From NCBI GenBank assembly GCA_030654805.1, contig JAURWR010000022.1, forward strand, positions 1 through 49,041: 49,041 bases of DNA, written 5' to 3'. Shown piece by piece: positions 1 through 49,041 of this stretch (position 1 is the stretch's first letter; each line of letters starts with the position of its first letter). The stretch comes from Burkholderiaceae bacterium. Its GTDB lineage: Bacteria; Pseudomonadota; Gammaproteobacteria; Burkholderiales; Burkholderiaceae_C. The translations under genes and the position numbers were made by a program. Under the pieces are notes generated by a model. That model searched no databases and was not told the origin of the DNA. It saw only the letters and a program-made list of their open reading frames with translations.

Positions 1-1
1 C

Positions 2-121
2 CACTTCGATCCTGACTCCCGTGGCACCCTGGCGCTGTGGGTGGAGGACCGCAAGGTGCTCAGAGCACTCCCCGGCGGTCCGCGCATGCTGGCCCTCTGG
101 GATGGGTTGTGGGTGGTTTGA
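2..121 (+). CDS. C-terminal end of a small hypothetical protein (partial)
   Basis: Thirty-nine codons and a TGA are visible. The reading frame is the same as the last part of the 90-residue hypothetical protein at 40004-40276, with shared segments such as DSRGTLALWVED and LRALPGGPR. The start lies outside the window. I recognise no domain. It converges with the small minus-strand ORF at 225-383, and the two ORFs are separated by two palindromes. Conservation of the frame in both repeat copies, with several third-position differences, suggests it is or was a real gene. Confidence 0.5.
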   Translation, partial: HFDPDSRGTLALWVEDRKVLRALPGGPRMLALWDGLWVV

Positions 122-131
122 TGGTTCTGGG

Positions 132-215
132 CGAGCGGACAAATTTGTCCGCTCGGGTCGATTTCGAAGTCCGGGCTGGGCGGGTGCTATCGGGTCATGC
201 CATGGGTCCATGGCA
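132..215. terminator. Two palindromes between convergent ORFs (repeat copy 1)
   Basis: Positions 132-155 form a perfect 24-bp palindrome (CGAGCGGACAAA and its complement). Positions 198-215 form an 8-bp stem with a 2-base loop (TGCCATGG-GT-CCATGGCA). Both are kept in copy 2 at 40287-40310 and 40353-40370. They sit between two converging ORFs, so a bidirectional terminator is the simplest reading, but no long T-run follows. A protein-binding site is an alternative. Confidence 0.45.
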
Positions 216-224
216 CCCAGGGTG

Positions 225-383
225 TCAGTCGGTTTTGCGGTAGATCGCTTGAAGGCGGTTGAGTTCGACCTCGCGGTTCACCCGCTGGAACTCCTTCACA
301 GCGCCCGTCACCGCACCCACGAGCGGCGCGAAGAACAGGCGGATGCTGTCGTTCCAGATTCGGCGCAGATCGGCGGTGTTCAT
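225..383 (-). CDS. Small hypothetical protein, 52 aa (copy 1)
   Basis: The protein starts MNTADLRRIWNDSIRLFF and continues with a small-residue-rich stretch (APLVGAVTGAV) that may be a short hydrophobic helix, then a charged C-terminus. A purine-rich ribosome-binding site (GAAGAGGA) lies just upstream of the ATG at 383, which decides this start over the longer frame reaching 629. A paralogue with the same length and about 80% identical residues is at 40380-40538. Changes between copies are mostly conservative, which supports a translated gene. I do not recognise the family and assign no function. Confidence 0.55.
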   Translation of the reverse strand: MNTADLRRIWNDSIRLFFAPLVGAVTGAVKEFQRVNREVELNRLQAIYRKTD

Positions 384-538
384 GAGTGATTCCTCTTCAA
401 GTATCCGGTGACATTCTGAAAACACATTGTGGTCTTGCGTTGGGCTTCCTTCAAGGTGCTTCAGATCGAAGTGGGGCTGAAACGTAGGGGTGCGTCGGGC
501 GCTGTGAGTCCCGACAGGCAGGACGTTACTTTCTACCC

Positions 539-673
539 CTATCCCGAGGGATCCCGAGGTTGAACGGGCAATGGCAGGTCCTTCATTAGTGATGTGCAAC
601 GGCACGCCTGTGCTCGAACAGCGGCCCACATGCTGAGGTGAACTTCCTTGGTGCCAGTCCGCGTCGTTTTCAT
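539..673 (-). CDS. Possible small ORF, 44 aa
   Basis: A 44-codon frame starts at an ATG at 671-673, with an AAGGAGAG-type ribosome-binding site about 10 bases upstream. The product is basic at its N-terminus (MKTTRTGTKEV) and contains two cysteines in the middle. No family is recognised and no paralogue is visible in the window. The good ribosome-binding site is the only reason to list it; it may be spurious. Confidence 0.22.
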   Translation of the reverse strand: MKTTRTGTKEVHLSMWAAVRAQACRCTSLMKDLPLPVQPRDPSG

Positions 674-1011
674 CGGTGAGCTCTCCTTCTGGAAGGATCC
701 ACCGGGAAACCTCAACGCGGCGTACTTCACGGATTCTTCACGATAGCCATTTCCAGGACGTTGTACGGACATTTTGTGACTTCACCAAGGATCATATGTT
801 TCCGTATGAGAAATAACGTCTCGACAAGGGAAACTACCAATCTCTGCAAAGGATAAATTGAATAAACTTTCCAATGCCGAAAAGATGTTTCCTATGTAGA
901 AACTATTTTGGCAGCAGGTACTCAAGCGTTCAGAGAACGGTACGGTTCTCACTGTCTGGTCAAGTCGCTTGAATTTTTGCCCGAACCACTAACCATTTCA
1001 GAGACCATTTG
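674..1011 (+). promoter_or_regulatory. AT-richer leader region upstream of the porin
   Basis: These 338 bases hold no convincing gene on either strand. The stretch from about 780 to 1000 is clearly more AT-rich than its surroundings and contains three copies of the GTTTC-N7-GAAAC-type inverted repeat listed separately. I could not pick a convincing -35/-10 pair. It is the promoter and control region of the porin gene starting at 1012. Confidence 0.6.
798..903. promoter_or_regulatory. Three operator-like inverted repeats upstream of the porin
   Basis: The sites are 798-814 (GTTTC-N7-GAAAT), 867-883 (CTTTC-N7-GAAAA) and 887-903 (GTTTC-N7-GAAAC, perfect half-sites). The centres of the last two are 20 bp apart, about two helical turns, which would place two bound dimers on one face of the DNA. 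The same pattern recurs at 11163, 24685, 24746 and 38501, always in front of a gene. The spacing suits an IclR-family dimer. TTC-N7-GAA also satisfies the LysR T-N11-A pattern. Confidence 0.6.
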
Positions 1012-1998
1012 ATGAAGAAAACATTACTTAGCGTCGTGATCGCAACCTCTGCTTGCGCATCCTTTGCCCAGTCGTCGGTGACGATCTCTGGATCCATAGA
1101 CCTGGGGCTTTACAAGCCCTCTGGCACCAACGATGTCCGTCTGGATTCGGTGAATGCCAACAGCGCACTGCGGTTTTCCGGCTCCGAGGACCTCGGCGGT
1201 GGCTTGAGAGCCAACTTCATGCTGGACCAGCGCATCAGCCCGGAATCGGGTGGCGCGGATGGCAGCAACAACGGGCGACCCACCTTTCAGGGGGAAACCA
1301 CGGTGGGCCTGTCTGGTGGTTTCGGGTCCGTCAAGTTCGGGCGTGCGGTCACACCGGCAGGTGCACTGCTGTCGCTGGCCGACCCCTGGCGGAACACCCG
1401 GCTGGGAAGCGCCAGCGTGGCGGCAGCCTACTTCGTGAACGCCACCGCAGACACACGGGACGGCGCGGGTTTTGCACGCACGGACGGTATCTTCTACAGC
1501 TCTCCAGTCATGGGGGGCTTCAATCTGACGGCGGCGTATGGCCCCAAGACGACCGCCTCAGGCGGGACGCTGGTCCAAGGTCTGTCGTCCATCTTCGGTG
1601 TTTCTCTGTCCTATGCGAACGGTCCACTTGGCGGAACGGTGATCCTGGAAAACAACCGCGACAAGGGTGACGTCAGGGCGCTGTTCGGCAACTACGACTT
1701 TGGTGTGGCCAACGTTCGTGCAGGCTGGGGTGAATACAAGAACACCGAGAACGGGCCCAAGATCGCAAGCTGGGTGCTCAGCACCACGGTGCCGGTGAGT
1801 TCCGCCGTCAAGCTGTCAGCGGTTTACGGCAAGGAAGAAAACAAGACGACCAGTGCCACGACGATGGACAAGTTCGGTGTGGGTGCCGAATACGCGTTCA
1901 GCAAGCGCACCGGCCTCTACTTCACGGCGGGCCGCAACGACGCGGTGGCCACGGGTTCCAAGGTCAGCTGGGATCTCGGCCTCCGCCACACCTTCTGA
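1012..1998 (+). CDS. Outer-membrane porin (Gram-negative Porin_4 family)
   Basis: The 328-residue product has a cleavable signal peptide (MKKTLLSVVIATSACASFAQ, cut probably after A19). Next comes the family N-terminal strand, VTISGSIDLGLYK. The body is rich in alternating strands, with the signature GSEDLGGGLRANF. It ends in LGLRHTF, the terminal phenylalanine used for outer-membrane insertion. It is a trimeric 16-strand general porin of Burkholderiales type and would let small, often anionic, solutes into the periplasm. The start is the ATG at 1012; a TTG directly before it is also in frame. Three operator-like repeats lie upstream, and a rho-independent terminator follows at 2026-2060. Substrate specificity cannot be read from the sequence. 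Its place at the head of the cluster suggests it serves uptake of the cluster substrate. Confidence 0.95.
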   Translation: MKKTLLSVVIATSACASFAQSSVTISGSIDLGLYKPSGTNDVRLDSVNANSALRFSGSEDLGGGLRANFMLDQRISPESGGADGSNNGRPTFQGETTVGLSGGFGSVKFGRAVTPAGALLSLADPWRNTRLGSASVAAAYFVNATADTRDGAGFARTDGIFYSSPVMGGFNLTAAYGPKTTASGGTLVQGLSSIFGVSLSYANGPLGGTVILENNRDKGDVRALFGNYDFGVANVRAGWGEYKNTENGPKIASWVLSTTVPVSSAVKLSAVYGKEENKTTSATTMDKFGVGAEYAFSKRTGLYFTAGRNDAVATGSKVSWDLGLRHTF

Positions 1999-2025
1999 TT
2001 GTTTTTCCCAAGGTAGAAAGCATTT

Positions 2026-2060
2026 GGGCCAGGCCGGTGATCTGGTCGGGCCCTTTTTTT
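2026..2060 (+). terminator. Rho-independent terminator after the porin gene
   Basis: A GC-rich hairpin with outer arms GGGCC (2026-2030) and GGCCC (2049-2053) is followed directly by seven T residues (2054-2060). It lies 28 bases after the porin stop codon and before the ribosome-binding site of the next gene, so the flavoprotein gene at 2092 depends on read-through or on its own promoter. Confidence 0.75.
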
Positions 2061-2091
2061 GTCTGTTGCTCCGAGAGCAGGAGGAAAACGC

Positions 2092-3753
2092 ATGTCTTTC
2101 GATTGCGATGTCGCGGTGTTGGGCACCGGGGCCGCTGGCCTGGTGGCGGCATTGGCCGCACACGACGCGGGCGCCAGCGTGGCGCTGTTCGAGAAGGCCG
2201 CCGTGGTGGGCGGCACCACCGCGCTGTCCGGCGGGGTGTGCTGGTTGCCGTGCAATCCTGTCGGTGCGCGGGAGGGCCTGAGCGATTCCCGCGAAGAGGC
2301 GCTGGCCTACCTCGACTCCTTGTCCCATGGCCTGATCGCACCGGACTTGGCCGAAGCTCTGGTCGACGGGGCCAAGCCCGTGCTCGACTACCTGGAGCAA
2401 CACACGCCGCTGCGGTTCCAGGTGGTGCCCATTCCCGATTACCACCCCGAGCGTCCGGGCGGCAAGCCGCAGGGCGGGCGCTCCATCGAACCGGGCGCCA
2501 TCGCGTTCGACGAGCTGGGGCCCTGGGCCGACCGAGTGGGCATGGGGCAGTTCTCCGACCCCGTGACCGGCGACGTCTACCTCACCACGCTCGATTCACC
2601 GCGCGGCGGGGGTTCGGGCCGCATCGACGACGCCGAAATGGCGCGGCGCCGCCAGCACCGCGTCAACGGCCGCGGGCGGGGCATGGTCGGCGGCCTGCTC
2701 AAGGCCTGCCTGGACCGGGGCATCGTGCCGTCCACCGAGAGCCGGGGAACGCGGCTGGTGGTCGAGGACAGCGCGGTCGTGGGGGTCCAGGTGGCCATCG
2801 AAGGCGCGTTGCGCGAGGTCCGTGCGCGCCGCGGGGTGGTGCTCGCCACCGGTGGTTTCGAGTGGGATCGGGCGCTGACGGCCGCCTTCCTGCGCGGCCC
2901 CATGAGCCACCCGGCCAGCATCCCGACCAACACCGGTGACGGCTTGCGGATGGCCATGCGTGTGGGTGCGCAGCTCGGCAACATGCGCGAAGCCTGGTGG
3001 ATGCCCGCGGCGCAGCTGCCCGGCCAGCAACAGTATGGCGAGCAGAAGGTGGCGCTGATCCTGCGCGAGCGGGCCCTGCCGGGCACCATCATCGTGAACC
3101 GCGAAGGCAAGCGTTTCGTGAACGAAGCGACCAACTACAACGCCATGGGCGGCGCCTTCCACGCGCTGGACTCCGCCCGGTTCGACTACATGAACCTGCC
3201 CTGCTGGATCGTGTTCGACCGCCGCATGATCGAGGACTACGGCTTCCTGGACGTGCCGGCCGGCGGCGCCATGCCCGACTGGGTGCCCAGCGCCCCGACG
3301 CTGCCGGCGCTGGCGACCCGTCTCGGCATCCCCGCCGAGGCGCTGCAAGCCACAGTGGCGCGCTGGAACACGCTGGTCGATGCCGGCCACGACGGCGATT
3401 TCGGCCGGGGCAACTCCGCCTACGACGGCTTCAACGGCGACCTCCGGCACTACCCGGGCAAGGCGTCCACGCTGGGGCGCATCGAACGCGGGCCGTTCTA
3501 CGCCCTGCCGCTGGAGAGCAGCACCCTGGGCACCAAGGGCGGTCCCCGGACCAATGCGCACGGCGCGGTGCTCGATGTCGATGGCGCCGTGATCCCTGGG
3601 CTGTACGCCGCGGGCAATGTCATGGCCGGTCCCACCGGCATGGTCTATGGCGGCGCGGGCGGCACCCTGGGGCCGGCGATCGTGTTCGGCTTCAACGCCG
3701 GGCGGCACGCGGCCCAACGGGTGAGCACGCCTGAGGCGAGCGCCCTGGTCTGA
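2092..3753 (+). CDS. FAD-dependent oxidoreductase, KstD / fumarate-reductase flavoprotein type
   Basis: The 553-residue protein belongs to the FAD_binding_2 family, which holds 3-ketosteroid delta1-dehydrogenases and fumarate reductase flavoproteins. The dinucleotide-binding motif GTGAAG is at residues 11-16. The usual substrate-domain segment GGTTALSGGVCWLP follows near residue 42. The family C-terminal motif is present (LYAAGNVMAG, then YGGAGGTLGPAIVFG). It would remove two hydrogens next to a carbonyl, or reduce an enone, in the cytoplasm. The ATG at 2092 is chosen because AGGAGGAAA precedes it; an in-frame GTG at 2059 lacks support. A second, diverged member of the family is at 13401. Steroid specificity is not implied, because no other steroid-degradation genes are present. 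Confidence 0.88.
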   Translation: MSFDCDVAVLGTGAAGLVAALAAHDAGASVALFEKAAVVGGTTALSGGVCWLPCNPVGAREGLSDSREEALAYLDSLSHGLIAPDLAEALVDGAKPVLDYLEQHTPLRFQVVPIPDYHPERPGGKPQGGRSIEPGAIAFDELGPWADRVGMGQFSDPVTGDVYLTTLDSPRGGGSGRIDDAEMARRRQHRVNGRGRGMVGGLLKACLDRGIVPSTESRGTRLVVEDSAVVGVQVAIEGALREVRARRGVVLATGGFEWDRALTAAFLRGPMSHPASIPTNTGDGLRMAMRVGAQLGNMREAWWMPAAQLPGQQQYGEQKVALILRERALPGTIIVNREGKRFVNEATNYNAMGGAFHALDSARFDYMNLPCWIVFDRRMIEDYGFLDVPAGGAMPDWVPSAPTLPALATRLGIPAEALQATVARWNTLVDAGHDGDFGRGNSAYDGFNGDLRHYPGKASTLGRIERGPFYALPLESSTLGTKGGPRTNAHGAVLDVDGAVIPGLYAAGNVMAGPTGMVYGGAGGTLGPAIVFGFNAGRHAAQRVSTPEASALV

Positions 3754-3783
3754 GACGGCGCGGCGGGTGGGCGACCCAGCCCC

Positions 3784-4827
3784 TCATCCGTCGCGTCGCA
3801 CGCCCGCGCGCCCGGCCATCAGCCGCTGGAGCATCGCTTCATCGGTGACGCCCTGGAAGTCGTGGCGCGGCGTGTAGGGCGTTTCGAGCTGGGCCAGCTC
3901 TTCATCGCTCAGCACGATGGCCAGCGAGGCCACGGCGTCGTCGATCTGCGCGGTGCTGCTGGCCCCCAGCAGCGGCGCCACCACCGCCGGCTGGTGGCGC
4001 AGCCAGGCCAGCGCGATCTGCGCCTGCGACACGCCCCGGGCCTGCGCCACGGCACCCACCGCCTCGACGATCGCGCGGTCGCTCTCGGCGGTCTGGCGGG
4101 TGTACAGCCGGTCGGCGTAGGGGTCGCTGGCCGAGCGCGCGGTGGCGGTATTCCAGGGCCGCGCCAGGCGGCCGCGCGCCAGCGGGCTCCACACCAGGGT
4201 GCCCACGCCGGCGTCCAGGCACAGCGGCAACATCTCCCGCTCTTCCTCGCGCGCCAGCAGGTTGTGGTGGTGCTGCATCGACACGAAGCGCGACCAGCCG
4301 TGTTGACGCTGCAACTGCAGCGCCTTGCCGAACTCCCAGGAGCGCATCGAGGACGCGCCGAGGTAACGCACCTTGCCGGCCTGGACCACGTCGTGCAGCG
4401 CTTCGAGCGTTTCTACCAGCGGTGTCTCGGGGTCGAGGCGGTGGATCTGGTACAGGTCCACGTACTCGGTGCCGAGGCGGCGCAGGCTGTGGTCGATCTC
4501 GCTCAGGATCGCCTTGCGCGACAGCCCCTTGCCATTGGGCCCCGGGCGCATGGCGTAACGCAGCTTGGTGGCGATCACCATGTCGTCGCGCGGCGCAAAG
4601 TCCTTCAGCGCCCGGCCCAGGATCTCTTCGCTGGAGCCTTCGGAGTACATGTTGGCGGTGTCGAAGAAGTTGATGCCGGCGTCCAGCGCGTGCCGGATCA
4701 GCGGCCGGCTGTCGGCCTCGCCGAGTGACCAGGCGGGGTGGCCTCGCGCCGGGTCGCCGTAGCTCATGGCGCCGATGGCAATGGGGGACACGTCCAGGCC
4801 GGTCTGGCCGAGTTTCACGTAGCGCAT
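3784..4827 (-). CDS. Aldo/keto reductase
   Basis: The 347-residue protein starts MRYVKLGQTGLDVSPIAIG, the standard beginning of the aldo/keto reductase family. The catalytic tetrad is in place: D56 and Y61 (FFDTANMY), K88 (ATKLR) and H129 (YQIHR). It would reduce or oxidise a carbonyl/alcohol pair with NADP(H). It is the last gene of the minus-strand group running from about 10.9 kb down to here, and lies about 35 bases downstream of the GMC oxidoreductase gene. It converges with the flavoprotein gene ending at 3753. The physiological substrate is unknown. Confidence 0.92.
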   Translation of the reverse strand: MRYVKLGQTGLDVSPIAIGAMSYGDPARGHPAWSLGEADSRPLIRHALDAGINFFDTANMYSEGSSEEILGRALKDFAPRDDMVIATKLRYAMRPGPNGKGLSRKAILSEIDHSLRRLGTEYVDLYQIHRLDPETPLVETLEALHDVVQAGKVRYLGASSMRSWEFGKALQLQRQHGWSRFVSMQHHHNLLAREEEREMLPLCLDAGVGTLVWSPLARGRLARPWNTATARSASDPYADRLYTRQTAESDRAIVEAVGAVAQARGVSQAQIALAWLRHQPAVVAPLLGASSTAQIDDAVASLAIVLSDEELAQLETPYTPRHDFQGVTDEAMLQRLMAGRAGVRRDG

Positions 4828-4861
4828 GGAGGGGCTCCGGTGGGGTGGGGAATGGGCGGCG

Positions 4862-6460
4862 TCAGCGCGCCGCCGTGTCTTCGAGGATCAGATCCGCGCC
4901 GCGTTCGGCCACCGCCATCACGGCGGCCTGGATGTTGCCGGACACCATGCTGGGCATGACAGAAGCGTCCACCACGCGCAGGCCGTCCAGCCCGTGCACG
5001 CGCAGCCGCGAGTCCACCACCGCCCCGTGGTCTTCGCCCATGCGGCAGGTGCCGATGGGGTGGTAGGTGGTCTGGCCGTTGGCGCGCGCGAAGGCCAGCC
5101 AGTCGGCGTCGCTCTGCACGGCGGGGCCTGGGGCGGATTCGGCCACCAGGTAGTCCGCCAGCGCCGGCTGGACGACGATGTGCCGCGCCAGCCGCATGCT
5201 GTGCACCAGGCACTCGCGGTCTTCCGGGTGGTCGAGGAAGTTGGGCCGGATGGTCGGGCCCTGGGTGATGTCGGGCGACTGCGCGTGGATGCTGCCCACG
5301 GACTGCGGCCGCATCTGGCTCACGCCGAGCGTCATGCCCGGCCAGTGGTCGAGGATGCGTTCGGCTGCGTTGGCGTAACTGGCGTGCACGAAAAAGTACT
5401 GCGCGTCGGGCGTGGGCAGTTCAGGGCGCGATTTCACGAAGCCGTGCACCAGGCCGGTCCCCAGGGTCAGGATGCCACGGTGGCGGGTGAAGTAGCGCGC
5501 CACGGCGGCCACCAGATAGCGTCCGCGCGAGAGCTCGTTGAGCGTTAGCGTGTTCTTCAATCGCCAGTTCATGCGGGTGGCGAAGTGGTCGATGTAGTTC
5601 TCGCCCACGCCCGGCAGCGCGTGGCGCGGCGCGATGCCGAGGCCCTGCAGCCGCTCGGGCTGGCCGATGCCCGAGAGTTCGAGCAGCTGGGGCGACTGGA
5701 TGGCGCCCGCCGCCAGCAGCACCTCGGCGCGCGGGCGCTCCGTGACCTCGCGCCCGTTCTGCCGGTAGACCACGCCGGTGCAGCGGCCCTGTTCCAGCAG
5801 CAGGCGCAGCACCTGGGCGTTCTGCTCGATCCGCAGGTTGGGGCGTTGCAGGGCCGGCGCTAGGTAGGCGTCGTAGGCGCTCCAGCGGCGGCCGTCGCGC
5901 TGCGTCGCCTGGTAGTAGCCGAAGCCTTCCTGGCGCTCGCCGTTGTAGTCGGGGTTCAGCGGCAGGCCGGCCTGCTGCGCGGCGTCGAGGAAGGCGCTGG
6001 CGACGGGAAAGCGCTCGCGCACGGTGGTCACTCGCATCGGCCCGTCGTGCCCGCGCGGACCGGGTGCGCTGGCGAAACGTTCGAGGCGGCGGAACACCGG
6101 CTCCAGCTGCTCAAACGACCAGCCGCGTGCGCCGGTGCGGGCCCAGGCGTCGTAGTCGCCGGGTTGGCCGCGCACATAGATCATGCCGTTGATGAGCGTG
6201 GAGCCGCCCAGGCCGCGGCCACGCGGCACCGCGATCACGCGGCCGTTGGTGTTGGGCTCGGGCGTGGTGCGGAACTGCCAGTTGTACCGCCGGTCGCGCA
6301 GCAGCTTGCTGAAGCCGGCCGGGATGTGGATCCACATCGAGCGCGGCGAACCACCGGCCTCGATCAGCAGCACGCGGTGCTGGCCCGAGGCGGTAAGCCG
6401 GTTGGCGAGGATGCAGCCGGCGGTGCCGCCGCCGACGATGACGAAGTCGAAACTGTCCAT
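4862..6460 (-). CDS. GMC family oxidoreductase (choline-dehydrogenase-like)
   Basis: The 532-residue flavoprotein has the FAD motif GGGTAG at residues 10-15 and the GMC signature GRGLGGSTLINGMIYVRG. The C-terminal catalytic histidine sits in TYHPIGTCRMG, followed by ASVMPSMVSGNIQA. Family members oxidise primary or secondary alcohols to carbonyl compounds, passing electrons to oxygen or a membrane acceptor. The ATG at 6460 gives the canonical N-terminus (MDSFDFVIVGGG), so longer upstream frames are rejected. It is separated by 31 bases from the shikimate-dehydrogenase-like gene upstream. Another GMC enzyme of the same subtype is encoded at 11202-12824, so the cluster carries two alcohol-oxidising flavoenzymes of this kind. 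The substrate is unknown. Confidence 0.93.
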   Translation of the reverse strand: MDSFDFVIVGGGTAGCILANRLTASGQHRVLLIEAGGSPRSMWIHIPAGFSKLLRDRRYNWQFRTTPEPNTNGRVIAVPRGRGLGGSTLINGMIYVRGQPGDYDAWARTGARGWSFEQLEPVFRRLERFASAPGPRGHDGPMRVTTVRERFPVASAFLDAAQQAGLPLNPDYNGERQEGFGYYQATQRDGRRWSAYDAYLAPALQRPNLRIEQNAQVLRLLLEQGRCTGVVYRQNGREVTERPRAEVLLAAGAIQSPQLLELSGIGQPERLQGLGIAPRHALPGVGENYIDHFATRMNWRLKNTLTLNELSRGRYLVAAVARYFTRHRGILTLGTGLVHGFVKSRPELPTPDAQYFFVHASYANAAERILDHWPGMTLGVSQMRPQSVGSIHAQSPDITQGPTIRPNFLDHPEDRECLVHSMRLARHIVVQPALADYLVAESAPGPAVQSDADWLAFARANGQTTYHPIGTCRMGEDHGAVVDSRLRVHGLDGLRVVDASVMPSMVSGNIQAAVMAVAERGADLILEDTAAR

Positions 6461-6491
6461 GGGTGGTGTCTTTCTCGGCGGGTGTGCGGGG

Positions 6492-7298
6492 TCAGCGGGC
6501 GCTGCCGCTGCGCATGAAGCGGGCCATGAATGCCAGCTGGCACTGCAGCATGGGCGCGCCGCCGTGCACGCGGCAGCCGCGCGCTTCGGCCGCCGCCAGC
6601 AGGGGCGTGACAGCGGGTTGCATGATGATTTCCGCCACGGTCTGACCGGGCGCCAGCGCGGCCGCGTCCAGCGGCAGCGCGTCGCCCGGCCGCAGGCCAA
6701 GCGAGGTGGCGTTGATCACCAGGTCGTGGCCCGAGGGGGCGCGGGTGCCGGCGGCCAGCGCGACGGCGGGGAACTCGGCGGCGATGCGGGCCAGCAGGTC
6801 CTGCACCTTGTCGGCTGAGCGGTTGGCCACCGTGAGCCGTCGCACGCCGGCGCCGGCCAGTGCGAAGGCGATCGCGCTCGCCGCGCCGCCCGCCCCGGCG
6901 AGGTAGGCGCTGCGGCCGGCAGGTTCGATGCCGGCGCGCCGCAGGCCCGCCACGAAGCCTTCGCCGTCGAGCATGTCGCCCAGCAGCTGCCCCTGGGCGG
7001 TGCGGTGCACGACGTTGACGGCACCGATGCGTTGCGCAGCGGGCGTGAGCGCGTCGCACAGGGCCGCCATGGCCGACTTGTGCGGCACGGTGACGACGAA
7101 GCCGTCGAGGTTGTGCAGGCCGCGCAGGCCCTGCACCAGCGCGGCCAGGCCGTCGGGCCCCACGTGCAGCGGCACCATCACGGCGTCGGTGCCCTCGGCG
7201 TCGAGCAGCCGGTTGATGCCCTGGGGGGTCTGCACGTGGTGCACCGGGTCGGCCAGGATGCCGAGCAGGCGGGTGCTGCCGGAGATGGGGAGGTTCAT
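6492..7298 (-). CDS. Shikimate dehydrogenase-like NAD(P)-dependent oxidoreductase
   Basis: The 268-residue protein has the shikimate dehydrogenase fold. The N-terminal substrate domain holds the catalytic lysine (VTVPHK, K74) and the DG pair (MLDGEGF, D111). A Rossmann domain follows with GAGGAA at 135-140. The SxS motif that holds the shikimate carboxylate is replaced by VHHVQTP (19-25), and the usual NTDG is MLDG. It is therefore probably a paralogue acting on a different hydroxy- or keto-cyclic acid rather than the biosynthetic AroE. The start at 7298 overlaps the LysR stop codon (ATGA), which shows translational coupling and rules out the longer upstream frame. Confidence 0.82.
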   Translation of the reverse strand: MNLPISGSTRLLGILADPVHHVQTPQGINRLLDAEGTDAVMVPLHVGPDGLAALVQGLRGLHNLDGFVVTVPHKSAMAALCDALTPAAQRIGAVNVVHRTAQGQLLGDMLDGEGFVAGLRRAGIEPAGRSAYLAGAGGAASAIAFALAGAGVRRLTVANRSADKVQDLLARIAAEFPAVALAAGTRAPSGHDLVINATSLGLRPGDALPLDAAALAPGQTVAEIIMQPAVTPLLAAAEARGCRVHGGAPMLQCQLAFMARFMRSGSAR

Positions 7299-8236
7299 GG
7301 CGGGGGGCGGAGGGTTGAGGCGGGCTGGTTCCAGGGCCGCCGGGACAGCACACGTTCCAGGTGCGCGAGGAACACGCGGATGCGCGGGCTCAGGTGCTTG
7401 CGGGCGGCGTACACCGCGTACAGCGGTTCGGGTTGTTCGTCGGCGAAGTCGCCCAGCACCGGCACCAGCCGGCCGGCCTCCAGGTCGGCGCCGACATGGA
7501 ACTCGGCCAACCGGGCGATGCCGCCGCCGTTGAGCGCGACCTCGCGCAGCAGGTCGCCTTGCGAGGTGGACAGGTGGCCGTCGGGCTCCCGGGTGTGGGC
7601 CTCGCCGTCGACGCGGAACGGCCAGCGGTTCCAGGGGCTGTCGAAGCCGAAGTTCAGGCAGCGGTGGGCGGCCAGCTCGCCTGGGTGGCGGGGCGTGCCG
7701 TGGTGCTGCAGGTAGGCCGGTGCGGCGCACACGACCCAGCGGCTGGTGGCGATCTGGCGGGCGATGCGCGAAGGGCTGGAAATGGCGCCGCTGTGGATCG
7801 CCAGGTCCACGCCTTGGTCGAACTGGTCGCTGTACTGCGCGGCCAGGTGGAACTCCAGCCGCAGGCCGGGGTGGGCGGCGAAGAACTCGGGCAGCCAGGG
7901 CGCGATCTGGTGCTGGGCGAAGGTGGGCATGGTGTGCACCCGCAGCACGCCCCGGGCTTCGCCGCCCAGCGCGTCGCCCACGGCGTCGGTCTCGGCGAGT
8001 GCGTCCAGCGCGGCGCGCGCGGTGCGGTGGTAAGCCAGCCCCTCCAGGGTGGGCACCACGCTGCGCGGCAGGCGGCTGAACAGGCGCACACCGAGGCGGG
8101 CTTCGAGCCGGCCGACCAGCTTGCTGATGGCCGAGGGGCTGAGGTCGTGCCCGCGGGCGGCGGCCGAGAAGCTGCCGGCCTCGACCGACCAGACGAAGGC
8201 CAGCAGCTGGGTGTAGCGGTCGGTTTCGGGGCGCAT
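7295..8236 (-). CDS. LysR family transcriptional regulator
   Basis: The 313-residue protein has an N-terminal winged helix-turn-helix (about residues 8-65, including SFSAAARGHDLSPSAISKLV) and a periplasmic-binding-like effector domain after residue 95. It resembles the subgroup that often controls nearby oxidoreductases. It is embedded in an operon: it lies 9 bases after the FAD-linked oxidase stop codon and overlaps the next gene by ATGA. It therefore has no promoter region of its own, unusual for LysR genes, which normally lie divergent from their target. The C-terminus is proline-rich. It is a second candidate, after the IclR protein, for the repeated TTC-N7-GAA sites. Confidence 0.9.
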   Translation of the reverse strand: MRPETDRYTQLLAFVWSVEAGSFSAAARGHDLSPSAISKLVGRLEARLGVRLFSRLPRSVVPTLEGLAYHRTARAALDALAETDAVGDALGGEARGVLRVHTMPTFAQHQIAPWLPEFFAAHPGLRLEFHLAAQYSDQFDQGVDLAIHSGAISSPSRIARQIATSRWVVCAAPAYLQHHGTPRHPGELAAHRCLNFGFDSPWNRWPFRVDGEAHTREPDGHLSTSQGDLLREVALNGGGIARLAEFHVGADLEAGRLVPVLGDFADEQPEPLYAVYAARKHLSPRIRVFLAHLERVLSRRPWNQPASTLRPPP

Positions 8237-8245
8237 GGCGGGGGC

Positions 8246-9694
8246 TCAGGCGGCGAGCACGCGGCCCGGGTTGAAGGTGCCGGCGGGGTCGAGGGCGTGC
8301 TTGATGGCGCGCATCAGGCGCAGCGCTTCCGGCGGCTCGTAGCGCTGCAGCTCGCCGACCTTGAAACCGCCCACACCGTGTTCGGCCGAGAACGAACCCC
8401 CGTGTTGCGCCACCGCTTCGTAGACCAGGTGCGTGATGGCGGCCTCGTGTTCGGCCAGCCAGCCTGCCGTCTCGCTGGCACCGCCACCGTTGGCAGGTGC
8501 CTGCACGTTGTAGTGCAGGTTGCCGTCGCCCAGGTGGCCGAAGTTCACCAGGCGCAGGCCGGGGAAGTGCCGCAGCAGCAGGATGTCGGTGTGGGCCACG
8601 AAGGCCGGGATGCGCGAGACCGGCAGCGCGATGTCGTGCTTCAGGTTCGGGCCTTCCTCGGCCTGCGCCAGCGGGATGCTCTCGCGCAGGTGCCAGAGCT
8701 GGCGCCGCTGGGCGAGGTTCTCCGCGATCAGCACGTCGCCGATGCAGCCGCTCTCCAGCGCCTGCTCCAGCAGCCGCTCGACCCCCGCGCGGGCGGCCGT
8801 TTCGTCGTCCTGGCCGCTGCTCTCCAGCAGCACCGCGTAGGGTAGGGGGTGCTCGCCCGCAAAGGGCAGGCGCAGCGCGGGCATGTGGCGCGCCACCAGA
8901 GAGAGGGCGAAGGCGCCCATCACCTCGAAGCCGGTGAGGCTGGCGCCGAGCGCCCGGTGCGCCCGGCCCAGCAGGTTCACCGCAGCGTCCAGCGAGGGCA
9001 GGGTGGCCCAGGCGGTGCAGCGGCTGTTGGGCTGCGGGAAGAGCTTGAGTGTGGCGGCGGTGATGACGCCCAGGGTGCCCTCGCTGCCCACGAACAGCTG
9101 CCGCAGGTCGTAGCCGGTGTTGTCCTTGCGCAGGCCCGAGAGCCCGTGCCAGACGCCGCCCTGCGCATCGACCACCTCCAGGCCCAGGCAGAGCTCGCGC
9201 GCGTTGCCGTAGCGCAGCACCTGGGTGCCGCCGGCGTTGGTGGCCAGGATGCCGCCCACCGTGCAGCTGCCCTCGGCCGCCAGCGAGAGCGGGAACAGCA
9301 GGCCCTGCGCCGCCACCGCCTCCTGCAGGGTCTGCAGCACGCAGCCAGCCTCGACGGTGACGGTCAGGTTGTCGGCGTCGATGGCCCGGATGGCCTTCAG
9401 CCGCCCCAGGTGCAGCACCACCTGGCAGCCCGAGGCATCGGGCGTGGAGCCACCGACCAGACCGGTGTTGCCGCCCTGCGGCACGAGGGACACCCCGGCC
9501 GCCGCACAGGCCCGCACCACGGCCGCCACCTCGTCGGTGCTGCCCGGCCGCACGACCGCCAGCGCGTGGCCGTGCACGCGGCGGCGCCAGTCCTGTTCGT
9601 AGGCCGTCAGTGCGTCCGGGTGGTGCTCGCGGGTCAGCACCTGGGCCGGCCCCAGCGCGCGGCCCAGTGTGTTCAGCAGGTCGGCGGTATCCAT
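8246..9694 (-). CDS. FAD-linked oxidase, D-2-hydroxyacid dehydrogenase type (GlcD-like)
   Basis: The 482-residue protein has an N-terminal PCMH FAD-binding domain (about 40-215) with PQGGNTGLVGGS. A C-terminal FAD-oxidase domain contains the metal- and substrate-binding segments FGHLGDGNLHYNV and SAEHGVGGFK. Length and motifs fit the D-lactate / D-2-hydroxyglutarate dehydrogenase group, which oxidises D-2-hydroxyacids to 2-oxoacids with electron transfer to a carrier. It starts at the ATG at 9694, four bases after the aldehyde dehydrogenase stop codon, and is followed by the LysR gene, so the three are one transcription unit. A role on a hydroxyacid product of the pathway is inferred. Confidence 0.9.
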   Translation of the reverse strand: MDTADLLNTLGRALGPAQVLTREHHPDALTAYEQDWRRRVHGHALAVVRPGSTDEVAAVVRACAAAGVSLVPQGGNTGLVGGSTPDASGCQVVLHLGRLKAIRAIDADNLTVTVEAGCVLQTLQEAVAAQGLLFPLSLAAEGSCTVGGILATNAGGTQVLRYGNARELCLGLEVVDAQGGVWHGLSGLRKDNTGYDLRQLFVGSEGTLGVITAATLKLFPQPNSRCTAWATLPSLDAAVNLLGRAHRALGASLTGFEVMGAFALSLVARHMPALRLPFAGEHPLPYAVLLESSGQDDETAARAGVERLLEQALESGCIGDVLIAENLAQRRQLWHLRESIPLAQAEEGPNLKHDIALPVSRIPAFVAHTDILLLRHFPGLRLVNFGHLGDGNLHYNVQAPANGGGASETAGWLAEHEAAITHLVYEAVAQHGGSFSAEHGVGGFKVGELQRYEPPEALRLMRAIKHALDPAGTFNPGRVLAA

Positions 9695-9698
9695 GGGC

Positions 9699-10889
9699 TC
9701 AGCTGCAGGTGTAGGCCGTCTTGACGGTGGTGAAGAACTCGCGCGCGTAGCGCCCCTGTTCGCGCGGGCCGTGGCTGCTGGCCTTGCGGCCGCCGAAGGG
9801 GGCGTGGTAGTCGACGCCGGCGGTGGGCAGGTTGACCATCACCATGCCGGCCTGGGCGTGGCGCTTGAAATGTGTGGCGTGCTTGAGGCTGGTGGTGGCG
9901 ATGCCGGCGGCCAGGCCGAAGCGGGTGTCGTTGGCCACCGCCAGCGCCTCGTCGTAGCCGGCCACCCGGATCACGCTGGCCACCGGGCCAAACACCTCTT
10001 CCTGGTTGACGCGCATGGCGTTGTGGGTGCCGGTGAGCAGCGCGGGCGCCATGAACAGCCCGGCGCGCCCGCTGCCGGTGTGGCAGGCCACGCGGTGCCC
10101 GCCGGTGGCCAGGTGCGCGCCCTCGGCCCGGGCCGTGTCCACCCAGGCCAGGTCCTGGTCGAGCTGGGCCTGGCTCACCACCGGCCCGATGTCGGTGCCC
10201 TCGGCCAGCGCGTCGCCGACCCGCAGGCGCGCCATGTGTGCCAGCAGCGCATCGACGAAACGGTCGTGGATGCCCTGGGTGACGATCAGGCGGCTGGCCG
10301 CGGTGCAGCGCTGGCCGGTCGACTGGAAGGCCGACTGCGCGCACAGCCCCACAGCCTGGTCGAGGTCGGCGTCGTCCAGCACCACCTGGGGGTTCTTGCC
10401 GCCCATCTCCAGCTGGACCTTCTTGCCCGTGGCCGCGGCGCGCTCGGCCAGCTGCCGACCCACGGCTTCCGAGCCGGTGAAGCTGATGGCGTCGATGCCG
10501 GAGTGCTTGACCAGGGTCTCGCCGCTCTGGCGCAGGCACTCGCCGGCGAAGAAGCGGAACACCTGGCCCGCCCGGGTGACCTCGCCGACGGCTTCGGCCC
10601 GGGTCTTGCCCTCTTCGCGCGCCAGCAGGCTGCCCAGCTCGTCGCGGCGGGCCAGGACCTCGCTGGCGATGGCCTCCAGCGCGTCGGCCCGGGCCTGCAC
10701 GTTGCCGGTGGACCAGGCCGGAAAGGCGCGGCGCGCGGCGTGCACCGCCGCGTCCACCTCCGCCGCACCGCCCTGCGCGTAGAGGCCGATCAGGTCGTCC
10801 GGGTCGGAGGGGCTGCGGTTCTCGCGGCTGCTCTGGCCGGCGGTCCATTCGCCGTCGATGAGCAGGGGGTGGGGGCGGTGATCGGGCAT
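9699..10889 (-). CDS. Aldehyde dehydrogenase with an internal deletion
   Basis: From MPDHRPHPLLIDGEWTAG the frame gives 396 residues, about 85 short of the usual 480. Residues 1-126 follow the N-terminal part of the family up to FFAGECLRQSGETL. The sequence then jumps directly to VKHSGIDAISFTGSEAVG, a point normally reached some 85 residues later. The missing block is the one that carries the PWNFP segment and the lysine of the KPA motif that binds NAD(P). The catalytic glutamate (LEMGGKN, E161) and cysteine (TGQRCTAASR, C195) remain. The deletion is in frame (joint near 10511-10516), so the ORF is intact but cofactor binding is probably lost. An alternative ATG at 10922 adds 11 residues. Relatives are semialdehyde dehydrogenases of sugar-acid pathways. 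Confidence 0.85.
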   Translation of the reverse strand: MPDHRPHPLLIDGEWTAGQSSRENRSPSDPDDLIGLYAQGGAAEVDAAVHAARRAFPAWSTGNVQARADALEAIASEVLARRDELGSLLAREEGKTRAEAVGEVTRAGQVFRFFAGECLRQSGETLVKHSGIDAISFTGSEAVGRQLAERAAATGKKVQLEMGGKNPQVVLDDADLDQAVGLCAQSAFQSTGQRCTAASRLIVTQGIHDRFVDALLAHMARLRVGDALAEGTDIGPVVSQAQLDQDLAWVDTARAEGAHLATGGHRVACHTGSGRAGLFMAPALLTGTHNAMRVNQEEVFGPVASVIRVAGYDEALAVANDTRFGLAAGIATTSLKHATHFKRHAQAGMVMVNLPTAGVDYHAPFGGRKASSHGPREQGRYAREFFTTVKTAYTCS

Positions 10890-11201
10890 GGTCTTGGTGG
10901 GTTGTTCAACGGGTGCGCCCATTGTTTCCGCCGGCCTGGCGGCGCGAAACGCTCGCCGAGGCACAGCTGCTGTGAACCCGGTTCATGGCAGGGGCCGGCG
11001 GAAGCGGCGGACCATCGTTGTGGTGGAACGGGTCGTGGGTGTCTCCAGGTGGGCTAGGCACGCGTGGCCGGTGGCGGGCCGGCGTGGGTGGGTGTTGCGA
11101 TGCGGGTTAACCCTGTGGGTTGTGGCGTGGTTTTTGCCGATAATTTCCCATAACAACACAAGGTTTCCCTTATAGAAACATTGTACTGAAATTGGAAGCG
11201 C
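10890..11201. promoter_or_regulatory. Divergent intergenic region between aldehyde dehydrogenase and GMC operons
   Basis: These 312 bases hold no convincing gene. The part from about 11130 to 11200 is AT-rich and contains a GATAAT at 11139-11144 and the operator-like repeat at 11163-11179. It should hold the promoters of the minus-strand operon starting at 10889 and of the plus-strand operon starting at 11202. I could not assign -35 elements with confidence. Confidence 0.5.
11163..11179. promoter_or_regulatory. Operator-like inverted repeat GTTTC-N7-GAAAC
   Basis: The half-sites are perfect (GTTTC at 11163-11167, GAAAC at 11175-11179) with spacer CCTTATA. The site ends 22 bases before the ATG of the GMC oxidoreductase, so binding would overlap or follow the transcription start, which suits repression. 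It is the same pattern as at 887-903. Confidence 0.62.
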
Positions 11202-12824
11202 ATGACCAGACAGGTTTACGACTACATCGTTGTGGGGGCCGGATCGGCGGGCTGCGTGCTCGCCAACCGGCTGAGCGCCGATCCGCGCCACAGAGTGCTG
11301 TTGCTGGAGGCGGGTGACGACAGCCACAGCCTCCTGCTGAAAGTGCCCAAGGGTTTCGGGCGCCTGATTCCCGACCCGACCCATGCCTGGCACTTCCCGG
11401 CCCAGGCCGACCCCGCGCTGGGCCGGCCGGAGCCCGAGGTCTGGGCGCGCGGCAAGGTGCTGGGCGGCTCGTCCTCAATCAACGGCATGATGTATTCGCG
11501 CGGTCACCCGGCCGACTACGACGCCTGGGCCGCGGCCGGCGCCACCGGCTGGAACTGGGCCAGCATGAAGGCCGCTTTCATGGCCATCGAAGACCACGAG
11601 CTCGGCGCCAACGCCCACCGGGGCGCGGGCGGCCCGGTGCACGTGAGCGTCGGCAAGCTGCGTTACCCGGTGGCCGACGCCATGATCGCGGCCGGCGAGC
11701 AGATGGGCCTGCCGCGCAAGCAAGACCTCAACGATGAGCACCACGAGGGCGTGGGCTATTTCCCCTACACAATCAAGAACGGCCGTCGAGTGAGTTCGGC
11801 CACCGCCTTCCTGGCGCCGGCGCGCCAGCGCCCCAATCTGCGCGTGGTCACGCGGGCCGCAGTTGATCGGGTGACGTTCGACGGCTCGCGCGCCAGCGGC
11901 GTGGTGGCCCGCGTGGACGGCCAGTTGACCGAGTTCCTGTGCCGGGGTGAGGTGATCCTGAGCGCCGGTGCGATCCTCTCGCCCAAGCTGCTGCTGCTGT
12001 CCGGCATCGGCCCGGGCGAGCAGCTGCAGGCGCTCGGCCTGCCGGTGGTGGCCGCCAGCCCGGACGTGGGCTCGCGCATGCTCGAACACCTGAGCTTTTC
12101 CATGCCACACCGGCTGCTCGGCGCGCGCGGCCTCAACCACCGGCTGCAGGGCCTGGGGCTGTGGGGCAGTGTGCTGCAATACGCCCTGTTGCGCAGCGGG
12201 CCGCTGGCCACCGGGCCGTTTGAGGTCGGCGCCTACGTGCGCACCGATCCGCGACTCAAGCGCCCCAATGCCCAGTTGTGCCTGAGCGCCTTCAGCATGG
12301 CGGCCGGCAACGACAACCGCGCGCGCTGGGTCGCGCTGGACAAGGAGCCTGGCATCACCATCTACAGCCAACTGGTGCAGCTCGGCAGCGAGGGCGCGTT
12401 GCGCCTGACCGCGCCCGATCCCGACGCGCCGCTGGACATCCGTCCGAACTGGCTCAGCACCACCGAGGACCAGGTCGCCGCCGTGGCCGTGATGCGCCTG
12501 ATGCGGCGCTTCATGCGCCAGGCTGCGCTGGCGCGCTACGTGGGTGACGAGCTGTTGCCCGGGCCGGCCTGCCAGAGCGACGCCGAATTGCTGGACGTGT
12601 TCCGCCGTCTCTCGCGCTGCGGCCTGCACGCGGTGGGCACCTGCCGCATGGGCGGCGACGAACGCTCGGTGGTCGACGCCCGGTTGCGCGTGCGTGGCGT
12701 GCAGGGGCTGCGGGTGGCCGATTGTTCGGTCATGCCCACGCTGATCAGTGGCAACACCAACGGACCCGCCATGGCACTGGGCTGGCGCGCGGCCGAACTC
12801 ATTCTGGAGGATTCCCATGCCTGA
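11202..12824 (+). CDS. GMC family oxidoreductase (choline-dehydrogenase-like), second copy
   Basis: The 540-residue flavoprotein has the FAD motif GAGSAG at residues 12-17. The GMC signature [20 protein letters not shown] begins near residue 82. The C-terminal catalytic pair lies in [10 protein letters not shown] (His) and [10 protein letters not shown] (Asn). It would oxidise an alcohol to a carbonyl. It is a paralogue of the protein encoded at 4862-6460, clearly diverged. It opens a three-gene operon: the VOC gene starts inside its last codons (8-base overlap), and the KstD-like gene follows with an ATGA overlap. An operator-like repeat lies just upstream, so it is probably induced with the porin and the Rieske operon. 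Confidence 0.93.
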
Positions 12825-13404
12825 ACACAGCTTGCCCGGCCTCAGGGGCCTGGACCACATCGGTTTCACCGTTCCCGACCTGCAGGAGGCGATACGGTTT
12901 TTTTGTGACGTGATGGGGTGTGAAGTCATCTATTCACGTGGGGCGTTGGTGCGGGACGACAACTGGATGCTGGAGCACCTCAACGTGCATCCCCGCACGG
13001 TGTTGAAAGGGGTTGCCTTTCTGCGCTGTGGCAACGGTTCGAACTTCGAACTGTTCGAGTACGAGGCGCCGGGGCAGAACCGGATGCAACCGGCCAATTC
13101 GGATATCGGTGGTCACCACCTGGGGTTTTATGTGGACGACTGTGATGCCGCGGTGGCCTACCTCCGTGAGCAAGGCCTGCGCCTGCAAGGGGAGCCGAAG
13201 TTCATCGCCAGCGGACCGAGCGCAGGGCAGACCTGGGTGTATTTCCTCACCCCCTGGGACATGCAGTGTGAGCTGGTGAGCTTTCCGAAGGGAAAGGCCT
13301 ACGAGCGCGAGACCCACCGCCACCAGTGGAAAACCGTGGAAACACAGGATGGCACAACGCCAGAACAGGCGATCCCTGCGCCAACAAAGGATATGACGGT
13401 ATGA
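12817..13404 (+). CDS. VOC family protein (glyoxalase / extradiol dioxygenase superfamily)
   Basis: The 195-residue protein contains paired beta-alpha-beta-beta-beta modules: [18 protein letters not shown] at the N-terminus and [19 protein letters not shown] in the second half. Likely metal ligands are H15 (LDHIGF), H107 or H108 in GGHHLG, and the glutamate in MQCELVSFP. Members isomerise, epimerise or cleave metal-bound enols or diols. The ATG at 12817 follows a clear TCTGGAGG site and overlaps the upstream stop codon. The stop codon overlaps the next ATG. The tight coupling between a GMC and a KstD-like enzyme suggests it acts on the intermediate passed between them. Catechol cleavage is possible but not shown. 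Confidence 0.85.
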
Positions 13405-15110
13405 ACGACACGACACATGCCTGCGACTTGCTGGTGGTGGGCACCGGCGCGGCCGGCCTGACCGCCGCCATCGCGGGCCACAAGGCCGGCCTGAAGGTGC
13501 TGCTGATCGAGAAGGAGGCGCTCTACGGCGGCACCACCGCCTACTCGGGCGGCATGATCTGGATCCCGGGCAACCACCACTCGGTCGAGGCCAACCAGCG
13601 CAGCGGCAAGAGCGATTCCCTCGACGCCGCGCGCCAGTACCTGCTGGATGAAGGCCAGGGTTTTGCGGAGCCGGAGAAAATCGAGGCCTACCTGAAATAC
13701 GGGCCCGAGATGGTGCGGTACATGGAGCGCGAGAGCGAGGTCAAGTTCTACAGCATGGACTACCCCGACTACGTCTCCGAACACCCGGGTTCGCGCACCC
13801 AGCGCGGCCTGTGCACCGTGAACTACGAGACCAGCAAAATGGGGCCGCAGCTCAAGAAACTGCGCAACCAGCTGCCGCAGACGCTGTTCCTGGGCCTGGC
13901 GATCGGCTCCAGCGTGGAGATGAAGGAATTCATGCGTGCGGGACGCTCGATCAAGTCCATGGGCTTCGTGATCAAGAAGCTGGTCGCGCACGGCCGCGAC
14001 ATGCTGCTCTACGGCCGCAGCGAGCAGATGGTGCGCGGCCGCGCCCTGGTGGGACGGCTGGCGCGCACCCTGTTCGACCTCGGCATTCCGATGTGGCTGG
14101 AGACGCCCATGCGCGAGCTCATCGTCGAGGACGGGCGGGTGGTAGGCGCGCGCGTCGAGCGCGAGGGCCGCCTGGTTGAAATACGCGCCACGCGCGGCGT
14201 GGTACTGGCCTGCGGCGGCTATGGCCGCGACGACGAGCGCCGCCGCGCCACTTACCCGGCTCTGGCCGGTGGCGCCCACCACCCGACGCCAGTGGCGCCG
14301 GGCAACACCGGCGATGGCGTGCGCGAGGCCGAGCGCATCGGCGGGCAGTTCAGCACCCGGGTCTCGAACGTGTGTTCGTGGATGCCGGTGTCCGAGATAC
14401 CGGGTCGCAGCGGAGTGGATGCCGTCTGGCCGCACCTGGTGGACCGCATGAAGCCTGGCTTCATCGCCGTCACCGCCAGCGGCCGGCGCTTCGTGAATGA
14501 ATCGGCTTCGTACCACCACTTTGTACCGGCCATGATCCGCGCCTGCGAACGCGAGGGGGCTCAGGAAGCGATCTCCTGGCTGATCGCCGACCACCGTGCG
14601 GTCAAGCGCTGGGGCATGGGTGTGGTGCGGCCTTTCCCTGTGCCCAAGGGCCGTTACCTGCGCAACGGTTACCTCGTGCGCGCCAGCACGCCCGCCGAGC
14701 TGGCGCGCAAGATCGGCGTCGATCCGGCCGGTCTGGAGGCCACGGTGAAAACCTTCAACGAACACGCCCGCCAGGGTGTGGACCCCGAATTCCGCCGCGG
14801 CGAGCGGGTCTACGACACCTACCAGGGTGACGACGACGTCAAGCCCAACAACTGCCTCTCGCCGCTGGACCAGGGCCCGTTTTATGCGGTGCGGGTGCGG
14901 GTGGCCGAGGTCGGCACCTTCGCCGGCTTGCAGGTCAATGCCCAGGCCCAAGTGCTGGACACGCAGGACCTCCCGATTCCGGGTCTGTACGCGGCCGGCA
15001 ACGACCAGGCCGCGGTGTTCGGTGGCCACTACCCCGGCCCCGGCTCCACGCTGGGGCCGGCCATGACTTTCGGCTACATCGCCGGACGTCACGCCGCCGG
15101 CGCGTTGTAG
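13401..15110 (+). CDS. FAD-dependent oxidoreductase, KstD-like, second copy
   Basis: The 569-residue protein has the FAD motif GTGAAG at residues 14-19, then GGTTAYSGGMIWIPGN. The C-terminal signature LYAAGNDQAAVFGG is followed by YPGPGSTLGPAMTFGYIAG, close to the pattern of 3-ketosteroid delta1-dehydrogenases. It should introduce or saturate a C=C bond next to a carbonyl of a cyclic substrate. The ATG at 13401 overlaps the VOC stop codon (ATGA). It is a paralogue of the protein encoded at 2092-3753. The stop codon TAG abuts the convergent transporter stop codon with no spacing. Steroid use is not supported by the rest of the window. Confidence 0.9.
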   Translation: MNDTTHACDLLVVGTGAAGLTAAIAGHKAGLKVLLIEKEALYGGTTAYSGGMIWIPGNHHSVEANQRSGKSDSLDAARQYLLDEGQGFAEPEKIEAYLKYGPEMVRYMERESEVKFYSMDYPDYVSEHPGSRTQRGLCTVNYETSKMGPQLKKLRNQLPQTLFLGLAIGSSVEMKEFMRAGRSIKSMGFVIKKLVAHGRDMLLYGRSEQMVRGRALVGRLARTLFDLGIPMWLETPMRELIVEDGRVVGARVEREGRLVEIRATRGVVLACGGYGRDDERRRATYPALAGGAHHPTPVAPGNTGDGVREAERIGGQFSTRVSNVCSWMPVSEIPGRSGVDAVWPHLVDRMKPGFIAVTASGRRFVNESASYHHFVPAMIRACEREGAQEAISWLIADHRAVKRWGMGVVRPFPVPKGRYLRNGYLVRASTPAELARKIGVDPAGLEATVKTFNEHARQGVDPEFRRGERVYDTYQGDDDVKPNNCLSPLDQGPFYAVRVRVAEVGTFAGLQVNAQAQVLDTQDLPIPGLYAAGNDQAAVFGGHYPGPGSTLGPAMTFGYIAGRHAAGAL

Positions 15111-16001
15111 TCAGGGCCGGGAGGGCGCCAGCGTCTGCCGCTGGCGCCGCCCCGCGTACCAGGCCGACAACACGCCGCTGCCCACGATCAGCGCGATACC
15201 GATCCAGGCCAGCGGATGCGGCATGTGATCAAACACCAGCCAGCCGGCCAGCACGCTGAGCGCGACCTGGACATAGAGGTAGACCGACAGCGTTGACGGC
15301 GGCGCGGCGGCAAAGGCCAGCAGCAGCAGGAAGTGGCCGGTGGTGCCCAGCACGCCGATCAGCACGAAGACGCCCCACACCCATGGGTCGGCCACCGGCT
15401 GCCAGATCCAGGGCAGCACCAGCGTCATAGCCAGGGCGCCGAACAGCCCGGTGAAGCAGTGCATGGCCATCGGGTCTTCGGTGCGCGCCATGCGGTTGGT
15501 GAGCAACTGGTAACCGGCGTAGGCCAGCACCACCGCCAGTGGCATCAGCACGTACCAGCCCAGCGTCAGGGCACTGGGCCGCAGCACCAGAACCGCGCCG
15601 GCGAAACCGGTCAACAACAGCAGCCAGCGCAGGCCGTTGACCCGCTCGCGCAGCACCAGCACCGACAGCAGCACGACCACCAGTGGCGTGAGCATGACCA
15701 GGGCCGCAAATTCACCCAGCGGCATCATCACCACGCTGAGCGTGCCCAGTACGCTCACCACCAGCAGCAAGGCACCGCGCACCAGGTGCCGGCCGGGCAT
15801 CGGGGTGTGGAAACGTACACCGCGCCCGGCCATGGCCAGCGCCATCACCAGCGCCTGAAACACGTAGCGAAACCACACCGAGACCAACACCGAAAGGTCG
15901 CGTGACCAGTACTTGACCAGGCTGTCGAGCGCCACGAACGTGACCAGCCCGGTGATCAGGTACAGCACAGCGCGCAGCGGTGCCGGCGCTGCCGTGTGCA
16001 T
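15111..16001 (-). CDS. EamA / DMT family transporter
   Basis: The 296-residue protein is almost entirely hydrophobic, with about ten membrane segments arranged as two EamA repeats of five. It begins near LITGLVTFVALDSLVKYW and ends with a basic tail (AGRRQRQ). DMT proteins of this type move metabolites or amino acids across the inner membrane, either direction. The ATG at 16001 overlaps the stop codon of the upstream TIM-barrel gene (TGATG); an in-frame GTG at 16004 is less likely. As the last gene of the operon that includes the CoA transferase, it may export or import a pathway intermediate. Confidence 0.9.
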   Translation of the reverse strand: MHTAAPAPLRAVLYLITGLVTFVALDSLVKYWSRDLSVLVSVWFRYVFQALVMALAMAGRGVRFHTPMPGRHLVRGALLLVVSVLGTLSVVMMPLGEFAALVMLTPLVVVLLSVLVLRERVNGLRWLLLLTGFAGAVLVLRPSALTLGWYVLMPLAVVLAYAGYQLLTNRMARTEDPMAMHCFTGLFGALAMTLVLPWIWQPVADPWVWGVFVLIGVLGTTGHFLLLLAFAAAPPSTLSVYLYVQVALSVLAGWLVFDHMPHPLAWIGIALIVGSGVLSAWYAGRRQRQTLAPSRP

Positions 16002-16840
16002 CACCGATCCACCGTGGGCAGTGGCTCCCGGGCACGCCTGAGCAGTTCGCGCACTGCTCGATAGCCGGCCTCGGCCAGCGGTGTCGGCGCCAGCTGCCGG
16101 TAGTGGTCGTTGAAGGTCTCCAGCGAATAGACACCCTGGTAGCCGATGGCGTCCAGTGCCTGCACGAAGCGCTCCAGCGCCAGCACGCCGTGCCCGGGCA
16201 GCAGGCGGTAGTGGCGGCTGAGATCGACATGGTCCAGGCGCGAGCCGGGCAGGTCGGCCAGTTCGACCAGAAAGACCTTGTCCGCCGCGATGAGCCGCAC
16301 GTCGTCGAAGGGCAGCTTCAGACAGCCCATGTGGGTGCTATCCAGCAGCAGGCCCAGGTGGGGGTGGTTGATCCGTTCGACCAGGCGCCAGGCGGCCCGG
16401 TAGTCGCTGAACCAGGTGGCCCAGGCGATGGGCTCATAGGCGATGCGCAGGCCGCGCGAGCGCGCCAGATCGGCCAGGCGCGACAGGTCGTTGGCCACCT
16501 GCTCCGGGTCGCCGCTGGCGTCGGGCAGCACAGAGGCGCACAGGATCAGCAAGTCGGTGCCGAGCCACTGGGCCTGGTCCATCACATGTTCAGCGATGGC
16601 CAGCTTGCGTGGCATCGCCTCGCGCGCGCAGCCCTCGAAGTCGCGCAGCATCTGCAGGCAGGACACGCCGAGTCCAGAGTCGCGGATCAGGTCCAGTGCG
16701 TACTCCGGTCCCTTGAGGTTTTCAAAAATGTCGCGCGAGAAGACCTCGGTCCAGCCGAAGCCGGCCTGCCGCATGGCGTCGAGCTTGGCCGCCAGATCGC
16801 CCTGGAACATTGCGGTGGTGCAGCCGATGTGGTCCTTCAT
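16001..16840 (-). CDS. TIM-barrel sugar isomerase/epimerase-type protein, QuiC-like (3-dehydroshikimate dehydratase-like)
   Basis: The 279-residue protein is of the AP_endonuc_2 / xylose-isomerase-like TIM-barrel family. Likely metal ligands are E136 (IAYEPIAW), D167 and H170 (LLLDSTHMG) and E241 (YSLETFND). The segments SCLQMLRDFEG, VELADLP, LSRHYRLLPGHG and SLETFND follow the pattern of the TIM domain of QuiC-type 3-dehydroshikimate dehydratases, but the usual C-terminal VOC domain is absent. It may dehydrate or isomerise a hydroxylated cyclic ketone. The ATG at 16840 overlaps the stop codon of the next TIM-barrel gene upstream (ATGA). The exact substrate is uncertain. Confidence 0.8.
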   Translation of the reverse strand: MKDHIGCTTAMFQGDLAAKLDAMRQAGFGWTEVFSRDIFENLKGPEYALDLIRDSGLGVSCLQMLRDFEGCAREAMPRKLAIAEHVMDQAQWLGTDLLILCASVLPDASGDPEQVANDLSRLADLARSRGLRIAYEPIAWATWFSDYRAAWRLVERINHPHLGLLLDSTHMGCLKLPFDDVRLIAADKVFLVELADLPGSRLDHVDLSRHYRLLPGHGVLALERFVQALDAIGYQGVYSLETFNDHYRQLAPTPLAEAGYRAVRELLRRAREPLPTVDR

Positions 16841-17658
16841 GTGTAGCCTGTTTGTTGCAGGCACCGGCGGGCGGCGTCGGCCATCAGGCGCGCGCGCGTC
16901 AGCGGCGGCAGGCGGCCTCGCTCGTGCGCCAGCGGTGTCTCGACGCTGACGTCAAGGCCGGGCGGCAGGGCGGCAAAAAACTGGCCCAGCGGCAAGCCGC
17001 CTTCGCCTGGCAGCAGGCGGTCAAAACGCGCTTCCTCGCCGATGCCCGCCGCTGTCTGCGGTGCCTGCGCCGGCGCGTCGCACAGCTGCACGAACGACAG
17101 CAGCGCCGGGTCCAGCGCAGCGATGTTCGCGAAGGGCGAACCCGAGCGCGCCAGGTGCAGCGGATCGAGCAGCAGGCCGGCGTTGGGCTGTCCGGCCGCC
17201 CGCAGCACGGCCAGCGCCTGCGCCAGGTTTTTGACCTCGGTGAAGACCATGAATTCGAGTTCGATGCGCAGGCCGTGGCCCACGGCCCGTTCGCACACTG
17301 CCGCCAGGCGATCTGCCAGGCGGGCGTGGTCGGCGTCGTCACCCACCGCGATCACGCGGCGCGCTCCCAGCCGCGCGGCGGTGTTGAACAGCATGTCGTG
17401 CTCGTCCGCACGGGTCTGTGCCTGCAGGCGGATCAACTCGACGTCGGACACCACCACGCCGGTGTCGCGCAGCGCGGCCAGGGTCTCGCGCATCATGGGT
17501 GCGCCCGCCTCCAGTGGCCACGGCCGTTCGCCCAGCCGCGCCGGCCCCAGGCGCAGGTTGGCACCCGTGAAACCCGCGGCCGCTGCACAGACCACCACCT
17601 GCGGCGGCGTGAGTTCCAGCACCGCCATGTGGGCCAGCGACAGCAGGGGCTTCAGCAC
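16837..17658 (-). CDS. TIM-barrel sugar phosphate isomerase/epimerase family protein
   Basis: The 273-residue protein is a second AP_endonuc_2-type TIM barrel. Likely metal ligands are the glutamate in [10 protein letters not shown], the aspartate and histidine in [12 protein letters not shown], and the glutamate in DVSVETPL. The family normally begins (M)KPLLSLAH, and this N-terminus is reached only from a GTG at 17656-17658, so I take GTG as start rather than the ATG at 17628. The GTG overlaps the stop codon of CoA-transferase B by seven bases and has no strong ribosome-binding site, which suggests translational coupling. It is paired with the QuiC-like gene downstream; the two may be subunits or consecutive enzymes. 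Confidence 0.8.
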
Positions 17659-18293
17659 AACAGCGGCACGCCAGTCTGGGTCTGAAGTTCGTCGAACGAC
17701 ACGCCCTCGGCCAATTCCACCAGGCGCAGGCCTTCGGGCGTGACGTCCATCACCGCGAGGTCGGTGATGATGCGGTTCACCACGCGCAGACCGGTGATGG
17801 GCAGCGTGCAGCGCGGCAGGATCTTGGGCTCCCAGCTGCCGTCCTTCTTGCGCGCCACGTGTTCCATGAGCACGATCACGTGGCGCACACCGGCCACCAG
17901 GTCCATGGCGCCACCCATGCCCTTGACCATCTTGCCCGGGATCATCCAGTTGGCCAGGTCGCCATTTTCGCTGACCTGCAGCGCGCCCAAGATGGAAAGA
18001 TCGATCTTGCCGCCGCGCACCATGGCGAAGCTGTCGTGCGAGCCAACGATGCTGGAGCCGGGCAGGGTGGTCACGGTCTCCTTGCCGGCGTTGATGATGT
18101 CGGGGTCCACCTGGTCTTCGGTCGGGTAGGGCCCGATGCCGAGCAGGCCGTTTTCGCTCTGCAGCCACACCTCGATGTCGGGGCTGACGAAGTTGGCCAC
18201 GCCGGTGGGCAGGCCGATGCCGAGGTTGACGTAGAAGCCGTCTTGCAGTTCCTGGGCCGCGCGGGCGGCCATCTGGGCATGGGTCCAGGGCAT
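17652..18293 (-). CDS. 3-oxoacid CoA-transferase, subunit B
   Basis: The 213-residue protein has the subunit-B hallmarks [14 protein letters not shown] and QSENGLLG, in which E47 is the glutamate that forms the covalent CoA thioester. The later segments [19 protein letters not shown] and [13 protein letters not shown] are also typical. With subunit A it transfers CoA from succinyl-CoA (or acetyl-CoA) to a 3-oxoacid. It starts 2 bases after the subunit A stop codon. The relation to succinyl-CoA:3-oxoadipate transferase (PcaIJ) or acetoacetate transferase (ScoAB) cannot be resolved by eye. Its presence shows the pathway produces a 3-oxoacid. Confidence 0.94.
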
Positions 18294-18295
18294 GG

Positions 18296-19006
18296 TCAGG
18301 CTCCGGTGGTTGTGGGGGAGACAGTGCGGCGCTCGATGCGCTTTTCGGGCGTGGCGTTCAGCACTATGCGGTGCACGTAGATGCCGGGCAGGTGGATCGC
18401 GTCGGGGTCGAGCTCGCCGTTGTCCACGATGGCCTCGACCTCCGCCACGCAGACCTTGCCAGCCATGGCCACCGCAGGGTTGAAGTTGCGCGCCGTGCGG
18501 CGGAACACCAAGTTGCCCGAGCGGTCGGCCTTCCAGGCCTTGACCAGAGAGACCTGGGGCAGCAGCGCCTGCTCCATCACATAGGTCTCGCCATTGAAGT
18601 CGCGCAGCTCCTTGCCTTCGGCCACCACGGTGCCGACACCGGTCTTGGTGAAGAAGGCCGGGATGCCGGAGCCGCCGGCGCGCAGCTTTTCGGCTAGCGT
18701 GCCCTGCGGCGTGAATTCAAGCTCCAGTTCACCGGCTAGGTACTGGCGCTCGAACTCTTTGTTTTCGCCCACGTAGCTGGCGATCATCTTCCGGATCTGC
18801 CGCGTCTGCAGCAGCTTGCCGAGGCCGAAGCCGTCGACGCCCGCGTTGTTGGAGATGCAGGTGAGGTTGCTGACGCCGCTGTCTTTCAGCGCGTCGATCA
18901 GGGCCTCGGGAATGCCGCACAGACCGAAGCCGCCGACGGCCAGCAACTGGCCGTCGGCCACCAGGCCGTCGAGCGCGGCGGCCGCGCTGGGGTATATCTT
19001 GTTCAT
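18296..19006 (-). CDS. 3-oxoacid CoA-transferase, subunit A
   Basis: The 236-residue protein contains the glycine-rich oxyanion-hole region [19 protein letters not shown] and the subunit-A segments [30 protein letters not shown] and [16 protein letters not shown]. It pairs with subunit B directly downstream, from which it is separated by two bases. It lies 22 bases downstream of the kinase gene, so both subunits are in the acyl-CoA operon. All expected regions are present and the length is normal. Confidence 0.94.
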
Positions 19007-19028
19007 GGAAAGTGATGTGGGTGGTGGG

Positions 19029-20060
19029 TCAGGTGCCGATCCGCTCGTGGCGCTGCGCGCATTGCCAGCCCAGTTCGGCCAGCGGGCCGGCCTTGCGGCC
19101 GGTCTCGACCGCGTTCTCGGCGGCGGCGTTGCCGTCGGTCGCGCGCTGTGCGATGCCGTGCAGGATGGCGGCCATGCGGAACAGGTTGTAGGCGAGGCAG
19201 AAGTCCCAATGCGCCGTCACGTCGCGTCCGGTGGCGCGGGCGTACATCGCGACGTACTCGTCCTCGCTCGGGATGCCCAGGGCTGCCAGGTTCAGCCCGC
19301 CGATGCCGCGCCAGAGCGCGGGCGGGATGTGCCAGCTCATGCACTGGTAGGAAAAATCGGCCAGCGGGTGCCCCAGCGTGGACAGCTCCCAGTCGAGCAC
19401 GCCGATCACACGCGGTTCCGTCGGGTGGAACACAAGGTTGTCGAGCCGGAAGTCGCCGTGCACCAGCGTGGTCTCGTCGCCCGGCGGGATGTGCTCGGGC
19501 AGCCAGTCCATGAGGCGGTGCATGGCCTCGTTCATGGGCACGGTGGAGGCCCGGCACTGGCGCGACCAGCGCGCGATCTGGCGCGCGAAATAACCGCCGG
19601 TCTTGCCGTAGTCGGCCAGGCCCACGGCCCCCGGGTCCACGGCGTGCAGCGCGGCCAGCACGCTGTTCATCTCGCGGTAGATCGCGCCGCGCTCGGCCGG
19701 CGCCATGCCGGGCAGCGCCTGGTCCACCAGCACCCGGCCGTCAAGGAACTCCATCAGGAAAAACGGCGTGCCGACCACCGTGCTGTCCTCACAGTAGGCC
19801 AGCATGCGCGGCACTGGTACGCCGCTGCCCTGCAGCGCGGCCATCACGCGGTACTCGCGGTCGATGGCGTGGGCCGAGGCCAGCAGGTCGCCCGCCGGCT
19901 TCTTGCGCAGCACGCAGCGCAAACCGTCGGCGGTGACGAGGAAGGTCGGGTTGGACTGGCCACCCGTCAGCGGTTGGACGCTCAGGTTCTCGCAAGGCGA
20001 AAGGCCTTGCGCGCGCAGGTACTGGCTCAGGGAGATGAGGGAAAAGGGAGTCGTGCTCAT
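19029..20060 (-). CDS. APH-type phosphotransferase, ACAD10/11 or LvaA kinase-like
   Basis: The 343-residue protein is an aminoglycoside-phosphotransferase-fold kinase. Visible motifs are the glycine loop [10 protein letters not shown], the ATP-binding lysine in CVLRKKP, the catalytic loop [10 protein letters not shown] and the metal-binding [13 protein letters not shown]. All key residues look intact. This subgroup matches the kinase domain of mammalian ACAD10/11 and bacterial LvaA, which phosphorylate the hydroxyl of 4-hydroxyacyl-CoAs so that an acyl-CoA dehydrogenase homologue can remove it. Here an SDR and an acyl-CoA dehydrogenase lie directly upstream in the same operon, the same pairing. 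Antibiotic resistance is very unlikely. Confidence 0.88.
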
Positions 20061-20070
20061 GGGGATGGGC

Positions 20071-20861
20071 TCACAGTGAACTGACCAGGTGGCCTCCGTC
20101 GACCGCCAGCGTGGCGCCGGTCATGGCGGCGCCCGCATCGGAGACCAGCAGCAGCAGTGGGCCGTCGAGATCGCTCAGCTCGCCAAAGCGTCGGCTCGGG
20201 ATGCGCGCGCGCAACTTCTGCCCGGCCTCGCTGGCTAGGAATTCGCGGTTGAGGTCGGTCGCCACGTAGCCGGGCAGCAGCGCGTTGATGCGGATGCGGT
20301 GGCGCGCCAGCTCCAGCGCCATGGCCTTGGTGGCCTGAACCACGCCAGCCTTGGAGATGGCATAGGGCGCGACGCCGCCGGCCACGCGCTCGCCCAGGAT
20401 GGAGGCGATGTTGACGATGCTGCCGCCTCGGCCGGCGGCGACCAGGCGGCGCGCGGCCTCGGTGGCGACCAGCCAGCTGCCCTTGAGGTTGGTGTCGATC
20501 ACGCTGTCGAAGTCGGCCTCGGACTGCTCCAGCAGCGGGCGCGTGACGGTGACGCCAGCGTTGTTGACGACGATGTCGGGCGCGCCCCAACTGGCCAGCT
20601 CGTCGAAGGCGGCGCACACGCTGGCGGCGCTGGTGACGTCGAGGGCGATGGCGCGCGCCTGGCCACCGGCCTGCACGATCTGATCCACCTGCTCGGTCAG
20701 TTTGTCGGCGCGGCGCGCGGCCAGCGCCACGCGCGCGCCGGCCCGTGCCAGCAGGCAGGCGAAGTGCCGGCCCAGGCCGCTGGAGGCGCCGGTTACCAGC
20801 GCGGTGCGGCCGTCCAGCCGCAGGCGCTGGAAGACATCGGGGGTGCTCTGGCCGTGCTCGC

Positions 20862-20865
<4 letters not shown>
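20071..20865 (-). CDS. SDR family oxidoreductase
   Basis: The 264-residue protein is a classical short-chain dehydrogenase. It has the cofactor motif TGASSGLG, NNAG, a catalytic serine in IVNIASILG and the YAISK active-site motif. The C-terminus ATLAVDGGHL is typical. Its start at 20865 overlaps the stop codon of the acyl-CoA dehydrogenase gene (ATGA), and it ends 10 bases before the kinase gene. It most likely oxidises a hydroxyacyl-CoA or reduces the corresponding ketone, supplying or consuming the substrate of the kinase. The sequence alone does not give the substrate. Confidence 0.92.
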
Positions 20866-22046
<1,181 letters not shown>

Positions 22047-22143
22047 GGCAGAAGGTTCCGTGGGGGTCACTGCCCTGGCCGGCGTGCTCGTGTGTGCATG
22101 CACGGTCCGGACACCGGGGCGAGTTCGGGCAGCGGTTGAGGGG

Positions 22144-22761
22144 TCACAAGGTGTATTCGACCTTGAAGTCGAAGATGTCGCGCGTGCGGCAATAGGGCTC
22201 CAGCAGGCGACCGATGGCCTGCATGCGGCTCGACTGCAGCTGTCCATCGGCGAAGAACTCGTCCTTGATGTGAGCGCGCAGCACCTGGCCCACGATCAGG
22301 GTTGACACGCTGGGCAGTTCGCCAAACTCCAGCATGTGCACCATGCGGCACTCGAGGCTCACCGGTGCCTCGGCCACCATCGGGGCTTGGACCAGATCGG
22401 CCGGTATCGGCGTCAGGCCGGTCTCGGCGAACTCGCTGACATGGCTGGGATATTCGGCCCCGGCCAGGTTCATCGCCAACGCCATGCTCTCGGTCACCGG
22501 CACGTTGACCACAAACTCCTTGGAGGCCAGGATGTTGCGCAAGGTGTCCTTCTGTTCGCCCGCCCGCCGCCGCCGGGTGGACAGGGAAATGGTCACCATG
22601 GGCGGCATGACGCTGGCGATACTGATGGAGCTCAGTGGTGCCACGTTCTGCACCCCGTTGGTACCCACGGTGGACACCAGTGCGATGGGGCGCGGCACGA
22701 TCGCACCGGCCAGCAGGTGGTGTAGGTCCCGGAAATCCATCGTCTGGGGATCAAGTTTCAT
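22144..22761 (-). CDS. Flavin reductase-like domain protein
   Basis: The 205-residue protein is a split-barrel FMN-binding protein of the flavin-reductase-like family, with PRPIALVSTVGTNGVQNVAP near the N-terminus and the mid-segment SKEFVVNVP. Relatives supply reduced flavin to oxygenases or act directly as oxidoreductases. It has a strong ribosome-binding site (GAGGAG). It sits between the acyl-CoA dehydrogenase and the NTF2-like gene, nine bases downstream of the latter, so it belongs to the Rieske operon. A direct role with the Rieske oxygenase is not obvious, since a 2Fe-2S reductase for that enzyme is encoded at 32691. Confidence 0.88.
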   Translation of the reverse strand: MKLDPQTMDFRDLHHLLAGAIVPRPIALVSTVGTNGVQNVAPLSSISIASVMPPMVTISLSTRRRRAGEQKDTLRNILASKEFVVNVPVTESMALAMNLAGAEYPSHVSEFAETGLTPIPADLVQAPMVAEAPVSLECRMVHMLEFGELPSVSTLIVGQVLRAHIKDEFFADGQLQSSRMQAIGRLLEPYCRTRDIFDFKVEYTL

Positions 22762-22770
22762 GGCGGCTCC

Positions 22771-23325
22771 TCAGGCTTTGTTCAGGTAGGCGGGCCGGTA
22801 TTCGGTCCAGGTCGGGCGCCCCTCGGGCCAGTCGGCCGCCATCGGGGTGGGACCCGCGCGGTTGCGGTCCAGACGGCCCATGGCGCTGGCGTACTCCTCG
22901 ATCGGCACGTAGTACATGAACGACAGCAGACGTTCGGCGAAGCGCCATTCGTCGCCCACTTTTTCATACTGGTCGGTGTAGCGCAGTGCGCACAGCATGG
23001 TTCGCTCCATGCGCCACACCTCGGCGTGCGAGGACACCAGGCCGTGCGCGCGCGTCTCGCTGTCCAGGTGGATGAGCTGGTTGTGCGCCACGTGGTTGGA
23101 GGTGCCGAGCAGGCTGAAGCGGCTGCGGAACTGTTCCACGATGGCTTCGCGCCCGCGGGCGCTCATGGCGCCATCGTGCGAGCCAAAGTGGCCGTCGTCG
23201 GTGAAGAGGGCGCCCACGGTGTCGAGGTCGCGGTCATCGATTGAAAAACAGTAGGTGGCGGTGAGGAGCTGGATGGCCTGGCGGTCTTCCACCCGGGTGA
23301 TGCGCTGTTCAAGACTGAGGTTCAT
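22771..23325 (-). CDS. NTF2/SnoaL-like protein, possible small subunit of the Rieske oxygenase
   Basis: The 184-residue protein shows the SnoaL/NTF2-like cone fold pattern: an N-terminal helix (RITRVEDRQAIQLLTATYCF), then DDRDLDTVGALFTDDGHF and a beta-rich second half. Ring-hydroxylating dioxygenase beta subunits share this fold, and the gene directly follows the Rieske alpha gene by 30 bases with its own GGAGA site. It may therefore be a diverged beta subunit. It could instead be an independent isomerase or dehydratase. The C-terminal 45 residues (after FMYYVPIEEY) are an extension beyond the core. Confidence 0.82.
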   Translation of the reverse strand: MNLSLEQRITRVEDRQAIQLLTATYCFSIDDRDLDTVGALFTDDGHFGSHDGAMSARGREAIVEQFRSRFSLLGTSNHVAHNQLIHLDSETRAHGLVSSHAEVWRMERTMLCALRYTDQYEKVGDEWRFAERLLSFMYYVPIEEYASAMGRLDRNRAGPTPMAADWPEGRPTWTEYRPAYLNKA

Positions 23326-23355
23326 GTTCTGGTGTCTCCGTTTGAGGGATGGGGT

Positions 23356-24582
23356 TCAGGCGTTGGCCTGGCTTTTGCGGTGGGCCTGTACGTAGTGCTC
23401 CACCGAACGGTGGAAGTTCTGCGCACCACCTTCGTTGCGGCCGAACAGCAGTTCCTGGATACCACCCGAGCGCACGCCTTCCTGGATGCTGAAGCTGGTG
23501 GAGTAGTCCTCGTCGCGCACCACCGCCGCGTAAAGCTCGATGCGTTTTTGCGTGGTCTGCTTCTCGGCCTCGGTCATGTCGTCGGGGTTCTGCGTCGAGA
23601 CGTGGTTCTGCACCGTGATGCAGCGGTCGGCCGTGATCGGGAACAACTGCGACACCAGGCCGCCGTTGCGCCCGGCGGAGATGGAGATGTGCGGGAACAG
23701 GGTGCGCACGGCGTGGAAGTGGTGTTCCGTGTATTCCGATTCGGGCACGTCCTTCATCTTGAGCATGAGCGCCGGGTCGTAGCCCCAGGCGTTGCCGGCC
23801 ATGCGCTGGTGAGGCCCGTAGGGCAGGGGGCCGTAGTGGTCGTAGAGGGAAACAGAGGTCAGGGTCTCGCGCTTCCACATCGGGTGCAGCGTGTGGCGGT
23901 GCAGAAAGGGGATGTGGTAGGACTCCAGGTAACCGTCGTGGGCGATCTTCCAGTTGCCGCTTTCCAGCTGTTGCGAGCCCAGCAGGTACCACTTGTCGGC
24001 TTCCAGGCAGGCGAGTTCTTCGAGCATGCCGCCCAAGTATTCCTCGATGTCGAACGTCTGGCCCGGTGTGATGCAGACCCAGACGAAACCGGCGCGCTCC
24101 TCGCAGGGCAGTTCGCGCAGGCCCAGGGCGCTCTTGTCGACCTCGCCGAACTTGCGCGGGTCGGACACCGACTGCAGCTTGCCGTCGGTGCTGAAGCGCC
24201 ACGCGTGGTAGGGGCAAGTGAAGTTCTTGCACTGGCCTTTCTCGTCGGGGGTCTGTGTCAGCGCCCGTCCGCGGTGGGTGCAGGTGTTGACGAAAGCGCG
24301 CACGCGCCCGTCGTCGCCCCGCACGATGAGCACCGGCACGTCCAGCACCTTCATCGCCTTGTAGGCGCCGTTGCCGCGCAACTCGCAGCTCAGGGCGAGC
24401 ATCAGCGGCAGGCGCCGGTAGATTGCGTTCATCTCTTCTTCCCAGCGCGTGGGGCTGTAGATCTCGATCGGCAGCCGGTAGACCTCAGGGGTCATCTCCG
24501 TGGTGCCTTCGCTCGCGCACTTCACAGCGCGCTGAACCATGTTGCGGATCTGTGCTTTCTCGTAGTCGGACTGAAGGGCCAT
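23356..24582 (-). CDS. Rieske non-heme iron oxygenase, alpha subunit
   Basis: The 408-residue protein has the Rieske 2Fe-2S ligands C101, H103 (NTCTHRGR), C123 and H126 (CPYHAW). The catalytic mononuclear iron site is in NWKIAHDGYLESYHIPFLHRH, with E220 bridging, H223 and H228 as ligands and an acidic residue further on. It would add oxygen to a ring or dealkylate an ether or amine, using electrons from a separate reductase, most likely the one encoded at 32691-33650. The ATG at 24582 has AGGAGA upstream. It is the first gene of the operon. A TTGACG-N17-GATACT promoter lies at 24684-24712, with an operator-like repeat over its -10 box. Confidence 0.94.
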   Translation of the reverse strand: MALQSDYEKAQIRNMVQRAVKCASEGTTEMTPEVYRLPIEIYSPTRWEEEMNAIYRRLPLMLALSCELRGNGAYKAMKVLDVPVLIVRGDDGRVRAFVNTCTHRGRALTQTPDEKGQCKNFTCPYHAWRFSTDGKLQSVSDPRKFGEVDKSALGLRELPCEERAGFVWVCITPGQTFDIEEYLGGMLEELACLEADKWYLLGSQQLESGNWKIAHDGYLESYHIPFLHRHTLHPMWKRETLTSVSLYDHYGPLPYGPHQRMAGNAWGYDPALMLKMKDVPESEYTEHHFHAVRTLFPHISISAGRNGGLVSQLFPITADRCITVQNHVSTQNPDDMTEAEKQTTQKRIELYAAVVRDEDYSTSFSIQEGVRSGGIQELLFGRNEGGAQNFHRSVEHYVQAHRKSQANA

Positions 24583-24683
24583 GGGTTTGTCTCCTGCTTT
24601 GGGATGTGCGCTGGCGGGGCGCGGTATCTGGTTGGGTGAAGCAACTCGGGTAAACCCGAATGCCGGGAAAAACGCGATGTCGT

Positions 24684-24712
24684 AGTATCAAAAAAAGAAA
24701 CGCTGTCGTCAA
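24684..24712 (-). promoter_or_regulatory. Promoter of the Rieske operon
   Basis: On the minus strand TTGACG (24712-24707) and GATACT (24689-24684) are separated by exactly 17 bases, a good sigma-70 arrangement. The operator-like repeat 24685-24701 covers the spacer and the -10 box, so a bound protein would block polymerase. The start codon lies about 100 bases downstream. Confidence 0.65.
24685..24701. promoter_or_regulatory. Operator-like inverted repeat over the Rieske promoter
   Basis: Read on the minus strand this is GTTTC-N7-GATAC with an all-T spacer; the left half-site is perfect and the right differs by one base from GAAAC. It overlaps the -10 box of the Rieske promoter. The sister site for the divergent amidohydrolase operon is 61 bp away (centre to centre) at 24746-24762. 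Confidence 0.6.
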
Positions 24713-24745
24713 GAAAAATAATAAAGCAACAAAAAAGAAAACAGT

Positions 24746-24762
24746 GTTTCCTAGCAAGATAC
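24746..24762. promoter_or_regulatory. Operator-like inverted repeat upstream of the amidohydrolase operon
   Basis: GTTTC-CTAGCAA-GATAC, the same pattern and spacing as the other sites. It ends 25 bases before the ATG at 24788. With the site at 24685-24701 it gives each of the two divergent operons one copy. Confidence 0.6.
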
Positions 24763-24787
24763 CTTCAACCCAAATGGAGCGCAAAAC

Positions 24788-26155
24788 ATGGAACATGGTT
24801 CTGTACTTATCCACGACGCAAAGCTGATTGACGGCACGGGCGGACCGTCTCGACAGGCGTCGGTGCTGATCGAAGGTGAGCGCATCGCGGCCGTTGGCAC
24901 CGAGGCCGATGACCGCGCGGCGCAGATGCCGGGGGTGGCGTCTTTCAACGCCAGTGGCATGAGCGTCATGCCGGGACTGATCGACGGTCACGTGCACAGC
25001 ACCTTTGACAACGCCGCCGGACACGACGAACTTTTCTACCACCGCCGCCCGGGCATGGCCGCACTGACGGCGGTGCCCAACTTGCGGCGCATGCTGACCT
25101 CGGGCCTCACCGGTTTCTTCGACGCCGACTCGCTGTATGACCTGGGGGTCGACCTGAAAGAGGCGGTGCAGTGTGGCGTGATCGAAGGTCCGCGCATGGC
25201 CGTCGGGGGCTACGCCCTGATGACCTCCGTGGGCGGAGCGGCGGGCCGCCTGATGCCGGACCGCGGCACCATGGCCTACGCCCGCATGGTCTCGGGCAAG
25301 GACGAAATCGTGGCCGAGGTGCGGCGCCAGATCAAGCTCGGGGTGGACTGGATCAAGGTGCACGTGACGGGTTCGTTCGCGCACCGGCGCGCCGAGGGCG
25401 AGTTCATCACCTTCACGATGGAGGAGTTGCGCACCATCTGCGATATCGCGCACGACTTCGGCATTCCCGTGGCGGGCCACTGCCGCAGCGCCAAGTCGGT
25501 CAAGTTCGCCTGCGAGGCGGGGTTCGACCAGATCATCCACGGCACGCTCATGGACGACGCCGCGGTGGACGCGCTGGTGAAACACCAGGCCATGCTGGTG
25601 CCGGCCCTGACCTTTCAGGCCAACCTGGCAGAGTTTGGCGACGCCATCCACGCCAGCCCCGTGATGCAGGACCTGTTCCGGCGCGAGATCGAGAGCAGCG
25701 CCGAGATGTTTCAAAAGGCGTTCAAGGCCGGCGTGCCGCTGGTCTGCGGCAGCGAGTCGGGCTTCTCGGTCACGCCCTACGGCGACTGGCACTACCGCGA
25801 AATGGAAGTTTTCGTGAAATACCTGGGCCTCACGCCGCTGGAGGCGATCCGCTGCGCCACCGAGTACGGCTCGCTGGTGTTGCGCATGAAGGGCCAGGTC
25901 GGTGTGCTGGAGGCGGGCCGCCTGGCCGACCTGATCGTGGTCGACGGTGACCCGGAAAAAGACGTGACGGTGCTCGGCCAGCGCGACCGCCTGCGCATGG
26001 TGATGCTGGGTGGCCGGCAGGTCGACCTCGGCCGCCCCGAGCTAGAGCGCAAACCCCTGCCCGAATGGCGCACACACGACTTTGGCCAGATTCTGACCAA
26101 ACCCATTGTTGAATCCGCGCGCGCCGCACAGGCCGCCGGCCAGTCCCTGAGGTAA
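24788..26155 (+). CDS. Amidohydrolase family protein with an altered metal-site residue
   Basis: The 455-residue protein has the imidazolonepropionase-like amidohydrolase layout. An N-terminal beta domain (LIHDAKLIDGTGG) is followed by the metal motif GLIDGHVHSTFD (H68, H70), K190 (WIKVHVTG), H231 (VAGHCRSA) and H251 (IIHGTLMDD). The closing strand is LEAGRLADLIVVDGDP. The aspartate usually found in GTD.G is replaced by glutamate (CGSESGF, E323). It would hydrolyse an amide, lactam, lactone or ester, or act on a cyclic imine, in the cytoplasm. It heads a seven-gene operon that ends with the IclR regulator. The altered aspartate may change metal binding or activity. Confidence 0.88.
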   Translation: MEHGSVLIHDAKLIDGTGGPSRQASVLIEGERIAAVGTEADDRAAQMPGVASFNASGMSVMPGLIDGHVHSTFDNAAGHDELFYHRRPGMAALTAVPNLRRMLTSGLTGFFDADSLYDLGVDLKEAVQCGVIEGPRMAVGGYALMTSVGGAAGRLMPDRGTMAYARMVSGKDEIVAEVRRQIKLGVDWIKVHVTGSFAHRRAEGEFITFTMEELRTICDIAHDFGIPVAGHCRSAKSVKFACEAGFDQIIHGTLMDDAAVDALVKHQAMLVPALTFQANLAEFGDAIHASPVMQDLFRREIESSAEMFQKAFKAGVPLVCGSESGFSVTPYGDWHYREMEVFVKYLGLTPLEAIRCATEYGSLVLRMKGQVGVLEAGRLADLIVVDGDPEKDVTVLGQRDRLRMVMLGGRQVDLGRPELERKPLPEWRTHDFGQILTKPIVESARAAQAAGQSLR

Positions 26156-26163
26156 CCCCACCC

Positions 26164-26913
26164 ATGACACAGAAACTCGCACTCATCACTGGCGGCAGCA
26201 GCGGCATCGGCGCGGCCATCGCAGCCCAGGCCGACCGCGAGGGCTACCAGGTGGCCCTGATGGACACCAACGCCGAAGGCGTGCGCGCAGTGGCCGCGCG
26301 CATGAAAGAAGGCGTCGCCCTGGTCTGCGACATCACGGACGAAACCGCCGTCGAGGCCGCGTTGTCCACCCTTGGGCGCACGCCCGACCTGCTGGTCAAT
26401 AACGCGGGCATCGTGCGCTTCGAGTACATGCTGGACATGAGCGTGGAAACCTTCCGGCACATCCTCGATGTGGACCTGACCGGCGCCTTCGTGATGTCCC
26501 GTGCCGTGGGTCGCCGCCTGCGCGATGAAAAAAGGGGCGGCGCCATGGTCAACATCTCGTCGATCGGCGGCATCACCCCGAGCCTGGGTACCAACGCCTA
26601 TGCGGCCGCCAAGGGCGGCATGATCAAGCTGGCCGAGCTGATGGCGCTGGAATGGGGCCCGCTGGGCATTCGCGTCAACACCGTGTCGCCAGGTTTCATC
26701 GACGGCGGCATGAGTGCGGCTGTCTATGCAGACCCGCGCACGCGGGAGATCCGCAGCAATGCCGTCCCGCTCAAGCGGCTGGGGCTGGAGCAGGACATTG
26801 CCGAAGCGGTGATGTTCCTGGCCAGCGACCGCGCGGGTTACGTCAACGGCCACAACCTGGTGGTGGACGGCGGGCTGATCCACAGCGTGCTTTCACAGGT
26901 GCCGCGGGCATGA
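26164..26913 (+). CDS. SDR family oxidoreductase
   Basis: The 249-residue classical SDR has the cofactor motif TGGSSGIG, LLVNNAGIV, a catalytic serine in MVNISSIGG and the active-site pair YAAAKGG. It ends with NGHNLVVDGGLIHSV. It lies eight bases after the amidohydrolase and overlaps the ThuA-like gene by ATGA. A 3-oxoacyl/hydroxyacyl reductase or secondary alcohol dehydrogenase role is expected; the substrate is unknown. Confidence 0.93.
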   Translation: MTQKLALITGGSSGIGAAIAAQADREGYQVALMDTNAEGVRAVAARMKEGVALVCDITDETAVEAALSTLGRTPDLLVNNAGIVRFEYMLDMSVETFRHILDVDLTGAFVMSRAVGRRLRDEKRGGAMVNISSIGGITPSLGTNAYAAAKGGMIKLAELMALEWGPLGIRVNTVSPGFIDGGMSAAVYADPRTREIRSNAVPLKRLGLEQDIAEAVMFLASDRAGYVNGHNLVVDGGLIHSVLSQVPRA

Positions 26914-27677
26914 GCGCCATCCAACCGATCTCAAACGAACTCAGCCCCTCGCCGCGCCGCGCGGAGGGTGGGCCCGTGAGCCAGCGCAACCTGATCCTCA
27001 TCGGTGGCCTTTACCACGACTTCGAACCCAGCGCCCAGACACTGGCCGGCATCCTGGGCGAGGTGGGCATACACAGCGACATCACCAGCGACATCGACGC
27101 CGGTCTGGCGGACCTGGACGCCTACGACCTGCTGACGGTCTACGCGCTGCGCTGGACCATGCCGCAGGAGAAGTTTGCCGCCCAGCGCGAGCGCTGGGCG
27201 TTCAGCCTGGGCGACGCGCAGCGCGCCGCCATCGAGCGCCACCTTGCCGCTGGGCGCGGCCTGCTGGTGCTGCACACCGGCGCGATCTGCTTTGACGACT
27301 GGCCGCGCTGGCGCGAGCTGGTGGGTGCGGGCTGGACCTGGGGGCACTCGTTCCACCCGCCCCACGGCCTGGTCAACGTGCGCCCCAGCGCTGTGTCACA
27401 CCCCATTACCGAAGGCCTGGAGGCGTTCGACTTCGACGACGAGGCCTACACCCAGATGGACTTGGCGCCCGGCCTGCAGCCACTGGCCCAGGTCAAGGCG
27501 GCCGCGCAGGACAGCTGGTCGCCCTGCCTGTGGGCGCGCGACGTCGGACCGGCCCGCATGGTGTTCGATGCCCTCGGCCACGACAGCGCCTCCTTCAACC
27601 ACCCGACGCACCGCCAGATCGTGCAGCGCGCTGCGCTCTGGACCCTGAAACAAACCCTGACAACTTCCCGGCCCTGA
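26910..27677 (+). CDS. ThuA-like domain protein
   Basis: The protein has 255 residues from the ATG at 26910. An in-frame GTG at 26976 has a better ribosome-binding site (GGAGGG) and would remove 22 unconserved residues. The sequence follows the ThuA / class I glutamine-amidotransferase-like fold, with LILIGGLYHDFEPSAQ at the N-terminus, LLVLHTGAICFDDW in the middle and VSHPITEGLEAFDFDDEAYT, a family hallmark. ThuA proteins occur in sugar and polyol degradation but their reaction is mostly unknown. Here it is translationally coupled to an SDR inside an acyl-CoA operon, an unusual setting. Confidence 0.78.
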   Translation: MSAIQPISNELSPSPRRAEGGPVSQRNLILIGGLYHDFEPSAQTLAGILGEVGIHSDITSDIDAGLADLDAYDLLTVYALRWTMPQEKFAAQRERWAFSLGDAQRAAIERHLAAGRGLLVLHTGAICFDDWPRWRELVGAGWTWGHSFHPPHGLVNVRPSAVSHPITEGLEAFDFDDEAYTQMDLAPGLQPLAQVKAAAQDSWSPCLWARDVGPARMVFDALGHDSASFNHPTHRQIVQRAALWTLKQTLTTSRP

Positions 27678-27701
27678 GGGCCGGCAACCCAGAGAGACCC
27701 C

Positions 27702-28466
27702 ATGACGACCTTGCAAGGCAAATCCATTCTGGTCACCGGCGGTGGCAGCGGCATCGGCGAAGGCTGTGCACGCCACTTTGCGGCCTGTGGCGCCCGCGTG
27801 ACCATCAGTGGTCGGCGCCCGGAACGTATCCGCGCGGTGGCCGAATCCATCGGACCCGACTGCAGCTGGATCGCGGGCGACGTGACCAAGGCCGAAGACC
27901 GCCAGGCCATGCTGGAACAGGCCATCTCACACGGCGGTGGCCGCCTCGACTGCCTGGTCAACAACGCCGGCATCACCCACCACAGCGGGCTCATGAACGT
28001 GACCCCGCAGGCCCTGCACGACGTGCTGGAAGCCAACCTGGTGGCGCCCACGCTGTTCACCCAGGCCGCCGTACCGGCCCTGGAAGCCAGCCAGGGTTGC
28101 GTGATCTTCATCGGCTCGGTGCACACCCGCCTGGCTTTGCCTGGTCGCCTGGCCTACGCCGCCTCCAAGGGTGGCATCCAGACGCTGTCGCGTGTGCTGG
28201 CCGCCGAACTCGGTCCGTGCAAGATCCGCGTCAACTGCGTCATCCCTGGCGCGGTGGCCACCGAGATCAATGCCGCCGCCGCCAACCAGACGCCCGAAGA
28301 AGCCAAGGCCTTTTTCCAGGGTCTCGCGCACCTGCACCCGATCGGCCGCATTGGCGAGGCGGTGGACATCGCCCGCGCCATGGAATACCTGATCAACGCC
28401 GACTGGACCACCGGCGCGGTGCTCGACGTTGATGGCGGCATGGGCCTGGGCGTCACCCGCCTCTGA
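27702..28466 (+). CDS. SDR family oxidoreductase
   Basis: The 254-residue classical SDR has TGGGSGIG for cofactor binding, LVNNAGIT, a catalytic serine in IFIGSVHT and YAASKGG as active-site motif. The C-terminus AVLDVDGGMG is typical. It lies 24 bases after the ThuA-like gene with an AGAGAG site upstream. It is the second SDR of this operon and differs clearly from the one at 26164; two consecutive alcohol/ketone steps are plausible. Confidence 0.92.
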   Translation: MTTLQGKSILVTGGGSGIGEGCARHFAACGARVTISGRRPERIRAVAESIGPDCSWIAGDVTKAEDRQAMLEQAISHGGGRLDCLVNNAGITHHSGLMNVTPQALHDVLEANLVAPTLFTQAAVPALEASQGCVIFIGSVHTRLALPGRLAYAASKGGIQTLSRVLAAELGPCKIRVNCVIPGAVATEINAAAANQTPEEAKAFFQGLAHLHPIGRIGEAVDIARAMEYLINADWTTGAVLDVDGGMGLGVTRL

Positions 28467-28524
28467 ATCCGACAGACCACTCTCCCCGCATTTTTTCCAC
28501 CCACACCCCACTCACGGACACACC

Positions 28525-29673
28525 ATGGACAACGCCACCCTCAAGGGACAACTGCACGCCCCCGCCATCGGCACCGGCGCACTCGAAGAAGCTCGCGCCC
28601 TGCTGGGCATGCCCATCCGCGTCGAGCAATGGAACTACGAAGCCAGCCGCGACGCCATCCGCCACTACGCCTGGGGCCTGGGCGACGACAACCCGCTCTA
28701 CAGCGACCCGGCCTACGCCCAGGAAACGACCTGGGGCGGCATCATTGCGCCTCCCACCTTCTTCTTCGGCATCTGGGACGCGGTGGTGGCGCCGGGCTTG
28801 CCCGATGTGCAGTGGTATTACTCCGGCATCGACGCCGAGTTCCACCAGCCCATCCTGCGCGACGATGAAGTCACCGCCAGCGCCGAATACGTCGACGCAC
28901 AGCCGTTGAGCGGCAAGACCGTTTCCAACATGTTGGTGCAGACCGGTGACGTGCGCTACCACGACCAGCGCGGCACGCTGCTCACCCGCGTGCTCTCCCA
29001 CACCTTCCGCGTGGCGCGCCAGGGCGCCGAAGGGGGGCTGAAATACGCCCCGCGTGACAAACACGTGTACACCGCCGACGAACTCGCGGTGATCGTTGAC
29101 CGCCAACTGAACGAGTACCGCCGGGGCGCCGACGTCCTGTACTGGGACGACGTTGAAGTGGGCACCGTGCTGCCGGGCACCGTGCGCGGCCCGCTCAACC
29201 AGCAGGACATGACCGCCTACTACTGCGGCGCCGTGGGCACCTCGGGCTACAAGTCGACCAAGCTGCGCTGGAAGTACCGCGACTGGGCCATGAGCAGCCC
29301 GGAGAAACTGCCCAACAACTACGACAAGAGCTACTACGGTGCCGCCGTGCTGCCCAGCATCGGCCACCAGGACGCCAAGGTGGCGACAGAGGACCTGGGC
29401 ATGCCCGGCCCCTACGACAACGGCCCGCAGCGCATCGGCATGCTCACCACTTGTGTGACCAACTGGATCGGCGACCGCGGCTTTGTGCGCAAGCTCAGCG
29501 CCCGCCTGAAGTTGCCGGTGATCTTTGGCGATTGCACCTACACCTTTGGCAAGGTGATCGGCAAGCGCATGGAGGGCGAACAGGCACTGGTGGACTTTGA
29601 ACTCTGGGGTGAGAACCAGCTGGGGCAGGTGACGATCAAGGGATCCGCCACCGCCGAACTGCCACGCCGTTGA
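28525..29673 (+). CDS. MaoC / FAS1-type dehydratase domain protein (double hotdog)
   Basis: The 382-residue protein has an N-terminal MaoC_dehydrat_N-like hotdog. It carries IRHYAWGLGDDNPLYSDP and GGIIAPPTFFFGIWD, which are the hydratase-2 substrate positions, then a linker and a second hotdog half (DDVEVGTVLPGTVRG). The expected activity is hydration or dehydration of an enoyl-CoA or related thioester. The start at 28525 is the first ATG after the previous gene, 58 bases on. It is followed by the ADP-forming acyl-CoA synthetase, consistent with action on a CoA thioester. It could instead bind a non-CoA substrate. Confidence 0.85.
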   Translation: MDNATLKGQLHAPAIGTGALEEARALLGMPIRVEQWNYEASRDAIRHYAWGLGDDNPLYSDPAYAQETTWGGIIAPPTFFFGIWDAVVAPGLPDVQWYYSGIDAEFHQPILRDDEVTASAEYVDAQPLSGKTVSNMLVQTGDVRYHDQRGTLLTRVLSHTFRVARQGAEGGLKYAPRDKHVYTADELAVIVDRQLNEYRRGADVLYWDDVEVGTVLPGTVRGPLNQQDMTAYYCGAVGTSGYKSTKLRWKYRDWAMSSPEKLPNNYDKSYYGAAVLPSIGHQDAKVATEDLGMPGPYDNGPQRIGMLTTCVTNWIGDRGFVRKLSARLKLPVIFGDCTYTFGKVIGKRMEGEQALVDFELWGENQLGQVTIKGSATAELPRR

Positions 29674-29695
29674 ACCACCTGAGAGTACCCTGCCC

Positions 29696-31768
29696 ATGTC
29701 TTCGCTGTCCCGACTGATCAACCCCTCCAGCATCGCCCTGATCGGCGCCTCGCCCGATCAGGCCAAACTGGCCGCCCGTCCGCTGCAGTATCTGCAACGC
29801 TATGGCTATCAGGGGCGCATCTACCCGGTGAACCCCAAGCACGCCAGCATCGAGGGGGTGCCTTGCGTGCCCAGCATTGCTGACCTGCCTCGGGATGTCG
29901 ATCTCGCACTCATCCTGTTGCCGGCGGCCGGCGTGGCCGATGCGCTGTCGCAGTGCGCTGCTCGCGGCGTGGCCAGCGCGATTTCGATTGCCGGTGGTTT
30001 CGCCGAGGCCGGCGCAGCAGATGAACAGCAACGGCTCACCGACATTTGCGACAGCCAGGGCATCCGCCTGATCGGGCCCAACTGTGTCGGCCTGCTGCAC
30101 CCTGCCAAGGGCGTCACGGCCACCTTTTCCAGCGAACTGCGCAACCGGATGCCGCGCCCAGGCAAGGTGGCCCTGTTCACCCAGTCCGGGGCGCTGGGCA
30201 ACGCCATGCTGCAGAGCTTCAACGATCTCGACATCGGGCTGGCCTACTGGGTGTCCACCGGCAACGAAGCCGATGTGGGCCTGCTGGACCTGCTGGAGCA
30301 CGCACTGGACGATCCCGAGGTCGAGATGGTGGCGATGTATGTGGAGGGGCTCAAGCATGGCAGCCGCCTGCTGGAGCTGGGGCGCCGGGCGCGGGCGGCG
30401 GGCAAGGCCGTGATCGTGCTGCGGGCCGGCAAGTCCCAACTGGGGCGTGCCGCGGCAGTCTCCCACACCGGCAAGCTGGCCGGTGCCTGGAAGGTCTGGA
30501 GCGATGTGGCGCGTCAGTCCGGCGTGATCAACGTCGATTCCCTGGACGATCTGCTGGACCTGGCGCTGCTGTTTGACCGCCATGGCGACCCCTCGCGCCT
30601 GCGGGCCAAGGGGCTGGGCGTCTTGACGGTGTCGGGCGGCATGGGGGTCCTGATCTCGGACGCTGCGGCCCAGGCCGGTTTGCAGATACCGGCCTTCAGC
30701 GAGCAGACCCAGGCCACGCTGCGCAGCGTATTGCCCGAGCAGATGACCGTGGCCAACCCAGTCGACACCGCGCTGTTCACCGACGAGCAGGGCTACGCGC
30801 TGTGTGCGGAAGCGGTGCTGAACGACCCGCAGATCGGCGTGCTGCTGCTGGTGCTGACCCGCCTGGCCCACGACTACACCGCGCTGGTGCCCTGGCTCGA
30901 AAAACTCAGTGTCCAGGCCCATTCGATGGGCAAGCGGGTGGCGGTGTCGTACCTGTCGTCTTCTGATCCCTTGTTACCGGAAGACCGCCAGCGGCTGATG
31001 CAGGCAGGTGGACTGGCCCTGTCCACCCCCGAACGCATCGTGGTGGCGCTGGGGCATGCCTTGCAGGCAGCGACTGGTGACATGGATCCGACCGATGCGG
31101 TGCCAGCGACACCCAGCCGCAACGCCGCCGAGTTCCTGCTCAACGCCGGTATTCCCCAGGTGCCCGAGGGCGTATTCAACGACGCCGATGCCGCGGTGGC
31201 GTTTGCCGACGCGCAGGGCTACCCGGTGGTGTTGAAGGTGGTCTCGCCCGACATCGCGCACAAGAGTGAAGCCGGTGGGGTGGCCCTGAACATCCCGGAT
31301 AGCGATGCCCTGCGCAGCGCCTGGACGGGCATGGTCGGGTCTGTGACCGCTCACGCCCCCGCCGCGTCCATCACGGGCTATTCGGTGCAACCCATGTTGC
31401 GTGGCGGCTTCGAGCTCATCGTCGGTTGTTCGACCGATCCGGAGCTCGGCCGCGTGCTGATGATCGGTGCAGGCGGCATCTGGGCCGAGGTGCTGGACGA
31501 TGTGCGTTTCCTCGCGCTGCCAACCACCGAGGCGGAGATCACCACCGCGCTGCAAAGTCTGCGGATCGCGCCCATCCTCAGCGGCGCACGGGGCCAGGCG
31601 TGTCTGGACGTGCCGGCCGCAGCCCAGTCCATTCAACGGCTGGGGCGGCAGTTCCTGGCCGACCCGTGGGTCCTGGAGGTTGACCTCAATCCTGTGCTTG
31701 TGCGTCCGACTGGCCAGGGTGTGGTGGCTCTGGACGTGTTGGTGGTACCTTCTGAACCAGCGCAATAA
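29696..31768 (+). CDS. Acyl-CoA synthetase, ADP-forming (acetate-CoA ligase family)
   Basis: The 690-residue protein contains all parts of the single-chain NDP-forming acyl-CoA synthetases. First is a CoA-binding Rossmann domain (SSIALIGASPDQAK, GPNCVGLLHP). Next are flavodoxin-like succinyl-CoA-ligase domains, with the phosphorylated histidine in AVSHTGKLAG. Last is a C-terminal ATP-grasp domain (VVLKVVSPDIAHKSEAGGV). It would activate a carboxylic acid to its CoA ester with ATP. It lies 22 bases after the dehydratase gene and 10 bases before the IclR gene. The substrate acid is unknown; feruloyl-type and short-chain acids are used by relatives. Confidence 0.93.
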   Translation: MSSLSRLINPSSIALIGASPDQAKLAARPLQYLQRYGYQGRIYPVNPKHASIEGVPCVPSIADLPRDVDLALILLPAAGVADALSQCAARGVASAISIAGGFAEAGAADEQQRLTDICDSQGIRLIGPNCVGLLHPAKGVTATFSSELRNRMPRPGKVALFTQSGALGNAMLQSFNDLDIGLAYWVSTGNEADVGLLDLLEHALDDPEVEMVAMYVEGLKHGSRLLELGRRARAAGKAVIVLRAGKSQLGRAAAVSHTGKLAGAWKVWSDVARQSGVINVDSLDDLLDLALLFDRHGDPSRLRAKGLGVLTVSGGMGVLISDAAAQAGLQIPAFSEQTQATLRSVLPEQMTVANPVDTALFTDEQGYALCAEAVLNDPQIGVLLLVLTRLAHDYTALVPWLEKLSVQAHSMGKRVAVSYLSSSDPLLPEDRQRLMQAGGLALSTPERIVVALGHALQAATGDMDPTDAVPATPSRNAAEFLLNAGIPQVPEGVFNDADAAVAFADAQGYPVVLKVVSPDIAHKSEAGGVALNIPDSDALRSAWTGMVGSVTAHAPAASITGYSVQPMLRGGFELIVGCSTDPELGRVLMIGAGGIWAEVLDDVRFLALPTTEAEITTALQSLRIAPILSGARGQACLDVPAAAQSIQRLGRQFLADPWVLEVDLNPVLVRPTGQGVVALDVLVVPSEPAQ

Positions 31769-31778
31769 TGGAGGCATC

Positions 31779-32651
31779 ATGACCAAGAAAAATCCTGTCA
31801 CACCCGATAGCGAGGCCGAAACTTCGGCCACCGAGTCCATGAAGTCCCTTCGCAGCGGGCTGCGCGTGTTGCTGGAGTTCGAACACGATCAGCGCGACTT
31901 CGGCGTCACCGATCTGGCGCAGCGATGTGGTTTGTCCAAGAGTCAGGTGTCCAAGATCCTCAGTGCGCTGGTCGACAGCGGCCTGGTGGTGCAGGACCCC
32001 GTCACCCGCACTTACTCCATCGGCAAACGCTGCTTTGTGCTGGGTTCGCGCTTCACCAACTTTGATCGCTTGTGCCAGGCGGCAACCCCGGTGATGCGCG
32101 AGTTGCTCAACCGCACCGGTCACAGCGTGCGCCTGTCGGTGCCTGACCATGACCAGTCGCTTTACCTGATCGGCCTGGAAGGCCCGCACTTCATGGACAC
32201 GGGGTGGCGCTCAGGCAGCGGTGTCCCCTACGGTGTGTCCTCCGTCGGCCGTGTCATGATGGCTTACATGGACCCGCAGGAGCGTGAGCGCTTGCTGAAT
32301 TTGCCTTTGCCAGCACTCACATCCGAATCCGTAGGTGACCGCGCCACCGTGGCCAGGCTGGTGGATGAAGCGCGCGCATGTGGCTACAGTGTGCAGCGCA
32401 ACGAGACCACGCTCGGCCTGGGCGTGATTTCGGTGCCCCTGTTCAGGAACGGGCAAGAAATGGTCGGTGCGCTCGGGCTGGCGTTCCCTTCACATCTGGT
32501 GCTCGACAACGACGAGCCACCCCTGATTCGAGCCCTCCAAGACGCGGCGCGCAGCATTTCGCAGCGCATGGGCTGCTCGGTCTATCCCTACGGTGCTGCC
32601 TCGGCGCGCGTCACCAGCCCGGCGGCTGTTGCGTCGGTGGCTGCGAGCTGA
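31779..32651 (+). CDS. IclR family transcriptional regulator
   Basis: The 290-residue protein has an N-terminal winged helix-turn-helix (about 28-90, with FGVTDLAQRCGLSKSQVSKIL) and a C-terminal GAF-like effector domain (about 105-270). The C-terminal tail is rich in alanine and serine. The ATG at 31779 follows AATGGAGG, and the gap to the synthetase gene is 10 bases, so it is co-transcribed with the operon it probably controls. IclR dimers bind short inverted repeats. The GTTTC-N7-GAWAC sites in front of the porin, GMC, Rieske, amidohydrolase and Bug genes are the most likely targets, giving feedback control if it represses. This pairing is inference. Confidence 0.92.
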   Translation: MTKKNPVTPDSEAETSATESMKSLRSGLRVLLEFEHDQRDFGVTDLAQRCGLSKSQVSKILSALVDSGLVVQDPVTRTYSIGKRCFVLGSRFTNFDRLCQAATPVMRELLNRTGHSVRLSVPDHDQSLYLIGLEGPHFMDTGWRSGSGVPYGVSSVGRVMMAYMDPQERERLLNLPLPALTSESVGDRATVARLVDEARACGYSVQRNETTLGLGVISVPLFRNGQEMVGALGLAFPSHLVLDNDEPPLIRALQDAARSISQRMGCSVYPYGAASARVTSPAAVASVAAS

Positions 32652-32690
32652 TCCACACCGCGATCTGGCCTGAAGCCCCCATTTTGATCG

Positions 32691-33650
32691 TCAGAGGTCA
32701 AGCACCAGTCGCCCGGTCTTGCAGCCAGAAACACAGACCATCATGGTCTGGTTGCTGGCGTGCTCTGAGGTGCTGAGCACCGAATCCCGATGGTCGGGAA
32801 CACCCTCCAGCACACGCGTCTCGCAGGAGCCGCAGACACCTTCTTCACAGCTGTGGTCCACCGCGATGCCCGCATCCAGCAGGGTGTGCAGCAGCGATTT
32901 GTCGGGGGTGATCGTGAACACGCGGCCAGTGCGTTTGAGTTCCACCGTGTAATTCTTCTGGGCATCGGCCGAGGGGGCGATTTCTACGGCGCTGAACCGC
33001 TCAATATGCGCATTGGGGTGGCCCAAGGTTTCGCAGGCTTGCAGGAAACGGTCCAGCATCACGGTCGGGCCGCAGGCGTAGTGGTGGGTGTCGGCTGCTG
33101 CGCTGCGGCGGCTCAACAACTGCTGCAGATCGGGTGGCCGGCCCTGCTCGTCATCGAAGTGCCAGGTGATGGGGGCCCCCAGGGCTTCGAGCTCGGTCAC
33201 AAAGGCCGCGTTGCGGCGGCTGCGTGCGAAGTACAGCACCTCAAACGGGCGCCCGATATCGGCCAGGCGGCGGGCCATGCAGAGGATCGGGGTGATGCCG
33301 ATGCCCCCAGCCACGAGCACGCTGTAGCCCGCATCCTCGTGCAGCGCAAAGTGGTTGCGTGGCGCGCTGATGGTCAGTGGCATGCCCACACGCAGTTGCT
33401 CGTGCACACAGACCGAACCACCCCGGCTGGCCGGGTCCTTGAGTACGCCAAGCACGTAGCGGGTGGTGTCGCCGGGCGCGTTGAGCAGCGAATAGCTGCG
33501 CTCCAGCCCATTGGGCAGGTGCAGGTCAATGTGTGAGCCGGCGGTGAAGGCCGGAAAGACGACACCGGGTGCGGGACTCAGCTCGATACCGAGGATGCCG
33601 TCGGCCTCTAAGCGCAGGGTATGGACAAAAGCGGACAGGATCTGGCTCAT
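32691..33650 (-). CDS. Rieske oxygenase reductase (FMN/NAD domain plus C-terminal 2Fe-2S ferredoxin)
   Basis: The 319-residue protein is of the phthalate-dioxygenase-reductase / VanB type. It has a flavin-binding barrel with ERSYSLLN, an NAD-binding domain with VLVAGGIGITPILCMA and HYACGPTVML, and a plant-type ferredoxin at the C-terminus with CEEGVCGSCETRV plus a later cysteine. It passes electrons from NADH to a Rieske oxygenase. The only oxygenase in the window is encoded at 23356-24582, about 8 kb away on the same strand, so they probably work together without being in one operon. The gene lies about 100 bases downstream of the ABC operon, after a hairpin. Its own start lacks a strong ribosome-binding site. 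Confidence 0.93.
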   Translation of the reverse strand: MSQILSAFVHTLRLEADGILGIELSPAPGVVFPAFTAGSHIDLHLPNGLERSYSLLNAPGDTTRYVLGVLKDPASRGGSVCVHEQLRVGMPLTISAPRNHFALHEDAGYSVLVAGGIGITPILCMARRLADIGRPFEVLYFARSRRNAAFVTELEALGAPITWHFDDEQGRPPDLQQLLSRRSAAADTHHYACGPTVMLDRFLQACETLGHPNAHIERFSAVEIAPSADAQKNYTVELKRTGRVFTITPDKSLLHTLLDAGIAVDHSCEEGVCGSCETRVLEGVPDHRDSVLSTSEHASNQTMMVCVSGCKTGRLVLDL

Positions 33651-33697
33651 GGAAACCGAACTCGACTGGTGATCAATTTTCTTGCGATAGAAGCAGG

Positions 33698-33728
33698 AGA
33701 CGGTCGGACCAGCGAGGTCCAACCGTCT
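33698..33728. terminator. Strong hairpin after the ABC transporter operon
   Basis: The arms AGACGGT-C-GGACC (33698-33710) and GGTCC-A-ACCGTCT (33716-33728) give a 12-bp stem with one C/A mismatch and a 5-base loop. It starts 24 bases after the binding-protein stop codon. No T-run follows on the minus strand, so it may weaken rather than stop read-through into the reductase gene, or protect the mRNA end. Confidence 0.5.
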
Positions 33729-33752
33729 GGATGGCGTGACCGTATCAGGCCA

Positions 33753-34940
33753 TCAGGGGGCCATCACGAAGTTGCCATTCTTGACTTGCAGCACGTGCAT
33801 GCCGACAAAAGGAACCCTCTCGGCATCGCGGGTGTATTTGCCGTTGCCCACCAGCACCGGAATGTCCTTGGCCTTGGCCATGCCTTGGCGAACGGTGTCC
33901 CGCGTGGGATTCGGGCCCGCCAGCTTGATGGCGTCCATGGCCACCCGCATGGAGCTGTACCCCCAAGCGGCCCAGTTGTCGGGTTCGGCCTTGTATTTCG
34001 CCTTGTAGGCAGCGGAAAACGCGCGGCTGGCTTCGTCGTTGGTACCCGGCAGCCAGTCACCGATCAGGTAGACCCCTTCGACGGCCTTGCCCCCGCGCTC
34101 CAGAAACTGGGGAGATGAAAGAGCGTTGTGGCCCAAGATGCGGGTCTTGGGGTCCAGACCGGCCTGGCGCAACTGAATCACGATATTGGCCGCCTGGGGC
34201 GCTGAGGCGGAGATGAATACGCAGTCGGCATCGCGGCTGACGACCTTGGTGGCCAGTGCGCTGAAGTCCGCATCGGTGCCCTTGATGGCCTCGACCGAAC
34301 CGATCTTGGTGCCTTTGGACTTGACCACGCTCTCGAAGACCTTCTGCATGGTCACGTAGATCTCCACATCGTGGATACCGATCACCGTGCAGTCCTTGAT
34401 CTTGAGCTTGTCCACCGCGTAGTTGGCGATGTAGGGCAAGGTGATCTCACCTGGCTGGGTGAGGGTGTAAGACCAGGGTCCCGCCTTGAGCACGTCCATC
34501 GAATTCGACTGCGTCTGCATCGGAAACTTCAGCGTGTTGGCGGCGTTGGCCGCAGCCACGGCCACGGCGCCACTGGTTGGACCCATAAACATCAGGATGT
34601 TGGGGTCTGCCGCATAACGCTGCATCAGCGAGAGGGTCTGTGAACGGTCGTTGGCGTCATCCGCCGTGATCACCTTGATGGTGTTGCCTGGACCCAGCTC
34701 TTGTTTGCGGTTGATTTCTTCGGCGGCCAGGGCCGCCCCGTTGGCGACCGGCATGCCGATGAAGGCCGCTCCGCCGGTGAGGGCTTGCACCACCACCACG
34801 CTGTATTCGGCCGCCTGGGCCGTCAGTGCGGTGGCGCTCAGCACTGTGGTGGCCAGGGCGATCCGCCCCAGACGCCATTGGGCGCTGCGGCCGGGTGTTC
34901 CTGTCTGAGGGGAAACGGTGCACTTGAATGAAGGGGACAT
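33753..34940 (-). CDS. ABC transporter periplasmic binding protein (branched-chain amino acid type, LivK-like)
   Basis: The 395-residue protein has an extended signal peptide with a hydrophobic core (GRIALATTVLSATALTAQAA, cleavage near residue 43) and the Peripla_BP_6 fold, including YSVVVVQALTGGAAFIGMPVANGAALAAEEIN. In catabolic clusters this family often binds aromatic or alicyclic acids rather than amino acids. It is the last gene of the ABC operon, 69 bases downstream of the LivF-type ATPase. The start at 34940 has GAGG upstream, and an upstream in-frame ATG is not needed. Confidence 0.93.
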   Translation of the reverse strand: MSPSFKCTVSPQTGTPGRSAQWRLGRIALATTVLSATALTAQAAEYSVVVVQALTGGAAFIGMPVANGAALAAEEINRKQELGPGNTIKVITADDANDRSQTLSLMQRYAADPNILMFMGPTSGAVAVAAANAANTLKFPMQTQSNSMDVLKAGPWSYTLTQPGEITLPYIANYAVDKLKIKDCTVIGIHDVEIYVTMQKVFESVVKSKGTKIGSVEAIKGTDADFSALATKVVSRDADCVFISASAPQAANIVIQLRQAGLDPKTRILGHNALSSPQFLERGGKAVEGVYLIGDWLPGTNDEASRAFSAAYKAKYKAEPDNWAAWGYSSMRVAMDAIKLAGPNPTRDTVRQGMAKAKDIPVLVGNGKYTRDAERVPFVGMHVLQVKNGNFVMAP

Positions 34941-35009
34941 GTGGTACCTCGGGGTGGAAAAGAGATGCACGGGAGCCGTGCGGACGGAAAAAAATGGAAG
35001 GCCGGAACT

Positions 35010-35732
35010 TCAGTCGACAAGGGCCGATTCGCCCGTGCCCAGGTAGTGCTCGATCACGGATGGGTCGTGCAGCAGTTGCTGGCTTTGGCCGTGCTGCGCG
35101 ATCAGGCCGCGTTCGAGCACGTAGGCCCGCTGGGTGGCTGCCAGGGCGCGGCGGGCGTTCTGCTCGACCAGCACGATGGTCAAACCGTCGCGGTGGAGTT
35201 TGAGCAGGGCATCGAAGACCTGATGGGTCAGCAGGGGCGACAGGCCCAGGCTGGGTTCGTCGAGCAACAGCACGCGCGGGCTGCCCATCAGGGCGCGGCC
35301 GATGGCCATCATCTGCTGCTGCCCGCCTGAGAGCGTGCCAGCGGCCTGCTGCATGCGTTCGGCCAGGATGGGGAACAGCGTGACCACCTTGTCGATCTCG
35401 TACAAGGCTTTGCGGGTGCCCCGTGCGAGCGCACCGAGCATCAGGTTTTCCTGCACCGTCATGTCGGCCAGCACCTGGCGGCCCTCGGGCACATGCAACA
35501 GGCCGGCCCGCGCAATCACGTGCGGGGGCAGGCGGGTGATGTCCTGACCCGCGAAGCGGATCTGGCCGGCGGTGGCGCGGACCACGCCGCTCATGCAGTT
35601 GAGCAGGGTGGACTTGCCGGCGCCGTTGGCTCCAATGATGGCGACCATCTCGCCTTCGGGCACGACAATGTCCACGCCCTTGAGCGCTTCAATACCGCGG
35701 TAGCCGGCCTTGAGTTGTTTGATTTCCAGCAT
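35010..35732 (-). CDS. ABC transporter ATP-binding protein, LivF type
   Basis: The 240-residue ATPase has Walker A GANGAGKST, the signature LSGGQQQMMAIGRAL and Walker B VLLLDEPSLGLSP, followed by the H-loop region LVEQNARRAL. The length and the N-terminus MLEIKQLKAGYRGIEALKGV are those of LivF. It is one base away from the LivG-type gene upstream. It works with LivG-, LivH- and LivM-type partners to drive uptake of the ligand brought by the binding protein encoded at 33753. Confidence 0.95.
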   Translation of the reverse strand: MLEIKQLKAGYRGIEALKGVDIVVPEGEMVAIIGANGAGKSTLLNCMSGVVRATAGQIRFAGQDITRLPPHVIARAGLLHVPEGRQVLADMTVQENLMLGALARGTRKALYEIDKVVTLFPILAERMQQAAGTLSGGQQQMMAIGRALMGSPRVLLLDEPSLGLSPLLTHQVFDALLKLHRDGLTIVLVEQNARRALAATQRAYVLERGLIAQHGQSQQLLHDPSVIEHYLGTGESALVD

Positions 35733-35733
35733 C

Positions 35734-36489
35734 TCAGTCTCCCAGGTAGGCGGCGATCACGGCCGGGTCGCGCATCACTTCTTGTGGCGTGCCGTTGGCA
35801 ATCAGGCGACCGCTGTCGAGCACGTGCACTTGTTCGCACAATTCGGACACGAAACGGGTGTTGTGTTCGATCACCAGCACCGCCATGCCTTCTTCGGCCA
35901 AGCGGGCGAAGATGTTGCCCAGCGCACTGGCCTCGACGTCGTTCATGCCGGCCACCGGTTCGTCCAGCAGCAGCACCGCGGGGTCGCTGGCGACAGCGCG
36001 CATCATCTCGACGCGACGCTGGAAACCGTAGGCCAGGCCGCCCGCAGGGACGTGTTCGTATGACGACATGTCAAAGCGCGCCAGCAAGGCGCGGCCGCGT
36101 TCGCGCAGTTCGCGGCTTTCGCGCCGCGAAGAGGGCAATCCCAGCAGGCTGGCCAGCAGGGAGCTTTTTTCGAGCCGATAGAAACCGATCACCACGTTGT
36201 CGAGCACCGAGGCTTCGGGCAGCAGCCGGATATTCTGGAAGGTGCGGGCCACGCCGCGGCGTGCCACGGCGTCGGCCGGCTCGGTGGAGATCGCCTCACC
36301 ATGCAGGCGCACCTCACCGCTGGTCAGACCGAGCACGCCCGCGATCAGGTTGACCAGCGTGCTTTTGCCCGAACCGTTGGGTCCAATAAGCCCGGTGACC
36401 TTGCCGGCGGGCACCTGGAAGCTCACGCCGTCGACCGCCTTGACGCCACCAAAATGGCGCCTCACGTCCTGCAACTCAAGCGCGACCAT
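35734..36489 (-). CDS. ABC transporter ATP-binding protein, LivG type
   Basis: The 251-residue ATPase has Walker A GPNGSGKSTLVNLIAG, Walker B AVLLLDEPVAGMN and the LivG-type extension before the signature (NVVIGFYRLEKSSLLASLLG). The signature region reads LAYGFQRRVEMMRAV instead of the commoner LSYGQQRRLEIARAL, a modest variation. Its start overlaps the end of the LivM-type gene by 14 bases, which shows tight coupling. Confidence 0.95.
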   Translation of the reverse strand: MVALELQDVRRHFGGVKAVDGVSFQVPAGKVTGLIGPNGSGKSTLVNLIAGVLGLTSGEVRLHGEAISTEPADAVARRGVARTFQNIRLLPEASVLDNVVIGFYRLEKSSLLASLLGLPSSRRESRELRERGRALLARFDMSSYEHVPAGGLAYGFQRRVEMMRAVASDPAVLLLDEPVAGMNDVEASALGNIFARLAEEGMAVLVIEHNTRFVSELCEQVHVLDSGRLIANGTPQEVMRDPAVIAAYLGD

Positions 36490-37402
36490 AGGGCGCTCCT
36501 TTCGATTTTTTGGGTTCTGTGCCTTCTGCCAGAGGCAGGGCGGGCGGCGGAGATGTGCGCTGGGCGCGGCGATGTTTCAGCCAGGACAGGAAGGTATCGC
36601 CCAGGCCTTGTGGCGTGTACAGCACCACCAGCACCATGACAACGCCGACCACGACCATCCGGTACTCGGCAAGCGGTCGCGAGATCTCGGGCAGCAGAAT
36701 GACGACCGCCGAGCCGATGACCGGCCCGAGCAGCGAGCGTCGCCCGCCCAGAATGATCGCGGCCAGCGTGGTGACCATGAAGTTGAAGCCGAATTGGTGC
36801 GGCTCGACGCTGTAGGCGTACATCGACTGCAGCGCGCCGAACAGGCCGCCGATGAGCCCACTGACGATGAAGGCCAGAGTGTGTTGCCCACTCGAAGATA
36901 CGCCCAGACTGGCCGCCACATACTCGTCCTGGCGCAGCGCATCAAAACCTCGCCCGATGCGCGAGATCGACAAGGCGTGCAGCAGGTAGATCACCACAGC
37001 CACCGCCACCGCGATCTCGAAGGTGCCGACGTGTTTGGGGATGTTGTTGAATCCCACTGCGCCGCCGGTGAGCGGTTCGGCGTAGAGGGCGATCGCCACC
37101 ACCACCTCCACCAGCGCCAGCGTGGCGATGGCCTGGTAGACCCCACGCAGGCGTGCCAGCGGTATCGACACCAAGTAGCCCGCCACACCGCCGAGCACCG
37201 CGCCGAGAGGCATCGCTGCCAGCGGGGGCAGGCCTAGGTTTACAACCAGGATGGCGCAGCCATAGGCGCCCATGGCTGCGAACGCTGCCGAGGCCAGCGA
37301 GAACACCCCGCATCGCAACACGATCTGCTGGCTGTAGGCAAAGCCCAGCGTGAGCAGGAAGAAGTCGAAAACAGGCTGATTGGCCTTCAGAAAATCGATC
37401 AT
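36476..37402 (-). CDS. ABC transporter permease, LivM type
   Basis: The 308-residue inner-membrane protein has about nine or ten hydrophobic segments and the permease signature region LRQDEYVAASLGVSSSGQHT followed by FIVSGLIGGLFGAL. A basic, proline-rich tail ends the protein. The ATG at 37402 overlaps the LivH stop codon (ATGA). The subunit forms the translocation path with LivH. Confidence 0.94.
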   Translation of the reverse strand: MIDFLKANQPVFDFFLLTLGFAYSQQIVLRCGVFSLASAAFAAMGAYGCAILVVNLGLPPLAAMPLGAVLGGVAGYLVSIPLARLRGVYQAIATLALVEVVVAIALYAEPLTGGAVGFNNIPKHVGTFEIAVAVAVVIYLLHALSISRIGRGFDALRQDEYVAASLGVSSSGQHTLAFIVSGLIGGLFGALQSMYAYSVEPHQFGFNFMVTTLAAIILGGRRSLLGPVIGSAVVILLPEISRPLAEYRMVVVGVVMVLVVLYTPQGLGDTFLSWLKHRRAQRTSPPPALPLAEGTEPKKSKGAPYGRA

Positions 37403-38295
37403 TGCCGTCCCACTCCGGCGGGTGCGAGGGCGCCGCCAAACAAGCCATTCGGTTTGAAGATCAGCACCACGAACAGCATGGTGAAGATGAGGATGTCGCT
37501 CAGGCCGGGTGGCAGATAGGCAGCGCACAGCGCCTGACCCACGCCCAGCAGCAAACTGGCCACGACCGCGCCGCCCAGGTTGCCCAGGCCACCCAGCACC
37601 ACGACCACAAAGGCCTTGAGCATGTAGGGCTCACCCATCATGAACTGGATGGAATTGAAGGACAGGCCGATCATCACGCCGGCCAGTGCCGCCATCGCAC
37701 CGGCGATGAAAAAGGTCAGCATGAAGACCGAGCGCGCGTTGATGCCCAGCAGTGCTGATGCGCGCGGGTTGATCGCCACGGCGCGCACCTGGCGGCCGAA
37801 CGTGGTGCGTTGCAGGAACAGCGCCAGAAAGACCACCAACACCACGACCATGACCGTGATGGTGATCTGCAGCAGGGATATCCGCAAGCCCATGGCCCGG
37901 TAGAACTCGACCGGGAAGGTGTCGAACGGAAAGCTCAGCACCTTGGTCTGCGACAGCTTCTGGGCCATGCTGGTGAGGATCTGGCCGATACCGATCGAGA
38001 TGACCAGGGCTCCAAACTCAGCGTCCATCGGGCTGTACTTGCGCAGCTTCTGAAAGCCAAAACGATCGATCAGTACCGAAGCGAAACCACACACCACCAT
38101 GGCGATCAGCAGCGCCACCCAGAAGGGCAGGCCGGCCATAACGGCGTAATAAGCGATGAAGGCGCCCGACATGAAGATGGCGCCGTGTGCGAGGTTCAGC
38201 ACCTTCTGCACACCAAAGATGAGGTTGAAACCCAGCGCGAACAGGGCATAGATCGCGCCGGAAATCAGGCCGTTAAGGATTTGCTGGGCCAGCAT
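37399..38295 (-). CDS. ABC transporter permease, LivH type
   Basis: The 298-residue inner-membrane protein begins MLAQQILNGLISGAIYALFALGFNLIFG, the canonical LivH start, and contains the signature AINPRASALLGINARS. It is the first gene of the operon LivH-LivM-LivG-LivF-binding protein. Its promoter must lie in 38296-38647, which it shares with the divergent Bug gene. No operator-like repeat lies close to its start, so it may be controlled differently or by the more distant site at 38501. Confidence 0.95.
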   Translation of the reverse strand: MLAQQILNGLISGAIYALFALGFNLIFGVQKVLNLAHGAIFMSGAFIAYYAVMAGLPFWVALLIAMVVCGFASVLIDRFGFQKLRKYSPMDAEFGALVISIGIGQILTSMAQKLSQTKVLSFPFDTFPVEFYRAMGLRISLLQITITVMVVVLVVFLALFLQRTTFGRQVRAVAINPRASALLGINARSVFMLTFFIAGAMAALAGVMIGLSFNSIQFMMGEPYMLKAFVVVVLGGLGNLGGAVVASLLLGVGQALCAAYLPPGLSDILIFTMLFVVLIFKPNGLFGGALAPAGVGRQ

Positions 38296-38647
38296 GGTGT
38301 CAGGCCCGACCCGCTGACGCGTGTGTGCCGCCTAGGCGGGCGGATGTGGGCTTGGTGGTCGGTCGCCCGGATGCGCACGGGCGCTGACAGTGACTACCAC
38401 GCGTGTTCGATAAAATAGAAATTCTGTTACTCATCAAGAGGCTCCGGAATAAGTCGACTCAGACCACAGATCGATTCGACGCCTTGGTTAGACATCTACT
38501 GTTTCCTCTATGGATACTGAGTATCTATAATGGAGGAAAATAATCATCAGCAGGAACGCTGTGTTCTAGAATGTACCCCTGAGGCCGAATTTTCGTATTC
38601 GGGTTTTCCCCGGGCATGTCCAACCAGTGACTCTTTGAAGGAACGTT
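38296..38647. promoter_or_regulatory. Divergent promoter region between the ABC operon and the Bug gene
   Basis: These 352 bases hold no convincing gene. The part 38400-38545 is AT-rich. It contains a perfect TATAAT at 38526-38531, suitable as the -10 box for the Bug gene, and the operator-like repeat at 38501-38517 over the -35 and spacer region. No -35/-10 pair for the minus-strand operon could be assigned. Confidence 0.55.
38501..38517. promoter_or_regulatory. Operator-like inverted repeat upstream of the Bug gene
   Basis: GTTTC-CTCTATG-GATAC, the same half-sites and 7-base spacer as elsewhere in the window. It lies eight bases before a perfect TATAAT (38526-38531), thus over the -35/spacer region of the probable Bug promoter. 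A second, partial half-site GTATC follows at 38521. Confidence 0.6.
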
Positions 38648-39622
38648 ATGCGCAGCAATAACCGTGGAATGTGGCGTGTCGGGATCGCCCTGACTTTGGC
38701 GTTGGCTCCCCTGCTGTCGGCGGCACAGGACTATCCCAACAAATCGGTTAAGCTCATCGTCGGCTTTGCGGCAGGAGGGCCCCTGGATGTGTTTTCCCGT
38801 GTCCTGGCCCAAGAGCTGACGACACAGTTAGGGCAGGCCGTGGTGGTGGAGAACCGCACCGGCGCCAGTGGTCAAATTGCCACCAATGTGGTGGCACAAG
38901 CGGAGCCGGACGGGTACACGCTGCTGTCAACCGCATCGACTTTCATCGTTAACCCCATCCTCACCGGGCGCCATTCCCCAGACCCGCAGAAGGACTTCCT
39001 GCCCGTGTCCCAGACAGCGGTGCTACCGACGGTTCTGGTGACCGCCCCGGACCTGCCGGTTCAGTCCTTGCAGGAGTTGGTTCGCCTGGCACGTACACAG
39101 TCACTGAACTACTCGTCCGCGGGCAATGGCGGCCCGGGCCACCTCGCTGGTGCCTTGCTGGCCCACACAACCGGCACCCAGATGACGCACGTGCCCTACC
39201 GGGGCGCTGCGCCTGCGCTGGCCGAGGTGATGGCCGGGCGCATCGACTTCACTTTCTATACGATGTCCGGCCTGAAGGAGCAGGTGGCCGCGCACAAGGT
39301 CAAACCTTTGGCCATCACATCGGCACAGCGGCATCCGGATTTCCCGGACGTGCCCACCATGACGGAAGCCGGGGTTGCGGGCTTTGATCAGGTGGGCGCC
39401 TGGTTCGGCGTTGTGGCTCCGTCCAACACCCCTGCGCCCATCGTTGCTCGCCTCAATCAGGCCATTAACCGGGCGCTGGCCCACGCTGAAACCAGAGAGA
39501 AGATCACCCGCATGGGTATCGTGCCGGTAGGCGGCAGCAGCGAGTCGTTCCGCAGTTTCCTGGTTGATGATTCGGCTCGCTGGAGCGCATTGATCAAGGC
39601 TGCAGGCATCAAGGCCGAGTAG
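38648..39622 (+). CDS. Bug-type (TTT family) periplasmic binding protein
   Basis: The 324-residue protein has a signal peptide ending near LALAPLLSAAQ and then the family start DYPNKSVKLIVGFAAGGPLD. The Bug hallmarks VVVENRTGASGQIATNVVA and DGYTLLSTAS follow. Bug proteins of Burkholderiales bind organic acids and usually act without a linked transporter; no TctA/TctB gene is nearby. It probably captures the cluster substrate or signals its presence. An operator-like repeat and a consensus -10 box lie upstream. Confidence 0.94.
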   Translation: MRSNNRGMWRVGIALTLALAPLLSAAQDYPNKSVKLIVGFAAGGPLDVFSRVLAQELTTQLGQAVVVENRTGASGQIATNVVAQAEPDGYTLLSTASTFIVNPILTGRHSPDPQKDFLPVSQTAVLPTVLVTAPDLPVQSLQELVRLARTQSLNYSSAGNGGPGHLAGALLAHTTGTQMTHVPYRGAAPALAEVMAGRIDFTFYTMSGLKEQVAAHKVKPLAITSAQRHPDFPDVPTMTEAGVAGFDQVGAWFGVVAPSNTPAPIVARLNQAINRALAHAETREKITRMGIVPVGGSSESFRSFLVDDSARWSALIKAAGIKAE

Positions 39623-40003
39623 CCAAACTGGTGTCGCATGCCCTTGCGCAATCGCGTGCAAAGATGGACGCTGTCTTGTCATCGAGGTGGTGGAACACCT
39701 TGTCGATGTCATTGCAGGATTTTTGTTGTCTTGCCTCCATAGCAGTATCGCCACCTTCGGTACCGCCTGAAAAGCCGAGGCCAATCGCACCTCCATTCGT
39801 TGGCGTCAGACCTGCTGGTGCTGAACTATCTGTCCCTGACCAGGCGCATTGAGGTTATCAGCGATGTGCTCTTGTGAGGAATGACCTCATAGCATTGCGT
39901 TCAGCATTTTTCGGCTTCTGGCCAGGGCAGTCGTCGCTTGCCCATCTTCATTCGATCAAGCGCTTTGAAGGCGTCGTGAACTGCCAGCAACTGGTTCTCG
40001 ATC
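39623..40003. other. Intergenic stretch with no supported large gene
   Basis: About 380 bases between the Bug gene and the repeat-associated ORF. A 73-codon plus-strand frame (39631-39852) has no good ribosome-binding site and no family resemblance. A short minus-strand ORF at 39901-40005 is listed separately with low confidence. No terminator or operator-like repeat was found. Confidence 0.5.
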
Positions 40004-40005
40004 AT
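39901..40005 (-). CDS. Possible small ORF, 34 aa
   Basis: The frame MIENQLLAVHDAFKALDRMK ends in a basic, cysteine-terminated tail (KRRLPWPEAEKC). It overlaps head-to-head with the start of the plus-strand ORF at 40004. No ribosome-binding site stands out. It might be the remnant of a longer gene lost at the edge of the repeat. Listed with low confidence. Confidence 0.2.
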   Translation of the reverse strand: MIENQLLAVHDAFKALDRMKMGKRRLPWPEAEKC

Positions 40006-40276
40006 GGCGCACAACTACCCACTCTACGGTCTGGGTGACCTGTGGGAGAACGAGATGTTGTCCAGCCGATTTCAGATGAGCGACTCGGCGTTCTGGATGT
40101 TCAGGACCGGGCGCCTGCGTCGGAACGGAGAGCAGCGGTCTTGGATCACCCGCATCCACTTCGATCCCGATTCCCGCGGCACTCTGGCGCTGTGGGTGGA
40201 GGACCTCAAGGTGCTCAGAGCACTGCCCGGCGGGCCGCGCCTGCTGGCCCTCTGGGATGGGCTGTGGGAAGGTTGA
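40004..40276 (+). CDS. Small hypothetical protein, 90 aa (repeat copy 2)
   Basis: The product starts MAHNYPLYGLGDLWENEML and is rich in tryptophan and arginine, ending LLALWDGLWEG. The last 39 codons are repeated at 2-121 with mostly synonymous or conservative changes. No family is recognised. It converges with the 52-residue ORF at 40380-40538 across two palindromes, exactly as in copy 1. Conservation of the frame between copies supports translation; the function is unknown. Confidence 0.5.
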   Translation: MAHNYPLYGLGDLWENEMLSSRFQMSDSAFWMFRTGRLRRNGEQRSWITRIHFDPDSRGTLALWVEDLKVLRALPGGPRLLALWDGLWEG

Positions 40277-40286
40277 AGGTTCTGGG

Positions 40287-40370
40287 CGAGCGGACAGATG
40301 TGTCCGCTCGGGTCGATTTCGAAAACCGGGCTGGGCGGGTGCTATCGGGTCATGCCATGGGTCCATGGCA
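40287..40370. terminator. Two palindromes between convergent ORFs (repeat copy 2)
   Basis: 40287-40310 keeps the 10-bp arms CGAGCGGACA/TGTCCGCTCG around a 4-base loop; the only two changes against copy 1 fall in that loop. 40353-40370 is identical to copy 1. The retention of both stems while the flanks diverge suggests a selected structure, probably a bidirectional terminator. Confidence 0.5.
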
Positions 40371-40379
40371 CCCCGTGTG

Positions 40380-40538
40380 TCAGTCTGTTTTCTGGTGGAA
40401 CGCTCGAAGGCGGTTGAGCTCGACCTCGCGGTTCACCCCCTGGAATTCCTTCACAGCGCCCGTCACCGCACCCACCAGCGGCGCGAAAAACAGGCGGACG
40501 CTGTCGTTCCAGATTCGGCGCAAATCGGCGGTGCTCAT
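40380..40538 (-). CDS. Small hypothetical protein, 52 aa (copy 2)
   Basis: The protein starts MSTADLRRIWNDSVRLFF and shares its length and most residues with the one at 225-383, differing mainly at the C-terminus (RAFHQKTD against QAIYRKTD). A purine-rich stretch (AGAGAGGA) precedes the ATG at 40538. The function is unknown. Confidence 0.55.
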   Translation of the reverse strand: MSTADLRRIWNDSVRLFFAPLVGAVTGAVKEFQGVNREVELNRLRAFHQKTD

Positions 40539-40640
40539 GACGGAGTCCTCTCTTGGTGTCCCGTGAAAATTTGAAAGCACATGGTGGTCTTGCGTTGGGG
40601 TGTCTGCAAGGTGCTTCAGATCGACGTGGGGCTGAAACGC

Positions 40641-40670
40641 AGGTGATCAATAGGTGATCAATAGGTGATC
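40641..40670. repeat. 11-bp tandem repeat
   Basis: The unit AGGTGATCAAT occurs two full times and then as AGGTGATC. Each unit contains GATC within TGATCA. It lies right at the end of the 487-bp repeat, so it may mark a replication-slippage or recombination edge. Confidence 0.7.
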
Positions 40671-40764
40671 TTTGCAGGCGACGGGCGTGCGTTGGCGAGG
40701 ACGGTCTTGGCCTGAGAGGCTTTGAGGGCGATTGTCATGTGGCTGTGGAGCTACTGAAACCAGA

Positions 40765-41655
40765 TCAGTCGGTTGCAGCAGTCACAACGGCCAACAGTGC
40801 GGCCAGCGCGGGTGAGTGCGCAGGGCCTTGAGGCCACACGCATTGCAGGGTCGACATGATTTTTGTGCCGCTCAACGGTCGGAACACGACGCCGGCCATG
40901 CCGGACTGAGCCAGCGGCTCGGGCACGATCGCCACGCCCATGCCCTGCGAAACCAAGGCCACGACCGAGAGCCAGTGGCGCAGTTCGTGCCGGACCTTGG
41001 GGTCGAAGCCGGCCTCGGCGCAGGCCTCGATGATGCGCGCGTGGTAGTCGGGCGAGACCTGGCGCGAGAACAGCACGAAGGGTTCGTCGCGCAGGCGCGC
41101 AAGCGATAGCCGTCGTGCCGACGCGGCAGCGTGTCCTTTGGGCAGGCAGGCAACAAAGGGCGCCTCGTGCACGGTCACCACCTGCAAGGTCGGCGGCACA
41201 CGCCGCGCCAGCACGAACCCGGCGTCCAGCTCGCCGCGTCCGAGCGCATGCAGTTGTTCCTGTGAGTTGAGTTCGACCAAGGCGACCTCGATGCCTGGGT
41301 TCGCCTCCTGGTATTGCTGCAGCCATTGCGGCAGACCACCAAAAAGCAAGGAGCCCACAAAACCAATGCGCAGGCGCCCGCGAGCGCCGCGGCCAATCTC
41401 GCGCGCCGTCAGCGCGGCCTCGGCCGCTGCAGCCAGCACGACCCGCGCCTGCGGCAGCAGGGCCTCACCAGCCGCAGTGATGCGCAGGCCCCGGCTGGTG
41501 CGGTCGATCAACCTCACGCCAACGGCGTCTTCAAGCTGTCGGATCGCCACCGACAGCGGTGGTTGGGTCATGGCCAGGCGCGTTGCAGCGCGGCCGAAAT
41601 GCCCTTCTTCGGCCACAGCCAGAAAACAGCGCAGGTGTCGCAGGTCGAAGCTCAT
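40765..41655 (-). CDS. LysR family transcriptional regulator
   Basis: The 296-residue protein has the N-terminal helix-turn-helix (FLAVAEEGHFGRAATRLAMTQPPLSVAIRQLE) and the effector-binding domain typical of CatR/BenM-like LysR proteins. It is divergent from the acyl-CoA dehydrogenase gene at 41758, with 102 bases between. The inverted repeat TCAAAG-N8-CTTTGA at 41668-41687 in that gap is its likely binding site. It should activate the downstream genes in response to a pathway acid. Confidence 0.93.
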   Translation of the reverse strand: MSFDLRHLRCFLAVAEEGHFGRAATRLAMTQPPLSVAIRQLEDAVGVRLIDRTSRGLRITAAGEALLPQARVVLAAAAEAALTAREIGRGARGRLRIGFVGSLLFGGLPQWLQQYQEANPGIEVALVELNSQEQLHALGRGELDAGFVLARRVPPTLQVVTVHEAPFVACLPKGHAAASARRLSLARLRDEPFVLFSRQVSPDYHARIIEACAEAGFDPKVRHELRHWLSVVALVSQGMGVAIVPEPLAQSGMAGVVFRPLSGTKIMSTLQCVWPQGPAHSPALAALLAVVTAATD

Positions 41656-41667
41656 TCGAATTTCGAA

Positions 41668-41687
41668 TCAAAGTTACCAATCTTTGA
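41668..41687. promoter_or_regulatory. Likely LysR binding site in the divergent promoter
   Basis: TCAAAG-TTACCAAT-CTTTGA is a 6-bp inverted repeat with an 8-base spacer, starting 12 bases from the LysR start codon. TTCGAA palindromes flank it (around 41656-41666). The position between divergent genes is the classic LysR arrangement. Confidence 0.55.
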
Positions 41688-41757
41688 ATTGGACTCGAAT
41701 CGATGGGGCCGGGATACTGGGATTTCACCCAAGCACGAGACAAGCCGAGGCAAACCC

Positions 41758-43533
41758 ATGAATGCCAACAACATCGCTGAAACCACGGCCGCCGCCGCGG
41801 CTGCCGCGACCGCCTGCCACCCGATTCCCGACGCCCGCGGCACCAACCTCTACACCGCCGACCCGACCCTGGGCGCGCTGCTGGGCCTCTATCTGCCACC
41901 CGAGCTGCGCACACACCTGGAGCCGCACCTGCAGCGACTGGGTTGCCAGGCCGGCGGCCCGATGGACGAACTGGCGGCCGAGGCCGACCGCAACCCGCCG
42001 ACGCTGAGCCTGCGCACGCGCACCGGGCTGGACGCCGAGAAGATCCACAAGCACCCGGCCTATGTGGCGCTGGAGAAGATCGCTTTCTCTGAATACGGGC
42101 TGGCCGCGTTGTCGCATCGTGGTGGTGTGCTGGGCTGGCCCACGCCCATGCCTGCCGCAGCCAAGTACGCGCTGAGCTACCTGTTCGTACAGGCCGAGTT
42201 CGGACTCTGCTGCCCACTGTCGATGACCGACTCGCTCACGCGTACGCTGCGCAAGTACGGCGATCCCGCGCTGGCGGCGCGTTACCTGACCGCGTTGACC
42301 TCGCAAGATTTTGAGCAGTTCAGCCAGGGCGCCATGTTCATGACCGAACAGGGAGCGGGTTCGGACATCGCGGCCACCGAAGTGCGCGCACAACCCGATG
42401 GCGACAGCTACCGCCTCTGGGGTGACAAGTGGTTCTGCTCCAACCCCGATGCAGGGCTGGCCATGGTGCTGGCGCGCATCGATGGCGCCCCCGCCGGTCT
42501 CAAGGGTGTGTCGCTGTTCCTGTTGCCGCGGCAGTTGCCTGAGGGCCGCGTCAACGATTACCGCATCATCCGTCTCAAGGACAAACTGGGCACGCGTTCC
42601 ATGGCCAGCGGCGAGGTCCGGCTGGAAGGTGCACGCGCCTGGCTGGTCGGCGAAGTGGGCCGAGGCTTCCAGCAGATGGCCGACATGGTGAACAACTCGC
42701 GCCTGTCCAATGGCATGCGCGCGGCCGGCCTGATGCGCCGCGCCTGTGGCGAGGCGTTGCATGTGGCGCGCCACCGCCAAGCTTTTGGTCGGCGGTTGGT
42801 GGACATGCCGCTGATGCAGCGGCAACTGCTCAAGCTGATGCTGCCCACCGAGCAGGCGCGAACGATGATGTTCCAGACCGCCGAAGCGCTGCGCCGCTCG
42901 GACGCGGGCGAAGACGGCGCCTACGCGCTGGTTCGCATCCTCACGCCGCTGATCAAGTTCCGCGCCTGTCGCGACGCTCGGCGCGTCACCGGCGATGCGA
43001 TGGAGGTGCGGGGTGGCTGCGGCTACATCGAAGAATGGAGCGATCCACGCCTGGTGCGCGATGCGCACCTGGGCTCCATCTGGGAAGGCACCAGCAACAT
43101 CGTGGCGCTGGACGTGATCCGCGCCGCGCGGCGCGAAGGCTCACTGCCCGTGCTGAAGGCGCATCTGGAAGCCTTGCGTGCCGAGGCGTCGCTGGCGCCC
43201 CGCACGCGCGATGTGCTTGAGCAAACCGCCGAGCGCGCCCTGGCGCTGACCGAACAGCTCGCCCAGACCCGCGGCGCCGACGATCACGCGGCCCGTCAAG
43301 CCGCTTCGGCGCTCTATCACATCACCAGCGCCACCGCCATGGCCTGGGAAGCCTCGAAGCTGGGCGATGCGAACCGGATGCGCCTGGCGCAACTCGTGAT
43401 GCGCCACCGCGTGCTGGCCCAAGACCCGCTGCAAGCCGAGGCGCCTGAGCCCTGGCTGATCCAGTTGCTCGATCCAGATGCCGGCGACGGCGGCGTCGGA
43501 CAGGTCCCGGTCGAAACCGTGGACCTGCTTTGA
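41758..43533 (+). CDS. Acyl-CoA dehydrogenase, AidB-like group
   Basis: The 591-residue protein belongs to the larger acyl-CoA dehydrogenases related to AidB. It shows MTEQGAGSDIAATEVRAQ for FAD and substrate binding, WGDKWFCSNPDAGLAMVLAR, MVNNSRLSNGMRAAG and, near the catalytic region, GGCGYIEEWSDPRLVRDAH followed by WEGTSNIVALD. The alanine-rich N-terminus (TTAAAAAAATA) is probably disordered. The ATG at 41758 is chosen because it follows GCCGAGG and gives a typical N-terminus; the open frame upstream is antisense to the LysR gene. It is followed by a Bug and a CaiB-type gene, so it should act on a CoA ester formed by that transferase. Confidence 0.92.
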   Translation: MNANNIAETTAAAAAAATACHPIPDARGTNLYTADPTLGALLGLYLPPELRTHLEPHLQRLGCQAGGPMDELAAEADRNPPTLSLRTRTGLDAEKIHKHPAYVALEKIAFSEYGLAALSHRGGVLGWPTPMPAAAKYALSYLFVQAEFGLCCPLSMTDSLTRTLRKYGDPALAARYLTALTSQDFEQFSQGAMFMTEQGAGSDIAATEVRAQPDGDSYRLWGDKWFCSNPDAGLAMVLARIDGAPAGLKGVSLFLLPRQLPEGRVNDYRIIRLKDKLGTRSMASGEVRLEGARAWLVGEVGRGFQQMADMVNNSRLSNGMRAAGLMRRACGEALHVARHRQAFGRRLVDMPLMQRQLLKLMLPTEQARTMMFQTAEALRRSDAGEDGAYALVRILTPLIKFRACRDARRVTGDAMEVRGGCGYIEEWSDPRLVRDAHLGSIWEGTSNIVALDVIRAARREGSLPVLKAHLEALRAEASLAPRTRDVLEQTAERALALTEQLAQTRGADDHAARQAASALYHITSATAMAWEASKLGDANRMRLAQLVMRHRVLAQDPLQAEAPEPWLIQLLDPDAGDGGVGQVPVETVDLL

Positions 43534-43576
43534 AACCCACCGCGCAACCGATCCACCATAAAGAAGGAGACAAATC

Positions 43577-44557
43577 ATGAAAAACCCCCAACGCCGGCGC
43601 CTCGCCGGCCTGCTGGCCGCCTTGTGCGTGACCACCGGCCTGGCCCACGCAGACGACTTTCCATCTCGCACCGTGACGCTGGTGGTGCCCTTCTCCCCGG
43701 GCGGGCCGACCGACGCCATGGCGCGCACGCTGGCCAATGCCCTCCAGCCTGCGCTGGGTCAGACCGTGATCGTCGAGAACAAGCCTGGCGCTGGTGGCAA
43801 CATCGGCGCCGACGCGGTGGCCCGCGCTCCGGCCGACGGCTACACGCTGCTGTTCGGCACCTCGGGCCCGCTGGCCATCAACCAGTACCTCTACCGAAAG
43901 ATCAGCTACACGCCGGACAAGAATTTCGCACCGGTGATCCGCATCGGCCACTTGCCGAACGTGCTGCTGGTGAACCCGCAGGTGCAGGCCAAGAGCGTGG
44001 CCGAACTCGTCGCGCTGGCCAAGGCCAAGCCCGATGCCTTGAGCTTCGCCTCCTCGGGCAATGGCGCCAGTTCCCACCTGGCTGGTGTCATGTTCAACCA
44101 GCGCAGCGGCACCCAGGTCCAGCATATCCCCTACAAAGGCACAGGCCCGGCGCTCAACGACCTGCTGGGCGGACAGGTCGGCATGAGCTTCACCGACGTG
44201 CTCACGGCGCGGCCCCACGTGCAGGCGGGCAAGCTGCGCGCGCTGGGCGTCACCACCGCGGCCCGCTCAAAGGCCATGCCGGATGTGCCGACGCTGCAGG
44301 AGCAGGGCGTGGCCAACATGGACGTGAGCGTTTTCTTCGGCATCGTCGCACCCGCGGCCACACCCAAGCCAGTGATTGATCGGCTTAACGCGGCATTTGC
44401 CAAGGTGCTGGCCGACCCTGAAGTGAGCGGGAAGCTGACTGGCCAGGGCGTGGAGCTGCCGCAGGACACCTCGCCGGCGCATCTGGCGGCCTACATGCGC
44501 CTGGAAGCCGAGCGCTGGCGCGACGTGATCGCCCAGGGCGCTATCCGGGCCGATTGA
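43577..44557 (+). CDS. Bug-type (TTT family) periplasmic binding protein
   Basis: The 326-residue protein has a signal peptide (hydrophobic core LAGLLAALCVTTGLAHA) and the family pattern FPSRTVTLVVPFSPGGPTDAMA, TVIVENKPGAGGNIGADAVA and DGYTLLFGTSG. A strong AAGGAGA site precedes the ATG. It lies 43 bases after the acyl-CoA dehydrogenase and one base before the CaiB-type gene, so the three are one operon. It probably binds the acid that the CoA transferase activates. It is a different sequence from the Bug protein encoded at 38648. Confidence 0.94.
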   Translation: MKNPQRRRLAGLLAALCVTTGLAHADDFPSRTVTLVVPFSPGGPTDAMARTLANALQPALGQTVIVENKPGAGGNIGADAVARAPADGYTLLFGTSGPLAINQYLYRKISYTPDKNFAPVIRIGHLPNVLLVNPQVQAKSVAELVALAKAKPDALSFASSGNGASSHLAGVMFNQRSGTQVQHIPYKGTGPALNDLLGGQVGMSFTDVLTARPHVQAGKLRALGVTTAARSKAMPDVPTLQEQGVANMDVSVFFGIVAPAATPKPVIDRLNAAFAKVLADPEVSGKLTGQGVELPQDTSPAHLAAYMRLEAERWRDVIAQGAIRAD

Positions 44558-44558
44558 C

Positions 44559-45707
44559 ATGACCACCTCTGCGCATGACGCGCCCACCGGCGCCTTGGAA
44601 GGCATCCGTGTCGTCGATGCCTCGCGCATTCTCGGCGGCCCGTTCTGCGGCCAGATCCTGGGCGATCACGGAGCGGACGTGCTGAAGATCGAGCCGCCGC
44701 AGGGCGATGACACACGCCTGTGGGGCCCGCCCTTCAACGAACAGGGCGTGGCCTCGTACTACCTGGGCCTGAACCGCAACAAGCGGCTGATGAGCCTGGA
44801 CCTCGCCAGCGAGACAGGACGTGAGGTGTTGCTGGCGCTGCTGGCGGAGGCCGACGTCTTGATCGAAAACTTCAAGACCGGCACACTGGAGCGCTGGGGC
44901 ATTGGTCCCGAAGTGCTCGCGACCCACTTTCCGAGGCTCGTGCATTGCCGTGTCTCCGGTTTCGGCGCCGACGGCCCCCTGGGCGGCCTGCCCGGCTACG
45001 ACGCGGCGATCCAGGCGATGTGTGGCCTCATGAGCGTCAACGGCGAAGCCGATGGCCAAGGTTTGCGAGTGGGCATGCCGGTGGTGGACATGGTGGCAGG
45101 CCTCAACGCCGCGCTGGGCGTGATGATGGCGCTTCAAGAGCGACATCGAAGCGGCCGTGGACAGTTCGTCGAAGCGGCGCTGTACGACGCTGGCTTGTCT
45201 CTGCTGCACCCACACGCGGCCAACTGGTTCCTGGACGGCCAGCCGCCAAAGCGCACCGGCAACGCCCACCCCAACATCTACCCTTACGACTGCCTGCGCA
45301 CCGGCACCGATCCGGTCTTCTTCGCCGTTGGCAATGATCGGCAGTTCCGCACCCTCACCGCAGAGATCGGTGTGTCCGCACTGGCCGATGATCCGCGCTT
45401 TGCCACGGCCGGACAACGCTCTCTCCACCGTATGGCACTCAAGCAGGATTTGGAGGCGGTGCTCGCGGCGCATGATGGCGCAGTTTTGGCCAAAACCTTG
45501 GTGCGCAAGGGTGTACCGTGTGCGCCTGTGCTGGACGTGGCCCAGGCTCTGCAACATCCCCACACCCGACACCGCGGCATGGTGGTGGAGATGCCGGGCG
45601 GCTACCGCGGACTGGGCTCGCCCATCAAGCTCTCGCGCACGCCGGCGACTTACCGCTTTTCTCCTCTGACAGAGGCCGATCCTCTACAACCGTTTGCCTC
45701 AGATTGA
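44559..45707 (+). CDS. CaiB/BaiF (class III) CoA-transferase
   Basis: The 382-residue protein has the class III fold with an N-terminal segment GIRVVDASRILGGPFCGQIL, VLIENFKTG, and the catalytic aspartate D148 in GLPGYDAAIQAM. The length is normal and no key region is missing. It would move CoA between a donor thioester and the pathway acid. It starts one base after the Bug gene. A second, broken member of the family lies at 46784-47150. Confidence 0.93.
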   Translation: MTTSAHDAPTGALEGIRVVDASRILGGPFCGQILGDHGADVLKIEPPQGDDTRLWGPPFNEQGVASYYLGLNRNKRLMSLDLASETGREVLLALLAEADVLIENFKTGTLERWGIGPEVLATHFPRLVHCRVSGFGADGPLGGLPGYDAAIQAMCGLMSVNGEADGQGLRVGMPVVDMVAGLNAALGVMMALQERHRSGRGQFVEAALYDAGLSLLHPHAANWFLDGQPPKRTGNAHPNIYPYDCLRTGTDPVFFAVGNDRQFRTLTAEIGVSALADDPRFATAGQRSLHRMALKQDLEAVLAAHDGAVLAKTLVRKGVPCAPVLDVAQALQHPHTRHRGMVVEMPGGYRGLGSPIKLSRTPATYRFSPLTEADPLQPFASD

Positions 45708-45848
45708 TAGATGACTCAGGGAGGGTTCTACCTGATCGGCCACGGCGTGACTTGATCCGCACGACTTGCCAAAGAGCAATCGCTGCAAGGCCACACATGG
45801 AACTTCGCAGGACGCTTCAAAGGCTGGGTCCAGACATTCTTTGACTCC

Positions 45849-46787
45849 CTAGAACCTTACGGCACTCGAACCCTTCAGCACCAGCATCTCCCGCGCTTCC
45901 TCGGGTGTAGCGATCTCATGGCCCAAAGCCTCCAGAATGCTGCGGATCTTGGTCACTTGGTGGGCGTTCGATTCGGCGAGCTTACCGCGCGAGATCTGCA
46001 ATGAGTCCTCCAGTCCGACCCGAACGTTTCCTCCCAGCATGGCCGCGGTAGTGGCCAGATTCATCTGCGCGGCGCCAGCACCCAGCACCGACCAGCGATA
46101 GCTATCGCCGAACAACCGGTCGGCGGTGCGCTTCATGAAGACAAGGTTGTCCACTTCGGGGCCGATGCCCCCCAGGATGCCAAAGATGAACTGGATGAAG
46201 ATCGGAGGTTTGAACATGCCGCTGTCCATACAGAACTTCAGGTTGTACAGGTGCCCCACGTCATAGCACTCGTGTTCGAACTTAACATTTTCTGCTTCGC
46301 CCAATTCGCGAGCCACCATGCCGATGTCGCGAAAGGTGTTGCGGAAAATGTAAGTGTCGGAATTGCGAAGGTACTCCTCTTCCCACGGAAATTTCCACTC
46401 CTTGTACTTGTCCGCCAGCGGGTGCATGGAGAAATTCATGCTTCCCATGTTCAGGGAACACATCTCCGGCGAAACGCGCTTGGCAGGGGCGATTCTCTGC
46501 GTAACAGTGTTGGTGAGACTCCCTCCCGTGGACAGGTTGATCACGGCATCAGTCGATGCCTTGATCTGCGGGAGGAACGCCATGAAGTGTTCAGGGTCGA
46601 TCGACACGGAGCCGTCCTCAGGGTTTCGCGCGTGCAGGTGCAGAACAGCGGCGCCGGCGTTCGCGGCGTCGATGGCTTGGCGCGCGATGTCTTCCGGCCG
46701 ATAGGGTAGGGCATCTGACATTGTCGGCGTGTGGATCGCGCCGGTGATGGCACAGGTGATGATGACTTTCTTGCCGGGCTTTTTCAT
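45849..46787 (-). CDS. 3-keto-5-aminohexanoate cleavage protein family (BKACE, DUF849)
   Basis: The 312-residue TIM-barrel protein has the Zn-binding HLHAR motif (H50, H52), INLSTGGS and the late GLEDSLQISRG. BKACE enzymes use acetyl-CoA to cleave a beta-keto acid into acetoacetate and a new CoA ester. The start at 46787 overlaps by ATGA with the end of a broken CaiB-type gene, so the two were once an operon: cleavage enzyme plus CoA transferase. It converges with the CaiB gene at 44559; 141 bases separate them. The beta-keto acid is unknown. Confidence 0.93.
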   Translation of the reverse strand: MKKPGKKVIITCAITGAIHTPTMSDALPYRPEDIARQAIDAANAGAAVLHLHARNPEDGSVSIDPEHFMAFLPQIKASTDAVINLSTGGSLTNTVTQRIAPAKRVSPEMCSLNMGSMNFSMHPLADKYKEWKFPWEEEYLRNSDTYIFRNTFRDIGMVARELGEAENVKFEHECYDVGHLYNLKFCMDSGMFKPPIFIQFIFGILGGIGPEVDNLVFMKRTADRLFGDSYRWSVLGAGAAQMNLATTAAMLGGNVRVGLEDSLQISRGKLAESNAHQVTKIRSILEALGHEIATPEEAREMLVLKGSSAVRF

Positions 46788-47150
46788 ACAGGTACCCCAT
46801 TTGTCAAAATGCCCTTGTCCGCCAGGCTCAAGATCGCCTGGTCGGTCAAGCCCAACTCCTGAAGCACTTCACGGTTGTGCTCGCCGCGGTAGGCAGGGAG
46901 GCCTGGGTGATCAAGTTGTTCTCCCGAAAAGCGCCAGGGCTTTCCTGGGATGCGGATGGTTCCACCCGCGCGGCTGTCCACCTCGTCGATGGCGCCCCAC
47001 CATTTCACCCATTTCTGATGCGGCAAATTCGTCAATGCTGCGCACTACGCCAAATGCGAGTTTGGCTTCGTCGAGCTGCGCGTCCAAGGTTTCCAAGCTT
47101 TCGAAGGTGTGGGCTTCCCCCGGTTTCCCGGACACGTCCAATGACATGAT
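46784..47150 (-). pseudogene. CaiB/BaiF CoA-transferase, 3' fragment with frameshift
   Basis: Only the last 120 or so residues of a class III CoA-transferase remain. The first part (SLETLDAQLDEAKLAFGVVR, SIDEFAASEMGEMVG) and the last part (AIDEVDSRAGGTIRIPGKPW to the C-terminus) are in different frames. The shift is at a CCCC run (46995-46998), one base too many compared with the expected frame. The 5' part is gone, cut near 47150 where IS3-like sequence begins. The stop codon overlaps the BKACE start. Confidence 0.8.
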
Positions 47151-47167
47151 GTGTTCAGGAGATAGGC

Positions 47168-47324
47168 ATGACAAGAACCCGAAGGAGCTTCACGGACGAA
47201 TTCAAACGTGAGGCAGTGAAGCTGTGCAAGCAGCCAGGCACCACCGTCACGCACATTGCGCGGGACCTGGGTATCCTGACCAGCGTGCTCAGGCGGTGGG
47301 TCACCCAAGAGCGCGGTGGGGTGT
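47168..47324 (+). pseudogene. IS3 family transposase OrfA, 5' fragment
   Basis: The first 52 codons (MTRTRRSFTDEFKREAVKLC, then VTHIARDLGILTSVLRRWV) are the helix-turn-helix N-terminus of an IS3-type OrfA. After about 47324 the frame runs antisense through the integrase fragment, so the apparent 125-codon ORF is a chimera. OrfB and both IS ends are missing or not recognisable. It separates the broken CaiB gene from the broken integrase and is the probable cause of both truncations. Confidence 0.82.
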
Positions 47325-47325
47325 T

Positions 47326-47664
47326 GGCCATCCGGGCACCGGCAAGCCACTGGGCGGTCATGTCGCCGAAGTTCTTGGCGGCGGTCAGGCGGCGCTTCTC
47401 GCGCTGCTTCTCATGCGCCGGGGACTTGCCCTGGGCGACGGCCTTCTTGGCGTCCAGCAGCTTTTCGCGGGCCATCGAGAGCGAAATGCCGGACGGCCCA
47501 TACCGTCCAATGGTCAGCGTCTCGCGCCGACCGTTGAGACGGTAATCGTAGCGGAAGGTGACGGTACCGGTGGTTGATACCGTTACGTACATGCCGTCGC
47601 GGTCGGACGCCTTATAAATCTTGGACTTAGGCTTGAGATTGCGCAGTGCGGTGTCGGTAAGCAT
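47326..47664 (-). pseudogene. Truncated tyrosine integrase (P4 type, arm-binding domain)
   Basis: The 113 codons from the ATG at 47664 (GGAGGAAAAA upstream) match the N-terminal DUF4102 arm-binding domain of P4-like integrases: MLTDTALRNLKPKSKIYKAS, DRDGMYVTVS and LTIGRYGPSGISLSMAREKL. The core-binding domain begins (NFGDMTAQWLAGARMA) and then stops at the IS3 junction. The catalytic R-H-R-Y domain is absent, so it cannot recombine DNA. Confidence 0.85.
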
Positions 47665-47692
47665 CGAGGTTTTTCCTCCTGTTCATGACGGC

Positions 47693-47850
47693 TTTTACCG
47701 TCAGGGGTCAGGAGACCTGCTGATGCTCGGAAAGCCGCATGAAACAAGCTTTCCTGAGGAGTGATTTACCGTCAAAGACCGGTTTGGTCTGGATAGTAAA
47801 CGGGAGGGTCTTAATCCGGCTTCCGGTTTCTACCGTCACCTCTACCGCCA
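47693..47850. repeat. Direct repeats TTTACCGTCA / TACCGTCA
   Basis: TTTACCGTCA occurs at 47694-47703 and 47765-47774, TACCGTCA at 47831-47838 and a near copy, CTACCGCCA, at 47842-47850. The spacings are about 71, 63 and 12 bases. Position and spacing suggest arm-type integrase or excisionase binding sites. Confidence 0.5.
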
Positions 47851-47884
47851 ATCCGTTTTGCTGGCCGGCGATAGCCACCGATAG

Positions 47885-47926
47885 CTGTCGTGACGTATTT
47901 CTTTTTAAATCAACACGTTACGACAG
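47885..47926. repeat. Inverted repeat near guaA
   Basis: CTGTCGTGACGT (47885-47896) and ACGTTACGACAG (47915-47926) match at 11 of 12 positions as an inverted repeat, with an 18-base AT-rich spacer. It lies 40 bases before the guaA stop codon. It may be a recombination or regulatory site, or a weak terminator. Confidence 0.45.
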
Positions 47927-47965
47927 TTTTTCGATAGGTCACGATAGTCCTCGAAAGACCTGATT

Positions 47966-47985
47966 TCACTCCCACTCGATGGTGG
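47966..47985. other. Candidate attachment site at the guaA 3' end
   Basis: The last codons of guaA are a common island attachment site, and integrase remains lie immediately downstream. No second copy of this 3' sequence was found in the window, so the other end of the island must be outside or lost. Confidence 0.35.
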
Positions 47986-49041
47986 CCGGCGGCTTCGAGC
48001 TGACGTCGTAGGTCACGCGGTTGATGCCGCGCACCTCGTTGATGATCCGGCTGGACACCTTCTTGAGCAGCGCATAAGGCAGCTCGGCCCAGTCGGCGGT
48101 CATGAAGTCGCTGGTCTGTACCGCGCGCAGCGCCACCACGTAGTCGTAGGTGCGGCCGTCGCCCATTACGCCCACGCTCTTGACCGGCAGGAACACGGTG
48201 AAGGCCTGACTGGTCAGGTCGTACCAGCTCTTGCCGCTGATGGGATCGAGGGTGGAGCGCAGTTCCTCGATGAAAATCGCGTCGGCCCGGCGCAGCAGGT
48301 CAGCATATTCTTTCTTGACCTCGCCCAGGATGCGCACGCCCAGACCGGGGCCGGGGAACGGGTGGCGGTACACCATGTCGTGCGGCAGGCCGAGCGCCAC
48401 GCCGAGTTCGCGCACCTCGTCCTTGAACAGATCGCGCAGCGGCTCCAGCAATTTCAGGCCCAGCTGCTCGGGCAGGCCGCCCACGTTGTGGTGGCTCTTG
48501 ATGGTCACGGCCTTCTTGCTCTTGGCGCCACCGGACTCGATCACGTCCGGGTAAATAGTGCCTTGTGCCAACCACTTGGCGCCTTTTGTTGATGCACCAC
48601 TTGAGATCAGTTTGGCGGCTTCGGCCTTGAAGACCTCGACGAATTCGCGGCCGATGATCTTGCGTTTGGCTTCCGGATCGCTCACGCCGGCCAGGTGGCC
48701 GAGGAACTGGTCGGCCGCATCGACACGGATGACCTTGGCGTGCAGCTTGCCGACGAACATGTCCATCACCATGTCGCCCTCATTCAGGCGCAGCAGGCCG
48801 TGGTCGACGAACACGCAGGTCAGCTGGTCGCCGATGGCGCGGTGAATCAGGGCCGCGGCCACCGAAGAATCCACGCCGCCGGACAGACCGAGGATGACCT
48901 CTTCGTCGCCCACCTGGTCGCGGATCTTCTGCACCGCCTCTTCGATGTGGTCGCGCATCACCCAGTCGGCCCGCGTTTGGCAGATGTCGAGCACGAAGCG
49001 CTCCAGCAGCGCCCGTCCTTGCACCGTGTGCGTCACTTCAG
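47966..49041 (-). CDS. guaA: GMP synthase (glutamine-hydrolysing), C-terminal part (partial)
   Basis: The frame enters at the right edge within the end of the glutaminase domain ([15 protein letters not shown]). It continues through the ATP-pyrophosphatase domain with the P-loop [13 protein letters not shown] and the dimerisation domain to the terminal PPATIEWE. It converts XMP to GMP with ATP and glutamine. The N-terminal glutamine amidotransferase part lies outside the window. The GTG at 49036 is not the true start. The visible part is intact. Its 3' end faces the truncated integrase. Confidence 0.98.

What the first reader, a model, noticed from the sequence alone, without database searches (positions are those of the whole stretch)
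798..38517. A shared 17-bp operator links seven sites in front of five transcription units
Seen: GTTTC-N7-GAWAC or close variants at 798-814, 867-883, 887-903 (porin), 11163-11179 (GMC operon), 24685-24701 (Rieske operon), 24746-24762 (amidohydrolase operon) and 38501-38517 (Bug gene). All sites are intergenic and upstream of a gene; the N7 spacing is constant and five sites have at most one mismatch to GTTTC/GAAAC. Inference: one regulator coordinates outer-membrane entry, periplasmic binding and the first oxidative steps. The IclR protein at 31779 is the best candidate. TTC-N7-GAA also fits the LysR T-N11-A pattern, so the LysR at 7295 remains possible.
Basis: partly seen in the sequence, partly recalled or inferred. 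Interest (0 to 1): 0.82.

Follow-up and report, generated by a model that had tools for sequence, protein, structure and literature searches.

The report
Catabolic gene cluster's shared IclR operator
A short repeated DNA signal in front of the uptake and breakdown genes of one bacterial cluster is very probably the docking site of the cluster's own IclR-type regulator, a solid example of a known kind of bacterial gene switch.

Summary
All seven sites read as described; one more was missed (818-834). At <=1 mismatch to GTTTC-N7-GAAAC the window has 7 sites, all intergenic (500 shuffles of intergenic DNA: mean 0.14, max 2). Of 8 GTWTC-N7-GAWAC sites in the 3.87-Mb genome, 5 lie in this 1.27%.

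The sites are arrays of alternating boxes: GTTTC-N7-GAAAC plus a further box 3 bp away, giving 20-bp tandems. 14 of 19 sites have the third box at gap 3, against 0-3 of 19 at other gaps 0-20. This is the published IclR "three-box/tandem" operator (PMC8222616).

Sites recur before related genes in 4 other genomes. An IclR ortholog (64-72%) occurs in 5 of 6 genomes carrying the Rieske gene; the LysR at 7295 in 0 of 6. IclR 31779 is therefore the best-supported reader. Two operators overlap -35/-10-like hexamers and IclR ends an operator-headed gene run, suggesting an autoregulated repressor of porin, importer, GMC, Rieske and amidohydrolase units. Binding, sign, effector and substrate are untested. 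New member of a known kind.

The parts
798..834 (.). operator array 1 of the porin promoter: GTTTCCGTATGAGAAAT-AAC-GTCTCGACAAGGGAAAC (two palindromes, 20-bp register)
   Evidence: a porin-family gene in R. lacus (L048:4200-5381, Porin_4 1.2e-36) also has a site upstream (L048:4056)
867..903 (.). operator array 2 of the porin promoter: weak 867-883 plus perfect 887-903, 20-bp register
   Evidence: best three-box hit of the own genome, 1 mismatch
1012..1998 (+). porin gene, followed on the same strand by the 3-ketosteroid-dehydrogenase-like FAD gene 2059-3753
   Evidence: Pfam Porin_4 5.6e-48; FAD gene
11155..11179 (.). operator between ALDH and GMC; perfect palindrome 11163-11179 plus weak third box (3 of 5)
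   Evidence: the GMC ortholog of R. lacus has three tandem sites at L048:3825/3845/3865
11202..15110 (+). GMC oxidoreductase, VOC protein, second 3-ketosteroid-dehydrogenase-like FAD gene (13326)
   Evidence: the R. lacus ortholog of 13326 has its own perfect site L049:10501
24685..24701 (.). operator toward the Rieske unit; overlaps the spacer and -10 of a sigma70-like promoter TTGACG-N17-GATACT (24712-24684, minus strand)
24738..24762 (.). three-box operator of the amidohydrolase-IclR unit, centre 34 bp before the start codon
   Evidence: counterparts L044:4762, L018:271, L063:19865, weaker L049:3952
22144..24582 (-). Rieske oxygenase, SnoaL-like protein, flavin reductase: start of the leftward run, followed by acyl-CoA dehydrogenase, APH-like protein and CoA transferase subunits down to 17652
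24788..32651 (+). amidohydrolase, SDR, ThuA-like, SDR, MaoC-like, CoA-ligase-like (Succ_CoA_lig + ATP-grasp), IclR: one run of same-strand genes (operon inferred)
   Evidence: same order in L016, L017, L061; L063 and L062 keep only part of it
31779..32651 (+). IclR-family regulator, last gene of the amidohydrolase run; proposed reader of the operators
   Evidence: Pfam HTH_IclR 2.4e-11 and IclR_C 1.5e-23; nearest NCBIfam models BhcR and PcaR/PcaU/PobR, below cut-offs
38501..38525 (.). three-box operator GTTTCCTCTATGGATAC-TGA-GTATC in the divergent gap between ABC importer and TctC/Bug gene; overlaps a sigma70-like TAGACA-N18-GATACT (38489-38518)
33753..38295 (-). branched-chain-type ABC importer genes (binding protein, two ATPases, two permeases); orthologs have sites upstream in R. 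lacus (L048:5612) and G437 (L063:11168)
38648..39622 (+). TctC/Bug periplasmic binding protein
   Evidence: Pfam TctC 3e-63

Best explanation
The repeated motif is the operator of the cluster's own IclR-family regulator (31779-32651). The reading unit is a 5-bp box, GTTTC in one direction and GAAAC in the other, set alternately at N7 and N3 so that like boxes recur every 20 bp, about two helical turns. One IclR dimer would hold the N7 palindrome and a second subunit pair would use the neighbouring box or palindrome on the same DNA face. Without inducer the protein most likely sits on or next to the core promoters and represses the porin, GMC, Rieske, amidohydrolase-IclR and importer/TctC units. 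A pathway intermediate would release it, so uptake and breakdown start together, and because IclR is the last gene of an operator-headed gene run it limits its own level. Shown: site positions, spacing rule, recurrence in relatives, co-occurrence with IclR but not LysR. Inferred: binding by IclR, operon structure, repression rather than activation, effector release, substrate.
For: Enrichment and intergenic confinement. Third box at gap 3 in 14 of 19 sites against 0-3 of 19 at other gaps 0-20; none of 5000 flank shuffles reached the observed mean. Gap histogram N7 15, N27 6, reverse N3 10, all other gaps at most 2 (the regions were picked for having an N7 site, so the N7 peak is by selection and N27 follows from N7 plus N3; only the N3 peak is free of it). 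Recurrence: amidohydrolase L044:4762, L018:271, L063:19865; FAD gene L049:10501; GMC L048:3825-3865; ABC L048:5612, L063:11168; FAD gene homologous to 2059 (76%) L047:5197+5217. Perfect GAAAC-N3-GTTTC pairs at the second position of the amidohydrolase/Rieske gap in G433 and G434. IclR ortholog in 5 of 6 genomes, LysR 7295 in 0 of 6. A 45% IclR relative on a Variovorax plasmid has tandem sites in the gap just upstream of its gene (L024:14900/14920); 52-54% paralogs in G435 and G437 have a three-box site some 6 kb from their gene, heading a TauD/MaoC-like gene run (L065:3586, L066:3357). Two operators overlap sigma70-like hexamers. The layout matches PMC8222616.
Against: No binding, footprint or expression data. 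Two of six window palindromes have no good third box (24685 and 11163 score 2 and 3 of 5). The Rieske promoters of L019 and L021 have no site although their genomes (G435, G437) have an IclR ortholog on another contig. R. lacus has only 2-mismatch pairs in the amidohydrolase/Rieske gap, no better by mismatch count than G436, in which no IclR ortholog was found, so that gap does not discriminate. A 38% relative (L067, Variovorax RA8 plasmid), the 56% paralog contig (L045) and 5 of 6 distant IclR loci (24-29%) have no strong site. Of 22 sites scoring >=16 in 359 kb of relatives' DNA, 10 lie before relatives of the window's units and 3 near IclR relatives, 9 elsewhere; 8 of the 22 are in stretches fetched because of a pattern hit. 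G433 has perfect sites on C114 and C594, contigs not orthologous to the window cluster. Inner letters differ from the published consensus. The promoter-like hexamers are expected 0.3-0.4 times by chance, and none on the gene's own strand was found at porin, GMC or amidohydrolase.
Confidence: 0.8

Rival explanations
1. The IclR protein reads the sites but activates, binding upstream of weak promoters and recruiting RNA polymerase with a pathway compound, as PcaU and PobR do (recalled).
For: Nearest NCBIfam models include the PcaR/PcaU/PobR group; the centres of 887 and 38501 lie about 117 and 139 bp before the porin and TctC start codons and 798/818 further out, and no promoter-like match lies over the porin sites.
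Against: At the Rieske and TctC promoters the operator overlaps the spacer and -10-like hexamer, and at the GMC and amidohydrolase genes its centre is 31-34 bp from the start codon, which points to blocking.
Confidence: 0.25
2. The LysR at 7295 reads the sites (TTC-N7-GAA fits T-N11-A).
For: The letters fit the loose LysR pattern; the gene lies leftward of the 11163 site.
Against: No ortholog at E<=1e-50 in 6 of 6 related genomes, 4 of which carry the sites before related genes; LysR does not predict the N3 box rule.
Confidence: 0.04
3. Another regulator outside the window (GntR, TetR or a second IclR) reads the sites.
For: G433, G435 and G437 hold a second IclR of 52-56% identity; two of the three (G435, G437) have a strong like site near it, the third (L045) only a weak one, so more than one protein may read this box.
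Against: In the window's genome only one IclR scores E<=1e-25 against 31779, and it is linked to the sites.
Confidence: 0.12
4. Chance AT-rich palindromes or a dispersed repeat.
For: At 2 mismatches the whole-window count is near chance.
Against: flanks differ between sites, only the boxes are shared.
Confidence: 0.02

Closest known systems
IclR-family three-box and tandem operators (Suvorova and Gelfand 2021, PMC8222616)
   Same: 17-bp GTTYC...GRAAC palindrome (their GTT-11-AAC subgroup), extra box giving the second consensus, tandem centres 18-22 nt apart, position close before start codons at some genes; their regulogs also hold AtoDA-type CoA transferases and Liv-type importers
   Different: inner RY-W3-RY letters are only partly met (R at position 6 in 1 of 6 window palindromes); whether this orthologous group is in their tables could not be checked
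PcaU / PobR of Acinetobacter baylyi
   Same: IclR-family regulator of a catabolic cluster, palindrome plus an extra half-site, the extra box needed for PcaU binding (as cited in PMC8222616; originals not seen)
   Different: box is GTTCG-type; substrate differs and the protein scores below the NCBIfam cut-off for that group
PheR of Sphingobium SHPJ-2 (PMC13273656, passages seen)
   Same: IclR-family repressor joining outer-membrane uptake with a catabolic operon (phnA1); protected region +23 to -21
   Different: core GCAACG, TonB-dependent receptors rather than porin, phenanthrene
IphR of Comamonas sp. E6
   Same: IclR-family regulator of Comamonas with a palindrome and an additional downstream half-site (Table 1 of PMC8222616)
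   Different: GTCTCATCAGAC and ATGGAC boxes, isophthalate

Membership tests
IclR-family regulator (protein 31779) | N-terminal HTH_IclR and C-terminal IclR_C domains | tested here: met
   Pfam 2.4e-11 and 1.5e-23, above cut-offs
IclR-family regulator (protein 31779) | member of a named subgroup (BhcR, PcaR/PcaU/PobR) | tested here: not met
   131 bits against cut-offs of 350 and 285
IclR three-box operator | outer boxes GTTYC / GRAAC at 17-nt total length | tested here: met
   two of six window palindromes exact, the others one box letter off
IclR three-box operator | third box in alternating direction at the second-consensus spacing (N3) | tested here: met
   14 of 19 sites; window alone 4 of 6
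IclR three-box operator | inner letters RY-W3-RY of the joint logo | tested here: inconclusive
   six window palindromes as printed: R at position 6 in 1 of 6, Y at 7 in 4 of 6, W3 complete in 3 of 6; the paper gives these as an average over groups
IclR tandem operator | site centres 18-22 nt apart | tested here: met
   798/818, 867/887, 38501/38521; L048:3825/3845/3865, L044:4762/4782; one member of each pair is weak in most
IclR tandem operator | bound by the IclR protein in vitro | not testable with these tools
   needs EMSA or footprint
LysR regulon (7295) | regulator conserved with the sites | tested here: not met
   0 of 6 genomes at E<=1e-50

The most novel reading that the evidence does not exclude
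The same three-box code is read by two IclR paralogs (orthologs of 31779 and a 52-56% group) that live together in some genomes (G433, G435, G437), so two catabolic modules may be wired together by operator cross-talk, switching an uncharacterised pathway for a cyclic oxo-compound that pairs a Rieske oxygenase with two 3-ketosteroid-dehydrogenase-like enzymes.
Probability: 0.25. Interest if true: 0.5.

Novelty: new member of a known kind. Interest (0 to 1): 0.36.

Why it matters
It turns an unannotated 40-kb catabolic region into a defined regulon with a named candidate regulator and a precise operator, so the pathway's gene set, its inducer and its importer can be tested together. The three-box arrays give good natural material to test the proposed alternative dimerisation of IclR proteins.

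Tried and rejected
The loose scan (<=2 mismatches over the whole window) was uninformative. The wider pattern GTDTC-N7-GAHAC is too common to use alone: 5-33 sites per genome in 40 genomes (the window's own and 39 relatives), no excess in the window's genome (18). LysR 7295 as reader: rejected on co-occurrence. Dispersed-repeat or chance origin: rejected. Substrate: not resolved. The Rieske protein's nearest solved relative is carnitine monooxygenase (weak); GMC's is a chloramphenicol-inactivating oxidoreductase in a broad family; the MaoC-like protein had none at E<=1e-5; the FAD genes resemble 3-ketosteroid and 4-oxocyclohexanecarboxylate dehydrogenases below cut-offs. Paper searches gave nothing on this particular regulon beyond the general IclR work (open-licence PMC papers only), which is no proof that it is unpublished.

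Selection notes. The 19 sites leave out second members of tandems (818, 867, L047:5217, L044:4782) and one near-copy (L066:3357); the R. lacus GMC/porin sites (L048:3825-4056) and the Variovorax site L024:14920 were found later and not added, L049:3952 (2 mismatches) was not included, and L046, L051, L011 and L050 sites were left out as unrelated or unseen at the time. The position-weight model was trained on six window sites. Three-box hits at <=2 mismatches in the own genome: 10, of which 7 in the window, but the four porin hits overlap in pairs, so as separate places it is 5 of 8; the P of 6e-12 printed for 7 of 10 is too strong.
Full report
CHECK. The seven sites exist as written, plus 818-834. 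At <=1 mismatch to GTTTC-N7-GAAAC there are 7 sites in the window, all intergenic and none in genes, although the intergenic DNA (gene limits hand-set) is only about 8% of the window; 500 dinucleotide shuffles of the intergenic segments gave mean 0.14, max 2. In the whole genome (3.87 Mb, 131 contigs) GTWTC-N7-GAWAC has 8 sites, 5 in this contig; the backwards control has 1. The pattern was fitted to these sites, so this enrichment is only part of the case.

ANATOMY. The N7 palindrome is not the whole operator. In 19 palindromes (6 window, 13 from other loci) a further box tends to lie exactly 3 bp outside it: 14 of 19 match 4-5 of 5 letters at gap 3, against 0-3 of 19 at every other gap from 0 to 20; 5000 flank shuffles gave at most 5 of 19. 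The other loci alone give 10 of 13 and the window alone 4 of 6. Across promoter regions the box spacings are N7 (15), N27 (6) and reverse N3 (10), all others at most 2 (regions chosen for having an N7 site). Boxes of one direction therefore recur every 20 bp. Tandem palindromes follow the same rule: 798/818, 867/887 and 38501/38521 in the window, and three in a row at L048:3825/3845/3865 in Rhodoferax lacus.

RELATIVES. One scan of the collection of 84,980 species genomes with the Rieske protein (close relatives only) gave 6 loci at 69-72% identity, titled Betaproteobacteria, Comamonadaceae or Rhodoferax. The gene block from Rieske to IclR is syntenic in R. lacus (L016) and in L017. Sites lie before orthologs of the amidohydrolase (L044:4762, L018:271, L063:19865; weaker L049:3952), the FAD dehydrogenase 13326 (L049:10501), GMC (L048:3825-3865), the ABC importer (L048:5612, L063:11168), the FAD gene homologous to 2059 (L047:5197 and 5217), and before a porin-family gene (L048:4056; Pfam). 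The window's FAD gene 13326 lies downstream of the GMC operator, while R. lacus gives it an operator of its own. Counting sites scoring >=16 in 359 kb of relatives' DNA: 22, of which 10 before relatives of the window's units, 3 near IclR relatives (L024, L065, L066), 1 upstream of an MFS gene beside the R. lacus cluster (L049:12495), 4 in unrelated importer clusters of G433 (L041, L042), 1 at L011 and 3 unassigned (L046, L050, L051) (several stretches were fetched because of a pattern hit).

WHICH REGULATOR. An IclR ortholog of 64-72% identity is in 5 of 6 of these genomes; the LysR at 7295 has none in 6 of 6 at E<=1e-50. Of the 5 IclR-bearing genomes, 4 show sites before related genes (G432, G433, G434, G437). 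In the fifth (G435) the fetched IclR contig is only 4.5 kb and reaches neither the amidohydrolase start nor the start of the ABC genes. G436, where no IclR ortholog was found, has only 2-mismatch pairs in the amidohydrolase/Rieske gap, but so has R. lacus, so that comparison does not discriminate. In a family-wide sample the IclR is found at E<=1e-50 in 2 of 399 genomes, the window's own and G359, whose contig C421 is that of L017. More distant IclR proteins: 52-54% paralogs have a three-box site about 6 kb away (L065:3586, L066:3357), the 56% one (L045) only a weak site; a 45% relative on a Variovorax plasmid has tandem sites in the gap just upstream of its gene (L024:14900/14920), a 38% one (L067) has none; of six loci with 24-29% relatives one (L011) has a strong site. 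SKSQVSK(I/V)L in the HTH region is exact in 5 of the 9 close proteins aligned (52-100%) and differs by one or two residues in the other 4; the 45% relative reads TMSHTSKIV.

AGAINST. The Rieske promoters of L019 and L021 have no site. G433 carries perfect three-box sites on contigs unrelated to the window cluster (C114, C594), whose reader is unknown. The inner letters depart from the published consensus. Nothing here shows binding.

MECHANISM. The Rieske operator overlaps TTGACG-N17-GATACT and the TctC operator overlaps TAGACA-N18-GATACT; in both, the GATAC box is part of the -10-like hexamer, which may explain why A is replaced by T there. These are consensus matches expected 0.3-0.4 times by chance. 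No match on the gene's own strand was found at the porin, GMC or amidohydrolase promoters; at GMC a leftward match TGGTCA-N17-TACAAT (11208-11180, expected 0.0) ends right at the operator and could serve the ALDH side. GMC and amidohydrolase sites centre 31 and 34 bp before the start codon, inside the -20 to -80 zone reported for most IclR sites; the porin and TctC sites lie further out. IclR ends the amidohydrolase gene run (24788-32651), so it is probably autoregulated.

KNOWN. Suvorova and Gelfand 2021 (PMC8222616: abstract, passages and part 1 of 2 of the Results seen) describe GTTYCRYW3RYGRAAC palindromes, three-box sites in 32 orthologous groups and tandem sites 18-22 nt apart in 94. The finding is a new regulon of that kind. 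PheR (PMC13273656; passages seen) shows an IclR-family repressor that joins outer-membrane uptake to a catabolic operon.

SETTING. Neither the IclR (14 same-genus genomes of 74-99% completeness, E<=1e-20) nor the Rieske gene (14 others of 15, E<=1e-60) is found elsewhere in the genus genomes held, and a 300-bp direct repeat (91%) spaced 40,155 bp apart brackets the region, so it is probably an acquired island (inference). The substrate is unknown.

Noticed in passing
1-300 and 40156-40455: 300-bp direct repeat, 91% identical, brackets the whole regulon (the first copy begins at the contig end); with absence of its IclR and Rieske genes from 14 same-genus genomes this suggests an acquired or recombined 40-kb island.
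   Followed up: partly
47155-47664: Short ORF with the arm DNA-binding domain of a phage/island-type integrase (Pfam Arm-DNA-bind_3), apparently only the N-terminal part.
   Followed up: no
L041:3074, 3260, 10152 and L042:3353: Four perfect palindromes in genome G433, all with a third box of 4-5 of 5 letters at gap 3, beside ABC importer and (L041) mandelate-racemase/enolase-superfamily genes unrelated to the window cluster; reader unknown.
   Followed up: partly
L011:21-37: GTATCTTTTAAAGAAAC-GAT-GTATC array about 1.5 kb before a distant (27-29%) IclR gene in another family of the order.
   Followed up: no
L049:12495-12511: Strong site with a perfect third box, some 300 bp upstream of an MFS transporter gene (L049:10576-12180) next to the R. 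lacus cluster; possibly a further uptake unit of the regulon.
   Followed up: partly
24304-24397: ARAGORN calls a tRNA-Cys (anticodon aca, 94 nt) inside the Rieske gene; probably a false call.
   Followed up: no
11202-12824: GMC protein's nearest solved structure by sequence is a chloramphenicol-inactivating oxidoreductase (8b7s, 1.3e-105); the family is broad, so no function is inferred.
   Followed up: no
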